Source of the DNA: a virus | Length of the DNA stretch: 55,629 bases | IMG/VR virus record: IMGVR_UViG_3300008117_000712 | Coordinates: 1 to 55,629 of that record | Reading direction: 5' to 3' (one strand) | Part shown: one piece after another, positions 1-55,629 of the stretch | How positions within the stretch are numbered: the stretch's first letter is position 1 | How the letters are laid out: each line of letters opens with the position of its first letter | Position numbers and translations under genes: made by a program | Notes under the pieces: generated by a model | The model's input: only the letters and a program-made list of their open reading frames with translations | Told to the model about the DNA's origin: nothing | The model's database searches: none

Positions 1-19
1 GCGCAACTGCTCACCCCGT

Positions 20-217
20 GTGAGCGATGAGATTTTACATGCGGCAGATCGGATCAGAAACAAATGGGTGGAAGAAGAGGTTCGTGAGTTCGTGCTGCGT
101 ATGTCGTGGCATATTATGCACCTTGAGGAAACACTCAAGCGACACAATATTGAACACGAACCATACCGAAGTTACTACAACATGCCAAAGGAGGAAAATA
201 CAGATGTGGCAGAATGA
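20..217 (+). CDS. small helical protein, possibly cut by the left edge
   Basis: 65 residues if it starts at the GTG at 20, but the frame is open upstream to the edge, so the 5' end may lie outside the window. The sequence is charged and helical (VEEEVREFVLRMSWHIMHLE) with no recognised domain. It overlaps the next gene by 14 bases, as in a phage operon of small genes. Function unknown. Confidence 0.55.
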   Translation: MSDEILHAADRIRNKWVEEEVREFVLRMSWHIMHLEETLKRHNIEHEPYRSYYNMPKEENTDVAE

Positions 218-416
218 TGACAAAGACAACATCGAATACCTTCTGCGTGACGCAACGAAGCGCAGCGATCTTCCTCCTGATGTTCTGACCCTGATCGGGC
301 TGGCATATGGGAAGATTTGCCAACTTCAAAGGGAACTGAAGAATACGCAAAAAGAACTCAGCAATTACGCCATGGACAGGATTGCTAAGTTTGATGAGGA
401 AAATGGGCTTATATAA
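204..416 (+). CDS. small coiled-coil protein
   Basis: 70 residues. The ATG at 204 follows a clear AGGAGG Shine-Dalgarno sequence, so it is preferred to the upstream in-frame ATG at 27. The second half (QLQRELKNTQKELSNYAMD) has heptad-like spacing typical of a coiled coil. The end of the gene carries the late promoter for the next gene. Function not recognised. Confidence 0.7.
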   Translation: MWQNDDKDNIEYLLRDATKRSDLPPDVLTLIGLAYGKICQLQRELKNTQKELSNYAMDRIAKFDEENGLI

Positions 417-419
417 ATA
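412..419 (+). promoter_or_regulatory. T4-type late promoter
   Basis: TATAAATA is an exact match to the T4 late promoter. It lies 22 bases before the start at 442, leaving room for the leader with AGGAG. The element overlaps the 3' end of the upstream gene. Confidence 0.7.
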
Positions 420-441
420 CCTCCATACAGGAGATATTCAG

Positions 442-987
442 ATGAAGTCATACAGAGAATTCGTAACAGAGGCAGCATCCCGTTCCCTTTCCCGCCTACA
501 CAGCCATATTGAGCGTGGGCATATGGTAGGTTTCATCTCAGCAAGCCGTGGGAATCTTTCTCCCGCCGAGAACAACAAGCGGACGAAGGCACTCAAGGCA
601 AGCCTCAAGCAGCATGGATATACTCCTGTTCCTGTAAAGGGCGAGTACATCGAAGACCACAATGGAGAGAAGAAGAAGGTGAAGGAGAAGTCCTTCATGG
701 TCCATTCAGGACAACCTGTTCAATGGTCAAGCAATCCAAACGCAGGACATGCCATCTTCTTGAAGAATCTCAAGAAGCACGGAGAGCAGTTTGGTCAAGA
801 CACCGTTCTTTCTGTTTCAAAGAAGCATGGTTCTGTGTTCCATGGAACGGGCAAGTCTGATTGGGTTCCCAAGGGTAAGAGAGCGCGTATTGGCGGGGCT
901 GGTCTGAAGTCTGGTCCTGAGATTGAAAAGGGTGAGTTCAAGTCCCGACTGAAGAAGCGACCCTTCATCGTCGGTGGAGGTGACTGA
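442..987 (+). CDS. capsid-targeted DUF3293-like protein
   Basis: 181 residues. The start follows AGGAGATATTCAG; the longer frame from 382 lacks a site. The N-terminus MKSYREFVTEAASRS resembles the T4 capsid-targeting peptide MKTYQEFIAEA, with a VTE/A site suited to a prohead protease. The rest (FISASRGNLSPAENNKRTKA, then FLKNLKKHGEQFGQDTVL) resembles DUF3293, in which a conserved 'N..R...L...L...GY' segment is followed by 'FGQ.AVL'. The C-terminus is basic. A late promoter precedes it. It is probably packaged in the head and injected; the biochemical role of DUF3293 is unknown. Confidence 0.72.
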   Translation: MKSYREFVTEAASRSLSRLHSHIERGHMVGFISASRGNLSPAENNKRTKALKASLKQHGYTPVPVKGEYIEDHNGEKKKVKEKSFMVHSGQPVQWSSNPNAGHAIFLKNLKKHGEQFGQDTVLSVSKKHGSVFHGTGKSDWVPKGKRARIGGAGLKSGPEIEKGEFKSRLKKRPFIVGGGD

Positions 988-1208
988 TGAGTTTCTATAC
1001 AGCATGGATGAATAGTTTTCGTGGAAAGTGCAAGTTTGATGTTTCACTATTCGCACTTTCTGAAGAAGAGCGAAAGGCAGAGTTCGGAGAAGACGACCCC
1101 GTCGATGAACTTCGCAATATGACAGCAAGTGAGAGAATCGCAATGTACGGAACAGACTTTTCTGAATACTTCAACAAGTCTGTCATGAACCCCGACCACG
1201 GCATTTGA
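987..1208 (+). CDS. small acidic protein, unknown
   Basis: 73 residues. Its ATG shares one base with the TGA of the preceding gene, so translation is probably coupled. The sequence has an acidic middle (EEERKAEFGEDDPVDELRN). No recognised family. It closes the first operon, just before the early promoter at 1265. Confidence 0.6.
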   Translation: MSFYTAWMNSFRGKCKFDVSLFALSEEERKAEFGEDDPVDELRNMTASERIAMYGTDFSEYFNKSVMNPDHGI

Positions 1209-1264
1209 TTCAGAATCATTAGTCAACGATCCAAAGATTCTTTTCAAAACACGATCCAAGGTAG

Positions 1265-1292
1265 TTGACAGCGAACGAATCTGCCATATACT
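1265..1292 (+). promoter_or_regulatory. sigma-70-type early promoter
   Basis: TTGACA (1265-1270), a 16-base spacer and TATACT (1287-1292) give a near-consensus promoter in a non-coding gap. Transcription would begin near 1299, leaving a leader of about 78 bases before the gene at 1377. gp32 has the same box pair and spacing. Confidence 0.8.
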
Positions 1293-1376
1293 TGTAGCAC
1301 AACAGTTGAGGAGCGCACGGGACTGCGGTGCGCGGCCTCTTTCAAAGTGAAGCAGTCAATGTAGGAGTGTAAGACT

Positions 1377-1670
1377 ATGGCAACCGCCACCAAGACCCGT
1401 TCGACCCGTTCGCTCTCCAAGACCCGTCAGGTCATCAACTATCTCTCGTCAGGCAAGACCCTGAGTGCGGCTCAGGCCAACAGCAAGTTCGGCGTGAAGA
1501 ACCTCCGCGCGATGATCTCCAGCATCCGTGAGCGTGTTGAGGCGCACGGCAACTGGGAGATCCTCACCGAGTCGAACAGCCGTGGTGACACGCTCTACCG
1601 CATGGTGGACATCCACCCTGGCACCCGCACCTACGGGTTCGACAAGAACGGCAACCGCTACTCGCTGTAA
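1377..1670 (+). CDS. winged helix-turn-helix-like DNA-binding protein
   Basis: 97 residues, G+C-rich. The N-terminus is basic and Ser/Thr-rich. Residues about 15-60 (RQVINYLSSGKTLSAAQANS, then LRAMISSIRER) read as a small helix-turn-helix in which a 'step-down' helix precedes a recognition helix; the C-terminus (GTRTYGFDKNGNRYSL) resembles a wing. It is the first gene after a strong early promoter and has its own terminator, which fits an early regulator of host or phage transcription. That role is inferred. The protein at 6556 has a comparable small helix-turn-helix. Confidence 0.65.
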   Translation: MATATKTRSTRSLSKTRQVINYLSSGKTLSAAQANSKFGVKNLRAMISSIRERVEAHGNWEILTESNSRGDTLYRMVDIHPGTRTYGFDKNGNRYSL

Positions 1671-1763
1671 ACTGACAGAATATATTGTTAATGTCCGCGT
1701 GGGAACGGCGGTCGGCTTCAGCGGATGAGCCGATACTGAAACTCTAGTACTAGTCTAGAACGA

Positions 1764-1800
1764 CGGCAGGGGCTAACACCCCCTGCCGTTCCCTTTTTAT
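1764..1800 (+). terminator. Rho-independent terminator
   Basis: Perfect stem CGGCAGGGG (1764-1772) with CCCCTGCCG (1780-1788) and a seven-base loop, followed by CCCTTTTT. It ends the single-gene unit 1377-1670. Confidence 0.88.
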
Positions 1801-1810
1801 GGAGAGACAT

Positions 1811-1954
1811 ATGGAAAACCGAAGACACAGCGCGGGGAAAGGTGATTCCTACAGACCCGTCGATCAGAAGAAGTGGTCGGACAACTGGGACAGAATCTTT
1901 GGCAAGAAGAAGCCGAAGAAAGATTCCAAGACCAAGAAGCCCAAGAAGGCTTGA
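1811..1954 (+). CDS. 47-residue basic protein
   Basis: A short gene with GGAGAG before its ATG. The protein has a DSYRPVDQKKWSDNWDRIFG core followed by a Lys/Pro tail (KKKPKKDSKTKKPKK). Similar 'PVD..KW..N.D.IFG' micro-proteins are common in tailed phages, but none has a function known to me. The tail could bind nucleic acid. It lies between a terminator and a tRNA. Confidence 0.7.
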   Translation: MENRRHSAGKGDSYRPVDQKKWSDNWDRIFGKKKPKKDSKTKKPKKA

Positions 1955-1986
1955 CAGCCCATACCGCCAAAGTAAAATCACCACAC

Positions 1987-2060
1987 GCACCTGTAACTCA
2001 GTTGGATAGAGTAACGGATTTCTAATCCGTCTGTCGCAGGTTCGAATCCTGCCAGGTGTG
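1987..2060 (+). tRNA. tRNA-Arg (anticodon TCT)
   Basis: Cloverleaf with acceptor GCACCTG/CAGGTGT (the outer pair is G-U), D arm ACTC..GAGT, anticodon arm ACGGA-TTTCTAA-TCCGT with anticodon TCT, and T arm with GGTTCGAATCC. CCA is not encoded. It reads AGA, which is frequent in the late A+T-rich genes and scarce in the early genes. Confidence 0.93.
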
Positions 2061-2101
2061 CTTATGACAAACATCCACAACATTGTTCAAGGAGCAGACC
2101 G

Positions 2102-2362
2102 ATGAAGGATCTCATGTCACGCTACGGACAGGTTCGCAAGGTAACTGACAACGGACACGGCATTTTCACAATCGAAGGCGAGTCTCGCTATTGGAGAGCG
2201 GGAATGTCCGAGGACAACACCAAGGTTGCATATGTCGATCCCGAAGGCGGTCCATTCATTCACATTGATGAGGACTACGGATTCGGAAAGATCCGCGAAA
2301 TCCACATCGATAAGTCCGTGAAGGAGAACTATTTCAAAGTTCGTGTCGAGGTGGATGTCTGA
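2102..2362 (+). CDS. small protein, unknown
   Basis: 86 residues with AAGGAGC upstream. The predicted content is mainly beta strand (GIFTIEGESRYWRAG; KVAYVDPEGG), with a charged C-terminus (ENYFKVRVEVDV). No family recognised. Its TGA overlaps the next ATG. Confidence 0.65.
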   Translation: MKDLMSRYGQVRKVTDNGHGIFTIEGESRYWRAGMSEDNTKVAYVDPEGGPFIHIDEDYGFGKIREIHIDKSVKENYFKVRVEVDV

Positions 2363-2604
2363 TGCAACCGAAGAAGCCAAAGTATCGCACACATGGTGAA
2401 ATTCACAAGATCATCCATGACTCTCGCAGAGAAGCAAGCAGTCCACACGGTCCCCCACTAGAACCGACATACATTGACTTGCTTGAAGTAGCAGAACAAC
2501 TACTCAGAGACAACGAATTTTTGCAGTCTTCACTCGCTTTGTATGAGATGGTGGAGGAAGCAAACCACAACACAGCGGAATTTAGGAAAGCACACAAGTT
2601 CTGA
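2362..2604 (+). CDS. small helical protein, unknown
   Basis: 80 residues, starting on the last base of the upstream stop codon, so translation is coupled. The N-terminus is basic and Pro-rich; the rest is helical and acidic (DLLEVAEQLLRDNEFLQ). No family recognised. Confidence 0.62.
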   Translation: MQPKKPKYRTHGEIHKIIHDSRREASSPHGPPLEPTYIDLLEVAEQLLRDNEFLQSSLALYEMVEEANHNTAEFRKAHKF

Positions 2605-2639
2605 TAGACAAATGGTCATCCCGCGACTGAAATGACCAG

Positions 2640-2658
2640 GAGCCTCTTTTGGAGGCTC
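2640..2658 (+). terminator. terminator-like hairpin
   Basis: Stem GAGCCTC (2640-2646) with GAGGCTC (2652-2658) around TTTTG. Only a weak T-rich tail follows (TGTCTATTTG). It sits in the 220-base gap between the gene ending at 2604 and the promoter at 2793. The rest of the gap is A/T-rich and I see no gene in it. Confidence 0.5.
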
Positions 2659-2792
2659 TGTCTATTTGTGAACTTTGAAGTGCAAAAACACACAAATTGG
2701 CCTAAAAATCAGAAATGGGGTCAATTTCTGGAAAAATCTGAAAAAAATATCACCTTTTTTGGATTTTTTTCCGTTTTTGGTGGCTTAGGGTC

Positions 2793-2820
2793 TTGCATTT
2801 GGACGATTTACTGTCATACT
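2793..2820 (+). promoter_or_regulatory. extended -10 promoter for a leaderless gene
   Basis: TTGCAT (2793-2798), 16 bases, and CATACT (2815-2820) preceded by TGT as an extended -10. The expected transcription start falls on the ATG at 2828, with no Shine-Dalgarno sequence. The geometry matches 4864-4899 and 13113-13148. Confidence 0.55.
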
Positions 2821-2827
2821 CATGTGC

Positions 2828-3217
2828 ATGGTGATCAACAAGACCAAGCGTCACGCGACCAACCCAGCAAATTGCGTGGAGTCATTCGTCTTCTCCTACC
2901 GCTGCCACACTGCCAACAGCAGCAAGGCATGGCCCATGGAGGGAAAGACGGGACATTTCCTGTTCCACAACGGGTACAACGATCAGACGCGCCTTCGTGG
3001 GCGTTGGCATGACCAGTGCATCGGCTTCTTCGATCTTGGCAACGGCATGGTGCGCTGCATTGGCGGCATCTTCTCAGTCGATCCGAAGAGGGGGCAGTGG
3101 AACACCTTCTCCACGACGGATCTCCCGAAGGAAGAAGCCCGTGCGCTCTATGCGGCCTCGCGTGATTTCACTTGGCGCGGTCCCGTGACGGTTTCCCACA
3201 ACCATCAGTTCATCTGA
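2828..3217 (+). CDS. unknown early protein from a probable leaderless mRNA
   Basis: 129 residues. There is an in-frame ATG at 2822, but the one at 2828 fits the promoter better: it lies 7 bases after the -10 box and has no ribosome-binding site. The sequence has aromatic and His-rich beta-like segments (GHFLFHNGYNDQTRLRGRWH, then CIGFFDLGNG). No family recognised. It is the first gene of a G+C-rich run to 4788. Confidence 0.62.
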   Translation: MVINKTKRHATNPANCVESFVFSYRCHTANSSKAWPMEGKTGHFLFHNGYNDQTRLRGRWHDQCIGFFDLGNGMVRCIGGIFSVDPKRGQWNTFSTTDLPKEEARALYAASRDFTWRGPVTVSHNHQFI

Positions 3218-3229
3218 GGAGACAACTTC

Positions 3230-3322
3230 ATGAGCAAGTACCAAGGCGACCCCGATCTTGAGCGTCTTTGCAACGATGCAATGACCGAATGTGAATCGAT
3301 CAACACCGAAAGGACGAATTGA
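3230..3322 (+). CDS. 30-residue micro-protein
   Basis: GAGGAGACAACTTC precedes an ATG, and the frame MSKYQGDPDLERLCNDAM... ends at 3322. It has a strong ribosome-binding site and fills the gap between its neighbours exactly. Function unknown; it may act mainly in translational coupling to the next gene. Confidence 0.45.
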   Translation: MSKYQGDPDLERLCNDAMTECESINTERTN

Positions 3323-3324
3323 AC

Positions 3325-3708
3325 ATGAGCAAGACCACCGTTGGATCGTCAACTCTCGCCTCGCTGAATCAGACTCTCGTCAACATGACTGCGGCCTCTC
3401 GCAATGAGGCCAAGAGCAAGCCGCGTCCGTCTGCGATCAAGGACGGCATCACCTACGATGGGCTGATTCGCAGGAGCGAGAAGAAGGAGACGCAGACGCA
3501 CACCCTTGAGGACGCGCTCCGCAGCATCTCCGACATCCGCAAGCGCATCGGCAACCTGTACGCGCAGGGCAAGTTCAACAGCAACAGCCTCGCAAGCATC
3601 CTGACTCAGGTTGACAATGCCATCTTCTTCAAGTCCTGCGGCGAATTCGACCGCGCGGTCGCTCAGTGCAATGCATGTGCGCTCGACCTCGACAATCGCA
3701 ACTTCTGA
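3325..3708 (+). CDS. small protein, unknown
   Basis: 127 residues from the ATG at 3325. A TTG at 3319 has slightly better spacing from AAAGGA and would add two residues. The N-terminal half is Ser/Thr-rich; the rest is helical (LEDALRSISDIRKRIGNLYA). No recognised domain. Confidence 0.65.
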   Translation: MSKTTVGSSTLASLNQTLVNMTAASRNEAKSKPRPSAIKDGITYDGLIRRSEKKETQTHTLEDALRSISDIRKRIGNLYAQGKFNSNSLASILTQVDNAIFFKSCGEFDRAVAQCNACALDLDNRNF

Positions 3709-3720
3709 ACAAGGAAACAC

Positions 3721-4047
3721 ATGAACTTCTACAGCGAAAACGACCTCCCCGACCGCCCGACGATCTCCGCGCAGGAGAATGTCAATACGCTCGACCTCAT
3801 CGGCAAGATCCTTGTCGCATATGCGACAAAGGGTGTTCCCATGGACCCCATGACCGCTTCGTCTCTGGCAATCCTCGCATCGGACTGCCGCGTGTACAGC
3901 ACGGTGCGCGATCAGGAATCGCTCACGGACGAGAACAGCAAGAGCGTCCTGTCTGTCTTCGCAGCACAGAAGACCTATGAGAAGGATCTTTCTGATGCTG
4001 CTGACGCGATCATTGCCGATCTTCGCAAGAGCGGCATCAACATCTGA
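3721..4047 (+). CDS. small helical protein, unknown
   Basis: 108 residues with AAGGAAACAC upstream. Helical and acidic (NTLDLIGKILVAYATKG; DAADAIIADLRKSGINI). No recognised family. It lies in an evenly spaced run of small genes. Confidence 0.66.
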   Translation: MNFYSENDLPDRPTISAQENVNTLDLIGKILVAYATKGVPMDPMTASSLAILASDCRVYSTVRDQESLTDENSKSVLSVFAAQKTYEKDLSDAADAIIADLRKSGINI

Positions 4048-4058
4048 GGAAACTCACA

Positions 4059-4349
4059 ATGACGAACACCGACAACATCTCCGATACTCTCAGTCGCCTC
4101 AATCTTGTCGCGGATCCTGTCAATCGTGGCTTCACGATGACCTTCAAGAACCGCGTCACCGTGTCCATCCGTTGGGGAAACTTCAACTACTCTGACCGCA
4201 AGACCACGGCAGAGTGCGCGGCGTGGAATGCGGACACCCATGATTGGGTCCGTGTTCCCGATTTCGGTGACTACGATTCTGTCATCGGGCATCTGAACAC
4301 CGATGATGTCGCCAAGTTCATGTACAACGCCTCGACCATGACTCTCTGA
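4059..4349 (+). CDS. phage accessory protein, unknown
   Basis: 96 residues with TGAGGAAACTCACA before the ATG, the leader also seen in front of the lysozyme gene. The segment FTMTFKNRVTVSIRWGNFNY resembles a small family widespread in phages ('F.NG.TVS.QWG..NY'). No function is known to me. Confidence 0.65.
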   Translation: MTNTDNISDTLSRLNLVADPVNRGFTMTFKNRVTVSIRWGNFNYSDRKTTAECAAWNADTHDWVRVPDFGDYDSVIGHLNTDDVAKFMYNASTMTL

Positions 4350-4362
4350 GGAAAAACTCACA

Positions 4363-4788
4363 ATGAATTTCACCAATCTCACTCTCTCGACCATCGTTGT
4401 TGCTGTTGCTGCCACCTCTGCGGTCGCTGTTCCCCCGCCGAAGGGTCACGATACTGATAAGATTCTCGACGCGATCCGCGTGACGGAGACTGGCGGCGAG
4501 AAGGATCCCGCGAATGCAGTCGGTGATGGCGGCAAGGCCATCGGTCCATTCCAAATTCACTACTCGTATTGGAAGGATGCAGTTGAATTTGATACTTCCA
4601 TCGGTGGGAAGTACTCAGACTGCAAGGATGAAGCCTACGCGAGGAAGATCATCGTGGCGTATTGGACTCGCTATGCACCGAATTGGTCATTCGAAACCCT
4701 CTCGCGGACGCACAACGGGGGACCAAAAGGTAGTAAAAAGTCCTCAACTCTGGATTATTGGTCGAAAGTGCGGAAAAACCTCGACTGA
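4363..4788 (+). CDS. secreted i-type lysozyme (destabilase family)
   Basis: 141 residues that hydrolyse peptidoglycan. Residues 1-22 form a signal peptide (hydrophobic TIVVAVAATSAVA, cut before VPPPKG). The mature part matches i-type lysozymes: the catalytic Glu segment RVTETGGE, then AIGPFQIHYSYWKDA, AYWTRYAP and RTHNGGPKG. Most disulphide cysteines of animal i-type lysozymes are absent; only one Cys remains (YSDCKDEAY). A phage protein of this type would be exported by Sec and could serve as endolysin. It sits among early/middle genes, far from any recognisable holin. As I recall, similar proteins occur in Planctomycetota, which bears on the host. Confidence 0.85.
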   Translation: MNFTNLTLSTIVVAVAATSAVAVPPPKGHDTDKILDAIRVTETGGEKDPANAVGDGGKAIGPFQIHYSYWKDAVEFDTSIGGKYSDCKDEAYARKIIVAYWTRYAPNWSFETLSRTHNGGPKGSKKSSTLDYWSKVRKNLD

Positions 4789-4863
4789 TGGCGTTCGTAA
4801 GTCCTTATGGGACTGCGATTTACAGAAAAATGAACTTTTTTCGCCACTTTTCGTCCGACCCCG

Positions 4864-4892
4864 TTGACGGCACGGCCAAAGTATCAGATACT
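4864..4892 (+). promoter_or_regulatory. sigma-70-type promoter for the CobS-like gene
   Basis: TTGACG (4864-4869), 17 bases, GATACT (4887-4892). An ATG begins at 4899, just 6 bases after the -10, so the mRNA is probably leaderless. Confidence 0.6.
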
Positions 4893-4898
4893 CATGGC

Positions 4899-6182
4899 AT
4901 GTCGATGAAGAACACCAAGACGGCTTCCACCTCCCGCAACACCAACAAGGGCAACAGCATGAGCGCATACAGCAACCTTCAGACTCGTCAGCGTCGTTTC
5001 GTGGATACCATCGTCAACCTCTTCGCCAACGGCGACGGCGAATACAACTACACTCGTCCGCAAGTGCTTGCCGCCGCTGAGGCTTGCAGCATGAGCGGTG
5101 CGCCAGTGTGGGTCACGAACGACAGCAAGCGTCGTGCGGGTCGCGGCCTGTACAGCATCCCCGAAGCGGCTTCCGCCAACGGTTCCGCTGCTCCCGCCAA
5201 GCCGCAAGTCCGCGCCGCTGCTGTCGCTCAGGTCGATGAGGCGGCACCCGCTCCCGCGTCGGTCGCGGCTCTCGTCACTCACACCGAATCGTTCGTCCCC
5301 GCGATCAATCCGATCTATGTGCCGTGGGGCAACTTCTCGACCCTCCGCAGCATCGTCAAGTCCAAGGTGTTCTTCCCCGCTTGGATCAACGGCCTGTCGG
5401 GCAACGGCAAGACCCTGATGGTCGAGCAGATTTGCGCGAAGGAAGGCCGCGAGTTCTTCCGCGTCAACATCACTGAGGAGACGGACGAAGACGATCTCCT
5501 TGGCGGCTTCCGCCTCATCAACGGCAACACCGTGTGGGTCGATGGCCCCGTGGTCGAAGCCATGAAGCGCGGTGCGGTGCTGCTGCTTGACGAACTCGAC
5601 CTTGGCTCGTTCAAGACGATGTGCCTTCAGCCCGTGCTTGAGGGCAAGCCCGTGTTCCTCAAGAAGGTTGGCCGTCTCATCAAGCCTGAGCGCGGCTTCA
5701 CCGTGTTCGCCACTGCGAACACGAAGGGCAAGGGTTCGGACGATGGTCGCTTCGTCGGCACCCGCGTTCAGAATGAGGCTCTGCTTGAGCGGTTCAAGGT
5801 TACGGTCGATCAGCCGTACCCGCCGCTTGCGACCGAGATTTCGATCCTCACGAAGGCGTTCGATGCGCTTGGCGTGGACGAGAAGGTCTACACTCCGATT
5901 GCTGAGAACCTTGCGCGTTGGTCGGATTCGATCCGCAAGGCGGTCGATTCGGGTGCGGACATTGATGAGGTTGTCTCGACCCGCCGTCTCGTCGCGATTG
6001 CCGAAGGTTTCGTGATCTTCGGTGATCTCAAGGTTGCGATGAATCTCGCGCTGTCGCGGTTCGATGAGAACACGCGCAACACCTTCCACGACTTCTACAA
6101 CAAGATCGCCGCGACCAACGATCAGGCGAAGGAAGAGCCGAAGGCCGCGAAGGCCGCTGCTGATGCGGCTGTTCCGTTCTGA
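4899..6182 (+). CDS. cobS: CobS-like AAA+ ATPase (MoxR-type)
   Basis: 427 residues from the ATG at 4899; starts at 4905 and 4959 are also possible. The N-terminal 70 residues hold a small helical domain (RQRRFVDTIVNLFANG), followed by an Ala/Pro linker. The ATPase core has Walker A GLSGNGKT (about 164-171), Walker B AVLLLDELD (about 226-234) and sensor-like FATANTKGKG, as in CobS/NorQ/MoxR ATPases. These partner with VWA-domain proteins, and a CobT-like VWA protein lies at 13148. cobS is a known accessory gene of marine T4-like phages. Without CobN, cobalt chelation seems unlikely; remodelling of a protein complex fits better. The gene is G+C-rich. Confidence 0.85.
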   Translation: MSMKNTKTASTSRNTNKGNSMSAYSNLQTRQRRFVDTIVNLFANGDGEYNYTRPQVLAAAEACSMSGAPVWVTNDSKRRAGRGLYSIPEAASANGSAAPAKPQVRAAAVAQVDEAAPAPASVAALVTHTESFVPAINPIYVPWGNFSTLRSIVKSKVFFPAWINGLSGNGKTLMVEQICAKEGREFFRVNITEETDEDDLLGGFRLINGNTVWVDGPVVEAMKRGAVLLLDELDLGSFKTMCLQPVLEGKPVFLKKVGRLIKPERGFTVFATANTKGKGSDDGRFVGTRVQNEALLERFKVTVDQPYPPLATEISILTKAFDALGVDEKVYTPIAENLARWSDSIRKAVDSGADIDEVVSTRRLVAIAEGFVIFGDLKVAMNLALSRFDENTRNTFHDFYNKIAATNDQAKEEPKAAKAAADAAVPF

Positions 6183-6260
6183 TGCGGGACAATCGGGGGG
6201 CGATGCGACCGCCCCGTTCGCAAGTTCGACTTTCAGAAAACTCACACAGAGAAACACACA

Positions 6261-6491
6261 ATGAGCAACACCAACATTCCATCGTTCAACGACATCTGTG
6301 GCACCGTGACTCAGGCTCTCGCTGAAACCATCATTAACCGAGAGGCTCTCATCACGCAACTGCGCGAGGAAAATGCCAACCTCAAGTCCGCTCTCAACCG
6401 ACGCAACAACCGCGCAGACTTCCGCTGCTGCAATGAGCAGAAGTCAGATTCCGATCCCGCGACTGGCGTTCAGTACGGTGATCTTCACTAA
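6261..6491 (+). CDS. small coiled-coil protein
   Basis: 76 residues with an ACACA leader before ATG. The middle is a coiled coil (ITQLREENANLKSALNRRNN). The C-terminus has a Cys pair (FRCCNEQ). No family recognised. Confidence 0.62.
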   Translation: MSNTNIPSFNDICGTVTQALAETIINREALITQLREENANLKSALNRRNNRADFRCCNEQKSDSDPATGVQYGDLH

Positions 6492-6555
6492 TCGTTTCAT
6501 CGTTTCACAAGTCTCACTTTCACTTTCTCACTTTTCACACTAGGAGAATCTCACA

Positions 6556-6831
6556 ATGGCCCGTAAGCCCATCAACCCGAACATCATTGATTGGAACGCC
6601 GTCGAAGCGACCCTCAACAACGGCAAGACGAACTTCAAGACGCTTGGCAAGTTGAACAAGGTGTCCGCGTCCACGATCCGTCGCCTGATGCTTGCCCGTT
6701 ACGGCACCCGCATCACCCTCAAGCGTGGTCGAGCGGTCGGTGGAATCTCTTGGAGCGTCAGCGTTCCCACGGCGGCAGTGCCGTCGAACCCTCCGACGAC
6801 TGAGGACAACAGCAACGACAGCAACGCCTGA
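6556..6831 (+). CDS. small helix-turn-helix-like protein
   Basis: 91 residues with AGGAGAATCTCACA before the ATG. Residues about 14-55 ([20 protein letters not shown], then [15 protein letters not shown]) resemble a short helix-turn-helix in which SASTIRRLM is the recognition helix. The Ser/Thr/Asn-rich tail is disordered. It may be a small regulator; the target is unknown. Compare the HTH-like gene at 1377. Confidence 0.6.
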
Positions 6832-6859
6832 GTACGAAAACTCAAACACGGAGTCTCAA

Positions 6860-7156
6860 ATGACCGAAACCGAAAATGAAACTTACAATGGTTGGGCGAC
6901 CCGTTCCACTTGGAACATTGCCCTGTGGATCAGCAACGATCAGAATCTTTATCGTTCTGCCACCGAAGCGGTTGACACTCTCACTCGTCGCGGTACACTT
7001 AATGAGTCGCTGACTCCATCATGGGCGAAGGCGTTCGCATCGGTTGCGTTCGACAGGTGCTTCGGGAAGGAAGAGACTCCCGATGGCTACAGCGTGAACG
7101 ACAAGAGCATCGACTGGACAGAGATCGCCAAGATGCTTCGTGAGATGGGCAACTAA
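6860..7156 (+). CDS. phage protein of the 'NGW.T..TW' family (DUF7249-like)
   Basis: 98 residues. The start at 6860 follows GGAGTCTCAA; the longer frame from 6692 overlaps the upstream gene. The N-terminal [19 protein letters not shown] matches a family of small phage proteins that begin 'NGW.N..TW...LW..N'. Function unknown. Confidence 0.7.
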
Positions 7157-7173
7157 GAGAAAGGAAACACACA

Positions 7174-7485
7174 ATGACCGACGATAGCAAGTACGACATT
7201 CTGTTCAGCAACGACGAAGCCGTTCGCCCGTGGAGCATCACCGCATCCTCCCTTGAGGAGGACTACGACGATGATGAGGACTTCGATGATGAGGAGGAGT
7301 TCGAAGACGAGGACGAAGACTTCGATGATGAGGAAGAGGAGTTCGAAGAGGACGAGGACGGCGAAGAGTGGGAAGATGACGAGGGCGAAGAGGAGGAAGA
7401 GGACTTCGATGACGAAGACTTCGAAGATGAGGAGTTCGATGACGAAGACTTCGAAGATGATGAGTTCGATGATGACGATGAGTGA
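7174..7485 (+). CDS. hyperacidic low-complexity protein
   Basis: 103 residues with AAAGGAAACACACA before ATG. The first 30 residues look ordinary (YDILFSNDEAVRPWSITASS). From about residue 28 to the end it is almost only Asp, Glu and Phe, in a repeated D/E-D/E-F pattern. Such a chain would be strongly negative at neutral pH. Acidic DNA-mimic or histone-chaperone-like roles are possible, but nothing in the sequence selects one. The G+C-rich GAC/GAG/GAT repeat could also be prone to length change. Confidence 0.72.
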   Translation: MTDDSKYDILFSNDEAVRPWSITASSLEEDYDDDEDFDDEEEFEDEDEDFDDEEEEFEEDEDGEEWEDDEGEEEEEDFDDEDFEDEEFDDEDFEDDEFDDDDE

Positions 7486-7519
7486 AGTTTGAGTTTCGCC
7501 ACGGCGGCAGAGGCAAAGT

Positions 7520-7768
7520 ATGAATTACGAATATGACTACGAATACACAAACGAAGTCATCAGGGAGCAGAACGAACTACTCCTAAACTTTTCCTCTGCC
7601 GCCAAGAAAGAGTATGAACACAAACTCATTGAAGAACAGCAGAAGTTTGCACACACAATTGAAACATTGAAAAAACAAGTTTTGGCGGCGATGGCAGAAG
7701 TCGCCAAGGCAAAACAGGAAGCGAACGAGTGGCGCAAGGCTTATGAAGACCTTGCAAAGTGTCTCTGA
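7520..7768 (+). CDS. small coiled-coil protein
   Basis: 82 residues, with a Tyr/Glu-rich N-terminus (MNYEYDYEYTNE) and one long helix with heptads (HKLIEEQQKFAHTIETLKKQ). No recognised family. The Shine-Dalgarno sequence is weak (GGCAGAGGCAAAGT). Confidence 0.6.
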   Translation: MNYEYDYEYTNEVIREQNELLLNFSSAAKKEYEHKLIEEQQKFAHTIETLKKQVLAAMAEVAKAKQEANEWRKAYEDLAKCL

Positions 7769-7790
7769 AAACCAACAAAGGAATCTCACA

Positions 7791-8198
7791 ATGAGCAATC
7801 TTGACAATGCCCGTTCCGTTGCAGAGGACACCATCAACCGCACCATGAACACGGAGGTCGGTCGCAAGATCATCACTTCCAAGTTGATTGCGTTGACGCA
7901 GGAGAATGTGCGGCTCAAGCGCAAGGTGGCAGATGATCGCATTGCGGTCTTCACCCTCAATGCACTCTCTCGCATTCTCGTCCGCAAGATTGAGAACAAC
8001 CATCGTCTTCTCAATCAGCACAGCGTTCCGATGGACGATGTTTCCATTCGGCTCTCGCGCGAACTTGAGAACTTCACTCGCGAGAACTACGGGAACGAGA
8101 TGATGGATCGCGTCGAGCGCATCCTCAAGGACACCGAAGGAGACGATATTCTTCTCCGCGACCTCATCGGCAAGGAGGCCGAAATCAACAATGCCTAA
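7791..8198 (+). CDS. helical protein, unknown
   Basis: 135 residues. The start at 7791 follows AAAGGAATCTCACA and is preferred to 7743, which would overlap the upstream gene. All-helical and charged (KLIALTQENVRLKRKVADDR). It overlaps the next gene by 8 bases. No recognised family. Confidence 0.65.
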   Translation: MSNLDNARSVAEDTINRTMNTEVGRKIITSKLIALTQENVRLKRKVADDRIAVFTLNALSRILVRKIENNHRLLNQHSVPMDDVSIRLSRELENFTRENYGNEMMDRVERILKDTEGDDILLRDLIGKEAEINNA

Positions 8199-8553
8199 TA
8201 TCAAGTTCATGCTCGTTTGTGAGAATCTTGTTTCGTACATCGTCACCACTCCGTTCACCGCGGTAAGCGAACTTCAAGAATGGCTCGACACGATTGCGGG
8301 AAATGCAAAGTTCGTGTGTGATCCAATCGCACATCTTCCACCGCGATCATTCGCAAATCTTCTCATTGCAGAAGATGAAGAAGAGGAAATCGGTCCCGTG
8401 AAGAACTTCGCAAAGATCGAACACAGCAGCACATGGAAGGATTGCCATGGAACACTACTTGTCGATGACAACGATTCTGTGTTCTATTGGGTGCGAGACA
8501 AGAATGAGTCTGGCAACTGGACACTTCCCGCGATGCTGAAACAGGGAGTCTAA
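8191..8553 (+). CDS. unknown protein with acidic loop
   Basis: 120 residues overlapping the previous gene, so translation is probably coupled. A mixed alpha/beta sequence carries an acidic stretch (AEDEEEEIGP) near residue 63. It lies directly upstream of tRNA-Arg(CCT). No family recognised. Confidence 0.62.
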   Translation: MPNIKFMLVCENLVSYIVTTPFTAVSELQEWLDTIAGNAKFVCDPIAHLPPRSFANLLIAEDEEEEIGPVKNFAKIEHSSTWKDCHGTLLVDDNDSVFYWVRDKNESGNWTLPAMLKQGV

Positions 8554-8564
8554 AAAATCACACT

Positions 8565-8638
8565 GCCCCCGTAGCGTAGTTGGATAGCGCGGGTCTTTCC
8601 TAAAGACCAGGTCATAGGTTCGAATCCTATCGGGGGCG
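8565..8638 (+). tRNA. tRNA-Arg (anticodon CCT)
   Basis: Acceptor GCCCCCG/CGGGGGC, D arm GCGT..GCGC, anticodon arm GGTCT-TTCCTAA-AGACC with anticodon CCT, T arm ATAGG-TTCGAAT-CCTAT. CCA is not encoded. It reads AGG. With tRNA-Arg(TCT) at 1987 it covers the AGA/AGG box. Confidence 0.94.
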
Positions 8639-8652
8639 TTGGAGAACACACA

Positions 8653-8811
8653 ATGCAGAATGATGAAACTGACATTTGTGAAAAGACATACTACGAAGTT
8701 CGCATTGGCACTGCGATGCTCGTACTCATACTCATCACAAACATTCTGATTCTTTCCATGGGACTTCTAGGCTTCCTCTATTGGCTTGACAATGCCACTC
8801 CGACCAAGTAA
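8653..8811 (+). CDS. 52-residue single-pass membrane protein
   Basis: Starts after GGAGAACACACA. After about 19 polar residues comes a hydrophobic helix (AMLVLILITNILILSMGLLG), then a short polar tail. It would sit in the inner membrane with one crossing. No family recognised; a role at the envelope during infection is possible. Confidence 0.62.
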   Translation: MQNDETDICEKTYYEVRIGTAMLVLILITNILILSMGLLGFLYWLDNATPTK

Positions 8812-8837
8812 GATGGTGCCTTCGAAAGGAGCAACCG

Positions 8838-9038
8838 ATGCCGAAGCGAGTTCTAGACAGGTTCGATCTTGAGGCAGAGCGCGAGGGTGCAGCCGTCAGG
8901 CAGCACAGCAAGACCATCTGCAAGCCGTTTGGTCATGGCAAGACCATAACCAAGCAGCGCAAGATGCAGAAGGACGGAGAGGCTTTCATCGAACGCAAGA
9001 CTGTGAAGTTCTCATTCGAAAGGATCGCATATGTGTAA
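8838..9038 (+). CDS. small basic protein
   Basis: 66 residues with AAAGGAGCAACCG upstream. Lys/Arg-rich throughout (KTITKQRKMQKDGEAFIERK). It overlaps the zinc-finger gene at 9031 by 8 bases. No family recognised. Confidence 0.62.
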   Translation: MPKRVLDRFDLEAEREGAAVRQHSKTICKPFGHGKTITKQRKMQKDGEAFIERKTVKFSFERIAYV

Positions 9039-9243
9039 GTGCATCGACTGCGGAGACACCATCTCACCCGCTCGTCTTGAGTTCCTTCCCGATACTGAGT
9101 GGTGCGTGAAGTGTTCAGACAAGCACACCTTCAAGTACGCTGCGTTCACAATCTATCCGCACAAGACGGGTGGAGAACTGTTCGTGGCTCGTACCAAGGA
9201 AGGTGCGCGTCGGCTTGAGCGTGAAGCGGTTCGTGGGCGGTAA
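9031..9243 (+). CDS. DksA/TraR-like zinc-finger protein
   Basis: 70 residues. CKCIDCGDTISPARLE followed by EWCVKCSDKH gives a C4 zinc finger (C..C-17-C..C) of the DksA/TraR type, which in TraR and DksA binds the RNA polymerase secondary channel. The coiled coil of full-length DksA is missing, so only the finger and a basic tail (TKEGARRLEREAVRGR) remain. Action on host RNA polymerase is plausible but inferred. Confidence 0.68.
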   Translation: MCKCIDCGDTISPARLEFLPDTEWCVKCSDKHTFKYAAFTIYPHKTGGELFVARTKEGARRLEREAVRGR

Positions 9244-9263
9244 AGAATCTACGAGAATCGATC

Positions 9264-9566
9264 ATGACCTTCACACACAAGACATTCAAGATCGTTCGCA
9301 AGGCTCAGGCTGGTCGAAACTTTGACAGCGTCTTTGTTTTCACCATCTTGTATGGTATGACGGGAACTCCCGTGTCGGGAACCGTCTATCAGATCATCAT
9401 CAAGAATGGCATTGTGGAAAATGATGATTGTCCGTTCCAATGGCCGATCTCCGATCACGGTGAGGAACACTTTTCATCTAGTCACATAAAGAGTATCCAT
9501 ACTCTCCGCAAACTCTGGATGTCAGCAACCAACAACGGGTGTCCATACATTCCCGCAGAGGAGTAA
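9264..9566 (+). CDS. unknown protein
   Basis: 100 residues, with a beta-rich first half (FDSVFVFTILYGMTGTPVSG) and a Ser/His-rich second half. No recognised domain. It is part of the continuous + strand operon. Confidence 0.6.
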   Translation: MTFTHKTFKIVRKAQAGRNFDSVFVFTILYGMTGTPVSGTVYQIIIKNGIVENDDCPFQWPISDHGEEHFSSSHIKSIHTLRKLWMSATNNGCPYIPAEE

Positions 9567-9570
9567 GAAC

Positions 9571-10017
9571 ATGCACAGTGAAAAGCAGGAAACTCTCGTC
9601 TCTCGCTATCCCGAAATCTTCCGCGACTACAACGGCGATCCTCAGCGGACTTGCATGGCATGGGGCATTGAGTGCGGCGACGGTTGGTTCGATCTCATCG
9701 ACACCATCTGCAAGGCGATTCAGAATCAGACCGAGCATGTGAATCGTCTGTGGCCGAACCTGAAGTTCGGCGTGGTCGCTGCTCAGGTCAAGGAGAAGTA
9801 CGGGACTCTTCGTTTCTACAACGAGTTCATCTATGCCGATGGACTTGAGGAGCATGACAGAGATAGGTTGGAGAAGTACATCACTCAGGTCAACGGCATG
9901 GTTTCGTTCGCAGAGTTCATGTCGGGTCGCATCTGCGAGGTCTGTGGTCAGAAGGGTTCGCTCGACGGCAGTTCATTCCCCCGATGCCGCTGCAAGGAAT
10001 GCGAGAACAAGCAATGA
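9571..10017 (+). CDS. phage zinc-ribbon protein
   Basis: 148 residues starting after GAGGAGTAAGAAC. The first 80 residues are alpha/beta (WGIECGDGWFDLIDTICKAI; KEKYGTLRFYNEF). The C-terminus has four or more cysteines (ICEVCGQKG, then PRCRCKEC) that should bind zinc. Similar proteins with 'G.GW..L....C' and a final zinc ribbon are common in phages and prophages. No role is established. It overlaps the next gene by 4 bases. Confidence 0.68.
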   Translation: MHSEKQETLVSRYPEIFRDYNGDPQRTCMAWGIECGDGWFDLIDTICKAIQNQTEHVNRLWPNLKFGVVAAQVKEKYGTLRFYNEFIYADGLEEHDRDRLEKYITQVNGMVSFAEFMSGRICEVCGQKGSLDGSSFPRCRCKECENKQ

Positions 10018-10325
10018 CCAAGACCATCAAGGAACACAAGATCATCGGCAACATTGACATCTCCACGAAGGACATCAATGCGAATATTGAGAATTCCCAA
10101 TCGCTCACGATCTACTTCCGCGAGATCTCAAAGGGCATCATCGACATCGTTGTGTATCCAACTTCATTCGACAAGGCAAACAAGTTCTTCTATGTTCCGA
10201 CAGATGATACGAAGTGGCTCATCAATGTCGGGATGTCGAACATGAACTGGGTCGGCAGAAACCGAGCGCGTGACATCTACAAGTATCTGGTTCTAAAGCA
10301 CAAGTTCAAACAGGAGAATTCATAA
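10014..10325 (+). CDS. unknown protein
   Basis: 103 residues. The start at 10014 overlaps the stop of the zinc-ribbon gene (ATGA) and is preferred to 9984. Beta-strand-rich N-terminus (IGNIDISTKDINANIE) and a basic C-terminus. No family recognised. Confidence 0.62.
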   Translation: MTKTIKEHKIIGNIDISTKDINANIENSQSLTIYFREISKGIIDIVVYPTSFDKANKFFYVPTDDTKWLINVGMSNMNWVGRNRARDIYKYLVLKHKFKQENS

Positions 10326-10435
10326 TGATTTCCGAACAAGCACTCTTCATCATCCTCATTGTTTCTTCCTTCATGACGGGCTGGTACATGGGACGCATCC
10401 ACCTCATGGCAAACGATTTCAAGAACCGAAAGTGA
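10325..10435 (+). CDS. 36-residue membrane micro-protein
   Basis: ATG overlaps the stop of the previous gene, with AGGAG 8-9 bases upstream. The peptide is mainly one membrane helix (ALFIILIVSSFMTGWYMG) with a basic tail (NDFKNRK), giving an N-out, C-in topology by the positive-inside rule. Function unknown. Confidence 0.55.
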   Translation: MISEQALFIILIVSSFMTGWYMGRIHLMANDFKNRK

Positions 10436-10438
10436 GAA

Positions 10439-10789
10439 ATGCAAATGAGCGATTCTGAAAACACCGAAGGCAAGGAAGCATTGGAATACTTCAAAAACCT
10501 CACATTGGAACCTCATGGTGCGATCATGTCTCTTGCAGACATGGAGAAGACCATCAAGTTCCACGAAGACGAACTTGCAGCGGAGGACAAGCGAGTTGAG
10601 GGAACTGATGAGTATCCAAACTATGGAGATGACTTTGCCGACATGGTGTACATTGCTCGTCGGCTTCTAGATCATGTGAAGACTCAGAAGCAAGAGATCG
10701 AAAAGGTGGTTCATGATTCATCGGCACTCGCTGCAAACCAATGCCATGCGGGATATGCTGGTGTGATTGGGGTTCGGAGGCGGCGGTGA
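10439..10789 (+). CDS. acidic helical protein, unknown
   Basis: 116 residues from 10439; an in-frame ATG at 10445 is equally possible. Acidic and helical (FHEDELAAEDKRVEGTDE; FADMVYIARRLLDHVKTQ), ending with a basic VRRRR. It overlaps the next gene by 4 bases (GTGA). Confidence 0.62.
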   Translation: MQMSDSENTEGKEALEYFKNLTLEPHGAIMSLADMEKTIKFHEDELAAEDKRVEGTDEYPNYGDDFADMVYIARRLLDHVKTQKQEIEKVVHDSSALAANQCHAGYAGVIGVRRRR

Positions 10790-10929
10790 GTGATTTCATG
10801 GAATGGTTTCTGATCTTCTTCATGCTCTATGTCTTCCTCAGCGTGTGGGTCTTCACGAACATGCTTGAGAAGATTCTGAAGTTGCTTTCTGAGATTGTCG
10901 AGGAAATGGAGAAAGGAAGGATTCGATGA
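10786..10929 (+). CDS. 47-residue membrane protein, GTG start
   Basis: GGAGG at 10774-10778 lies 7 bases before a GTG, which decides the start over the ATG at 10798. A membrane helix (WFLIFFMLYVFLSVWVFTN) is followed by an amphipathic charged helix (EKILKLLSEIVEEMEKG). This layout is also seen in small phage inhibitors and holin-like peptides, but no function can be assigned. Confidence 0.55.
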   Translation: MSDFMEWFLIFFMLYVFLSVWVFTNMLEKILKLLSEIVEEMEKGRIR

Positions 10930-11219
10930 CGAACAGTGCAGACCAACTCATCTATGAACTTGAGAAGAAGGTTCGTGATCTTGAGAACTATATCCGCTTG
11001 CTTGAGAACAACATCGGAGATGCATCGTTCCTGCTGATGGATTGGGACGGCTACTACGATCCGCAGACGGGCAAGGGCAACACGAAGGAACTGGCATTGT
11101 TGGTGGAGGATGCCTACGGCCTGTTGCAGGGTAGGTCATGGAGGGATCCCGATCCTCCGAAGAAGCGAAGGAGCGGCGAGGTCGAGGGACAGTTGCTGCT
11201 GTGGGAGGATGAGGAGTGA
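10926..11219 (+). CDS. coiled-coil protein, unknown
   Basis: 97 residues, overlapping its neighbours by 4 bases on both sides. The N-terminal half is a coiled coil (LIYELEKKVRDLENYIRLLE); the C-terminus is basic then acidic (PPKKRRSGEVEGQ, LLLWEDEE). No family recognised. Confidence 0.63.
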   Translation: MTNSADQLIYELEKKVRDLENYIRLLENNIGDASFLLMDWDGYYDPQTGKGNTKELALLVEDAYGLLQGRSWRDPDPPKKRRSGEVEGQLLLWEDEE

Positions 11220-11407
11220 AGAGCCGAAGACCGAAGGTGGGGGACCGAGTCCATTGGGATGACGATGAGGAGGGCTTCAGCGGAGTCTATGAGATCACCG
11301 CGATACGGGGAAGGAAGAGGGATGACATCTGGCTCTACTCATCGGAACTAGGAACAGAGGTACAGGTCATGCTCTGTGAGATTGAGAATCGCATCATTGA
11401 GGAATGA
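11216..11407 (+). CDS. small SH3-like beta protein, GTG start
   Basis: 63 residues with GTG at 11216 overlapping the upstream TGA. The pattern KVGDRVHWDDDEEGFSGVYE followed by ITAIRG resembles small SH3-like barrels common in phages ('VGDRV....G..G.V..I'). It is directly upstream of the nuclease/methyltransferase pair; any link is unproven. Confidence 0.55.
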   Translation: MKSRRPKVGDRVHWDDDEEGFSGVYEITAIRGRKRDDIWLYSSELGTEVQVMLCEIENRIIEE

Positions 11408-11418
11408 GGAGACGAACG

Positions 11419-11955
11419 ATGGACAAGACCATATCCTCGCAAAGGACGGAAGACTTCCGTGGGGGCATCCAACTTGGTGCAACAGCATATGATGATCTTT
11501 CACGGGAAATGAATATCCGCCTAACGCGGATCAAGAAATCTCTTGCAACGGAACTCTCACAGAGCGGCTACTCAATGAAGGTTAAAATCAATGAAAACGA
11601 TCATGCAGTGCTTCACAGGGGGTGTTCCCCAGATGGCGGGATATGGTTCGATGCCACAGGCAAGGCGATTGTTGCATTTGAATCAAAGAAGCAAGGTGTG
11701 CGTGGAAATGCCCATGAGAGATGGTTCAAGAACTTCATGTTCATCTCGCATATCTACAATGGAATCAGATATGTGACATTTGTATCGGGGAAAGGTTGTG
11801 ACTCTAACATGGGAGACGACTTTCGGAGTTTTCTCGAAATGCAAGGTAGAAAGACCGACATCCTCTATCCAGATGGAGCATCTTTCTTCCTCTCGCAATC
11901 GGGGTTTACCGACGATGAGGTTCGGGAAATCATGAGAAAGGCAGTTGTGCAATGA
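11419..11955 (+). CDS. EcoRI-like PD-(D/E)XK restriction endonuclease
   Basis: 178 residues from the ATG after TGAGGAGACGAACG; 11404 is an alternative. The core matches EcoRI: SPDGGIWF carries the metal-binding Asp72 (EcoRI PDGG, Asp91), AFESKKQG gives Glu88 and Lys90 (EcoRI AEAKHQG, Glu111/Lys113), and GNAHERWFKN (96-105) matches EcoRI GNAIERSHKN, including the Asn, Glu and Arg that read AATT. It is much shorter than EcoRI (277 residues), with a shorter first hairpin and C-terminal region. Its stop overlaps the methyltransferase start (ATGA), so the two are co-translated. It probably cuts DNA; the site is unknown. Confidence 0.78.
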   Translation: MDKTISSQRTEDFRGGIQLGATAYDDLSREMNIRLTRIKKSLATELSQSGYSMKVKINENDHAVLHRGCSPDGGIWFDATGKAIVAFESKKQGVRGNAHERWFKNFMFISHIYNGIRYVTFVSGKGCDSNMGDDFRSFLEMQGRKTDILYPDGASFFLSQSGFTDDEVREIMRKAVVQ

Positions 11956-12782
11956 AGCCATTGTTCATGTGGGCTGGTGGAAAGTCGAAGATGATGAAGC
12001 ACTATGTGCCTTTCATGAACTTTGGGAAGGTGGACACCTATTCGGAACCATTCTTCGGCGGTGGGGCAATGCTCATCAAGGTCATGCGTGACCATGCTCC
12101 GAGAAAGGTATACATCAATGACATCAATGCGGACATCATGAACATCTACTCCGCGATCAAGAGCAGTCCGAATCTCTTCATCGGGGAGATGGATGGCTAC
12201 TCATCGGTCTACCTACCACTCTCCAAGGAGGATAGGAAGAAGTACTTTTATGATCTTCGTACTACACATGCTTTCGAATACGAGAAGTACGATTCAGTCC
12301 CCCGCGCTGCCTTGCTGTACTTCCTGATGAAGACTGCCTTCAATGGAATCTGGCAGATCAACAAGAACACGAACAACAGGTTCGGGACTCCATCGGGACT
12401 TCTCAACCAGCGGGATGCGGTCTATGATCGGGATAATGTCCTTGCATGGTCGCACATGCTGAACTCCACAGATACGATACTGACATCAACGGATTGGTCG
12501 AATGTCCCGATCTCAGACTTCACATTCATGGATCCACCGTACAGGGATTCATTCGCGGACTACAATGAGTCCTTTCCCGATGCAGAACTTCTGAAACTCA
12601 TGAAGGTGGTGGAGGATCACAAGGGGGTATGGTTGTGCAATCGGGATTGTGGAGATGGCTTCTTCGATGGCATGAAGGCAACGGTGCATAGGTTCCCCGT
12701 GACCTATACTGCGGGAAGAAGAAAGAGAACCGAGGATGGGTATGAAGCAAAGAAGGCAATGGAGATACTTGCATACAACTGA
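11952..12782 (+). CDS. dam: D12-class N6-adenine DNA methyltransferase
   Basis: 276 residues, the usual length for Dam/DpnM proteins. It transfers methyl from SAM to adenine N6 in DNA. Motif I is FMWAGGKSKMM followed by YSEPFFGGGAM; YINDINADIMNIY follows; the catalytic motif IV is FMDPPYRDSFADY. D12 enzymes usually methylate GATC; the target here is not readable from sequence. It overlaps the EcoRI-like nuclease by 4 bases and ends at a terminator. It may protect phage DNA from that nuclease or from host enzymes. Confidence 0.88.
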   Translation: MKPLFMWAGGKSKMMKHYVPFMNFGKVDTYSEPFFGGGAMLIKVMRDHAPRKVYINDINADIMNIYSAIKSSPNLFIGEMDGYSSVYLPLSKEDRKKYFYDLRTTHAFEYEKYDSVPRAALLYFLMKTAFNGIWQINKNTNNRFGTPSGLLNQRDAVYDRDNVLAWSHMLNSTDTILTSTDWSNVPISDFTFMDPPYRDSFADYNESFPDAELLKLMKVVEDHKGVWLCNRDCGDGFFDGMKATVHRFPVTYTAGRRKRTEDGYEAKKAMEILAYN

Positions 12783-12804
12783 GAGACACATTGCGAAGTT
12801 TAGG

Positions 12805-12850
12805 AAATCGGTTTGGTGAGAAAAAATTGCCAAGCCGATTTTTCATTTTC
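12805..12850 (+). terminator. Rho-independent terminator
   Basis: A 12-base stem, AAATCGGTTTGG (12805-12816) with CCAAGCCGATTT (12830-12841, one G-U), followed by TTTTCATTTTC. It ends the long early operon after the methyltransferase. Confidence 0.82.
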
Positions 12851-12871
12851 GGCATAGGGCAAAATAAAAGT

Positions 12872-12896
12872 GGGGGTAGGGGGTAGGGGGTAGGGG
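12872..12896 (+). other. G-quadruplex-forming tract in the 365-base gap
   Basis: Four G runs separated by TA: G5-TA-G5-TA-G5-TA-G4. It lies between the terminator at 12850 and the promoter at 13113. The rest of the gap (12783-13147) holds no gene that I can see; a second G run follows near 12913. Confidence 0.7.
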
Positions 12897-13112
12897 TGTT
12901 TGGGTGGAAAATGGGGGAGATGGCATTGCCAAAATCTAGCCCCCATGTCAAGCCAGAAATCACTGTTCCCGACAAGATTTCCAAAGATTCTTGCCCTACC
13001 CCATAGGCCGATAATGGCTCCGCAATGCCCCCGAAACCACCCATATTCCGTAAGTCCTGATATTTCCAAGACTTACAATCTAGACATTTTTTTCCCGCAT
13101 GGATCAAGTGGC

Positions 13113-13141
13113 TTGCCGCAAGTGCCGATTTACCTTATACT
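13113..13141 (+). promoter_or_regulatory. sigma-70-type promoter for the CobT-like gene
   Basis: TTGCCG (13113-13118), 17 bases, TATACT (13136-13141). The ATG at 13148 is 6 bases after the -10, where transcription should start, and no ribosome-binding site is present. Confidence 0.68.
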
Positions 13142-13147
13142 TACAGC

Positions 13148-15697
13148 ATGGCTAACAGCACTATGAACACCGCGAACACCTCCCGCAACTCGCTCCTGGC
13201 GCAACTCCTCGCGTCTGAGGGCATCACGGTCGAGCATCGTCCCGATGCCAAGACGGCATGGTTCGAACTCGACTCGCGTCGGCTTGTCCTCCCGCAGTGG
13301 GAGAACAAGAACCAGTCTGTCTATGACTTCCTTGTCGGTCACGAAGTCGGCCATGCCAAGTACACTCCCGCTGATGAGTGGAAGAGCGAGAGCATCCGCA
13401 TCGGTGGCGAGGGCAACAGCATGATCGCGAAGGACTACATCAATGTGGTCGAGGATGCGCGTATTGAGCGCATGATCAAGCGCGAGTTCCCTGGCCTTCG
13501 CTCTGACTTCGTCGCGGGGTACAAGGAACTCGCTTCGATGGATGCCTTCGGTCTTCAGGGTCGCGATGTCGCTTCGCTTCCCCTCGTTGACCGCATCAAC
13601 CTCTACTACAAGTTGGGTGTCCACACGGGCATGGTGGTCCCGTTCACCGCTGAGGAGCAGGTCTTCATCGACCGCATCAACGCGGCCAAGACCTTCAAGG
13701 ATGTCACCGACATCTCTGCCGATCTCTATGAGTTCGCGAAGCAGCAGAAGAAGGAACGCGAGGAGCAGCAGGGCAACGACGGCAACAAGGGCGGTGAGGG
13801 TCAGCAGGGCAAGGATCGCAAGAGTGGCAAGGGCGAAGCCTCTGACGGTGGCAAGGAAGAGCGCAAGGAAACCGCCAGTGCCAACGGCGAAGAGGACGGC
13901 GACAGCGACAAGTCGGAGACTCGCGAAGGCGGCAACGAAGACCAGAGCGGTCGCAGCGAGTCGCAGGAAGATGGCGAAGGTGAAGAGGAGTCGAGCGGTT
14001 CCAAGTCCGACAGCGCGGAAGACGCGAACGATGACGGCTCGACCGCCGACTCGTCCGACGAGACCGATGAGGGTGGCAACATGGAAACCGAAGCCAAGCA
14101 GAATCCCGACTTCGCTCCCGATGCTTCCTCGACCGTGAGCAACCTTGAGAAGTCGATGACCAAGTTCATCAACACCCACACCATCGAACAGACGATCACC
14201 GTCCCGCAGATCGATGCTTCCAAGGTTGTCGTGACCGCGAACGAGTTCGTTGCTCTCATGGACCAGTGCAAGGTCGGTCGCTACCACGGCAACAGCATCG
14301 GCAACGATGTCCTTGCTGCGGGTGGCATGAGCAAGTACATGGACGGCCTTGCTCTTGAGGCTTTCAAGAAGATGACGCAAGAGAACCGCCGCGCGGTCGA
14401 TCTCATGGTCAAGCGGTTCGATACTCGTCGTGCTGCGCGTAACTATGCGCGTCAGTCGAGTGCCAAGACGGGACGCATCTCGACCCGCCACCTCGCCAAG
14501 TACAAGTTCAGCGAGGACATCTTTGAGCGCATCACGATCAAGAACGATGAGAAGAACCACGGCATCGTGATCCTCCTCGACTGGTCTGGTTCGATGGGTG
14601 GCATGATTCAGGACACCGTGAACCAGTTGGGTGCGCTTCTCAACTTCTGCCGCCGCGTCGGCATCCCCGCCGAAGTCTACTTCTTCAGCAGTGTCCACAG
14701 CAAGATCGCTGACGAATTGTTCACGAAGAACAATCCGAACCTCAACGGCAGGAAGAACAGGGACGGCGAACTCATCAGCCGCCAAAACTGCGCTCGTTGG
14801 GGTGCGGTCGTTGAGGGTGTGAATTGGAATCTGCACGACGAGTGCTTTGCATTTACCGATGCGGTCTGTGGTCTTCCCTCTGGCACTGCGGGAAAGACTG
14901 CTGCGGTCTACAAGGCGTTCAGCCTGATTCAGGTCTACCATGCCAACATGGGCAACAAGGACTTTGCGCGGACCATGGGTCGCCTTCTCGTCCTCTCGCA
15001 GATGGTTGGCGGTGGCTATGTCTCGCTCACGAACCCGCAAAGCCTTGCTCTTGGCGACACCCCGCTTGATGAGTCGATCCTTGCCATGCGCGACATCGTC
15101 AACAACTTCCGAAAGTCCAGCAACACCAAGGTGACTTTCATCAGCCTCAGCGATGGCGAGGGCATGAGCATCATCAATGCGGTCAGCAGCAATGCTCTCC
15201 GCGATGCCAACCCGACCCGCAAGGTTGCGCGTGTGATGGTCGATGCTTCGAATGGCCGTCGCTATGCTGCGGACGATGGTGGTGGACACCGCAACACCCA
15301 TGAGATCGTGGTGCAGATGTTCAAGGATGCGACCAATGTGGACATCGTGGGCGTGATGATGGCGGGTCGCCTCTCCTATTGCAGCACCTTCTCTTCGGCT
15401 TGCTATGCCCAGAACAAGAAGATGGACTACCAGGCTCGTCGTGAATTTGAGCAGAAGTTGGTTGAGAAGTTCGAAGATGACAAGTGCATCTCGCTCCCCT
15501 ACGGTGCATACAGCCAGTACTTCTTCGTGCAGATCGTCAGCCGCATGAACACGGAGTACGCACAGCGCAAGGAGCAGAAGAAGTTGGACAACATGAAGAA
15601 CCGCAAGGTTGCCCTGACCCGCGAACTCGTTGCTGCCACCAAGCGTGACAGTGCGAACCGCGTCTTCATCAATCGCCTGATGGACATCGTGGCCTAA
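13148..15697 (+). CDS. cobT: CobT-like protein with HEVGH motif and VWA domain
   Basis: 849 residues. Residues 65-69 are HEVGH, a zinc-peptidase HExxH motif, followed by NVVEDARIERMIKREFPG with a possible third ligand. Residues about 200-330 are a low-complexity acidic linker (Ser/Glu/Asp/Gly). The C-terminal VWA domain has the MIDAS motif VILLDWSGSMGG near residue 475, as in CobT, plus SLSDGEGMS. Such proteins partner with CobS/MoxR ATPases; the CobS-like gene is at 4899. The metallopeptidase motif and the missing CobN argue for a MoxR-VWA remodelling or protease system rather than cobalt chelation. The mRNA is probably leaderless. The gene is G+C-rich. Confidence 0.84.
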   Translation: MANSTMNTANTSRNSLLAQLLASEGITVEHRPDAKTAWFELDSRRLVLPQWENKNQSVYDFLVGHEVGHAKYTPADEWKSESIRIGGEGNSMIAKDYINVVEDARIERMIKREFPGLRSDFVAGYKELASMDAFGLQGRDVASLPLVDRINLYYKLGVHTGMVVPFTAEEQVFIDRINAAKTFKDVTDISADLYEFAKQQKKEREEQQGNDGNKGGEGQQGKDRKSGKGEASDGGKEERKETASANGEEDGDSDKSETREGGNEDQSGRSESQEDGEGEEESSGSKSDSAEDANDDGSTADSSDETDEGGNMETEAKQNPDFAPDASSTVSNLEKSMTKFINTHTIEQTITVPQIDASKVVVTANEFVALMDQCKVGRYHGNSIGNDVLAAGGMSKYMDGLALEAFKKMTQENRRAVDLMVKRFDTRRAARNYARQSSAKTGRISTRHLAKYKFSEDIFERITIKNDEKNHGIVILLDWSGSMGGMIQDTVNQLGALLNFCRRVGIPAEVYFFSSVHSKIADELFTKNNPNLNGRKNRDGELISRQNCARWGAVVEGVNWNLHDECFAFTDAVCGLPSGTAGKTAAVYKAFSLIQVYHANMGNKDFARTMGRLLVLSQMVGGGYVSLTNPQSLALGDTPLDESILAMRDIVNNFRKSSNTKVTFISLSDGEGMSIINAVSSNALRDANPTRKVARVMVDASNGRRYAADDGGGHRNTHEIVVQMFKDATNVDIVGVMMAGRLSYCSTFSSACYAQNKKMDYQARREFEQKLVEKFEDDKCISLPYGAYSQYFFVQIVSRMNTEYAQRKEQKKLDNMKNRKVALTRELVAATKRDSANRVFINRLMDIVA

Positions 15698-15734
15698 GTC
15701 AAAACTCAAACTTCCCAAAGGAGAGAACACCACA

Positions 15735-16061
15735 ATGAACCAGAACAAGACCGCCAACTTCACCACCATCACCACCCACAGGATTCAGGGAGGTCAGTAC
15801 AACAGCCTGATGACCTTTGAGGTGCAGGATGGGAAGGACATTGTGAGGATTCGCAGTTACTTCAATGCCAACGAGAACAGGTATGTGGAGTCGTTCAGCA
15901 TCAATCCCCCCGAAGCCGAAGGTCGCGAAAACGGCTGGGTCATCGATGCCGAAACCTGGTACGACATCAAGATCGGCAGGGCAATCTACAAGTACATGAC
16001 TAGGGACGAGAAGAACAATCCCGATTTCATGAACCATATCCCCTTCCTCCCCGTGCCTTAA
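15735..16061 (+). CDS. unknown protein
   Basis: 108 residues with AAAGGAGAGAACACCACA upstream. Beta-rich (YNSLMTFEVQDGKDIVRIRS; YVESFSINPPEAEG). Its stop codon lies in the loop of the terminator that follows. No family recognised. Confidence 0.65.
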   Translation: MNQNKTANFTTITTHRIQGGQYNSLMTFEVQDGKDIVRIRSYFNANENRYVESFSINPPEAEGRENGWVIDAETWYDIKIGRAIYKYMTRDEKNNPDFMNHIPFLPVP

Positions 16062-16078
16062 AAAGCACGGGTTTTTTC
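16050..16078 (+). terminator. Rho-independent terminator
   Basis: CCCGTGC (16050-16056) and GCACGGG (16065-16071) flank CTTAAAAA and are followed by TTTTTT. It overlaps the end of the upstream coding sequence. Confidence 0.88.
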
Positions 16079-16113
16079 TAGTCGAAACTCATAGATACCG
16101 AAGGAGGACTCTG

Positions 16114-16572
16114 ATGATTCGTACACTCAGTAGAACATCCCCCGAGGTGAAGGACTTCCTGAAGTTCATAAAGGAAGACCTGAAGAACCACAGAATCCAC
16201 TTGAAGTTCTCAAAGAACCGCAATGTAAGGTTCAGCAAGACCACCACCACAGCAGCCTACTTCCATGAACCCGCGTCCAATAGATGGGGTTCTATTCGCA
16301 TTGGTACAGGCAATAGGAAACCCATTACGATACTCACAAACCTAGTCCATGAGTATTGCCATTTCATCCAATGGAAGAACGGTGACAGGGACTGGCTCAA
16401 GGGCAGTGGGGATCACATCGAAGGATCCCGCTATGTGCTTCTTGAGGAGCGTACAGAGAAGGAAATGATTTCCCTCATGCGCTCATGGAATCTTCCATTG
16501 AACTTCTCAGGAATTCGTAAACGCTCTCGTTCCTACATTGCATGGCTTCGATCAAACGAAATAGATATCTGA
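16114..16572 (+). CDS. HExxH metallopeptidase-like protein
   Basis: 152 residues with GAAGGAGGACTCTG upstream. ILTNLVHEYCHFIQW carries a zinc HExxH motif (HEYCH). A possible third ligand is in SRYVLLEERTEKEM. The C-terminus is basic (SGIRKRSRSYIAW). It resembles small phage zincins; the substrate is unknown. The FmdB-like zinc ribbon is the next gene. Confidence 0.7.
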   Translation: MIRTLSRTSPEVKDFLKFIKEDLKNHRIHLKFSKNRNVRFSKTTTTAAYFHEPASNRWGSIRIGTGNRKPITILTNLVHEYCHFIQWKNGDRDWLKGSGDHIEGSRYVLLEERTEKEMISLMRSWNLPLNFSGIRKRSRSYIAWLRSNEIDI

Positions 16573-16594
16573 TACCCCTTTAGGAGATTTCATT

Positions 16595-16885
16595 ATGCCA
16601 ACCTATGACTTCAAGTGTGACAAGTGCGAACATCTTTTCGAATCATTCAGAACCATTGCCGACCGCGATGCTCCTTGTTCATCCCCATGCCCCCATTGCA
16701 AGAAATCTGGTGGTGTCCGTCGTGACTTCATCGGATCTCCCGCAGCAGCCGTGGATATGAATCTTACCCCTGGTGCAGATTTCAAAGAGGTCATGAAAAA
16801 GGTATCAAAGGGTGTTCCGAAGCGGTATCGGGAGAACCTCGACCAAGCCGCATCTCGTCGTGGCACCGTATGGGGTAATGGCTGA
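16595..16885 (+). CDS. FmdB-family zinc-ribbon protein
   Basis: 96 residues after TTTAGGAGATTTCATT. MPTYDFKCDKCEHLFE followed by CPHCKKSGGVRRDFIG is the FmdB-type zinc ribbon (C..C-C..C). The remainder is basic and helical (FKEVMKKVSKGVPKRYRENL). FmdB proteins are putative regulators. It is the last gene before the late block. Confidence 0.75.
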   Translation: MPTYDFKCDKCEHLFESFRTIADRDAPCSSPCPHCKKSGGVRRDFIGSPAAAVDMNLTPGADFKEVMKKVSKGVPKRYRENLDQAASRRGTVWGNG

Positions 16886-16914
16886 TCACACGGTCAATCC
16901 ATATTTTTTCTACA

Positions 16915-16922
16915 TATAAATG
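16915..16922 (+). promoter_or_regulatory. late promoter (TATAAATG variant)
   Basis: TATAAATG differs from the T4 late consensus at the last base. It is the only promoter-like element before the late block starting at 16983. Confidence 0.5.
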
Positions 16923-16982
16923 TCTTTCTAAAGGTAGAAATACCACTCAAATACAGAAACTTCAATAAGAAAATGGCATAAA

Positions 16983-17531
16983 ATGAGATACACAGAAGCA
17001 AGAGCAATCCTATCAGAAGCAATCGAACAACTTGATGAGACAAAACTTTTACAGAGACAAATATCTCCAGGACAACAAGGAGGCTCAACAAAGTTTTATC
17101 CGCGAGATGACCCGTCTTCTCCTTATCATTGGTACCCGACGAATGATGAGCCATTTGGACCATCGAAGTGGTTTCCGTTACCAGCCTATCCTGGTGATGC
17201 GCCACCTCCCCCAATAGATCTACGCAAGCCACCACCACCACTAAGGAGTCCAAAGGAACGACTACAGGATGAACAAGATAGAGCAAAGCGCAAAGACTAT
17301 AATGATACGCGACAGAGGGATCGATTAAGAGACTTTCGCAAAAAAATACAGGATGGATTAAACCAGAAACCATATCAAAGACCTTATGTGGCACCTTCTG
17401 GACCTGGTGCGGGTTGGAATAATCCATATAGCCGCCCTTCTGAGCCTCCTCACCAAACTAGACAGCAAGAGCAATCCTATCTGAAGCCATCGAACAGTTG
17501 GATGAGAAAGAACTCCTACAAAGACTTGTAG
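16983..17531 (+). CDS. capsid-targeted Pro-rich protein, copy 1
   Basis: 182 residues as read. The N-terminus MRYTEARAILSEAIEQLDE looks like a capsid-targeting peptide with an LSE/A protease site. A Pro/Tyr/Trp-rich middle is followed by a basic helix (RDRLRDFRKKIQDGLNQKPY). The last 25 residues run through the start of copy 2 in the wrong frame, which suggests the original stop was lost by deletion. It is one of three tandem paralogues (16983, 17498, 18169). AGA/AGG codons are common. Probably packaged with DNA; function unknown. Confidence 0.65.
   Translation: MRYTEARAILSEAIEQLDETKLLQRQISPGQQGGSTKFYPRDDPSSPYHWYPTNDEPFGPSKWFPLPAYPGDAPPPPIDLRKPPPPLRSPKERLQDEQDRAKRKDYNDTRQRDRLRDFRKKIQDGLNQKPYQRPYVAPSGPGAGWNNPYSRPSEPPHQTRQQEQSYLKPSNSWMRKNSYKDL
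17463..17506 (+). repeat. 44-base exact direct repeat, copy A
   Basis: Identical to 18182-18225. It encodes the targeting-peptide segment ARAILSEAIEQLDE. In this copy the codons upstream (start codon and first residues) are replaced by ...CTAGACAG, with an in-frame TAG. Confidence 0.9.
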
Positions 17532-18133
17532 ACCCAGGTGATAGCACATTTGAACGCTCGCGTGGAGGATCAAAAAAACCATCTAGCCCAGGCATATGGG
17601 GACCGCAGTATCGACCGTTAAGACCAGATCCATCGGAACCAGTTGTATACCCTCCAGCCAACCCTCAACAAAAACTTCCACCAGTTTTTAGACCAGATTT
17701 TGAGGACAGTCCACAAACTCCAAGACCAAGAGATCCAGATCCAGAGTATGGCAATCCTTTTAACCGCAAACCTTGGGGGTGGCAACCAGGCAAGCCTCTT
17801 GAAATTCGTCCACCTGTTTATAGCCCCGATGGTGATCTTATAAAACCTGCAATATTCCCGTGGACAGAACCACATAGACCTCTACCCCCACCTGAGAGCA
17901 GACCAGAAAGACCTTCAAGAATTCCCCGCCCACCCATAGGTGGGCAACCAAGAGTTCCAGGTGTAAAGTATCCCAATGATGCGGGTGGTCTGCGTGGTCC
18001 ATTAGATCCTATTGAAATCGAACGAAGACGCAATAATCTACAGCGTGATCGTGAAAGGTTGAGAAGATTCCGTGATCAAGTGCGAGATGGATTAAACCAA
18101 AGACCATATCAAAGTCAACCGCGATTCAGATAA
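17498..18133 (+). CDS. Pro-rich virion protein, copy 2, start damaged
   Basis: 211 residues from the ATG at 17498 (MDEKELLQRL). The same frame upstream encodes ARAILSEAIEQLDE, the targeting peptide of its paralogues, but the start codon is missing and TAG precedes it. The middle is very Pro-rich; the C-terminal helix is RDRERLRRFRDQVRDGLNQR. If translated from 17498, the protein lacks most of the targeting peptide and may not be packaged. It may be a decaying gene, or assembly may have collapsed a repeat. Confidence 0.55.
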   Translation: MDEKELLQRLVDPGDSTFERSRGGSKKPSSPGIWGPQYRPLRPDPSEPVVYPPANPQQKLPPVFRPDFEDSPQTPRPRDPDPEYGNPFNRKPWGWQPGKPLEIRPPVYSPDGDLIKPAIFPWTEPHRPLPPPESRPERPSRIPRPPIGGQPRVPGVKYPNDAGGLRGPLDPIEIERRRNNLQRDRERLRRFRDQVRDGLNQRPYQSQPRFR

Positions 18134-18168
18134 TGTGGATAGCCTAGCATGATAAGAAAGAAGCAAAA

Positions 18169-18522
18169 ATGAGATACGAAGCAGCAAGAGCAATCCTATC
18201 TGAAGCCATCGAACAGTTGGATGAGTACAAATATATGCAGCCAGTGGACCCCGTATACCCATTTGATCCTGCAAGAGATAAGTTCAATCCTAAGAAACAC
18301 ATGCATGATGTCTGGATGCCCGTTCCACCCACAGGAGTGGATCCAGGCTTACCACGCGTTCCACCAATAGACATTGGAAAACCACCACCACCAATGATGA
18401 CTCCACAAGAAAGAGCGGAGGAAAGAAGGCAGGAAGGTATGAGGCGTTATCGTGGGGAAAGAATACTCCGTGACCGACTGAGAAAATTCGGTGATACAGT
18501 ACGAGATGCATTACGCCGTTAG
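18169..18522 (+). CDS. capsid-targeted Pro-rich protein, copy 3
   Basis: 117 residues. An intact targeting peptide MRYEAARAILSEAIEQLDE leads into a short Pro-rich middle (VPPTGVDPGLPRVPPIDIGK) and the shared basic C-terminal helix (ILRDRLRKFGDTVRDALRR). It is the shortest of the three paralogues. No enzymatic motif; the helix suggests binding to DNA or to the head core. Confidence 0.68.
   Translation: MRYEAARAILSEAIEQLDEYKYMQPVDPVYPFDPARDKFNPKKHMHDVWMPVPPTGVDPGLPRVPPIDIGKPPPPMMTPQERAEERRQEGMRRYRGERILRDRLRKFGDTVRDALRR
18182..18225 (+). repeat. 44-base exact direct repeat, copy B
   Basis: Identical to 17463-17506, within the intact start of copy 3. It could allow recombination that deletes the intervening 719 bases. 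Confidence 0.9.
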
Positions 18523-18562
18523 AATTAAAAGATAATACAGAAACTTGACAAAGAGAGAAAAG

Positions 18563-19882
18563 ATGAACAACCTATTCCTAAACCACCTAAACTCAATCAC
18601 ACCTCAAGGAAAAGCCAAAGATACATGCATCTTTGTTCCTGCAAGTGATATTAATGAAGCCCCCAAGTATGTCCAAGATGCCATTCCCGCAGTCCCAAAT
18701 CTTTACATGCTCACCTACAGTCCTGGTGAGAAGAATGAGACTCAGGGTGGAAGGAGGAAGTTCGTTGGTAAGATGAAGAAGAATCCTTCTATGGTCTATG
18801 AGGGTGCCTACAAGGGTGCCATGGAGGATTGGCTAACTGATCTTCCCAAGCCAGCGATTGCGGAACTCAAGGCAAAGCACGGGAAGGAACTTGCCCATAC
18901 GGGTGGAGCGGGATACCGAGACATTGCCACCAAGAAGACCCTTCCACTTCACAAGTCCATCGTCGGCATCCTGAAGAAGCACAAGGTCAAGCCATTTGCC
19001 CAAAACATCCATGACTCGTCCCATGTCATCCAGATGTCATTCCATACCTTCCATGGTGACATGAATGAGGAGAAGCATGTGGATGATGAGGGTGGAATGG
19101 CAATGGGTGAACTCAAGTCTATTATTGCAAATGCTAATGACATCATGTCGATGCTAAAGTCTGATTCTCAACTTGAGGGATGGGTTCAGTCCAAGATTAC
19201 GAAATCAGCAGATTACATTTCTTCAGTGAAAGACTACCTTTCCAATACTCCAAATTCGATATCTGAAGAGGAGAAAAAGAAAGAAGAAAATGAAGAATCA
19301 ACCAAGAGCATGATTGCTCGTCTTGTTGCTAGGGGTCACAAGAAACTTGGTAAAAAGATTCCCGATGATGTGATCCGCGATGTCGATCCAAAGTACAAGA
19401 CCAAGGATGACATGTACGAAGCCGCACAAGAGATAGACAATCTTCCTCCAAGCGACAATCCATTTTGGCAAGGTAGTAGAACTAGAAAGCCATCTGATGG
19501 AAGACCAAATCTTTTTTGGAGAAGGAAAGTAAATCCTGGTAATGAAATAGATGCTCTTGAGCCAAGAGGATCAAGAGATATTCGCTATTTTGAAGGACAG
19601 AGGCAGTTGAGAGATAGGCTTCCTTCAAATCCTCCTCCAAGTGTAGCAGAGGCAGCACCCGACATTGGACAGAACCTCAAGGGGATGCCAAAGAGGGCGG
19701 GTAGAAAACTTGCATATGCTTCCAAGAGGTGGGGCAAGGGCGAAATCCCATACAGCGAGTACAAGGTTGCGGATGAAAGACACACCCGCAAGATGGGTGG
19801 AAATGCAAGACGAATTGGAAAGAATCTTGACCAAGCCGTGACAGACTTCATCTCAAGGAAGCCAAGACGAAAGCGAAGATGA
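18563..19882 (+). CDS. virion protein with MNN.FL.HL.SITPQGKA leader
   Basis: 439 residues from the ATG at 18563, after AGAGAGAAAAG; the frame opens at 18545. The leader MNNLFLNHLNSITPQGKA recurs at 24173. The middle (MAMGELKSIIANANDIMSML, then LEGWVQSKITKSADYISSVK) matches a helical module common in phage virion proteins ('L..I...A......W.QSKI..A.DY...V'). A Lys/Glu linker follows, then the REL-like segment RQLRDRLPSNPPP and a strongly basic tail (KPRRKRR). It probably belongs to the head core or injected cargo. Confidence 0.72.
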   Translation: MNNLFLNHLNSITPQGKAKDTCIFVPASDINEAPKYVQDAIPAVPNLYMLTYSPGEKNETQGGRRKFVGKMKKNPSMVYEGAYKGAMEDWLTDLPKPAIAELKAKHGKELAHTGGAGYRDIATKKTLPLHKSIVGILKKHKVKPFAQNIHDSSHVIQMSFHTFHGDMNEEKHVDDEGGMAMGELKSIIANANDIMSMLKSDSQLEGWVQSKITKSADYISSVKDYLSNTPNSISEEEKKKEENEESTKSMIARLVARGHKKLGKKIPDDVIRDVDPKYKTKDDMYEAAQEIDNLPPSDNPFWQGSRTRKPSDGRPNLFWRRKVNPGNEIDALEPRGSRDIRYFEGQRQLRDRLPSNPPPSVAEAAPDIGQNLKGMPKRAGRKLAYASKRWGKGEIPYSEYKVADERHTRKMGGNARRIGKNLDQAVTDFISRKPRRKRR

Positions 19883-19887
19883 GTTAG

Positions 19888-20196
19888 ATGAAATCATTCA
19901 ATCAGTTCATTTCCGAAAGTTCAGAAAGACTTGTGAAGATTAAGCAGTCTGGTCATTCTGCAAACATCCGCAAGATTGATGACAACACATCCATGTTCTC
20001 TCATCGTGGTGTGGTCGGTCATGTGACCAAGGCATGGAACCGCATGGGTGGTTGGGGGTATCAGGCGGGGAACATCCGCGTGAATGGTAAGGATGTCGGT
20101 CTTCCCGTGATCCATGGAACACACAAGACCATGAATGATGCCATTCACAATGCCTATCAGCACACGATGTGGCACATGTCCAAGGGGAAGAAATGA
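19888..20196 (+). CDS. capsid-targeted small protein
   Basis: 102 residues. MKSFNQFISESSERL is a clear capsid-targeting sequence with an ISE/S cleavage site. The body (HRGVVGHVTKAWNRMGGWGY; HKTMNDAIHNAYQHTMWHM) is His/Trp/Gly-rich, with no family I recognise. It overlaps the following peptidase gene by 4 bases. Confidence 0.7.
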   Translation: MKSFNQFISESSERLVKIKQSGHSANIRKIDDNTSMFSHRGVVGHVTKAWNRMGGWGYQAGNIRVNGKDVGLPVIHGTHKTMNDAIHNAYQHTMWHMSKGKK

Positions 20197-20561
20197 AGTC
20201 CTTCATGCAGTTCATTTCAGAGCAGAATGAGAACACGATCAATGACTTCGTGCAGTTCGCTGCACAGGAACTTGGCTTGCAGACCACTCCAAGCATCAGG
20301 TTGTTGCAGTCGCGTGAGAATGGCATGACCACGGCATCCTATTGCCCCGAGGACAAGAGCATCAAGGTATTGTGTGGCAACAGAGCCACATTTGACATTT
20401 GCAGATCCATTGCACATGAGTTGGTGCATCAGATGCAGGATGAGAATGGCGATGAACTCGACGGAGAGACGGGATCACCATGCGAGGATGAAGCCAATGC
20501 ACTCGCGGGTAGGTTGATTCGCACCTATGGCGGCAACAATGCTGGCTTCTATGAGGAATAA
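20193..20561 (+). CDS. capsid-targeted zinc metallopeptidase
   Basis: 122 residues; ATG overlaps the upstream TGA. The targeting peptide MKSFMQFISEQNENT (ISE/Q) is followed by a minimal zincin: RSIAHELVHQMQ gives HExxH, and PCEDEANALAGRLIR supplies the likely third ligand Glu. The arrangement resembles small zinc peptidases in T4-like phages of marine bacteria. With the leader it should be packaged and delivered with the DNA, acting on a host protein or in capsid maturation. Confidence 0.78.
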   Translation: MKSFMQFISEQNENTINDFVQFAAQELGLQTTPSIRLLQSRENGMTTASYCPEDKSIKVLCGNRATFDICRSIAHELVHQMQDENGDELDGETGSPCEDEANALAGRLIRTYGGNNAGFYEE

Positions 20562-20564
20562 GAG

Positions 20565-21068
20565 ATGAAGACCTACGAACAGTTCATTGCAGAGGCAATG
20601 GAAATAAAGAATCTTTCCGAGAATTGGTCATATGCTCATGATTTTGATGAGATGCCGAACTCAGAGAAGCAGAAGTATGTCTACCATGTCACAACGGCAG
20701 CAAGGGCAGCAAAGATTGTCAAGCATGGTCTGAAGCCACGCAGTCCAAAGGGTCGCACCAACTACCCAGGCAACAAGGAATACACCCAAGGTCATGCATT
20801 CGTGACCAATCATCAAGGTGTGCGCTATTGGAAGGATCAGACGCTTCATGCAGTGAATCGACGCAAGCGCGAGGTGGATGAAAGAGACTACGAAAACATC
20901 CATGTGGTAAAGTTCCCAATCTCAAATCTCGCAAAGTCCACAAAAAGAAAGTTCACGACCGATCAACTTGGCACCAAGGATGCAAGGAAACATGATGATG
21001 ATCCACTCATTGATCCATCAAGTCATGAAGGATCCACCGCATTCAGGATTCGAAAGAAAGTCCGCTGA
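20565..21068 (+). CDS. capsid-targeted ADP-ribosyltransferase-like protein
   Basis: 167 residues with AAGAG upstream. MKTYEQFIAEAMEIK is almost identical to the T4 internal-protein targeting peptide MKTYQEFIAEA. KYVYHVTTAARAAKIVKHGLKP followed by HAFVTN matches the fold signature of ADP-ribosyltransferase/RNA 2'-phosphotransferase proteins ('YH.T......I...GL.P ... .FLT'). This would parallel T4 Alt, an injected ADP-ribosyltransferase that modifies host RNA polymerase. The catalytic acidic residue cannot be fixed. A +1 frame reading continues naturally to a stop at 21153 (DGLIGGFDVSEWWYISTIDD), so the C-terminus may be frameshifted. Confidence 0.72.
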   Translation: MKTYEQFIAEAMEIKNLSENWSYAHDFDEMPNSEKQKYVYHVTTAARAAKIVKHGLKPRSPKGRTNYPGNKEYTQGHAFVTNHQGVRYWKDQTLHAVNRRKREVDERDYENIHVVKFPISNLAKSTKRKFTTDQLGTKDARKHDDDPLIDPSSHEGSTAFRIRKKVR

Positions 21069-21171
21069 TACCAAGCCTCACACCATAGATGGATTGATTG
21101 GTGGATTTGATGTATCAGAATGGTGGTACATATCCACCATTGATGATGAATAACCCAGTCAAGCGCAGACA

Positions 21172-21205
21172 GGAGAGGCTAACCCCTCTCCTTGTTGTTT
21201 TCCTA
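21172..21205 (+). terminator. Rho-independent terminator
   Basis: GGAGAGG (21172-21178) pairs with CCTCTCC (21185-21191) and is followed by TTGTTGTTTT. It separates the cargo genes above from the polyprotein gene. Confidence 0.8.
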
Positions 21206-21209
21206 AATA
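21202..21209 (+). promoter_or_regulatory. late promoter (CCTAAATA), leaderless gene
   Basis: CCTAAATA ends 6 bases before the ATG at 21216. There is no Shine-Dalgarno sequence, so transcription should begin at or beside the start codon. Confidence 0.62.
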
Positions 21210-21215
21210 TCACAT

Positions 21216-23375
21216 ATGAATACCATTACAATAACCAAGATAGAAGAAGCATCCGCACCCAATAAGGGCAAGGCATTTCTCCTTGCTGGATCGTTCAGTC
21301 CATACACGGTTGGACACCATGAGGTTGCACGACAAGCCGCTGAACATGCTAAAGGTACAGGTCATACGCACTTCTACCATGGCATCGGTGGTGCGGCAAA
21401 GCAGACGCACGACGATCCATTGACACACGCACAGAAGAGATCCATTGTCCGTGCTGGTCACAGAGAACTCGCAAAGGAACACAAAGGGTTGAAGTTCCGT
21501 GCGATGGGATCGGAGCAAAGAGATCCATTCAGGCAACTTGCACACCTCGCGCAGAGGGGTCACAAGCACATCACGGTTGGTCTTGGCTCCGATCAGATGA
21601 AAGGCAAGTTGAAAAGGGAAATAGAGGGCAGCATTGCAAAAAAGGGTGGCATTGAGGACAAGACGGGAAAGATCCACAAGGTCAGGGTGGACTTCCATCA
21701 ACTTGGTGGAGAGAGACACGAAGGAGAGATGCCACGACATGAGGTGTTGAGTAGATTGAGGAAGGGAGACATCAGCGTTGCAAAGGCTGGTCGTCTTCGC
21801 AAGGCGGTTGCATCTGGTGATACAGAACTAGCACATGAACTCATGCCAAAGCACATGAATAAGCCAAAGTACTTCGGCATGATCAAGTCCGCACAATCGA
21901 AGATAGCAAAGCCAAAGAAGAAGGTGGTGAAAGAAGGCTACATGTCCTTCGCTGAGTTTGTTTCGGAGGACATCGAACTGATTCCCGTAACTAGAGATAG
22001 AGATGCAGGGAAGCCAAGGAAAGCAGAGGTTGTCCACAAGGACTATGGAACGAAGACCTACTCATCCGACAAGGTTGTGACTCGAAAGAATCATGGAGAG
22101 ATTCATCCTGGTTACGAACTTCATCAGCACTCCGTCGAGATGGACAACAACAGACCGAGTGGACCACAAAGGATTGTGAAGCACAAGTTCACGATAGTAC
22201 ACAAGGCAAGCGGAGATATCGCTGGAGAAATGCACGCTTGGGGTGGCAAACTTCATCCGAAGAAGGGCGTTGTGTTTGGGTCAAAAGGCAAGGCACTGAA
22301 GGTATCTCATCTTGAGATGCATCCCGAACACGGCAGCAAGAAGGTCGGAGCATCTTTGCCCGTTGAAATGTACAGACATCTTCATAGAAGAGGACATGCC
22401 ATTCAATCTGATTCAGTACAGAGCCACGGTGGAGCGCATGTGTGGAACACAATGCGTAATGATCGTGAACTCAAGAAGCACATGATGATCCATGATGATG
22501 ACAAGGTAGACACGAAGCAAAAACATGCATTTCAGACTCGCGCATATAGAAGACCAGAGAGACACATTTGGCACCAGTTCAGCAGAAGTTGGAGTGGCGG
22601 AAGAGATAATCCATCAAAGGTAGAACCAGAGTATGGAGTTGATCCCGACTTCAAGAGGACATTGATTCTTGCTGGTAAGAAGCGCAAGAAGAAGCCCGCT
22701 GTTGTATCGGAAGACATTGAGATGGCTGATATTCTTGTAAAGCCGAAGAGCGGTGGACTGAGTCCACGAAACTTTGAGAAGATGGTCGCACACAAAGGGT
22801 TGAAGCCAAAGAGATCTGGTAAGATTGCAAAGGGATACACTCTCTACACATCGGTTGATGCAACACATCCCGAATTTGAAGATCACCATATCGTGCATGA
22901 TGCAACAGGACATGTTGCGGGTGAAGTTTCGACTCGCACATCTGGCAACGACCACACGGTCATTCACACAGATGTTCATGGAGATCACACACAGAAAGTA
23001 ATAGGAAAATCCCTTGCCGTGCTTGCATATAAGCACCTTGCAAAGAAGAAGGGAAACCTACACAGCAGCAGTCTACAGAGTCCTGGTGGTGCATCCATAT
23101 GGAATAGACTTCGCAAGAATCCAAAGATGAAGGGTCAGGTCTTTCATAAGATGAGAGGACAGGCAGAGGTTCCTGCACACGATCTACCCGATAAGAAGAT
23201 ATGGGCAACAGATGTCAAAGGTGGAATGTCATCATCCAACAAAGATATTCCAAAGCCTCTTCCTCCATCGAAGCATCATGCCGCAGAGCATGAAAATGTG
23301 ATAGGATCGCGTCTTGTGATCAGACCCATAAAAAAGACTAAATATAAAAGTACCAAAACAGGAGAAACAAAATGA
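21216..23375 (+). CDS. three-domain virion polyprotein: nucleotidyltransferase + two GNAT-like domains
   Basis: 719 residues. Residues 20-240 contain FLLAGSFSPYTVGHHEV, a nucleotidyltransferase GxFxPxxxGH motif (TVGH), and VGLGSDQMKG, as in NMN/pantetheine adenylyltransferase folds. Residues 243-254 (MSFAEFVSEDIE) look like an internal capsid-targeting/cleavage segment, and VVSEDIE recurs at 496-502. After each comes a GNAT-like domain: SHLEMHPEHGSKKVGASL with SVQSHGGAHVWNTM near 365-415, and DVHGDHTQKVIGKSLAV with SLQSPGGASIWNRL near 585-630. I infer cleavage by the prohead protease into three injected proteins. Substrates are unknown. Confidence 0.75.
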   Translation: MNTITITKIEEASAPNKGKAFLLAGSFSPYTVGHHEVARQAAEHAKGTGHTHFYHGIGGAAKQTHDDPLTHAQKRSIVRAGHRELAKEHKGLKFRAMGSEQRDPFRQLAHLAQRGHKHITVGLGSDQMKGKLKREIEGSIAKKGGIEDKTGKIHKVRVDFHQLGGERHEGEMPRHEVLSRLRKGDISVAKAGRLRKAVASGDTELAHELMPKHMNKPKYFGMIKSAQSKIAKPKKKVVKEGYMSFAEFVSEDIELIPVTRDRDAGKPRKAEVVHKDYGTKTYSSDKVVTRKNHGEIHPGYELHQHSVEMDNNRPSGPQRIVKHKFTIVHKASGDIAGEMHAWGGKLHPKKGVVFGSKGKALKVSHLEMHPEHGSKKVGASLPVEMYRHLHRRGHAIQSDSVQSHGGAHVWNTMRNDRELKKHMMIHDDDKVDTKQKHAFQTRAYRRPERHIWHQFSRSWSGGRDNPSKVEPEYGVDPDFKRTLILAGKKRKKKPAVVSEDIEMADILVKPKSGGLSPRNFEKMVAHKGLKPKRSGKIAKGYTLYTSVDATHPEFEDHHIVHDATGHVAGEVSTRTSGNDHTVIHTDVHGDHTQKVIGKSLAVLAYKHLAKKKGNLHSSSLQSPGGASIWNRLRKNPKMKGQVFHKMRGQAEVPAHDLPDKKIWATDVKGGMSSSNKDIPKPLPPSKHHAAEHENVIGSRLVIRPIKKTKYKSTKTGETK
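23337..23344 (+). promoter_or_regulatory. late promoter (ACTAAATA)
   Basis: ACTAAATA lies within the end of the polyprotein gene, 27 bases before the next ATG (23372), which also has ACAGGAGAAACAAA as ribosome-binding site. Confidence 0.5.
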
Positions 23376-24172
23376 GCATTCCAAACATTCAGCAGCAACT
23401 TTACCTCAAGAAAGCACTCAATGAGGACACCGATGGGATGTTCGATCATCCAACTCTTGATGAAGGTTCCTATGTTCACTCAAAGAAGCAACTCAAGAAA
23501 GCCGTCAAGGGTTCAAAGAGAGAGATTGTCAAGGCACTCAAGCGCGGCAACAAGAAAGATGCTGAGTTTTGGATGCAGAACAAGAAGGACGCAGAGTCAC
23601 AAATGTCTGAATCCATTGCTGAAGGTTCTTATGTTCACTCAAAGAACCAACTAAAGAAGGCTGTCAAAGGTTCAAAGAGAGAGATTGTCAAGGCAATGAA
23701 GCGCGGCAACAAGAAGGATGCAGAGTTTTGGATGCAGAACAAAAAGGATGCAGAATCACAAATGTCTGAATCCATTACTGAAGGTTTGCTCCGCAGATAC
23801 AACGAACTCACAGAAGGATCACGCGGTCTTGCTCGTTATCAGCGCATCGTAAAGGCATTGACAAAAAAGGCCGCTTCTTTGAAATCCACCCCAAAGCCAA
23901 CAACAATGGCTGGTGATGAAGCACTTCATAAGAGAACTATGAATAAACTAAAACTTTCAAAGGGTCAGCAGTTGCGTGACCGTGTGCAGATTTCTCGCGA
24001 ACGCATGAGGGCTGGATTGGCTCCAAGCATTCCATCAAAGACCGTGAGTCCCGCTCAAGGTGATGAGACAGGAACATGGAGAATCAAGTCTGGTGCTGAT
24101 CGCGCGCCAAAAACAGTTTTAAAGTATCGCGCAGCATCGGCAGCAAAAGCAGCAAAAGGAAAGGCCAAGTAA
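23372..24172 (+). CDS. tandem-repeat precursor of basic virion peptides
   Basis: 266 residues; ATG overlaps the upstream TGA. Residues 32-84 and 85-137 are near-identical 53-residue basic units (SYVHSKKQLKKAVKGSKREI; KKDAEFWMQNKKDAESQ). Each unit is bounded by [LI]xE/G sites: LDE/G (31), IAE/G (84), ITE/G (137), and another LTE/G at 148. This matches the T4 prohead protease rule. The C-terminal third has the recurring helix QQLRDRVQISRERMRAGL and a Lys/Ala tail. It is probably cut during head maturation into small packaged peptides, like T4 internal peptides II and VII. Confidence 0.75.
   Translation: MSIPNIQQQLYLKKALNEDTDGMFDHPTLDEGSYVHSKKQLKKAVKGSKREIVKALKRGNKKDAEFWMQNKKDAESQMSESIAEGSYVHSKNQLKKAVKGSKREIVKAMKRGNKKDAEFWMQNKKDAESQMSESITEGLLRRYNELTEGSRGLARYQRIVKALTKKAASLKSTPKPTTMAGDEALHKRTMNKLKLSKGQQLRDRVQISRERMRAGLAPSIPSKTVSPAQGDETGTWRIKSGADRAPKTVLKYRAASAAKAAKGKAK
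23465..23623 (+). repeat. 159-base coding repeat, unit 1
   Basis: Encodes residues 32-84 of the repeat protein. The unit is followed directly by unit 2 with a few substitutions. Confidence 0.88.
23624..23782 (+). repeat. 159-base coding repeat, unit 2
   Basis: Encodes residues 85-137, differing from unit 1 at only a few residues (KK/KN, AL/AM, IA/IT), so the duplication is recent or under strong constraint. Confidence 0.88.
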
Positions 24173-25165
24173 ATGAACAATCAGTTTCTACAACATCTCA
24201 AGTCCATCACTCCTCAAGGCAAGGCCGAGGAGAAGAAGATATTCATCTCAGCAGAACGACTCAAGGAGTTGGAGGCAGAAGAACTTGATGAGGCCACACG
24301 CTCCAAGTATCTAAAGGTATATGGTAAGCACAAGGTTGGAACTGATACAGGCGCACTTGAACTTGCAAGAAAGAAGCACGATGCTGCCATCATGCGTCGC
24401 GGTGGTGCTTCTCCAGAGGCAGTTAAGAGGGGACTAGCCAATGAATATGGCATAGACCACGAAGTTGATATGGCAAAGTATAGATTTGCAAACAAGAGGG
24501 CTAAACACTTAGATAAAGCGATTGCCAATTATAATAGAAAAGCAAGCAAGTCAACGAACGAGGCCGTATCAACCAATGACCCAAACAGAGGTCGCATGGG
24601 AAGAGCAAAGCCAAAACTACCACCTGGTCTAGATCCTTATGATATGTACAGCAAGGGTGAGATTCAACCATATGGTGGCAAACTTCAGAAGAGACTTCGC
24701 TCAATGAGTGCAGAAGATCGCAAGAGATACTATCAGCAGATCGGCATTCGTTCACGCGCTGCAAGCCGTAGTGGAAAGACTCAGAGATTGTTTCCTATGA
24801 CTGAAGGCGTTAAGAGGATGCGTAGGCTTCGCTCTGCGCGATTTGGGCAACAGGGAACCACGAAGGAACTTGATGCTGCCTATGATAAGGAACTCTCCAA
24901 GGTGAGCGCAAGCCGTCTTCGTCGTGGCGGTGCGCCAAAGCAGACCGTTCGTGCGTTCTTCACAGACAAGCCAACCACAAAGGCAGCGGACAAGGCATAT
25001 TCGAAGTTCTCCAAGGATGCAATGAACAAGGCAAGTGCCAAGGGCAAGAAGATCTTCGAAGCAACTAAGGTTGGCAAGAAGATCAAGCGCAAGATTGTGA
25101 AAGCAAAAAACAGGCTTCGCAACATCGGAAGAAGAGTAGTAGATACACTTGGCAATGAAGACTAG
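24173..25165 (+). CDS. basic virion protein with MNN.FL.HL leader
   Basis: 330 residues, starting right after the previous stop. The leader MNNQFLQHLKSITPQGKAEE matches that of 18563. A motif RRGGAs..aVkrg occurs twice (IMRRGGASPEAVKRGL and LRRGGAPKQTVRAFF) and again in the product at 26069. Very basic (Lys/Arg) with helical segments; the C-terminus KKIKRKIVKAKNRLRNIGRR suggests DNA binding. Likely head core or cargo. Confidence 0.68.
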   Translation: MNNQFLQHLKSITPQGKAEEKKIFISAERLKELEAEELDEATRSKYLKVYGKHKVGTDTGALELARKKHDAAIMRRGGASPEAVKRGLANEYGIDHEVDMAKYRFANKRAKHLDKAIANYNRKASKSTNEAVSTNDPNRGRMGRAKPKLPPGLDPYDMYSKGEIQPYGGKLQKRLRSMSAEDRKRYYQQIGIRSRAASRSGKTQRLFPMTEGVKRMRRLRSARFGQQGTTKELDAAYDKELSKVSASRLRRGGAPKQTVRAFFTDKPTTKAADKAYSKFSKDAMNKASAKGKKIFEATKVGKKIKRKIVKAKNRLRNIGRRVVDTLGNED

Positions 25166-26105
25166 AGATCTTAAATCACTATCAGAAACAATCGCATCCG
25201 TGGTCGATCCAATCGATAAGGAACGCGCACAGATGCTACAGGAAGGCTTTCTCAACTCGTTGACCGAGAAGGCTCGTCAGATCGCTTCCAAGGAAATGGA
25301 AGATGAAGGCGAAGAGGAAGAAGACGAGGACGAGATGGAGGATGAAGGCGAAGAGGAAGAGAAGCCAACCTCCAAGAAGAAAAAGGCCAAGATGGATGAG
25401 GCTTATCCAACGACTTATGTACCAGAACCAAAGCCAGTAAAGCCAGAACCAAAGCCAGTAAAGCCAAAGAAGAAATTGAGTGATTATAGATCAAAGCCTT
25501 ATCCAAAACTCACCAATGAGGACATCGAACTTGCAGAGAAGGCAGCACCTGGCTATGAGGATTGGGCATCCGATCCCAAGGTCAAGGCATCCTTCAAGAA
25601 GCAATACGGCAAGCGTTGGAAGGAAGTCATGTACGGACACTCATGGAACCTTGCCAAGCAGGAAAACAAGTTGGGTTTGGATGAAGAAGAACAGTTGGAT
25701 GAATTGACTGATGCCCTTATTAGCAGGGCAAGGAACAAGGCAATCCTACGAGGTCCAGAGAAGCGTGGTTTTGTTAAGAAAGCAACAAAGAGACTCCAAT
25801 CAAGCGGAGCAATGGCTCCACGACCAAGCACTTCGACGGAACGCGATTCACAGTGGAACAAAGCATTCAATGAAGAAACTGATTTGGATGAAGCAGTATC
25901 CGCCAAGCGTATGCGTATCATCCGCAAGTATGTCAAGGGAAATAAGAGAGTTCCAGAGCATCTGAAGGACTACATGGAGAGATCCTTCAAGAAGAAGAGG
26001 TTCAAGGACAAGCAACTCTCCGATGGTAGAGGAGCAGTCGGTGCATTGGAGACTCGTACAAGGCAAGTATGGCTCGTCGTGGTGAAGCAACACAAGAGAC
26101 AGTAA
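25155..26105 (+). CDS. virion protein with acidic linker, probably frameshifted at its 3' end
   Basis: 316 residues from the ATG at 25155, overlapping the upstream gene. It has the leader KTRDLKSLSETIASVV (LSE/T), a second site MLQEGFLNSLTE, an acidic block near 50-75, Pro/Lys repeats (PEPKPVKPEPKPVK), then basic helices. The last 15 residues (TRTRQVWLVVVKQHKRQ) look out of frame. The -1 frame (GDSYKASMARRGEATQETV) continues naturally into 26069-26407 and contains the RRG motif of the neighbouring gene. A one-base change near 26040 may have split one gene. Confidence 0.66.
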   Translation: MKTRDLKSLSETIASVVDPIDKERAQMLQEGFLNSLTEKARQIASKEMEDEGEEEEDEDEMEDEGEEEEKPTSKKKKAKMDEAYPTTYVPEPKPVKPEPKPVKPKKKLSDYRSKPYPKLTNEDIELAEKAAPGYEDWASDPKVKASFKKQYGKRWKEVMYGHSWNLAKQENKLGLDEEEQLDELTDALISRARNKAILRGPEKRGFVKKATKRLQSSGAMAPRPSTSTERDSQWNKAFNEETDLDEAVSAKRMRIIRKYVKGNKRVPEHLKDYMERSFKKKRFKDKQLSDGRGAVGALETRTRQVWLVVVKQHKRQ

Positions 26106-26407
26106 GGGGTGCGGGAAGCCGCCTTTCCAAGAAGGGCAAGTATACTCTCAAGGCAGGAAAACTAGCCACACAGCATGACAATGCAATCTCCCGTTTCCGC
26201 ACGAAGGTTCGCACGGCAGAGTTGTTTGGCAGGGAAACCGATAAGGGAGCAAAGAGAGAGCGTCAACAGGCACAGGCCAAGTTCCGCATGGATGCTCGTC
26301 ACGGAGATTTTGGTTATAATGACATAATTACTCCCGAGATCAAGAAGGCTGGCCTGAGAGCGCGTTACAACTACGAAAAGAGATACGGTAGACTAAAGGG
26401 AAAGTAA
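26069..26407 (+). CDS. C-terminal part of, or gene coupled to, the 25155 gene
   Basis: 112 residues, basic (RLSKKGKYTLKAGKLATQHD; KRERQQAQAKFRMDARHG). It overlaps the 25155 frame by 37 bases and has no good ribosome-binding site. It is more likely the displaced C-terminus of that protein than an independent gene. Confidence 0.55.
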   Translation: MARRGEATQETVRGAGSRLSKKGKYTLKAGKLATQHDNAISRFRTKVRTAELFGRETDKGAKRERQQAQAKFRMDARHGDFGYNDIITPEIKKAGLRARYNYEKRYGRLKGK

Positions 26408-26423
26408 TAAAAGGAGATAGATC

Positions 26424-26540
26424 ATGGCAAAAGTGAAGACACCCGCAAGACCACGCATTCGGGAACTAAAGCATCAGTTGTACATCAAGGCATTGAACCG
26501 CAAGAAGAACCTTGATGGGTGCAATGGTAGAAAATACTAA
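26424..26540 (+). CDS. 38-residue basic peptide
   Basis: AAAGGAGATAGATC precedes the ATG. The peptide is Lys/Arg-rich (KTPARPRIRELKHQLYIKAL). Its TAA lies inside the late promoter ACTAAATA of the next gene. It could be packaged; no targeting peptide is present. Confidence 0.6.
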   Translation: MAKVKTPARPRIRELKHQLYIKALNRKKNLDGCNGRKY

Positions 26541-26543
26541 ATA
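26536..26543 (+). promoter_or_regulatory. late promoter (ACTAAATA)
   Basis: Overlaps the stop of the 38-residue peptide gene. The next ATG (26616) is 72 bases downstream after CGAAAGGTAAGAAA, so this transcript has a normal leader. Confidence 0.5.
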
Positions 26544-26615
26544 TTCAAACACGCACTGATATTCTAGAACCTATCAGCGCACTCACATAGTTTCGAAACT
26601 ACGAAAGGTAAGAAA

Positions 26616-27602
26616 ATGGCAATCAATAGAGACGCATACAAGTCACTCGTAGAGTCAGTCAATGAGGCTGTCTCTGCACCATCAGTGGGTGCATCAAAGG
26701 GTGCAGCCCGTGTAAGAGGCGGAAGAACTTCCTCGACTGCATCATCCAAGCCATCGAATCTCCAATGGGGTTCATCGGCAATCGGTGGAGCAATGAACGC
26801 AACTGAACTTGCACAATGGCTTGCATCACAGCAAGGAAGTGGAAAGCAAGGCCCATCAGTCGGCGTTGCTGACACAGCAATGGGTGTTGCGAAGGGATCG
26901 GCAGCAAAGAACCTCTCCAGCGTATCTGGAAGAGGTGGCTCAAACACACAGCGTGCAGCAGCATCATCTTCTGGGTGGGGTGGCTCTGGTGTCTACGGTG
27001 CAAAGAATGCAGAAGATCTTGCCCGTATCCTAAATCAAATGCAGAATGATGGGCCATCTGTTTCGACGGGTGCATCAAAGGGTGGCATGAAGTCACGAAA
27101 CAATCCACTCTCAAGTCGCAAGCCAGGATCAACGAGTTCATCTAAGCCAGCAGCAAAGAAGCCAACCGTTTCCGTTGCTGATGTTCAAGAAGCACTTGAT
27201 ATCCTTGCAGAGGCTCAACTAAACGAGTGGCCGATCAATATTGGTGGCCGCACTGCAAACAATGCATCTGAACTTGCACAGATCCTAAACTCAATGCAGA
27301 ATTCAGGAAAGCCATCGGGTTCAACTCCATCTGTTTCTAAGGGAGTTGCTGGTGCTGCCCCAAGAGGAAACCTCCTATCAAACCGTAGACCAGGTACAAC
27401 TACAACGGCAAAGCCAGCACCAAAGGCTCCAACAGTTGGAGTTGGTGGCATAGGAGCAATGTCTGAAGAATGGGACATCCTTGACGAGATCCTCGCAGAA
27501 GGTCTTGAACTCTACGGGGAAGAAGGACTCGCAGAGATCCTTGCTCACTTCGCAGAGACTGGCGAGATGTCCGAAGAACTCGCTGATCTTCTTGGCGAAT
27601 AA
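26616..27602 (+). CDS. repeat-containing virion protein, core/scaffold candidate
   Basis: 328 residues. The leader YKSLVESVNEAVSAPS has an LVE/S site. Three repeats of a helix-linker unit follow: GAMNATELAQWLASQQGSG, GAKNAEDLARILNQMQNDG and ANNASELAQILNSMQNSG, each followed by PSVS-type Ser/Gly linkers. The C-terminus is acidic and helical (ILDEILAEGLELYGEEG, ..SEELADLLGE), with an LAE/G site. Acidic amphipathic tails are typical of scaffold or core proteins, but this is inference. It has its own late promoter and terminator. Confidence 0.66.
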   Translation: MAINRDAYKSLVESVNEAVSAPSVGASKGAARVRGGRTSSTASSKPSNLQWGSSAIGGAMNATELAQWLASQQGSGKQGPSVGVADTAMGVAKGSAAKNLSSVSGRGGSNTQRAAASSSGWGGSGVYGAKNAEDLARILNQMQNDGPSVSTGASKGGMKSRNNPLSSRKPGSTSSSKPAAKKPTVSVADVQEALDILAEAQLNEWPINIGGRTANNASELAQILNSMQNSGKPSGSTPSVSKGVAGAAPRGNLLSNRRPGTTTTAKPAPKAPTVGVGGIGAMSEEWDILDEILAEGLELYGEEGLAEILAHFAETGEMSEELADLLGE

Positions 27603-27628
27603 TCAAACTTAGTTAAACTTAGTCACAA

Positions 27629-27660
27629 GGGGAGAGGGTAAAACCTCTCCCCTGTTATTT
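27629..27660 (+). terminator. Rho-independent terminator
   Basis: Perfect 9-base stem, GGGGAGAGG (27629-27637) with CCTCTCCCC (27644-27652), followed by TGTTATTT. The same stem motif is used at 21172. Confidence 0.85.
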
Positions 27661-27668
27661 CATAAATA
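27661..27668 (+). promoter_or_regulatory. late promoter (CATAAATA), leaderless gene
   Basis: Immediately downstream of a terminator. Only 4 bases separate the element from the ATG at 27673, and no Shine-Dalgarno sequence is present. Confidence 0.62.
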
Positions 27669-27672
27669 CATC

Positions 27673-28164
27673 ATGGAGGATTATCTTGGAATGGCCGATT
27701 CTTTAACATCAAGCATCACTAGAGTTCTCATGGAGAGTCATGATACGGACTTGTCTGGCAAGTTCTCATTATTCACTCTTTATTCGGACAACAGTTCAGT
27801 TCTTCACATCTTCGAAGACGAGGAAACCTTTGAAGCCATGAAATACAAGTTTTCATCAGATGACAACATCAAGCGTCTCGGTGCCTCAAGGTTGCCAGAG
27901 AACACTACCTTCAAGAAACTTTCAGAATCAATAGAGCGCAAGTTCGATGTGCCAAGAGAAACAATCTCAGTCCGCACACACGATCCCATGCCCAAGGAAC
28001 AGCCACAGCCCAAGAAGGTTGTGAATGAAATGAGGAAGGCTCCCATGCCCTCAAGGGCAGAGAAAGATTCTCAAACCAACCAAGACAGCAGATGCCTCAG
28101 ATGGAGGCACCCAAGGAAGAGCCTACAATCAACTCCTTCCGCCCCGCAACGAACCAAAAAATAG
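27673..28164 (+). CDS. virion-associated protein, probably frameshifted
   Basis: 163 residues as read. The N-terminus (SLTSSITRVLMESHDTDLSG) has an LME/S site like the cargo proteins. The first 125 residues look natural (LFTLYSDNSSVLHIFEDEE). After about residue 138 the reading changes character (QDSRCLRWRHPRKS). The -1 frame instead reads MPQMEAPKEEPTINSFRP... to a stop at 28208, 3 bases before the next gene, and is the likelier true C-terminus. Function unknown. Confidence 0.6.
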   Translation: MEDYLGMADSLTSSITRVLMESHDTDLSGKFSLFTLYSDNSSVLHIFEDEETFEAMKYKFSSDDNIKRLGASRLPENTTFKKLSESIERKFDVPRETISVRTHDPMPKEQPQPKKVVNEMRKAPMPSRAEKDSQTNQDSRCLRWRHPRKSLQSTPSAPQRTKK

Positions 28165-28211
28165 ATCTGTCCAAGTTGAACAGCGGCGACAGACCAATGC
28201 TAGGATGAACC

Positions 28212-28685
28212 ATGGCCGAAAAGAAAGATAAAGAATCAAAAGAGAAGTCATCATCCAACGAGAAAACATATCTCGTCAAGTACAGGCTCAAGGGCGAGAA
28301 GGGAAGGACTCCTCGCAAGATCACTGTACAGGCATTGAACCAAGCCGATGCCAAGAAGACTGCAATAGCAACCATTCCTGGTGCAGAAGTTGTCGGTGGG
28401 GCAAAGGAACTCAGCGAAGGTGTGCTTGACTTTGCGGGTCGATTGGGTAAGTTTGCAAGTAGATGCGCTGGTAGACTCTGCCATGCCTATTCAAGTAGCC
28501 CAATCAGGGACAAGGGAAGCATCTCCACCACAAGAAAGATATTCACAAGAGAACTAGCCCACATGGCTGGAAACAAACTCATGGATATTGGTGGAGAAGA
28601 TGCAAGACCAATGTCAAAGATGCGATTCTCAAGTGGCAGAAAGAAGAAAAAGACAACTACTAGAAAAAAGAAACGATCACCATAA
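28212..28685 (+). CDS. basic protein, probably virion-associated
   Basis: 157 residues. Lys/Glu-rich start (MAEKKDKESKEKSSSNEKTY), a compact segment (YRLKGEKGRTPRKITVQALN, then ADAKKTAIATIPGAEV), a possible LSE/G site (KELSEGVLDFAG), and a very basic C-terminus (GRKKKKTTTRKKKRSP). The sites and tail fit packaging with DNA. No family recognised. Confidence 0.62.
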   Translation: MAEKKDKESKEKSSSNEKTYLVKYRLKGEKGRTPRKITVQALNQADAKKTAIATIPGAEVVGGAKELSEGVLDFAGRLGKFASRCAGRLCHAYSSSPIRDKGSISTTRKIFTRELAHMAGNKLMDIGGEDARPMSKMRFSSGRKKKKTTTRKKKRSP

Positions 28686-28700
28686 TACTTGAGGTGAGTA

Positions 28701-29852
28701 ATGGCATTTGAATACAAACCAAAAGACTTTGGATTTTCTGGTAAAGAAATCGCATTTGAGCAGTATGTAAAAACTGTTAAGTCTGTAGTGAATAAACTAT
28801 CAAGCAAAGATCATCCTGTAAGATACATGATGTCACTTGTTGAACATGCCAATGGCGAGATAAGCAATGCAGATCTTAAAAAAGTCTGCGATGCAACTAA
28901 ACTCAGCACCGCACAAAAAAACAATATACAAAAATACTTTGCTGAAGTTGTTGGTCCTATTTGGTCAACGCAGAACAATGTATTTGGTGATACGCCAAAT
29001 CCCAAGAAATGTTTTGTGTTTCATCCATCTGCGGCAAATACTCCATTGACTGATTATGAAGTTCGTATCGTTGGTAGCGATGGTAAAAAAACAGCACATG
29101 CTAGACAAAGTACAAAGAAAAAACTAAACGAAGCAAACTCTGCTATGCGTTCGATGAGAATATCGGCAAAGTCTGGCACCACTACCAACACAGTAAAAGC
29201 AAAAGACATACTCAGTGTTCTTCGTGAAAGAAATGGTATAAACGAAAAAAACTGGAAGGGGTCTGTGGAAGAACAATTACTTGAGGTTATTGCAGACTCA
29301 AGCACTTCAGTTGGTCCATTGAGTGGTGCCATATTACTCACTCAGAAGAAAGTAATTACCAACTATACTCCTACCACAACTCTACAAAAACTTGTGGATA
29401 CTTTGTCTTCGGGCGGAACAGCAAAGACATTACTAGGAAAGTCTGTTGATACTGTGCTAAATGACAAAGAAGTTCAGTCTCTAAAGCCAATAGTAGAGGC
29501 AGAAAAATCACTGAATCACTTCATAAACAACAAAGGAAAAGTAGTTACTCATTCAAACAAGGATTCATTGATTGTTGGATATATCTGCGTTGCAGTAGAA
29601 AGATATCTGCAAAAGATATCACAAAAATCAGATAAACTCGAACTTGATGGGATTTTTTCAGATGCTATTGGTGGCATCATAAACTATGTTGAGTTCACCA
29701 TTGATTCTTCCAATTTTCCAAAATGGAAATATTATGGAATGAAAGAATTGAACAACATAGATGGTTACTTGCGTTCAAAGAATAGTCTATCAACTCGTTT
29801 GGCAAAGCGAGGAATGGCCGACTCACTTGGATTCCAACCTGTATTCAAATAA
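28701..29852 (+). CDS. unknown 383-residue protein
   Basis: Begins after TTGAGGTGAGTA. Largely helical with no known motif: N-terminal EQYVKTVKSVVNKLSSKDHP, a Lys-rich middle (ARQSTKKKLNEANS), then VLRERNGINEKNWKGSVEEQ and a C-terminal WKYYGMKELNNIDGYLRS. It is more A+T-rich than its neighbours, with many AAA and ATA codons. I do not recognise a family. It ends just before the late promoter of the RuvC-like gene. Confidence 0.6.
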   Translation: MAFEYKPKDFGFSGKEIAFEQYVKTVKSVVNKLSSKDHPVRYMMSLVEHANGEISNADLKKVCDATKLSTAQKNNIQKYFAEVVGPIWSTQNNVFGDTPNPKKCFVFHPSAANTPLTDYEVRIVGSDGKKTAHARQSTKKKLNEANSAMRSMRISAKSGTTTNTVKAKDILSVLRERNGINEKNWKGSVEEQLLEVIADSSTSVGPLSGAILLTQKKVITNYTPTTTLQKLVDTLSSGGTAKTLLGKSVDTVLNDKEVQSLKPIVEAEKSLNHFINNKGKVVTHSNKDSLIVGYICVAVERYLQKISQKSDKLELDGIFSDAIGGIINYVEFTIDSSNFPKWKYYGMKELNNIDGYLRSKNSLSTRLAKRGMADSLGFQPVFK

Positions 29853-29860
29853 CCTAAATA
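29853..29860 (+). promoter_or_regulatory. late promoter (CCTAAATA), leaderless gene
   Basis: Overlaps the region just after the stop of the 383-residue gene. The ATG at 29866 follows after 5 bases with no ribosome-binding site. Confidence 0.62.
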
Positions 29861-29865
29861 TTTGC

Positions 29866-30441
29866 ATGGGTCATGAACTACACATCATCGCGGGAATCGA
29901 CTACTCGTTGTGTGGTCCTTGCATCTGCGTCTTTGAAGGTGGTGCAAAGTTCTCGTTCGATGACTGCTGCTTCTACTTCCTGACAGATACCAAGAAGTAT
30001 GCAAAGGTTTTTCTTGGAAACATCCACGGAGAGTTGTTCTCTGAGTGGGAACAAGACATGGAGCGGTATCAGAGCATCGCTGATTGGGCTGTGGATATCC
30101 TCAAGAATGTCAAGCAAGTCGCACTTGAGGGATATGCATACTCAGCCACGGGAAAGGTCTTCCACATCGCTGAGAACACGGGAGTCCTAAAGTACAAGTT
30201 GTTCAGTGAAGGCATTCCCGTGACTATCATACCACCAACAGAAGTGAAGAAGTTCGGTAGTGGCAAGGGCAATGCTGACAAGACCGCTATGCATGAGGCA
30301 TTTCTAAAGGAAACGGGAATCGACCTCAAGGCCATCATGACACCCGACAAGAGAGATGTTGCATCCCCCGTGTCTGATATCGTTGATGCCTACTACATCT
30401 GCAAGAAGATGCACGGCGAGTTGATCCTATCGTCTATTTGA
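29866..30441 (+). CDS. RuvC-like Holliday-junction nuclease
   Basis: 191 residues. The RNase H-like fold shows IIAGIDYSLCGPCICV (first Asp), KQVALEGYAYSATGKVFHIA (Glu) and PVSDIVDAYYICKKM (final Asp pair), plus VTIIPPTEVKKFGSGKGNADK. These are the residues that bind metal in RuvC enzymes. Related proteins are widespread in T4-like cyanophages, where they may resolve branched DNA before packaging. The ATG at 29866 is used without a Shine-Dalgarno sequence. The 3' end overlaps the convergent gene at 30434 by 8 bases. Confidence 0.8.
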   Translation: MGHELHIIAGIDYSLCGPCICVFEGGAKFSFDDCCFYFLTDTKKYAKVFLGNIHGELFSEWEQDMERYQSIADWAVDILKNVKQVALEGYAYSATGKVFHIAENTGVLKYKLFSEGIPVTIIPPTEVKKFGSGKGNADKTAMHEAFLKETGIDLKAIMTPDKRDVASPVSDIVDAYYICKKMHGELILSSI

Positions 30442-31312
30442 CGAGTTTGGATCTAATCTCCTTGACGATCTTCTGAGTCGATGCCTTCTGAACCTTACGA
30501 GCAATACCATCATCACCGAAGATCTTGTTCTTGACCTCTTCGGGAACCTCGGTCTTGATGCTCTCAAGCAACTGCACATTGTCGGCAACTGCTTCCTCTG
30601 TCTTCTTGGAGCGGAAGATGAGATATCCAACTGAGCCAGCGGATACAAGGAATCCTATGATGAAGACCACAAGACCAACGGTTGCGATCTCCTGATAGTA
30701 GTATTGATTTGCGGCAGCAAGACCAACAGATACGAATCCAGCGCATAGAATCATACCACCGATTATTCTGTGGAAGTATGCGACGATCATGCCAGCGACG
30801 ATCATGGCAAAGCCAACCATCCAGAAGATGCGAACGATCTTCTGAATCTCTGCTGTGGAAGCAGCCACAAGATCATCGTATTTCTTCTTCCAATCGCTGT
30901 TGGTTTTTTCAAGTTCTTGGATCTGATTAAGCAATGGCTGAGTCTTCTCTGCCACTATCTCTTGCTTGACCATCTCTGTTTCTTTCTGTATTGAGATGGT
31001 TGCATTCTCGACCTTGTTGCTCTCGACAACGATCTTAGATGCCTCTTCGGTTATCTTTGGCTCATCCGTGCTGTCCTTGATGATCGTTGCTGATTCACTT
31101 ATAGCAACCGCAGATTGCTTGATTTGCTCTGTTTCGGCAGCAATGTTCTCAGTAGCAGTCTCAACCTTCTCAATGTTTTGATACACGGTTGTTGCAACTG
31201 GTGTGGTTGGCTTCTCTATCTTTGGTGTAGATGGTGTAGATGTACACTTGACACCCATCATCATGACTCCAAGTGTAAATATCGCGGCCACTCGCATCAT
31301 CATGTTGTTCAT
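30434..31312 (-). CDS. membrane protein with periplasmic coiled coil
   Basis: 292 residues. The N-terminus (MRVAAIFTLGVMMMGVKC) is a signal peptide with a poor lipobox. A long coiled coil follows (IEKVETATENIAAETEQIKQ; LNQIQELEKTNSDWKKKYDD). Three membrane helices come next: IFWMVGFAMIVAGMIVAYF, IIGGMILCAGFVSVGLAAA and TVGLVVFIIGFLVSAGSVGY. The C-terminal tail is charged. A surface-anchored coiled coil plus membrane helices could act in lysis as a spanin-like protein or in host takeover; no family is recognised. Confidence 0.65.
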   Translation of the reverse strand: MNNMMMRVAAIFTLGVMMMGVKCTSTPSTPKIEKPTTPVATTVYQNIEKVETATENIAAETEQIKQSAVAISESATIIKDSTDEPKITEEASKIVVESNKVENATISIQKETEMVKQEIVAEKTQPLLNQIQELEKTNSDWKKKYDDLVAASTAEIQKIVRIFWMVGFAMIVAGMIVAYFHRIIGGMILCAGFVSVGLAAANQYYYQEIATVGLVVFIIGFLVSAGSVGYLIFRSKKTEEAVADNVQLLESIKTEVPEEVKNKIFGDDGIARKVQKASTQKIVKEIRSKLVK

Positions 31313-31313
31313 A

Positions 31314-32333
31314 TCATCGCACCATCGACTTTCTTTTCTTCAAAGACTTTGCTCTCTTGCGGTTTGCTGCTGCTCTCTTCTTCTTGGACTTGCGAGCAGA
31401 CTTCTTTGCTTGTCTTGACCTCTTGGCTTTCTCAGCCCCACCCATCTTGATGCAAGCCTTGCCACCACGCTTTGCCAACTTCTGTCCCTCTGGACACTTG
31501 AAGACGATGCGCTTCTTTCCACCACGAATGACGATCTTGCGCTTTGCACCCTCGGCAAGCATCTCAAGTTCCTCGACGGGAATCAAATCAACTACCTGAT
31601 CCATGGTGATGTCATCAACGCCATGAATGATGTAGTGTGTCTCCGTGAGCGAGGTGTTCGTGATGTCGAGTGACAACTTCATCTCATTCACTGGTTCGGA
31701 CTGCTGTCCCTTGGCGAACCTTGGATTCTCAAAGTTTTTCTTGGGGAATCCCTTCGGACCCTGACGAACCAACTTGACCTGTGTGGCATTCTTACCCTTG
31801 CCAAGCGTGGATACGAGTCCCTCATGCTCCTCGCCATCATGTGTCTTTATGTCGAACTGATGCTCATGCCCACGGAACTCATCAAGCATGTGGTGAGTTG
31901 CCTGAGCGATGTGATGGTGTGCCTTGAACAATGCCTTGAAGTGGTGGACATTGTCATCGATGTCCTTGTGCAGTTCACCGAGTTTCTTTGCCCTACCCTT
32001 CTCGCTCTTTGTGGTTCTGTCAACCCACTTCTTTGCATGAGCCTTCAACCCTTCGACGCTGCGGAGTCCCGTTGTCCTTGCTGCGGTGTTGGAGTAGTTC
32101 CTCACCATGTCATGCATCTGCGAGTGAACACCTTCTCCACTTGCAAGCCTACGGGAGAACTCATGCACTTCTGGAGTCAGGTGCTTCTGTGCGGCGGCAA
32201 GATGCTTGGTGATCTGCCTGTCGCGATTCGCTGCAAGGGACAACTTGATCTTCTTGTTGATGGCAAGATCGGGAGCATGGACTCCTTCACCCTGTATCTG
32301 ACTCACATCTGGATGGCTTGAGACTTTCTTCAT
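31314..32333 (-). CDS. ligase-fold protein, C-terminal half, with basic tail
   Basis: 339 residues. Residues 169-174 (EHEGLV) and 186-190 (VKLVR) resemble motifs IV and V of the DNA-ligase/nucleotidyltransferase fold, while motif I lies in the gene upstream (32330). The start overlaps the upstream stop (ATGA, -1 frame), so both halves are made together. From residue 262 on there is a separate basic module (IVIRGGKKRIVFKCPEGQKL, then long Arg/Lys tracts) of a type seen in phage head proteins. Possibly packaged; activity unproven. Confidence 0.66.
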   Translation of the reverse strand: MKKVSSHPDVSQIQGEGVHAPDLAINKKIKLSLAANRDRQITKHLAAAQKHLTPEVHEFSRRLASGEGVHSQMHDMVRNYSNTAARTTGLRSVEGLKAHAKKWVDRTTKSEKGRAKKLGELHKDIDDNVHHFKALFKAHHHIAQATHHMLDEFRGHEHQFDIKTHDGEEHEGLVSTLGKGKNATQVKLVRQGPKGFPKKNFENPRFAKGQQSEPVNEMKLSLDITNTSLTETHYIIHGVDDITMDQVVDLIPVEELEMLAEGAKRKIVIRGGKKRIVFKCPEGQKLAKRGGKACIKMGGAEKAKRSRQAKKSARKSKKKRAAANRKRAKSLKKRKSMVR

Positions 32334-33088
32334 GCCTTTGTTCCTGTCTTGGGAAGTTTATACTGCGAGTGAGCGGCAATGGTCAATGTCGCACCAGGCT
32401 TTGTCTTGTAGGTGATCGTATTTGGCTTTGCTGTTTCCGATTTGGTATCGGTATGATGGACGAGATCAGCCTGAAATGCATGACCAGGCTCGATGTTCAT
32501 CTTCTTGACATGACGCAGAGCGGGTATGAGGTCACGGACATAGTGTTCCTTGCCTGTCTTATGAATGTCTTCCTCGCTTGTGAAGGTGGCATCCTCATTG
32601 CCGTGCTTGGAGCGGACAAAATGAGTTCCATCATGATGGCGACCTATCACGATGCTGTGACCGCCATCGACCTTGAGGGATGGTTGATGTCCCTTGGTGA
32701 TCTTGCCCTTGAACCTCTGATGCATGGCAGTCATGTGCTTCATGGCAACCGATGGATCACCATGGTAGAGATAGTCCGCGACATGTTCAAGATGTCCCGT
32801 GGTGGCTTTCTTGCTCCTCTTGAGTGCCATCTCCATGAGATCGGACTTTTGCTTTGGCTTCCTGCGCCAGATGCCTCTACCAAACTCTCTTTGCTTGTAC
32901 TTGGGGGAGACAGGCTCGCCATCCGAAACCATGGCAAGACCAGGAGCAGAGGCCGTGTTTGCAACCTCTTCATCAAAGAACATCTCAAGGATATCCATCT
33001 TGTCTTGGTCGAGCATTGCCTCTGCAACAAGAAGCCGTGCCTCGGCTTCGATGCTCTCAACAAGGAATCTTTCGTAACTCTTGCTCAT
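32330..33088 (-). CDS. ligase-fold protein, N-terminal half, capsid-targeted
   Basis: 252 residues. MSKSYERFLVESIEAEA is a targeting-like leader (LVE/S). PSLKVDGGHSIVIGR carries KxDG (Lys139), the nucleotidylated lysine motif I of ATP-dependent ligases. The preceding HLEHVADYLYHGDPSVAMKH matches the 'L.HLEH..D' helix of a T4-like phage family (DUF6267-like) in which the whole fold is usually one protein. Here it stops after motif III-like segments and continues in the next gene. Confidence 0.7.
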   Translation of the reverse strand: MSKSYERFLVESIEAEARLLVAEAMLDQDKMDILEMFFDEEVANTASAPGLAMVSDGEPVSPKYKQREFGRGIWRRKPKQKSDLMEMALKRSKKATTGHLEHVADYLYHGDPSVAMKHMTAMHQRFKGKITKGHQPSLKVDGGHSIVIGRHHDGTHFVRSKHGNEDATFTSEEDIHKTGKEHYVRDLIPALRHVKKMNIEPGHAFQADLVHHTDTKSETAKPNTITYKTKPGATLTIAAHSQYKLPKTGTKA

Positions 33089-33462
33089 ATTTTCCTCAGT
33101 TCCTCCAGCAGTCCCTGTTCCATGGGAATGGCCGCTAGATCTGCTTCTGGTATCTCAAGGTGAAGAACATTCAGAAAATATAGAAATGTCTTCAATCTCG
33201 GGTAAAACTTCTCTTCCATTCTGTAGAAGAGTATTCTATTTCCCTCTTCTATTCCAAACACATTCGTCATTATGATGAGATGATTCAGTATCAACCTGTT
33301 TCTCTGTCCAAGATCGCCATCTTCACGATTCATCAGCCTCTTTATGTACTTGATCCTGTCTAAATCCTCATAGAACTCCTCAAGGGAGCCGCATTGAGGA
33401 TTGTCATAATGTTGAAGGGCGAAGGACAGGAAGTCCTCATCACAAAGAGGCTTTTCACACAT
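33085..33462 (-). CDS. conserved T4-like phage protein (DUF7207-like)
   Basis: 125 residues. FALQHYDNPQCGSLEEFYED followed by RIKYIKRLMNR and RLILNHLIIMTNVFG matches a small helical family found in T4-like phages of marine bacteria ('F...HYDNP.C.S..EF..DL.R.KY.KRL'). Function unknown. It overlaps the next gene by 4 bases, and it follows the 33469 gene closely. Confidence 0.7.
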   Translation of the reverse strand: MCEKPLCDEDFLSFALQHYDNPQCGSLEEFYEDLDRIKYIKRLMNREDGDLGQRNRLILNHLIIMTNVFGIEEGNRILFYRMEEKFYPRLKTFLYFLNVLHLEIPEADLAAIPMEQGLLEELRKI

Positions 33463-33468
33463 GATGGA

Positions 33469-33984
33469 TTAGTCGTGCTTGCCTTTTGAAGATGCCATAT
33501 AAAGTTCGGCATCGATCATGTAGAGTCCACCAGGAACCATCGATGTCTTGATCTTCAACTTGCCGTGCATACGAGAGCGGAGGAAGATCTCGTCATCGAT
33601 GTACTGATCACCAGTGACTGGATGATCGCTTGTCTTTCTTCCATACTGATACACATTGTATGTTCCGTCTCTTCCATTCAACATGAAGTTTTCGTCTCCG
33701 TCATCGACATGAAGACCGATTGTCTGCAACTGAAGAAAGAGGCGATTCAATCTGTCGCTTGGATCAAGATGGGTACCAGATACGAATCTCTTGATGAATG
33801 CATTGATGACTTGCATATTCTCTGGCTTCTCGACATAGAACAAGGCGCGGTCATCGATAGCAGACCTGTGGTTTGTGTTGTATGTGGACTCAAGAAGAGC
33901 CTCAATAAGGGTCTGATTGCGACTCTTGTCCAAGGTATTTGATGCTACATCTGCCAACGAGTCTCTGCGCGTGAATGGGTTCAT
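33469..33984 (-). CDS. conserved phage protein, probably virion
   Basis: 171 residues from the ATG at 33984, which follows CACGGAGATTCAA; the frame opens further upstream without a site. Features: RRDSLADVASNTLDKSRNQT, then DDEIFLRSRMHGKLKIKTSM and PGGLYMIDAELYMASS. The sequence seems familiar from T4-like marine phages, but I cannot name the protein. A late promoter lies just upstream. Confidence 0.66.
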   Translation of the reverse strand: MNPFTRRDSLADVASNTLDKSRNQTLIEALLESTYNTNHRSAIDDRALFYVEKPENMQVINAFIKRFVSGTHLDPSDRLNRLFLQLQTIGLHVDDGDENFMLNGRDGTYNVYQYGRKTSDHPVTGDQYIDDEIFLRSRMHGKLKIKTSMVPGGLYMIDAELYMASSKGKHD

Positions 33985-33997
33985 TTGAATCTCCGTG

Positions 33998-34005
33998 AAT
34001 TTATA
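33998..34005 (-). promoter_or_regulatory. late promoter (TATAAATT)
   Basis: On the - strand TATAAATT lies 13 bases before the ATG at 33984, with GGAG between. It follows the terminator of the micro-protein gene. Confidence 0.52.
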
Positions 34006-34009
34006 AAAA

Positions 34010-34046
34010 TATGTATAAAAGAAAACGGTGGCATTGCTGCCACCGT
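34010..34046 (-). terminator. Rho-independent terminator
   Basis: CGGTGGCA and TGCCACCG (34026-34045) form an 8-base stem with a 4-base loop. On the - strand it is followed by TTTTCTTTTAT. It ends the micro-protein gene 34076-34189. Confidence 0.85.
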
Positions 34047-34075
34047 ATCCCTGATCCTTGCTTGTGGTCAGTTGT

Positions 34076-34189
34076 TCACTTGTTCCAAGGAAGTTTGGTC
34101 GAAACCCACTTCCAGAGTGGCGCACCGATGAGCGCACCAGCAACGAACATTAGAACACTCCACCAAGCCGTACCTAGAAAATCTGCCAT
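34076..34189 (-). CDS. 37-residue membrane micro-protein
   Basis: AAAGGAGAAACAA precedes the ATG. The peptide is one hydrophobic helix (TAWWSVLMFVAGALIGAPLW) with a short basic Trp-containing tail (KWVSTKLPWNK). It forms its own transcription unit with the terminator at 34010. Size and topology would suit a lysis-regulator or holin-like peptide, which is speculative. Confidence 0.62.
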   Translation of the reverse strand: MADFLGTAWWSVLMFVAGALIGAPLWKWVSTKLPWNK

Positions 34190-34265
34190 TTGTTTCTCCT
34201 TTGTAAATAGAAACCCTATACATCTATATATGGTTGGATTTCGGGATTTCCTAAATCGACCCCAT

Positions 34266-34273
34266 GCTAAATA
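34266..34273 (+). promoter_or_regulatory. late promoter (GCTAAATA)
   Basis: GCTAAATA lies 20 bases before the ATG at 34294, with AGGAGG between. It drives the lone + strand gene in this - strand region. Confidence 0.5.
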
Positions 34274-34293
34274 TGATTAGGAGGAATCTCTAT

Positions 34294-34518
34294 ATGAATA
34301 TGCAGTACACAGAATCATTCAATATCCCAACTGGAGGATGGACAGGCGGGGCAAGTGGTATTCTAAATGGAACAACCGCTGGCATCACCGCAGACATTCG
34401 TCTATGGCGCGACAATTCCGCCACAGCAGCAAGACGAGTCAGCCTTGCACCAGGCGAGATTCTACCAGTAAAGGTTCGCTATGTCAATCACAACTCGACG
34501 GTGACTGGATTCAACTGA
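34294..34518 (+). CDS. small beta-rich structural-type protein
   Basis: 74 residues from the ATG at 34294 after TTAGGAGGAATCTCTAT. The sequence has strands and Gly/Thr turns (FNIPTGGWTGGASGILNGTT; RRVSLAPGEILPVKVRYVNH) like phage decoration or fibre-attachment proteins; 'LAPGEI.PV.V' is common in such folds. It is isolated on the + strand with its own late promoter and terminator, typical of an acquired single gene. Confidence 0.6.
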   Translation: MNMQYTESFNIPTGGWTGGASGILNGTTAGITADIRLWRDNSATAARRVSLAPGEILPVKVRYVNHNSTVTGFN

Positions 34519-35165
34519 TACCACTGCTTGTACAACTGAATCGCTCTAAGAAGCCCAGGGACACCCTCCGTGGGCTTCTTTATAAATTCTTGTAGAGTTC
34601 CTGTCTCACAGGCAATCAGGATCACAACCTGTTCGATCTTGCGTCCCGTGAGTTCCTGAAACATCAAGGAATATGCCGTGGCTTGCTGAAAGTAGTTCTT
34701 GATCCCACTCTCGTACTTCTCGCGAGTGGAACCCTTGAAGTCAACCACTGATAGTTTCCCATCGTAGTCGCAGATGCAGTCCACTCGACCCGCAAGACCC
34801 ACGCTCTCACTCCACATGTGCTGTTCAAGTGCATAGACATTGTCGATCTTGGATTCAACATGGCTCTTGAGCATTTCATAGAGTTCATTAACAGCAGAAT
34901 GTTCGCAAAGAGCAACATCCTCGTTCTTGAGGAGATGTTCCATCATTGAGTGAATGAGGTTTCCGCGATCAACAACTCTCTGTGCCTCGCGTGGATTCGA
35001 TCTTTTCCATATCTCAATTCCGTCCTTGCCTTCGAATCCCGTGACCGTGGTGACGGATGGTAGATGCTTTCCCGATGGCGTAATGTAGACTCTTCCGTTC
35101 TTTGTTTCAAGAACTTTTAGTTCGGGGAGGTTGAGTTGGATTGGTTGGTAGTTATATTGCTTCAA
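34488..35165 (-). CDS. PD-(D/E)XK exonuclease (Cas4/RecB-like)
   Basis: 225 residues. LPSVTTVTG and GNLIHSMMEHLLKN provide the leading His; GLAGRVDCICDYDGKLSVVD with FKGSTREKYESG gives D...D-x-K (motifs II and III); NYFQQATAYSLMFQELTG gives the QxxxY motif. This is the RecB/MGME1-type nuclease fold that trims DNA ends. It lies with gp32 in a replication/recombination cluster. The C-terminal codons also encode the terminator of the convergent + strand gene. Confidence 0.78.
   Translation of the reverse strand: MKQYNYQPIQLNLPELKVLETKNGRVYITPSGKHLPSVTTVTGFEGKDGIEIWKRSNPREAQRVVDRGNLIHSMMEHLLKNEDVALCEHSAVNELYEMLKSHVESKIDNVYALEQHMWSESVGLAGRVDCICDYDGKLSVVDFKGSTREKYESGIKNYFQQATAYSLMFQELTGRKIEQVVILIACETGTLQEFIKKPTEGVPGLLRAIQLYKQWYQLNPVTVEL
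34548..34580 (+). terminator. terminator embedded in the exonuclease gene
   Basis: Perfect 10-base stem AAGAAGCCCA (34548-34557) with TGGGCTTCTT (34571-34580), followed on + by TATAAATTCTT. It terminates the + gene 34294-34518 from within the opposite coding sequence. Confidence 0.7.
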
Positions 35166-35468
35166 TCATTTGTCCATTTCACATGGAGGAGTAGGAAAGT
35201 CTCTGCTCCTCTTTGATATATCCATCATCTGACCTGGTGTACGAACCTTGGTCTTCTTATCTACATCCTTCTTCTCGGAAAGCACTTCCTTGAAGTGGGC
35301 CACAGTCTCACTAACGGACATGTTATTGTAACGCGCTTCTCTTATGATGTCAACATAGTTCTGATTAGAAACTATTGCTTGCCACGGAAGATTCATTCTA
35401 TCGGCACAACGACGAGCAAACGAGTAATCAGACTCATGCTTCTCTGTCAGTTTCTTCTTTCGTGCCAT
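35166..35468 (-). CDS. small basic protein between exonuclease and gp32
   Basis: 100 residues, basic N-terminus (MARKKKLTEKHESDYSFARR). The core CADRMNLPWQAIVSNQNYVD is followed by a helical region. Its stop directly adjoins the exonuclease start. It overlaps the upstream gene by 35 bases. Function unknown; the position suggests replication or recombination. Confidence 0.65.
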   Translation of the reverse strand: MARKKKLTEKHESDYSFARRCADRMNLPWQAIVSNQNYVDIIREARYNNMSVSETVAHFKEVLSEKKDVDKKTKVRTPGQMMDISKRSRDFPTPPCEMDK

Positions 35469-35637
35469 TTGATTTCTTCCTTTTTGGCATCTTTGGATTT
35501 AACAAAGATTTTTTATCTTTCTCCGTCAACCCAAAGAATCCGATATCCATGAGCAACTTGATTCTTTCTTTCTTCAACTGATCGTCAGAAGCAAGTATGG
35601 TCTTCAATGATTCAATGAGTTGCTTGTCTTTCTTCAT
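35434..35637 (-). CDS. 67-residue basic protein, leaderless mRNA
   Basis: From the ATG at 35637 (MKKDKQLIESLKTILASDDQ); the frame is open to 35817, but that extension is inside the terminator region. CCTAAATA ends 5 bases upstream and no ribosome-binding site exists. The C-terminus is basic (NPKMPKRKKSNGTK). Function unknown. Confidence 0.6.
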   Translation of the reverse strand: MKKDKQLIESLKTILASDDQLKKERIKLLMDIGFFGLTEKDKKSLLNPKMPKRKKSNGTKEETDREA

Positions 35638-35642
35638 GCCAG

Positions 35643-35650
35643 TATTTAGG
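35643..35650 (-). promoter_or_regulatory. late promoter (CCTAAATA), leaderless gene
   Basis: On the - strand CCTAAATA is followed by CTGGC and the ATG at 35637. Same geometry as 29853-29866 and 21202-21216. Confidence 0.6.
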
Positions 35651-35669
35651 GTAAGAGATCTTTGTGGAT

Positions 35670-35703
35670 AAAAAAACTGCCTCTTGCGTTTAGACAAGAG
35701 GCA
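35670..35703 (-). terminator. Rho-independent terminator after gp32
   Basis: GCCTCTTG (35679-35686) and CAAGAGGC (35695-35702) form a perfect stem; on the - strand it is followed by AGTTTTTTTA. It lies 127 bases after the gp32 stop. Confidence 0.88.
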
Positions 35704-35829
35704 GCGGTAGCGAAGTTCCTTGTTCGGGTGAGTTACCTCCCGACGCGCAGTGAATAGCGTAACGACGCTTGCACTGTCCCCACGCCGACTCAGTGAGAAG
35801 ACTGGGGCGAACACCAATATGTATAAAAA
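35704..35829 (-). other. gp32 3' untranslated region, possible structured RNA
   Basis: About 125 transcribed bases between the gp32 stop and its terminator, more G+C-rich than the surroundings and with several short self-complementary segments. It encodes no convincing protein. It may be a structured 3' UTR or small RNA. Confidence 0.35.
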
Positions 35830-36771
35830 TCACTCGTTTGCGAGTCGCTTGAAGTAGTCAAGAGCATCATCATCCTCATCGGAATCCTCTGTCTTGCTCT
35901 TTGGCTTTGCTTCCCGACCAGGTGACTTCGCTTCAGCCGCAGGGAACTTCGGGGTGAACTTCTTCTGAGGAGTTTCCTCTTCATCCTCCGAAAGATCCAT
36001 GTTCTCTGCCTTTGCAGTAGATGAACCATTGATGACAGATTGGAACTTTGTCTTTAGTTCACCATACTGCTTGAACTGATCTGGCTTGACAAAGTCCTGT
36101 AGCGGGTACTCCTTGCGCCACAGAGCCTCAAGAGCCTTCTCATCGCCCTCAAGGAGAGGAGATGCAGCAGAGAACTCGGACTTGTCATAGTTGCGATATC
36201 CATCAACATTGCGAATCTTGATCTTGAAATTCGCACCCTGCCAGAAGTCGAATGGATTCACGGGATCCTCGTCCTTGTACTGCGGATTCATCTTGTCGTT
36301 GATCTTATCAAAGATCTTCTTGCCATAGCGATAGAGGAAGATCTTTCCGTTGTTGGACGGATTCACAGGGTCATCAATGACGAGAATGTTGCTGATGTAT
36401 GACAACTTCCGCTTGCGGTCACGGGCGATGTTCTTGTCATCATCATTGCCACTGTTCCAAAGTTCGTTATTGGCTTCGCAGACAGGACACTTCTGTCCGA
36501 TGGTGGTGGGACAATTCTCAATGTACCAACCCCCCTTTGACTGAAAGCCGTGGCTGAAGACACGAACCCAAGGAAGATCTTCGCTTGGGGGAGCAGGAAG
36601 GAAGCGGATCACCGCATAGCCATTTCCCGTCTTGTCCACTTCTGGTTGCCACATGCGGTCATCCTTGTAGGAGTTCTCACCCCCACCCTTCGTGACCTTC
36701 TCAAGTTCCTTTGCAAGCAGATTGCTTGCATTCTTGGAATTCTTCTTCATACTTGCGAAATCGTTTGCCAT
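35830..36771 (-). CDS. 32: gp32-like single-stranded DNA-binding protein
   Basis: 313 residues, as in T4 gp32 (301). The N-terminus (MKKNSKNASNLLAKELEKV) is the cooperative self-binding region. The OB-fold core has GNGYAVIRFLPAPPSEDLPW, the zinc site CPTTIGQKCPVCEANNELW, SYISNILVIDDPVNPSNNGK and FLYRYGKKIFDKI. The acidic tail ends DSDEDDDALDYFKRLAN, which recruits replication proteins. It coats ssDNA in replication and recombination. AAGGAGAAATAC precedes the start; a sigma-70-like promoter drives it. Confidence 0.95.
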   Translation of the reverse strand: MANDFASMKKNSKNASNLLAKELEKVTKGGGENSYKDDRMWQPEVDKTGNGYAVIRFLPAPPSEDLPWVRVFSHGFQSKGGWYIENCPTTIGQKCPVCEANNELWNSGNDDDKNIARDRKRKLSYISNILVIDDPVNPSNNGKIFLYRYGKKIFDKINDKMNPQYKDEDPVNPFDFWQGANFKIKIRNVDGYRNYDKSEFSAASPLLEGDEKALEALWRKEYPLQDFVKPDQFKQYGELKTKFQSVINGSSTAKAENMDLSEDEEETPQKKFTPKFPAAEAKSPGREAKPKSKTEDSDEDDDALDYFKRLANE

Positions 36772-36817
36772 GTATTTCTCCTTGTGCTAGGTGTACTGAG
36801 TATCTGACTATGTGCTG

Positions 36818-36845
36818 AGTATACAGCGTGTACGGCGTGTGTCAA
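36818..36845 (-). promoter_or_regulatory. strong sigma-70-type promoter for gp32
   Basis: On the - strand TTGACA (36845-36840), 16 bases, TATACT (36823-36818). The -35 overlaps the last codons of the gp33 gene. The leader is about 40 bases. Confidence 0.8.
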
Positions 36846-37057
36846 GCAAAAGGCAATGATTTCTTCCGCGGTAGAAGATTGATTTGCCTTGCCTCGTTCT
36901 CAATGTTTTCGATGATAGGTTTGGAAAGATGCTTTGCAACAAGCGAAGCATCTACCGAATGTTCCTCACAGACCTCAAGGACAGCCTCCATATAGGAGAT
37001 TTTCCTATTAGAAACCATGCGTTCAATGAGAGTGGATATCTGTGTGGGGTCTATCAT
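36842..37057 (-). CDS. 33: gp33-like late-transcription coactivator
   Basis: 71 residues. IDPTQISTLIERMVSNRKIS, YMEAVLEVCEEH and AKHLSKPIIENIENEARQIN LLPRKKSLPFA match the short form of phage late-transcription coactivators (Trans_coact) in marine T4-like phages. T4 gp33 bridges RNA polymerase and the sliding clamp to activate TATAAATA promoters, which occur throughout this window. The gene is expressed from its own sigma-70-like promoter with the start codon 7 bases after the -10. Confidence 0.82.
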   Translation of the reverse strand: MIDPTQISTLIERMVSNRKISYMEAVLEVCEEHSVDASLVAKHLSKPIIENIENEARQINLLPRKKSLPFA

Positions 37058-37064
37058 GGTGAAG

Positions 37065-37091
37065 ATTGTACCTTATGTATGGTGCTGTCAA
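37065..37091 (-). promoter_or_regulatory. sigma-70-type promoter for gp33, leaderless
   Basis: On the - strand TTGACA (37091-37086), 15 bases, TACAAT (37070-37065). The ATG at 37057 follows 7 bases later. It is back to back with the late promoter at 37096. Confidence 0.62.
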
Positions 37092-37095
37092 GGAG

Positions 37096-37103
37096 TATAA
37101 ATA
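37096..37103 (+). promoter_or_regulatory. T4-type late promoter
   Basis: Exact TATAAATA, 35 bases before the ATG at 37139, with AAAAAGGAACCC as ribosome-binding region. It starts the fibre/spike operon. Confidence 0.75.
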
Positions 37104-37138
37104 AGAAAGACAAATAGAATCAAAAAGGAACCCAAAAC

Positions 37139-38767
37139 ATGTCCGACATCTACGATGACAACTTGACCATCAATCCAGGCACGGGTGGAGCAATTGTAGC
37201 CACAGACTATTATGATGATGCACACTTTCAGGTTGTCAAGATTGCATTTGGAAACACTGGAGAAGCCATGCGGGTAAACAGCAGCACTGGTCTGCCAGTA
37301 AACCTAGTGACTTCTGGTGCAAATGTCAATACATCCATAACATCCATTGGTGCTGGTCTGAAGGTTGGAATCAATGGAAATGTTGCAGTTTATGGAGTTG
37401 CTGGAGCAACGGCAGTTGGGGTGACTGCATCGGATCTTGATATCCGTTCCCTGACTGCGGGTGATCCAAGCACGGGACTTGCACCTGGCGCAGACTTTGT
37501 CCGCGTGGTTGGCCTTTCGGGTGCATGGCCTGTCGGTGTCACTGCAACAAATCTAGGCATCCGTGCATTGACCGCTGGCGATCCAACCACAGCGGGTGCT
37601 GCGGGACAGGACACAGTTCGCATCGTCGGTTACTCAGGAGGATGGCCCATTGGTGTCACCGCTGTTGACCTTGACATCCGCTCATTGACATATGGTTCTG
37701 ACAGTGTGTCTGTATTGAATACTGTAAATATTGACTATACGGTGGATTCTCCATACTCTGTAAGTATAGCAGATGGATTCCCCACCAGATTGCTAAGAGC
37801 CACCAAATCAGCAGACCCATCTGGTGATTTTCCAACTCTAAATGCAAATATTTCTATTAGTGGAAATGTAGAAGACACAGTCCGCGTCGTTGGTCTATCT
37901 GGTGCATGGCCCGTCAATACATTCGCTCATGGCCTCACAAACATCAACAACTATGACACCAAGTTGCCGATGCTTGTTGATGCCAGCGGTGCCTTGGCTG
38001 TTTATCTTGCATCTGGTTCTATTTCTGTAACGGCTGATGTTGGAAGTCTAAGCATCGGTGATGTCACCATGAGTGGCATCTCGCTTGCATATCCAACTGG
38101 TCTATCCAAGACAATCCCAATCGTAGGATATACAGGATCAGATGCTGTACCAGTTGCGGTAACTGGTTCGGTGAACATCATGGGCATGGGACTCACTCAC
38201 CTGAACGACATCAGCGTCAATACAGCGCGTGTGCTTGGCGCAAGCGGTGATTATATTGGAATCACAGGTGATGTAAGAGACAAGATAAATGATATTGAGT
38301 TTACTACTGGTCCTTCTGGCCTAAAATACTTGCAAGTTTTTGATTTGAACTCAAGTGCAATAAACACCAGCGCAACCACAGTCGCTGCCGATAGCACCGC
38401 CATCAAAAATATCTTTCAAGCGACTTCAGCATCTCCCAATAAACTTGCATCACAGGTAGATGGAGTGAATGCGGTAAATGTAGATGTCAAGAGGATAGCC
38501 CAACCCACAGGTGGAACATCTGGTAGGATTGCAGCACCATCTGGAGGAACACAGATGGGTAGTTTGAACCTCGAAAGCGGAATTCATTTCAAGAGTGACT
38601 TGAGCAACTCGGGAGTTGTATTCGTAGGTTTCAATAATCAAGTTTCAACACAGATAGGATTCCCACTCTATGCAGGTGATCAGATATTCATAGAAACCAA
38701 CAACCTCAATAATATGTATGTGTCATCAACTATAAATGGCGCAACAGTCTACTTCATAGGAACATAA
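37139..38767 (+). CDS. repetitive fibre-type structural protein
   Basis: 542 residues. After DDNLTINPGTGGAIVATDYY comes a set of repeats of about 45-50 residues with the core DTVRVVGLSGAWPVGVTATN followed by LDIRSLTAGDP (near 90, 125, 165 and 245). The C-terminus is Ser/Gly/Val-rich and beta-type (GVVFVGFNNQVSTQIG; YFIGT). No enzymatic motif. The repeats and beta content fit a fibre or whisker of tail or capsid. It is the first gene after an exact late promoter. Confidence 0.72.
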   Translation: MSDIYDDNLTINPGTGGAIVATDYYDDAHFQVVKIAFGNTGEAMRVNSSTGLPVNLVTSGANVNTSITSIGAGLKVGINGNVAVYGVAGATAVGVTASDLDIRSLTAGDPSTGLAPGADFVRVVGLSGAWPVGVTATNLGIRALTAGDPTTAGAAGQDTVRIVGYSGGWPIGVTAVDLDIRSLTYGSDSVSVLNTVNIDYTVDSPYSVSIADGFPTRLLRATKSADPSGDFPTLNANISISGNVEDTVRVVGLSGAWPVNTFAHGLTNINNYDTKLPMLVDASGALAVYLASGSISVTADVGSLSIGDVTMSGISLAYPTGLSKTIPIVGYTGSDAVPVAVTGSVNIMGMGLTHLNDISVNTARVLGASGDYIGITGDVRDKINDIEFTTGPSGLKYLQVFDLNSSAINTSATTVAADSTAIKNIFQATSASPNKLASQVDGVNAVNVDVKRIAQPTGGTSGRIAAPSGGTQMGSLNLESGIHFKSDLSNSGVVFVGFNNQVSTQIGFPLYAGDQIFIETNNLNNMYVSSTINGATVYFIGT

Positions 38768-38768
38768 C

Positions 38769-39191
38769 ATGCGTAGTGACTTTATAAACAAGAGAGATTT
38801 TCAGAGAAAACGGAATGCTACATCCACTCAGAATTTTGTAGATGGTGAGATTATAATCATTCCCGAGTTTGACACCATGTTTCTTCACGAACCAAATGTG
38901 TTTGGGACACAAACCGTTGAGAGATGGAGCGACATTCAAAATATACCACCAACTCTTAGACCAAATCCAGATTTCAATACAATGCCAGAAATGGCAATAG
39001 GATTGTTGAATCCTTGGGATGATGGTCATCAAAGACCAGACAATGCTCCTGGACAGATTACAACACAAACCAGGCCAAGAACACCAACTAGGATAGCAAT
39101 GGCATTCAACCTTGCCAGCCTACCTACAAATGTACAAATTATCGATGCAAATTTAAATCTCACGGTAACACAAAAAAGAGATTGGGATTGA
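38769..39191 (+). CDS. tail spike component, N-terminal part (interrupted)
   Basis: 140 residues. The C-terminal part (RIAMAFNLASLPTNVQIIDA NLNLTV) resembles DNRLRE-type beta domains ('..F.L..LP....I..A.L.L.V'), which normally continue. Here the frame meets TGA at 39189 and further in-frame TGA codons at 39207 and 39216 before reaching the ATG at 39228 in the same frame. A one-base deletion in the A6 run at 39172-39177 would instead give a reading ending at a TAA that overlaps ATG 39228. It is probably one damaged or mis-assembled gene with 39228. Confidence 0.58.
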   Translation: MRSDFINKRDFQRKRNATSTQNFVDGEIIIIPEFDTMFLHEPNVFGTQTVERWSDIQNIPPTLRPNPDFNTMPEMAIGLLNPWDDGHQRPDNAPGQITTQTRPRTPTRIAMAFNLASLPTNVQIIDANLNLTVTQKRDWD

Positions 39192-39227
39192 AAAATTGAA
39201 AAATATTGAAATAAGTGAGGATCACTA

Positions 39228-39551
39228 ATGCCATTTGAACCAACAATTATTACTCCAAGCGGAGCAACAAACGCCTTCACTACACTAGACCAACCATACC
39301 CAGTAGTGTTTGGAACTGCTGCTGGTAGTCCTGGTATTTGGAGGGGAGACGCAGAAACATCCATAGCCGATCAACTAACTGAACAGGGACTGATACCCGA
39401 TGTGTCAATTGCCGCACAGATACAATCGGAACAGATAGGATCTGACAAGAACGCAGTCTGTAGGTGGATTACCCCACCATTTCAAACAGTTGGTGGAAAT
39501 GGGAATCCAGAGTACATTGATGTTGGTGTTATGGCATTTCATTACAGTTAA
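39228..39551 (+). CDS. tail spike component, middle part (interrupted)
   Basis: 107 residues, with AGTGAGGATCACTA before ATG. Beta-type sequence (TIITPSGATNAFTTLDQPYP; NPEYIDVGVMAFHYS). It stops at TAA (39549-39551), while the +1 frame continues smoothly (VKAVVTEVTYNPEQDVSAYW) into the giant spike frame, so the two are probably one protein interrupted by a single-base change. Confidence 0.58.
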   Translation: MPFEPTIITPSGATNAFTTLDQPYPVVFGTAAGSPGIWRGDAETSIADQLTEQGLIPDVSIAAQIQSEQIGSDKNAVCRWITPPFQTVGGNGNPEYIDVGVMAFHYS

Positions 39552-42500
39552 GGCTGTTGTTACTGAGGTAACTTACAACCCAGAACAAGATGTCTCGGCA
39601 TACTGGATACGCATAACTGCGGACAATTTGGACGATTCTGGAGATTTGTGGCACACTGGACTTGATGCAGTTTCTGGAGGTGGAGCAAACCTCGGTAGAG
39701 CAAATGGCCCAACATACAAAAGACATCATGAATTACAGGCGGTCGTTTATCCAAAAAATGGACCGCCAAGAATACTTCATGGAAAACCAAATAACTCATT
39801 TGACAATATCCTGTATAACGAGATACCATCTCATACAAGATCTGATGGGATCCGCTACGGCTCAAAAGAAAACGGAATACGCTCATTCTACTTTTCTAGC
39901 AATCGAAACAACACTCTCTTCAACGGCTCAGTTTATGTCGATGCAGTAAATGGAGTCGATGATCTTTCAAGAAGCGGAACAGAACAGGAACCAATGTACA
40001 GCATAGAGTTCGCATTTAGAAAACTTATGCGAATGAAATTCAAGCATTACAATCCAAGCAGTAATCTTGATCTGCAATTGATAACTGAAGGAGATGTTGG
40101 TGGTGGAAAAATATACCTCATGGATCTTGGAGATGGGCCAGCCAGTTTTGCTGGTCATAAAATGGGATATAAGAACCTGGCGGATCAGACAGCACCATCC
40201 ACCGTAACCATTAAAAATGGAAAATATGATACTGGATTTCCATTTAAGTGTTTTGCCCACAGGTGGGTGACGATATCACCAGCACCAGGAGTAACTGATA
40301 AAAAGAGAGCGAAGATAAAGGGATTCCACCCTCAGCAAAATATAGCCTTTTACAAGCAAGCAGCAAACTTCGGAATAGTATGCACACTCGTCAAATACGA
40401 AAATTTGTATATGGAATCAGACTATCCATATACTGAATATCTTTTCGGCATTGGTCCAGTACTTGATCAGAATGAAACAACATCACAACTTCAATATACA
40501 GACAAGTGGAGAGTAAAAAGAGGAGTTGCTTCCGATCCACCAAATCCAACAACTGAAGATCCATCGGATCAACTATGCTGTATGTGGGGATTCAGGCATA
40601 CTTCATTAGCCACATTTGCTCCAGTTAACGCTGTTTCCAATATTTCTATTAGAGAAAATGTAAAGTTCATAATGCCTCCTCGGGCATGGTTCCATGAAGT
40701 AGATGTGGATGCAGACACAAGAACACCAGAAAGGATTTATAAGTGGGCTGATGCATATGGTTTGACATACACCACCACGATGATAACTCCATTCAACCAT
40801 AATACATTGACAGCAGCAGATCTAAAGGCTAATACCAAGGGATTCACCTGGCAAAATGCACACATTGGAATACAGCACAAGGACGGCACACTTGCTTTTG
40901 GCGGAACATATGGAAATGGATCTTCTCCAGGTAATCCTCTACAACTCGACAAGGTTCCATCCATATTCGTGAAGACTCTGACTCCAATGGCTGGATTCTG
41001 TGCAGATGCTGGATATACCTTCAACTTCTCATGGGTAAATCCAGTAGGATCACATACAAATGCACAGTTCGATACGGCAGCAACATCTTATATCTTCATG
41101 ACCAACAGTGTCATTAGAAAGAGTCAAGAACCAGGTCAATGTCGTTTCGACATGTGCATCAACTCCACCATAGATCAGACTCAAGGAGATATTTTCCTCG
41201 GAAACGGTGTTCTATATCAGCCATTCATTATAAATGGATATGCAATGTCAAACACCGTAAATGCTGGTAGTGCGGTGTTTGGTAGACCGCACTCAGACAT
41301 TCTCCAATCCAATGGAGGAGAATTCTCGTTCTTGGCAAGAGAAGTTGGCATGAACAATGTAATCATGTACAGACTCAACAACCCAAGCCCAAGGAGTCCA
41401 AGATACGACAATCCAGAAAAAAGACATTTTGTTCCTGGAACTGGAAAGGTCACGAATCCAAATAGACAAGGACAAGCATTGTTCTCTGGTCAGGTCAAAG
41501 AAGGAAAAGTCTTCTATGAAGGAGTTACATACACCTATACAGGAACCCCATATAACAAAGATATTGTCCTTTGCGATAGTCTAATAAAGACAAGAGACGC
41601 CTCTCAACAATGGATATTGTCTTGTAGGCATGAAAATATTCTTGCATACAACACACAGATGATGTCAAGCAATCCCGACACTCCAATTCCAAACAACACT
41701 ATGATTGGAATGGCTGGTGGACCAAATGGAGCGGTCAGGAGATATCAGGATGCTGTACCATCATATCCATTCCTACATAGACCAAATAGCAATACAGCAG
41801 GATTTAAGATACACTCAAGTTTTGATCTATTCTTACTCGACAATGTACAGACATATAAGGTAGATCCAAATTTTGAGGATGAACAAAATCAAACATTCAA
41901 TCAACCAAGAGAAAAATTGCAGTTGTGGGTCAGTGCAAATCAAACCGCGAATAGTAGTGGAATTGCAAATACAACTAAAGTCGGAATAGATTTAAGACAG
42001 ACAATAGACAATAAGCCACTACCACCAATTGATGAAGATGTTGTTATTTCAAATCTTGAATATCCATTTGAATTGAACGGAAAAGTTGGCAATGATCAAG
42101 CAAAGATATTCTTCCCCGTAGTCGATTTAGACAAGGATGCCTATCTACTAGAACCAATAATAGATGGTTCACGACCACAACCAACAGCCACGATCAGAGG
42201 AACCTGGTGGACAAATACACTACCAAGCACTGTAAATGGTGCGCCGTATGGTTGGTGGCCGTCTGCCGTGACATATGAAAACTTCAGAAATGGTGACAAT
42301 GGTGATGGTGCTGCTGGCGATATTAGGGTGTATTGGAATACTGAAAAACTTGGTACAGGTGGAGATCCAACACTTGGCACAGGAAAATCAAATCCACAGC
42401 CAACCGATCCTGGCTACAATCCTAATCAAAGAGGATTTAGAAACACAATATTGTATAGGTACACAAATTTTGATTATGATGGAACTAGAGATGATAATGG

Positions 42501-44019
42501 TGTGGTAAGACAAAGAAGCGAGTTTGAAGGTGATAGCACACAAGTGGACACTCAACAAGGAAATCCACCAACACCATTGCAAAATCATCCAATAACCATC
42601 AGACTTACTACCACGGACATAAAGCAAAATATGTCTTGGACAATGAAAGACAACATAGATCCTAGTGCTGGAACAACACACGGACCAGATGGAATATATC
42701 CTTCAGCGGACATAATACAGATACCAAATTATCTTGATAGAATAGAGGAAATAACCGATCCAAATAATAGTCCAGAGATAGGACCAAGTGTAAATTCAGA
42801 GATAATTGGCAACACATTCGCTTACATAAATCAGGGTGGTGTATATGTCAGTGGTGGTGTAGTAGACAATATACAACTCAATACAAATTTTGGTGATACC
42901 AATAAAATTGTTATAACAAATCTTGCAACTACATTCCTAAACAAAGCAAGAAAAAATAACGGCATGACCATGTGTTTAATTATACATGGAAAAAGCAACC
43001 CAAGTTCTGAGTTCGGTGAATTTAAATACCTGGCTGCCCCACCAGAGGAAATAGATCCAGATACTGGATTGCCAAGACAAGGTGACTTTGATTTTGATGA
43101 GGTATTCTATGAAAACTTCTACAAGAAGTTTGCTTATATTGCGTTCAATAGTAAGGAATCACCTGTAACCCAATCTATAACAAGCAATCAGTTCTCATTT
43201 AGAAAATCCGCACACCACACATACATCAATTTCAGTAGACCAGAAATGGATGGGTTGTCTCTGTCTAGTGCATTGAACGGAACATCAATCATCGACATGG
43301 TAACTCCTTTTGTTAGCACTCCAAAGTTGGCTAAATTACAAACAGCAACAATAGGTTGCACATGTAACTTCAACTCATATGGAACAGAAAATACTTCAGC
43401 GAGCAGAGTTGCTGGTACAAGCCCGACTACAATAACTTGCAAAAGTATTAGCCTTGAGTATCTTGGTTTTGATGGAAATCAAATTAGATTTAAGAATAAA
43501 GCAGCATCTTCAATGTTCTCAAGCAGAACTCCAGCATATCAACACAGTGGAGCAATAGGATCTGCCAATCAAACATTTCAATTCAATAGTTCTATAAATG
43601 ACTATAGATTTGATATACCATTGAATGAACCAGATGTACCACCAACACCAGAACAATCGATAAACATCAGATTCTTAAATCCAGTTGGTTCTGGTTCCAA
43701 GAATCTATTGGGATATAAAGTTCCCGCTGCTGGTGTACGCTTGTTTGGCGGAACAAATAATATTGGTATCACCGCTGGCTCTTACATCAGGGTCAGCAAC
43801 TCACCATCAAATAATGGAATCTATCAAGTATTGTCTGTAATAGATGGTATTGATGGCGATACACTTTCAAACACGGCTACAAATGGATCTACTGAATATC
43901 AGTATCTTGAACTAAGTAGAAGCATAACTGCACAAGAACAGGCTGTTGGAAATAGCATAGTGATTGAGAATGTATCACATCTACCGATACTTCATGTGAA
44001 ATATCGACAACCACTATAA
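39490..44019 (+). CDS. giant beta-helix tail spike
   Basis: 1509 residues as opened, but residues before about 17 are out of frame with the upstream part; the real protein probably begins at 39228 or further up. SVYVDAVNGVDDLSRSGTEQ followed by EPMYSIEFAF is the entry signature of right-handed beta-helix proteins ('YVDA.NG.D...G....P...I..A'). Long Asn/Gly/Thr-rich beta regions follow. Likely a receptor-binding or depolymerising spike; no catalytic residues can be named. Ends at a strong terminator. Confidence 0.74.
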   Translation: MVEMGIQSTLMLVLWHFITVKAVVTEVTYNPEQDVSAYWIRITADNLDDSGDLWHTGLDAVSGGGANLGRANGPTYKRHHELQAVVYPKNGPPRILHGKPNNSFDNILYNEIPSHTRSDGIRYGSKENGIRSFYFSSNRNNTLFNGSVYVDAVNGVDDLSRSGTEQEPMYSIEFAFRKLMRMKFKHYNPSSNLDLQLITEGDVGGGKIYLMDLGDGPASFAGHKMGYKNLADQTAPSTVTIKNGKYDTGFPFKCFAHRWVTISPAPGVTDKKRAKIKGFHPQQNIAFYKQAANFGIVCTLVKYENLYMESDYPYTEYLFGIGPVLDQNETTSQLQYTDKWRVKRGVASDPPNPTTEDPSDQLCCMWGFRHTSLATFAPVNAVSNISIRENVKFIMPPRAWFHEVDVDADTRTPERIYKWADAYGLTYTTTMITPFNHNTLTAADLKANTKGFTWQNAHIGIQHKDGTLAFGGTYGNGSSPGNPLQLDKVPSIFVKTLTPMAGFCADAGYTFNFSWVNPVGSHTNAQFDTAATSYIFMTNSVIRKSQEPGQCRFDMCINSTIDQTQGDIFLGNGVLYQPFIINGYAMSNTVNAGSAVFGRPHSDILQSNGGEFSFLAREVGMNNVIMYRLNNPSPRSPRYDNPEKRHFVPGTGKVTNPNRQGQALFSGQVKEGKVFYEGVTYTYTGTPYNKDIVLCDSLIKTRDASQQWILSCRHENILAYNTQMMSSNPDTPIPNNTMIGMAGGPNGAVRRYQDAVPSYPFLHRPNSNTAGFKIHSSFDLFLLDNVQTYKVDPNFEDEQNQTFNQPREKLQLWVSANQTANSSGIANTTKVGIDLRQTIDNKPLPPIDEDVVISNLEYPFELNGKVGNDQAKIFFPVVDLDKDAYLLEPIIDGSRPQPTATIRGTWWTNTLPSTVNGAPYGWWPSAVTYENFRNGDNGDGAAGDIRVYWNTEKLGTGGDPTLGTGKSNPQPTDPGYNPNQRGFRNTILYRYTNFDYDGTRDDNGVVRQRSEFEGDSTQVDTQQGNPPTPLQNHPITIRLTTTDIKQNMSWTMKDNIDPSAGTTHGPDGIYPSADIIQIPNYLDRIEEITDPNNSPEIGPSVNSEIIGNTFAYINQGGVYVSGGVVDNIQLNTNFGDTNKIVITNLATTFLNKARKNNGMTMCLIIHGKSNPSSEFGEFKYLAAPPEEIDPDTGLPRQGDFDFDEVFYENFYKKFAYIAFNSKESPVTQSITSNQFSFRKSAHHTYINFSRPEMDGLSLSSALNGTSIIDMVTPFVSTPKLAKLQTATIGCTCNFNSYGTENTSASRVAGTSPTTITCKSISLEYLGFDGNQIRFKNKAASSMFSSRTPAYQHSGAIGSANQTFQFNSSINDYRFDIPLNEPDVPPTPEQSINIRFLNPVGSGSKNLLGYKVPAAGVRLFGGTNNIGITAGSYIRVSNSPSNNGIYQVLSVIDGIDGDTLSNTATNGSTEYQYLELSRSITAQEQAVGNSIVIENVSHLPILHVKYRQPL

Positions 44020-44055
44020 AAGCAAAACCCCCCGTGTGAAGAGCGGGGGGTTTGC
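44020..44055 (+). terminator. Rho-independent terminator after the spike
   Basis: CCCCCCG (44028-44034) and CGGGGGG (44044-44050) with a 9-base loop, followed by TTTGC; the other strand reads GCTTTTAT, so it may work both ways. Confidence 0.8.
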
Positions 44056-44104
44056 ACATGTGGGTGTCAAATCATAACCCACTCGCATCTATCTATGAAA
44101 AGAA

Positions 44105-44128
44105 ACAACCCCCATTTCTGGGGGTTGT
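44105..44128 (-). terminator. Rho-independent terminator of the PEP-CTERM gene
   Basis: ACAACCCCC and GGGGGTTGT (44105-44128) pair over 9 bases with a 6-base loop; on the - strand TTCTTTTC follows. Confidence 0.82.
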
Positions 44129-44166
44129 CGGCCAAGAGATGCTATCTCAAGGGGGGTTGTTACTAT

Positions 44167-44749
44167 TTAGCGGCGACGACGGCCAACAAGACCCGCCATG
44201 CCAAGAAGAGCGATTGCTCCTGGTGATGGAGCAGAAAGAACAAATGCCCCACCCGCTGTGCTTCCAATCGACGGTGGAAGCGGATGCCAAGAACCCCATC
44301 CACCAGGTCCGAATGGACTGGTCTGCCAGAATCCCGCTGTGTTCCTCAAATGCAAGAGGAACATAGAACTCATATACAGGTTGACCAAAGAAGTTTTCAT
44401 CTCCAGTCGGTGTTGCGGTGATATTTGTCATGCTGATCTTGGTTGAGAAAACCTGATCGCTGAAATCATCATTCCAAACAACGACCTGAAATGCATAGAA
44501 GTTTGTGATTCCCTGATCATTGAAACCATTGGACGAACCCCACCAACGAAGCGAGGATGTCGTATAGGAATCCTCAAGGGAGAATGCCTGTGCGCCACTT
44601 TGTGCATAGGTATATGTTCCCTTTGAATTGAATGCGTCAGAATAGAATCCAACCGTGTCTGCCACTGGATTGTTCACAACTACAAATTCTGCCTTTGCTA
44701 CCGAGCCACACATCACGGCTGCTACCAAACCAACAATAAAATTCTTCAT
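44167..44749 (-). CDS. secreted PEP-CTERM protein, frame-interrupted
   Basis: About 193 residues after correcting a +1 shift near 44345. The signal peptide MKNFIVGLVAAVMCGSVAKA is cut before EFVVVNN. The body is aromatic and beta-rich (SSLRWWGSSNGFNDQG; NFYAFQVVVWNDDF). In the first frame the reading to 44147 ends in Ser/Trp/Arg sequence. In the +1 frame it ends SAPSPGAIALLGMAGLVGRR + RR at a TAA (44167). That is a PEP-CTERM sorting signal (P-x-P-G, hydrophobic helix, Arg cluster), recognised by bacterial exosortases. AAAGGAGATAGA precedes the ATG. With its own promoter and terminator it behaves as a moron. Confidence 0.76.
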
Positions 44750-44772
44750 TCTATCTCCTTTGTTTTACTGCC

Positions 44773-44786
44773 ACCACCATGGTGGT
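44773..44786. promoter_or_regulatory. 14-base palindrome in the leader, operator or hairpin
   Basis: ACCACCATGGTGGT is a perfect palindrome from about +5 to +18 of the transcript for the PEP-CTERM gene. Position and symmetry suit a repressor operator or a 5' mRNA hairpin. Confidence 0.55.
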
Positions 44787-44797
44787 CAGTTGTTGTC

Positions 44798-44825
44798 ATT
44801 ATATTCGTTTTTTATTGACTGTCAA
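44798..44825 (-). promoter_or_regulatory. consensus sigma-70-type promoter of the PEP-CTERM gene
   Basis: On the - strand TTGACA (44825-44820), 16 bases, TATAAT (44803-44798): both boxes are perfect. The -35 overlaps the stop codon of the reductase gene. It is the strongest host-type promoter I see in the window. Confidence 0.85.
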
Positions 44826-46750
44826 GCAGTAAGATCAACGATTTCGCACTTATCACCAGAGCAAGCAAATGTCTGTGAACTTGCTGTTGCATCCACCTTC
44901 TCATATTGCTTCAACATCGACCAATCGACTCCTACAGGCATCTTTTCAAGAAGTGCATCGTATTGTGCCTTCGTGCATTCTTGATATGGAGCCTGTCGGT
45001 ACGAGTGGTCCGAGTGGGGCAGGAACGAGATGCCGCTGATCTCATCGAAGTGCTTGTAAACAAATGCACCTACATCCATCCACTCATGATCGCGAACAGT
45101 GATGGTGATAGATGGCTTGTGTTCACACCAGTGACGCTGATATGCCAACCACAACTCAAGGTGTTCTATTGCCGTGAGGTCATTGCGGGTGACAGAACCC
45201 TCTGCCTTCTGCGGGAACGAGAAGACCATGGTGTGGTCGGGCTTCATGACGCACGGCTCATGGGGGAAGCCAAGATCCACCATCATCTGACAGAGTGGAT
45301 CTTTGCGATCTGCACGAACGGTGCGGATGTAGTATTCGCTATGTCGTGGATGGATACCCGACGCAGAATCGGTTAATTGGCTGACAGTTCCAGAAGGTTT
45401 GACACATGTGATTGCAGCAGCGGGATTGATTCCAATCTTCTTAGACCACTCAAGATTTGTCTCAATGGCGTGTTCTTTGAGAGCGATCAGAATATTTGCA
45501 CTATTTTTCGTATCACTCATCATCTTATTGTCAAGAATACCAGTCAGCGAAAGGCCAAGCAATGCCTCTTCTTCACAGTTCTTGTTCCATGATGATGAAA
45601 GATAAGGGAAGTGTGTTAGAGATGCTTGCCATGTGCCTAGAATAGATGCTAGACGAACCTTGCGCTTCAGGGATTCTGCCGTGTCATCTGCTCTTACAAC
45701 GACCTCGGTGAGATTACAGAACTCACAGTCGCGAAGAATGATCTCTGAACATGGATTCGTTCCAAAGTCATAGTTTGGATCGCGACGATCACCCAACTTT
45801 GCCACAGTCTTCTTTGCTGCATCGCGGTTGAATATTCCACGCTCACCGCTCTTGGACTTGTAAAGTGAAACCCACTCGTCCATGAACACACCGATCTCGG
45901 GCTTTTCCTTGTATGCAACAGAGTTGTTCGCTAGTGCGCGTTGTGCATTGTCATTCCACCATGCACCCGTCTTGGCATCGCGCATTCTTTCGTCTGTCAG
46001 GTTTGAAAGCGAAATGAGAGCAGAGCGTCGTACTCCTCCGACGACGACAATCTCCGCAACCTTACAGACGATATCATGGCATTCGATGGATGTAAGTTTT
46101 CGTCCTGCGGCTCGTCTAAAGGTGTCAACGGTGAATCTAAAGAGATCCTCCAATGGCTTTGGTCCACTCGCGCGACCTCCAAATGTCTTAAGTCTTGCTC
46201 CCGCAGGACGAATCTTTGATAGATCCCATTGGGGTACTTGACCTCCAATAAGAAGAGAGATGAGTTCGCGGAACGCCTTAGCCCAACCAGCCTTTGAATC
46301 CTGCACAACAATCGTCGTATCGGAATCAGTGAACACTTCAGCGATTGTAGGAAGTTTCTCGACATATTGCCTTTCCACGGAGAAGCCTACACCTGTACCG
46401 CACATCAATATGTAGAGGATCTCATCAAATGCGCGGACACGATTGACTGCAACATAGGAGCAGTTATAACCAGCCGTATTGTCGCGCTTGAGGGCTTCTC
46501 CTGCGGTCATGAGCGAACGCATGGAAGGCATGATCTCAAGGTTCAGAATGGCTGTCTTCAGTTCCTGTCGAAGTGCGGGATCGACATTGTAGTTCTTGTT
46601 GTTGGCAAGATGATCGTCAAAGAACCTGAAGTAACGCTCAACAGTCTCTTCCCAAGTCTCCCGTCTACCCTCCTTCTCAAGCCATCTGGCGTATCTGGAA
46701 ATGAAGATGAAGTGCTGATAAGGTGTTGGAAGACTCTGAAATGAACTCAT
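44822..46750 (-). CDS. nrdJ: class II (adenosylcobalamin-dependent) ribonucleotide reductase
   Basis: 642 residues from the ATG at 46750 (AGGAGTACAG upstream). It reduces ribonucleoside triphosphates to supply dNTPs using adenosylcobalamin. Seen: MPSMRSLMTAGEAL, first active-site Cys in AGYNCSYVAVN, the FGTNPCSEIILRDCEFCNLT centre with the thiyl-radical Cys and catalytic Glu, PSGTVSQLTDSASG, and a C-terminal redox pair FACSGDKCEIVDLTA. This monomeric RTPR type is common in marine phages. No NrdA/B is visible here. The host must supply or import B12. Confidence 0.93.
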   Translation of the reverse strand: MSSFQSLPTPYQHFIFISRYARWLEKEGRRETWEETVERYFRFFDDHLANNKNYNVDPALRQELKTAILNLEIMPSMRSLMTAGEALKRDNTAGYNCSYVAVNRVRAFDEILYILMCGTGVGFSVERQYVEKLPTIAEVFTDSDTTIVVQDSKAGWAKAFRELISLLIGGQVPQWDLSKIRPAGARLKTFGGRASGPKPLEDLFRFTVDTFRRAAGRKLTSIECHDIVCKVAEIVVVGGVRRSALISLSNLTDERMRDAKTGAWWNDNAQRALANNSVAYKEKPEIGVFMDEWVSLYKSKSGERGIFNRDAAKKTVAKLGDRRDPNYDFGTNPCSEIILRDCEFCNLTEVVVRADDTAESLKRKVRLASILGTWQASLTHFPYLSSSWNKNCEEEALLGLSLTGILDNKMMSDTKNSANILIALKEHAIETNLEWSKKIGINPAAAITCVKPSGTVSQLTDSASGIHPRHSEYYIRTVRADRKDPLCQMMVDLGFPHEPCVMKPDHTMVFSFPQKAEGSVTRNDLTAIEHLELWLAYQRHWCEHKPSITITVRDHEWMDVGAFVYKHFDEISGISFLPHSDHSYRQAPYQECTKAQYDALLEKMPVGVDWSMLKQYEKVDATASSQTFACSGDKCEIVDLTA

Positions 46751-46798
46751 GTGAAACTGTACTCCTGTTTTTGTTGTTGAGTCGAATATGTAGACTGT

Positions 46799-46804
46799 AG
46801 TATA
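46799..46804 (-). promoter_or_regulatory. -10 box upstream of the reductase
   Basis: TATACT on the - strand, about 50 bases before the start. The -35 region (CTTCCA/TCTTCC) is poor, so the promoter is uncertain or depends on an activator. Confidence 0.4.
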
Positions 46805-46868
46805 GCACAAAATTTGGCTTTGGAAGACCAAAGTATTTGGATTAACATTTGATTTTTATTGAGTTGTG

Positions 46869-48374
46869 TTACTCAAAATATCCATCAAAAGAAACGCTTC
46901 CACGCAACACTAATGTGTTGCCCGTTACGGTTCCAAATGGACGCACTATCAAATTAATGAAGTGACCCGCAGGAATAACAAGTGGAGATGTAAATTCCAT
47001 GTTAAATCCTGGTTTATGGGCACCAGCCGCATCAGTTGCCAAAAACCCATGACCGCCGATTACAATGGATTTACCAGATACAGTTGTTGCCGAATCTGAT
47101 GTATTGGTTGCGGAGGCACTTGAGCCAACAGTGACAATATATGATATAAAAATAGGGTTGGTTGAGGCTCCTACCGATGGAACAGTATCTCCAATGCGAA
47201 CACCTGTGATGTATAGGGTTTTGCCTGGTCGTGCAGCAGTTCCTATCGGATTCTGAAATGCAAACACTGGATAATCTGCATCGGATGTCAGAGTAGAAAT
47301 AGCAGGAGATGTCCACAGACCACCAAGGTTATTGAGAGCAGGAGCAGATGTTGCCGTCCATGTACCCGCAGTACGAGCAGTCGCACTTGCTGGATGTCCT
47401 GTAGAAGCAGAAGCGCGAGTCACCGTTGGTCCTGGAGTGTTTCCAACATGTAGATGATATGATCCACCACCACTTCCCACCATTGCATGTGACCAAGGCT
47501 TATCTGTGTTCTGATCACCAAATCCAACATTCACACATCCAACATTGATTTGTCTGATAGTAGATGGGACTGCGGTATTTACCGTTCTGAATCCGACAGG
47601 CAAAGCCGATGCGTTAGAAAACTGTGACTGCGATGATGGACACCCAATGCTCCCTACGAGTACATCATTGATCCAAAATTTCACAATATTGTTGTCAACA
47701 ACAATGAGGTAGTGATTTATTTCCTCCTCTTTAAATAAACCGTAACCATCTCGGGAAGGAACATTTCTTGTATCTAATGTTATTTCTGTAATATCAATTT
47801 GGTTGCTTGTAATGATACCTTTCAGTTGACCACCTGAAATGCATCTGAAAAAGATTCCATCAATGGGTTGTTGTGTGGCTTGATTCAAGAGGTACAACAA
47901 TCCCCATTCACTGATGGCATTCACCGCCAGAGGACCACCTATGGAAATCCACATGTCCACATAGATGGGATAAGTTCCGAATGTAGGAAAAGTTCTCCAT
48001 GTCCTCACATATGCAGCAGCACCGCTTGTAATCATCGCAGCAATCGCAGCAGAATTGACCGTGAGAACTCCGTTAGCCTGTACAGAACCAGTGGTTGTTG
48101 CAAAAGAATAGAAATGTGTAGTGAGTATTACGCTTCCTTCAAATGTCGCATTGAAGACAGTTTGGTCCGATCCCACGCGAACGCGATAGTCATCAGAGGA
48201 CTCAATGGCTTTTAAATCACGGGAGCCAAGAATGCTTCCCGCATCTATTTCTGTACTCAAACTAGCAAATCCAGCACTTATTTCAGTCTGTGGTGTCACC
48301 ACCTTGAGTTGGTGATATGCATCTATATCCACCAAGTCATTTGAACGGTTTCCATTCGTAATCTTCACACTCAT
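46869..48374 (-). CDS. tail-fibre-type structural protein, paralogue A
   Basis: 501 residues. The N-terminal DIDAYHQLKVVTPQTEISAG is shared with 48676-50172. The sequence is beta-rich with a lectin-like middle (YPIYVDMWISIGGPLAVNAI; NHYLIVVDNNIVKFWINDVL) and a C-terminus (PAGHFINLIVRPFGT ... GYFE) nearly identical to the paralogue. About half of the residues match paralogue B, strongest in the C-terminal third. Probably a fibre or baseplate-attached adhesin made late. It is the last gene of the - strand tail operon. Confidence 0.75.
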   Translation of the reverse strand: MSVKITNGNRSNDLVDIDAYHQLKVVTPQTEISAGFASLSTEIDAGSILGSRDLKAIESSDDYRVRVGSDQTVFNATFEGSVILTTHFYSFATTTGSVQANGVLTVNSAAIAAMITSGAAAYVRTWRTFPTFGTYPIYVDMWISIGGPLAVNAISEWGLLYLLNQATQQPIDGIFFRCISGGQLKGIITSNQIDITEITLDTRNVPSRDGYGLFKEEEINHYLIVVDNNIVKFWINDVLVGSIGCPSSQSQFSNASALPVGFRTVNTAVPSTIRQINVGCVNVGFGDQNTDKPWSHAMVGSGGGSYHLHVGNTPGPTVTRASASTGHPASATARTAGTWTATSAPALNNLGGLWTSPAISTLTSDADYPVFAFQNPIGTAARPGKTLYITGVRIGDTVPSVGASTNPIFISYIVTVGSSASATNTSDSATTVSGKSIVIGGHGFLATDAAGAHKPGFNMEFTSPLVIPAGHFINLIVRPFGTVTGNTLVLRGSVSFDGYFE

Positions 48375-48391
48375 CTTATAGTCCTCTCCAT

Positions 48392-48676
48392 TCAGATTGC
48401 ATCAATAGTAGCAAAAGAAAACTCAACTTGAGTCTTTACATACGCATATGCATCAGCAACGGTAAATCCCGATGGGAAAACTGTTGGCATATCTGTGGGT
48501 TGAACTGTGTATGTAATCTGTCGTAACACTTCACACTCCCGTCCACGGGCAGTTTCATCATAATATCCATCTAGTCTTATGGTGCAAGACCCGTTTATAT
48601 TAAAAGTAACCGCAGCAATTTTCCAGTACAAAGCGGGAACACCGTGTGGAGTTTGTACAATTTGTATAAGTGCCAT
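48392..48676 (-). CDS. small protein between the fibre paralogues
   Basis: 94 residues; ATG shares a base with the stop of the upstream gene (TAATG). Beta-rich (PALYWKIAAVTFNINGSCTI; EVLRQITYTVQPTD). It may be a fibre-associated or chaperone-like protein; no family recognised. Confidence 0.62.
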   Translation of the reverse strand: MALIQIVQTPHGVPALYWKIAAVTFNINGSCTIRLDGYYDETARGRECEVLRQITYTVQPTDMPTVFPSGFTVADAYAYVKTQVEFSFATIDAI

Positions 48677-50172
48677 TATTCAAAATATCCGTTTACTGCA
48701 AGGCTACTTGTAACTACAAGAGTATTGCTTGCTACTGTTCCAAATGGACGCACAACGAAGTGAAAATAGTGTCCTGCGGGAACCATTAAAGGAGAATCAA
48801 ACCGCACTTCAAATCCAGGTTTATAGTTTCCCACGACTTCAGTTGCCAAAAACCCATGTCCACCCACCGTGATGGATTTTCCCGATACAGTTGTTGCGGA
48901 ATCTGCTGTGCTTGTGGCAACCGCACTGTTGCCAACCATAACAATGTATGATAGAAAAATAGCGTTGGTTGAAGCCACAGTGGAAACATATGCTTCTCCA
49001 ACACGAATACCTGTGATGTATAAAGTCTTTCCTGGAAGTGTCTGAGTTCCTGTCGGATTCTGAAATGCAAACACTGGATAATCTGCATCGGATGTCAGAG
49101 TAGAAATAGCAGGAGATGTCCACAGACCACCAAGGTTATTTAATGCTGGTGCAGATGTTGCCGTCCATGTACCCGCAGTACGACCAGTCGCACTTGCTGG
49201 ATGTCCAAATGTTGCACCAGCGCGAGTCACCGTTGGTCCTGGAGTGTTTCCATTTGCAAACTGATATGCTCCGTTACCCAAACCACACAGAACATGCGTC
49301 CAAGGCTTGTTTGTATTCTGATCACCAAATCCAACATTCACATAACCAATGGAAAGTTGACGAGCAGAAGATGCTGCACCCGTATTTACTACACGGAATC
49401 CAACAGGATTACCAGATGATGCGGAGAACTGTGCCTGTGCAGCAGGACATGGAATTTCGGCAACAAGCACATCATTAATCCAAAAGCGGACTATGTCATT
49501 GTGGAATACAAGCAGATAGTGATTGGATTCAGTTGGATCAAATGTGCCAACACCGTCTCGCGCAGGAACATTTGTCGTGGTGATGGTGACATCAGCAACA
49601 TCTACAGAGTTATTAGTAACGATTGCCTTCAAAGTACCACCAGAAGTACGACGGAAGAAAATACCGTCAATGGGTTGTTGTGTGGCTTGTGCCGTGAGGT
49701 ACAACAATCCCCATTCGCTTATTGCATTTGTGGCAGTGACATTGGCTTCACGAATCCACATGTCCACATAGGTGGGATAGGTTCCAAATGTTGAGAAATG
49801 CCTGTGTGAACGAACATAAGCAGCGTGACCTGTTGTGGTCGATGTTCCATTGTTTAGCACCATGAATCCTGTGGCTTGTGCAGTTGTCATCGATGTGAGC
49901 AACTGACTCCATGTGGTTGTGAGGATGGTGGTACCTTCAAAGGTTGTATTGAACATTGTCTGGTCAATACCGACACGAAGACGATAGTCATCAGAGCATT
50001 CGGGGGGAATGACAGTACGAGTTCCCAATACATCACCACTATCCACTTCCGTACTCAACTGTACAAATCCTGCATTCTCCTCGGTCTGAGGAGTTACCAC
50101 TTGCAATTCGTATGTTGCACTCACATTTGCAAGCCCTGCTGAATTGTTTCCGCCCTTAATATTCACAGCCAT
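48676..50172 (-). CDS. tail-fibre-type structural protein, paralogue B
   Basis: 498 residues, starting after AAAGGAGATAAAAG. It is homologous to 46869-48374 end to end: ATYELQVVTPQTEENAGFVQ, YPTYVDMWIREANVTATNAI, NHYLLVFHNDIVRFWINDVL, HPASATGRTAGTWTATSAPA and the VNGYFE end. The tandem pair has diverged in the variable centre and kept the ends, as expected for receptor-binding duplicates. Confidence 0.76.
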   Translation of the reverse strand: MAVNIKGGNNSAGLANVSATYELQVVTPQTEENAGFVQLSTEVDSGDVLGTRTVIPPECSDDYRLRVGIDQTMFNTTFEGTTILTTTWSQLLTSMTTAQATGFMVLNNGTSTTTGHAAYVRSHRHFSTFGTYPTYVDMWIREANVTATNAISEWGLLYLTAQATQQPIDGIFFRRTSGGTLKAIVTNNSVDVADVTITTTNVPARDGVGTFDPTESNHYLLVFHNDIVRFWINDVLVAEIPCPAAQAQFSASSGNPVGFRVVNTGAASSARQLSIGYVNVGFGDQNTNKPWTHVLCGLGNGAYQFANGNTPGPTVTRAGATFGHPASATGRTAGTWTATSAPALNNLGGLWTSPAISTLTSDADYPVFAFQNPTGTQTLPGKTLYITGIRVGEAYVSTVASTNAIFLSYIVMVGNSAVATSTADSATTVSGKSITVGGHGFLATEVVGNYKPGFEVRFDSPLMVPAGHYFHFVVRPFGTVASNTLVVTSSLAVNGYFE

Positions 50173-50184
50173 CTTTTATCTCCT

Positions 50185-50727
50185 TTAGATTCCCAAGCAC
50201 TCTATATTGTATTTACCATAAGTTCCCTCTGGGGCATGACCGATTACATCAAAGCCAACTCCAGCCACTATGTTATTTATCTCAAAACGCACACCTTCAA
50301 GTATGGCATCCTCTGGTTCATGGTCATTGCTAGTCAGCCCAAGAACCTTGCATGTTATGAAGGAATCCGCAGTCACCCATGACTGCCCCGTGATTGTCTT
50401 GGTCACGAAGGTCTCCTCCGTGTGATTCAATGCAAGACTAGTTGCGGCAAAGGTTACGCCACCACCGAAAGTCGTGCCAGCCGTGTATCCATCGTCCACA
50501 ATACCGCTTCCGTATAGACGGGTATACACATTGTCGTTTCTGAAAATGGTCAGGGTCAATCCAAGCAGATCTTCTGCGGTATATGATCCGCTGAACGGAG
50601 GCTTCATCACTATGTCGGCACTTCTCTTGAGGGGGTCAATTGCACCATTGCTTACAGTCCCATCCCAGTAGGATTCCGCCGATTCCACGGTTCCCGTCAC
50701 CGAGATGGAACCAGTTTCATTCTGCAA
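50185..50727 (-). CDS. C-terminal part of the collagen-like fibre, displaced frame
   Basis: 180 residues as opened from TTG at 50727, but the frame reads on upstream ([20 protein letters not shown] to AIDYLAGQTAALQNET) to the end of the 50838 gene. One added C in the C4 run (50869-50872) joins both. Beta-rich (GSISVTGTVESAESYWDGTV; NNIVAGVGFDVIGHAPEG). It is better read as the C-terminus of the fibre than as its own gene. Confidence 0.6.
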   Translation of the reverse strand: MQNETGSISVTGTVESAESYWDGTVSNGAIDPLKRSADIVMKPPFSGSYTAEDLLGLTLTIFRNDNVYTRLYGSGIVDDGYTAGTTFGGGVTFAATSLALNHTEETFVTKTITGQSWVTADSFITCKVLGLTSNDHEPEDAILEGVRFEINNIVAGVGFDVIGHAPEGTYGKYNIECLGI

Positions 50728-50837
50728 TGCAGCAGTCTGTCCAGCAAGGTAATCTATCGCATATGCATGATTTGAACTTGTCAGTCCAGTTATCGTGAAT
50801 GCTATCTTGTTGACAAAGGATGAGAAGTCTATCGTGG

Positions 50838-53380
<2,543 letters not shown>

Positions 53381-53599
53381 CTAGAAAAGTCCACCGTCCA
53401 GCACAGATGGAAATGATCCTGTCGCACCTGTTGCTCCCTGTGGTCCTGTAGCACCCGTTGATCCTTGGGGTCCAGTTGCACCAAGGTATCCAGTAGCAGT
53501 TGATACTTTGTCCCAAGCAGAGCCATTCCATGCCCATGTGATGTTTCCATACACATAGGTCTGATTGAGTGAGGGGCTGTTGGGAAAGTTTATCGACAT
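53381..53599 (-). CDS. short collagen-like tail protein
   Basis: 72 residues. MSINFPNSPSLNQTYVYGNI followed by TWAWNGSAWDKVS is the N-terminal domain common in phage and prophage fibres ('FP..P...Q.Y...G..W.WNG..W'), then five Gly-X-Y triplets ([19 protein letters not shown]). It may attach to or trimerise with neighbouring fibres. Its ATG overlaps the upstream stop (TAATG). Confidence 0.72.
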   Translation of the reverse strand: MSINFPNSPSLNQTYVYGNITWAWNGSAWDKVSTATGYLGATGPQGSTGATGPQGATGATGSFPSVLDGGLF

Positions 53600-54834
53600 T
53601 AGACTAATTCAAACCATGAGAGATCGCAATAAGCATTCAATCCGTCTTCAGTTGGTGTCAATGTGAGAACAAATGTATCGGATACTCCTGTTTGAGTTCT
53701 CCCGAGTTGGAAGTTGAAATCATTTATATTCGAAATATCAAGTGATCCGCTGCTGCTGATGTATCCGCCGATGATATCGGTTCCACCAGTGACTTCTGTT
53801 GCTGTTACATTATAATCAACATTTCCATTGAAATGTGTTGACCAGGTATTTCCCGTCAAAGTTGGATTCAGAAGAATCCTGTATTGAACCGTGACTGGCT
53901 TGTTGTTTGTTCCTGGCTCAAGGACCACGCTTATATTTGAAGGAATGATCACCGAATCAATACGATTTGGATTCAGCCTTATCGCCATCATGGGATACTG
54001 AACATCCTGAGTTGTAAGGGTGGTGGGATTTGAACCATTCTTGGTGATGTTATATCGTCTGCTGAATCCTTCGTATCCACCTTCACTCATGACCGTGGTG
54101 CATATTTGGTGCAATGTACTTCCACTTGCCTGTGCCGTCTTGTTCTCAAGTTCATATCTGCAAGGAAGGACTGCCGTTGTCATGTATGTCGTTGGATGCA
54201 CATTGTCGTTGTGGAATGTGTGTGCCACCACAGGTTTTCCATCAACGAAGAATCCTGTACGCACATCACCAACACCGAGCCATTCAATGTCCGTCCAGAA
54301 GATGTTTCCCTTGGTGATATCAATCGTTCTACCCGATGTTCCGCTTCCATCGAACACATCTCCATTCCAAGATGATTGCTCCACTTTTGTGATCGTATTC
54401 AATGACTGACTTGCAAGGCATATGGATAGGGTTAGTCCATCCTGCTGCAAGTAGACTCCATTGGCAGGAGTTCCAAATGTTGCTCCACCAGAGATGCCAA
54501 AGTATCCAACTCTCTGTAGCAATCCATCCTTTGGTTGGTTCATTGCGAATGTGTTGATCACCAACAGGGACTTTCCTGGCTGATATGCAAATACGCGCTT
54601 AGTCTCTCTAGTGACTTTGCTACCCGCCGTTGTCCCAACAGAAAGAAGTACAGCACTTTCATTCACCGCATATGTGGCAGTTCCACCAGTGACACCAAAG
54701 GTATCCCACTTGTCATTCGCCTGATATCTGTGCTGTGAATCGAAGAGTGTGAATGGCTGAGACACCTTGAGGCGATTGAAGCCATCTACCGCATTCGGAA
54801 CGAATCCAACCTGATTGTTGAAAAGATAACTCAT
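53599..54834 (-). CDS. tail-fibre-type structural protein
   Basis: 411 residues from the ATG at 54834, after GGAGAATCAT and overlapping the upstream stop; the ATG at 54846 lacks a site. NAVDGFNRLKVSQPFTLFDS and HRYQANDKWDTFGVTGG lead into lectin-like beta sequence (WTDIEWLGVGDVRTGFFVDG). The 'DGFNRLKVS.P.TLFD' start recurs in fibre proteins of large marine phages and resembles the leader of paralogues A and B. Virion adhesin or baseplate role. Confidence 0.74.
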   Translation of the reverse strand: MSYLFNNQVGFVPNAVDGFNRLKVSQPFTLFDSQHRYQANDKWDTFGVTGGTATYAVNESAVLLSVGTTAGSKVTRETKRVFAYQPGKSLLVINTFAMNQPKDGLLQRVGYFGISGGATFGTPANGVYLQQDGLTLSICLASQSLNTITKVEQSSWNGDVFDGSGTSGRTIDITKGNIFWTDIEWLGVGDVRTGFFVDGKPVVAHTFHNDNVHPTTYMTTAVLPCRYELENKTAQASGSTLHQICTTVMSEGGYEGFSRRYNITKNGSNPTTLTTQDVQYPMMAIRLNPNRIDSVIIPSNISVVLEPGTNNKPVTVQYRILLNPTLTGNTWSTHFNGNVDYNVTATEVTGGTDIIGGYISSSGSLDISNINDFNFQLGRTQTGVSDTFVLTLTPTEDGLNAYCDLSWFELV

Positions 54835-55628
54835 ATGATTCTCCATCCATTCCTATAGATCATCTGTATGGCTCCATTGTTCAGATTGAGTATCGCGCTG
54901 CTCTGATTGTCGATGTAGTGCCCAGTAGAACCTTGTATCGTGATTTGCCTATGCACTCCATCACCAGCATGACCGCTCTCGTCTTTCACCACCATCTCCT
55001 TGCCGTTGACTATGTTGCCAGGAAGTATGACAGTCACAGGACCAGCATAACTCACACCGATGTAGTAGTCATTTGGAGAGGCATAATAGGTAGCACCCGT
55101 GATTCCTGTGGTGTTGTAGACCGCATTCAATGCACCATTGCCTATGAAGTCAACCCATATGATTCCAGAGTCGTCTGTAACGGCATGGTAGAGAAGACCA
55201 GCATCGGTATCGAACCACATGTCTCCTGCGGACATGCCAGTGGGAGCATTGTCCTGCTCATAGAAGTGAACGGTTCCCGATCCACCACCACCCGTGATGT
55301 TGACGATGACACCGCCACCAGACTGAGTTACTGACACCCCGCTACCACGGAAGTCGATGTCATTGATGGTGGAGCGAATGTACTTGCCATTCAACTTTAC
55401 ACCAACGCCACCACCCGATGCAGCAAGCCAATCCAACTTGGACAAGTCGAAGTTCTTGTTTGCAAGCGGAGCAAAGATGTGCTGCAACTTCTCAAGAAGG
55501 TTCTTGCTGTCAAGGGTGACTATCTTCTTTGTCTTGTCATAGACAAGTGGGTATTGAACATCGATGATGGCATCTTCACCAGCATCACCCTTTTCACCCT
55601 TGTCGCCTTTGTCTCCCTTAAGACCTTG
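54831..55628 (-). CDS. collagen-like tail fibre, 5' end outside the window
   Basis: At least 265 residues; the frame is open to the right edge, so the start is missing. Near the edge it has Gly-X-Y triplets (GDKGDKGEKGDAGED), then a spacer (YPLVYDKTKKIVTLDSKNLL) and FRGSGVSVTQSGGGVIVNIT. The end has a trimeric-fibre-like segment (GPVTVILPGNIVNGKEMVVK; ITIQGSTGHYIDNQSS). It overlaps the next gene by 4 bases. Confidence 0.75.
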   Translation of the reverse strand, partial: QGLKGDKGDKGEKGDAGEDAIIDVQYPLVYDKTKKIVTLDSKNLLEKLQHIFAPLANKNFDLSKLDWLAASGGGVGVKLNGKYIRSTINDIDFRGSGVSVTQSGGGVIVNITGGGGSGTVHFYEQDNAPTGMSAGDMWFDTDAGLLYHAVTDDSGIIWVDFIGNGALNAVYNTTGITGATYYASPNDYYIGVSYAGPVTVILPGNIVNGKEMVVKDESGHAGDGVHRQITIQGSTGHYIDNQSSAILNLNNGAIQMIYRNGWRII

Positions 55629-55629
55629 A

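Follow-up and report, generated by a model that had tools for sequence, protein, structure and literature searches.

We propose that a T4-like myovirus probably packs enzymes into its head by the route of the T4 internal proteins, with a predicted S-adenosylmethionine (SAM) lyase among the cargo. The virus is represented here by the window, the whole 55,629-nucleotide stretch of IMG/VR record IMGVR_UViG_3300008117_000712. Capsid targeting of a core set of its proteins is well supported by a T4-like leader, genes for gp21 and gp23, a late-type promoter, and homologues reported in virions. T4-type capsid addressing is known; what is new here is the cargo. In the mechanism we envisage, a leader of some 10 residues at the N-terminus (M-K-[ST]-[FY]-x-x-F-[ILV]-x-E) would direct a protein made late in infection to the prohead core; gp21 would cleave after the leader Glu, and the mature enzyme would remain inside the head alongside the DNA, entering the next host at infection. 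As a late-promoted, head-packed enzyme, the SAM lyase would then cleave the new host's SAM upon entry, which could blunt SAM-dependent restriction before phage gene expression. Packaging in this phage is suggested by homology of its sequences; leader cleavage, ejection, SAM depletion, and an anti-restriction effect are predicted, and roles in injection and takeover are proposed by analogy with T4.

To define the leader, we used motif A (^M[KR].[FYL]..[FLY][ILVMF].E), which retains key residues 4, 7, 8, and 10 of T4 IPIII; an excerpt of PMC9026906 assigns residues 4 and 7 to targeting and 8 and 10 to processing. Four window proteins with plausible starts in the sequence (genes 442, 19888, 20193, and 20565) match motif A and carry all four of these residues, and the 20565 leader, MKTYEQFIAE, is nearly identical to the T4 IPII/IPIII leader MKTYQEFIAE. 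Searching both strands in all frames and at any start codon yielded six sites: these four, one within gene 16114, and one antisense. This frequency is far above chance (reversing the sequence left 0 sites; 20 codon-block shuffles averaged 0.05, with at most 1), and the leaders are real. Applied to a 20-kb stretch of T4 (36 CDS tested), motif A found ipII and ipIII and did not find ipI. Starting at the GTG at 16147 would create a perfect leader, but this start was rejected because the ribosome-binding site there is that of the ATG at 16114.

Two looser motifs captured further candidates: motif B, the MSKSYERFLVE/S leader of the gene at 33088, and motif C, the MRY..ARAILSE/A leader of three paralogues. 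In the protein set of G001, another record of this virus (156.6 kb), motif C matched 13 of 225 proteins, where shuffling gave a mean of 4.1; counts from this set are inflated since it includes four window proteins put in by hand for bearing leaders. The LME/S protein (27691) matched only loose motif C, and the LSE/T (25155) and LVE/S (26616) proteins matched none of motifs A, B, or C. We therefore grade the leaders as four strong, about four moderate, and three weak. The first-pass annotation had described an arsenal of at least ten capsid-targeting leaders; its core stands, with four near-copies of the T4 IPII/IPIII leader and about four moderate ones, but its size was overstated, as the LSE/T, LME/S, and LVE/S (26616) sites are weak.

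Table 1. Leader genes and associated features in the window, with predicted or candidate assignments
Feature	Position	Strand	Evidence or remark
ATAAATA, T4-type late-promoter core	413..419	+	inside TATAAATA; 22 bases upstream of the SAM lyase start
Predicted SAM lyase, leader MKSYREFVTE/A	442..987	+	PF23780, E 2.6e-14; motif A
HExxH-type protein (by eye)	16114..16572	+	leader-like VKDFLKFIKE/D at residues 12-21, not N-terminal; weak candidate
AILSE/A paralogue 1, proline-rich	16983..17531	+	C-terminal end differs from G001
AILSE/A paralogue 2	17498..18133	+	start absent in window; intact in G001, 27803-28486
AILSE/A paralogue 3	18169..18522	+	motif C
Leader MKSFNQFISE/S	19888..20196	+	motif A; relative's homologue starts MKSFSQFLTE/A
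Leader MKSFMQFISE/Q, HELVH metallopeptidase-like	20193..20561	+	motif A; homologue starts MKSFNRFIAE/A
Leader MKTYEQFIAE/A, possible ART-fold protein	20565..21068	+	motif A; homologue starts MKTYREFIVE/A
Fusion: cytidyltransferase-like part and two repeat domains	21216..23375	+	phrog_395, E 4.6e-6
Leader-like MSFAEFVSE (then D)	21942..21968	+	first domain boundary of the 21216 fusion
VVSE (then D)	22701..22712	+	second domain boundary of the 21216 fusion
LSE/T protein, weak leader	25155..26105	+	frame broken in window; G001 copy intact, 480 aa
LVE/S protein, weak leader	26616..27602	+	no motif match
LME/S protein, weak leader	27691..28164	+	end differs from G001; ATAAATA 22 bases upstream
DUF6267 protein, C-terminal part	31314..32333	-	PF19782, E 9.5e-8
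Leader MSKSYERFLVE/S	32330..33088	-	motif B; likely N-terminal part of a split DUF6267-type protein

A search of the window alone for Peptidase_S77, the prohead protease family, returned no match; the gp21 protease gene that the first-pass annotation had suggested seeking in the rest of the genome was found in G001, which also encodes gp23; both genes lie outside the window. About 52 bases present in G001 are missing from the window at 17462/17463. The middle AILSE/A paralogue (~17465) thus lacks a start codon in the window, and all three are intact in G001 (27282, 27803, and 28522).

The best-defined cargo is the predicted SAM lyase (442..987). This protein scored 53.7 bits against PF23780 (S-AdoMet_lyase; cut-off 28, E 2.6e-14) and 23.9 bits against DUF3293, below the cut-off of 25, so its former label of DUF3293 protein gives way to SAM lyase. 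Residues G67, Y69, E82, and Q119 are invariant in an alignment of 10 sequences and correspond to the substrate-binding and catalytic residues G56, Y58, E69, and Q104 of Svi3-3, as matched by order and spacing rather than by structural alignment. A sequence search of solved structures gave nothing at E 1, and the structure model, compared with the PII-like fold of Svi3-3, is poor (mean pLDDT 50.3, low TM-scores), with 6zm9 as its best PDB match (E 1.5e-3) and none at E 0.001. Family and active-site residues are shared with the phage SAM lyases Svi3-3 and T3 SAMase (PF23780), a group that also supplies the best, though low-scoring, structural matches; unlike these, the window protein bears a capsid-type leader and its gene a late-type promoter. 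The T3 SAMase is an early protein. Among relatives of the lyase, L009 and L010 carry a different leader form, MKDFKQIREEAA[LE]LIE/A, which tells against a uniform leader; the stretches of L011-L013, of uncertain start, showed none.

The late-promoter core ATAAATA was found 25-30 bases upstream in five of six related loci (about three distinct sequences). Over-representation of ATAAATA was rejected (5 observed, 3.68 expected); only its placement is informative, and the P value for placement used a range of 10-45 bases that was chosen after the sites had been seen.

Proteomes of related cyanophages link the leader to virions. S-CREM2 gp6, a leader-bearing PF23780 protein that aligns with the window lyase from residue 1, was represented by 19 unique peptides in virion mass spectrometry, and the S-CREM2 kinase and cytidylyltransferase both carry the leader and were both detected. 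Detection of gp13 was by one peptide and of gp154 by three. The S-CREM2 paper lists a SAM hydrolase, a kinase, and a cytidylyltransferase as virion-associated (PMC10665884); the terms "capsid-targeting" and "internal" occur 0 times in its main text, and the link to the leader is therefore drawn in the present analysis. Like the window, S-CREM2 and its relatives have a homologous SAM lyase, the same leader type, and a cytidyltransferase-type protein, although the window lyase has 181 aa and that of S-CREM2 414 aa. All four motif A proteins of S-CREM2 were detected, compared with 48/215 others, and pooling three related proteomes gave 5/8 versus 125/711 (p 0.006). Motif A was fixed after the S-CREM2 leaders had been seen; motif B, which was set first, gave 4/6 in S-CREM2 (p 0.03) but in S-SZBM1 failed to distinguish the proteins that were detected from those that were not (1/4, p 0.45). 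The cytidylyltransferase is reported in virions of S-SM1, S-CREM2, S-SZBM1, and S-SCSM1, and its leader was present in 4/4 T4-GC190 orthologues fetched and in 0/2 homologues from other phage groups. S-CREM2 gp12, annotated as "CRISPR-Cas9," had no Pfam match, and its LRFASFMAE/A was not counted as a leader because its first residue is number 17 of the protein, encoded by CTG.

The three motif A proteins of the pooled proteomes that went undetected (3/8), two of them from one small family in two phages, count against packaging, and they fit a reading in which the leader brings proteins to the prohead core mainly for assembly, so that the cargo is largely core or scaffold and is degraded or lost in maturation rather than injected. 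Consistent with this, the basic tail of 31314..32333 matches the head-scaffolding PHROG phrog_3503 (E 2.5e-5), and an excerpt of PMC9026906 describes a function of IPIII in T4 head morphogenesis. We nevertheless consider this reading unlikely, as a SAM lyase, a kinase, a cytidylyltransferase, and ART-type domains have no evident assembly role and several leader enzymes are reported in mature virions. Alternatively, the virion enzymes could be late proteins that are made in abundance and purify along with the particles, their shared N-terminus being a feature of translation start or fold rather than an address tag. An excerpt of PMC10665884 has the S-CREM2 authors naming co-purification as possible and not excluding it, and late-type promoters are indeed commoner at leader genes (26/76) than at others (25/151). 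Against this, which we regard as very improbable, the motif equals a proven T4 targeting sequence, and the leader sits on 46 unrelated cargo clusters among the matches listed in our survey. Glu is also favored at position 10, in at least 119 stretches versus 14 with Gln; as a negative control the Gln set is imperfect, since 11 of the 14, counted by eye, are leaders whose Glu lies one position earlier. The key leader positions are conserved in relatives, and the remaining positions vary.

A further alternative accepts packing and concerns the substrate: the lyase may target another SAM-derived molecule, for example SAM-AMP, a signal in type III CRISPR defence, instead of SAM for anti-restriction. 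The SAM-AMP lyase chains 9gad and 9gab adjoin the phage SAM lyase in the structural ranking with similar scores, but the poor model of the 442 protein cannot separate the two kinds of lyase. With a sequence family of S-AdoMet_lyase and residues that match Svi3-3, cleavage of SAM itself is preferred, and we judge the SAM-AMP alternative quite unlikely.

Several other cargo labels from the first-pass annotation fell below family cut-offs. Against PARP, the 20565 protein scored 14.8 bits (cut-off 26.7, E 0.02), and its AlphaFold2 model (4 sequences, pLDDT 40) is unusable for an ART fold; its relatives in a named-phage collection at E 0.01 are PBS1-type phages only. The supposed zinc peptidase (20193..20561) likewise fell short of its family cut-off (Peptidase_M78, 19.6 bits versus 22). 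No GNAT family matched the domains of the 21216 fusion in Pfam (E 0.05) or PHROGs (E 0.01), the likeness being by eye, and the fusion had no relative in the named-phage collection at E 0.01. For the ligase-fold label of 32330..33088, a motif seen by eye, Pfam and PHROGs gave no match; the only named-phage relative was in P-RSM6 (E 0.009). The ART, GNAT, and ligase labels are weak. The open reading frame adjoining 32330..33088 matches DUF6267, a family of unknown function, and the two are likely the N- and C-terminal parts of the same split protein. The cargo of 19888..20196 had no match in Pfam or PHROGs.

With the T4 internal proteins, this virus has in common gp21, gp23, and several small leader proteins close together. 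It differs in its cargo, which comprises a predicted SAM lyase, a metallopeptidase-like protein, and a nucleotidyltransferase fusion, and in having leader-like peptides at internal domain boundaries as well. P1 Dar/Ddr, N4 vRNAP, and the ejection proteins of SPN3US and phiKZ are likewise head-packed, DNA-delivered effectors, some of them protease-processed; the descriptions consulted note no T4-type 10-residue leader for them. We tentatively suggest that in aquatic T4-like phages the leader may be a portable tag on almost any effector, giving a late-made, head-packed first-strike kit in which, for some proteins, repeats of the tag at internal domain boundaries might let gp21 split a packed polyprotein into individual effectors. 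If so, the 10-residue signature would predict, from sequence alone, virion-carried injected proteins among the unknowns of marine and freshwater T4-like phages and would account for the enzymes that recur in virion proteomes of cyanophages. Testable first-strike functions would then include counter-defence by a packed enzyme that depletes SAM on entry, as well as toxin-like domains carried in the head. The effector domains concerned include SAM lyase, nucleotidyltransferases, kinases, and ART-, Zeta-, and HicA-type domains. Peptides comparable to the MSFAEFVSE of the fusion were found in L150, L153, L155, L156, and L158.

To define capsid-targeting leaders, we modelled a strict motif, motif A (^M[KR].[FYL]..[FLY][ILVMF].E), on the key residues of the T4 IPIII leader, in which targeting depends on residues 4 and 7 and processing on residues 8 and 10 (excerpts of PMC9026906). 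Among 36 CDS tested in a 20-kb stretch of T4, motif A matches only ipII and ipIII; it fails on ipI, whose site sits further in. The motif falls on 6 start codons of the window, whereas the reversed sequence gives 0 and 20 shuffles average 0.05. Four of these six are the starts of genes 442, 19888, 20193, and 20565; of the remaining two, one lies within gene 16114, without its own ribosome-binding site, and one is antisense. A relative's copies of the same four genes begin MKSFSQFLTE, MKSFNRFIAE, MKTYREFIVE, and MKSYREFISE, with key positions kept and free positions varying. Searching five related records with a fixed-codon leader pattern gave 4, 4, 4, 1, and 1 sites (G002 and G003 yield the same ones), and the pattern read backwards gave 0. 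The first-pass annotation had claimed at least ten leaders in the window; this holds for the four gene starts, while looser leaders are weaker, with motif C matching 13 of 225 proteins versus 4.1 by shuffling in a set to which 4 of the 225 were hand-added for bearing leaders.

Published virion proteomes of related phages bear on packaging. For S-CREM2, with 52 proteins detected by mass spectrometry (Table 3 in the excerpted PMC10665884), a looser motif set first, motif B, gave 4 of 6 leader proteins detected (p 0.03), and motif A, fixed after a first look at the S-CREM2 leader proteins, gave 4/4 versus 48/215 others (p 0.003). Neither of two S-SZBM1 motif-A proteins was detected, as judged from Table 1 of an excerpt of PMC9146016; its detected cytidylyltransferase starts MRFRQFIIE/A, one residue short of motif A. 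One of two S-SCSM1 motif-A proteins, NMNAT (MKSFLQFLKE/A), is labelled a virion protein, and the other is small and in the same family as one undetected S-SZBM1 protein. Pooling the three proteomes, 5/8 motif-A proteins were in virions versus 125/711 others (p 0.006). Packaging is likely for the window's four motif-A proteins (442, 19888, 20193, and 20565); the other members of the packed arsenal first proposed are candidates. A cytidylyltransferase is also present in S-SM1 virions (excerpt of PMC3037559); all four orthologues fetched (P-SSM2, S-SM2, S-SSM5, and P-RSM4) carry the leader, which is absent in both homologues from other phage groups. In S-CRM01, the kinase that has been cited as a virion protein begins MISFDQFLSE. 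S-CREM2 gp12 (L159 7704-10313), which was detected in virions and is annotated as Cas9, matches no Pfam family and bears LRFASFMAE/A close to its N-terminus.

Prior work already describes the T4 targeting sequence and the variety of proteins for which it has been used (excerpts of PMC9026906); among the papers listed by searches of an open-licence library, we found none that ties the leader to cyanophage virion enzymes. We read the window as T4-type capsid addressing with new cargo.

Table. Gaps in the window, S-CREM2 motif-A proteins detected in virions (peptide counts from excerpts of PMC10665884), and leader-led toxin-type loci
Sequence	Feature	Position	Detail
Window	Gaps versus G001	12903, 17463, 25152, 26058, 28048, 39548, 44347, 50865	Several break or alter reading frames
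S-CREM2	gp6, SAM hydrolase		19 peptides
S-CREM2	gp13		One peptide
S-CREM2	gp14, kinase		21 peptides
S-CREM2	gp154, cytidylyltransferase		Three peptides
L057	Leader-led toxin-type locus	1458-1706
L066	Leader-led toxin-type locus	2072-4057
L025	Leader-led toxin-type locus	2990-3673

The 55,629-base window belongs to a T4-like myovirus, since the best matches of its gp32 among those listed come from cyanophages, marine single-cell viruses, and a pelagiphage, at 51-55% identity with 98-99% of the protein covered. A 156,618-base IMG/VR sister record, G001, is 99.8-100% identical across the main blocks and represents the same virus. The prohead protease gp21, sought outside the window, is encoded in G001 and absent from the window (PF03420, E 3.3e-39; phrog_207, E 2.9e-80), as is gp23 (E 1.1e-136); portal- and scaffold-like ORFs, read by eye, adjoin both. 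Eight stretches of about 30-190 bases present in G001 are missing from the window, through either assembly collapse or true variants. At one of these gaps the second AILSE paralogue loses its start, and at others the reading frames of 25155-26105 and 27691-28164 are changed; we read intact frames in G001.

The 442-987 protein, at first labelled a DUF3293 protein, scores below the cut-off for that family (23.9 bits; cut-off 25) and is instead assigned to the SAM lyase family PF23780 (53.7 bits; cut-off 28). Residues G67, Y69, E82, and Q119 are kept in ten aligned sequences, not all independent, and fit G56, Y58, E69, and Q104 of the SAM lyase Svi3-3 by order and spacing; E69 is critical there (excerpt of PMC7877911). 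AlphaFold2 gave a poor model (mean pLDDT 50.3; 76-80 in the best blocks), whose best PDB matches, 6zm9 (phage SAM lyase), 9gad (SAM-AMP lyase), 7ock (SAM hydrolase complex), and 9lqe (SAM lyase), have E values of 1.5e-3 to 2.9e-3, none < 1e-3, with low TM-scores. S-CREM2 gp6 also belongs to PF23780 (E 2.3e-19) and aligns to the 442-987 protein from residue 1, leader included (30% identity, E 5e-13). That the virion carries a SAM hydrolase was proposed for S-CREM2 by its authors, who left co-purification open as a possibility (excerpts of PMC10665884). Anti-restriction through SAM depletion is a plausible role. The window also encodes a D12-class adenine methyltransferase (11952-12782; PF02086, E 9.5e-28), and in S-CREM2, too, a DNA adenine methylase is encoded two genes away from the SAM hydrolase.

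Timing of expression was considered through TATAAATA, the T4 late consensus. The window has five copies of ATAAATA, a number not above chance; four of the five sites lie 18-35 bases upstream of gene starts, the SAM lyase included (P 1.6e-6, for a distance range picked after the sites were seen). In 5/6 related loci, representing about three distinct sequences, this core lies 25-30 bases upstream of the SAM lyase gene; the remaining locus has CTAAATA. The ATAAATA core is likewise found ahead of S-CREM2 gp6, S-CREM2 gp154, and the S-SCSM1 NMNAT gene, though not ahead of S-CREM2 gp14. Across surveyed contigs, [AC]TAAATA was found no more than 60 bases away for 26/76 leader genes versus 25/151 other ORFs (p 0.003). 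T3 SAMase is an early protein. Late production of a SAM lyase is easiest to understand if the enzyme acts in the next cell.

For the 21216-23375 fusion, previously called a nucleotidyltransferase-GNAT polyprotein, the cytidyltransferase part was recovered (phrog_395, E 4.6e-6; Pfam below cut-off), and the two repeat domains had no family match. A leader-like MSFAEFVSE/D stands at its first domain boundary, where we propose cleavage; a comparable peptide stands at the same place in L150 and ahead of an HNH-like region, recognised by eye, in L153, L155, L156, and L158. A relative of a repeat domain stands alone behind MKTYRQLLE/D in L151. The 18563-19882 and 24173-25165 proteins share a second N-terminus type, MNN[LQ]FL[NQ]HL[NK]SITPQGKA, a possible further address tag. 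The 23372-24172 protein has internal repeats ending SESIAE/G and SESITE/G, as if a protease site were repeated between units. A DUF6267 protein (31314-32333) is seemingly split over two overlapping ORFs, in G001 as well as in the window, and has a basic tail with a match to a head-scaffolding PHROG. Among tail-region genes, ORF 44822-46750 has ribonucleotide reductase family matches, a B12-dependent insertion domain included (PF02867, PF21995, and PF17975).

Finally, we scanned viral contigs for leaders preceded by a ribosome-binding site and obtained at least 119 stretches, with at least 115 open frames that span 40 or more residues and form at least 46 clusters after leader removal. Twenty cluster representatives were tested against Pfam, the first ten chosen partly for visible motifs: six matched (DUF6267, ADPrib_exo_Tox, HicA_toxin, CTP_transf_like, and Zeta_toxin twice, one of these under its cut-off) and 14 had no match. 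When Gln replaced Glu in the pattern, the scan returned 14 stretches, of which 11 have a Glu at the preceding position. Leader-led proteins in viral contigs include a HicA toxin, an ADP-ribosyltransferase exoenzyme, and a Zeta-toxin-type protein (L057, L066, and L025).
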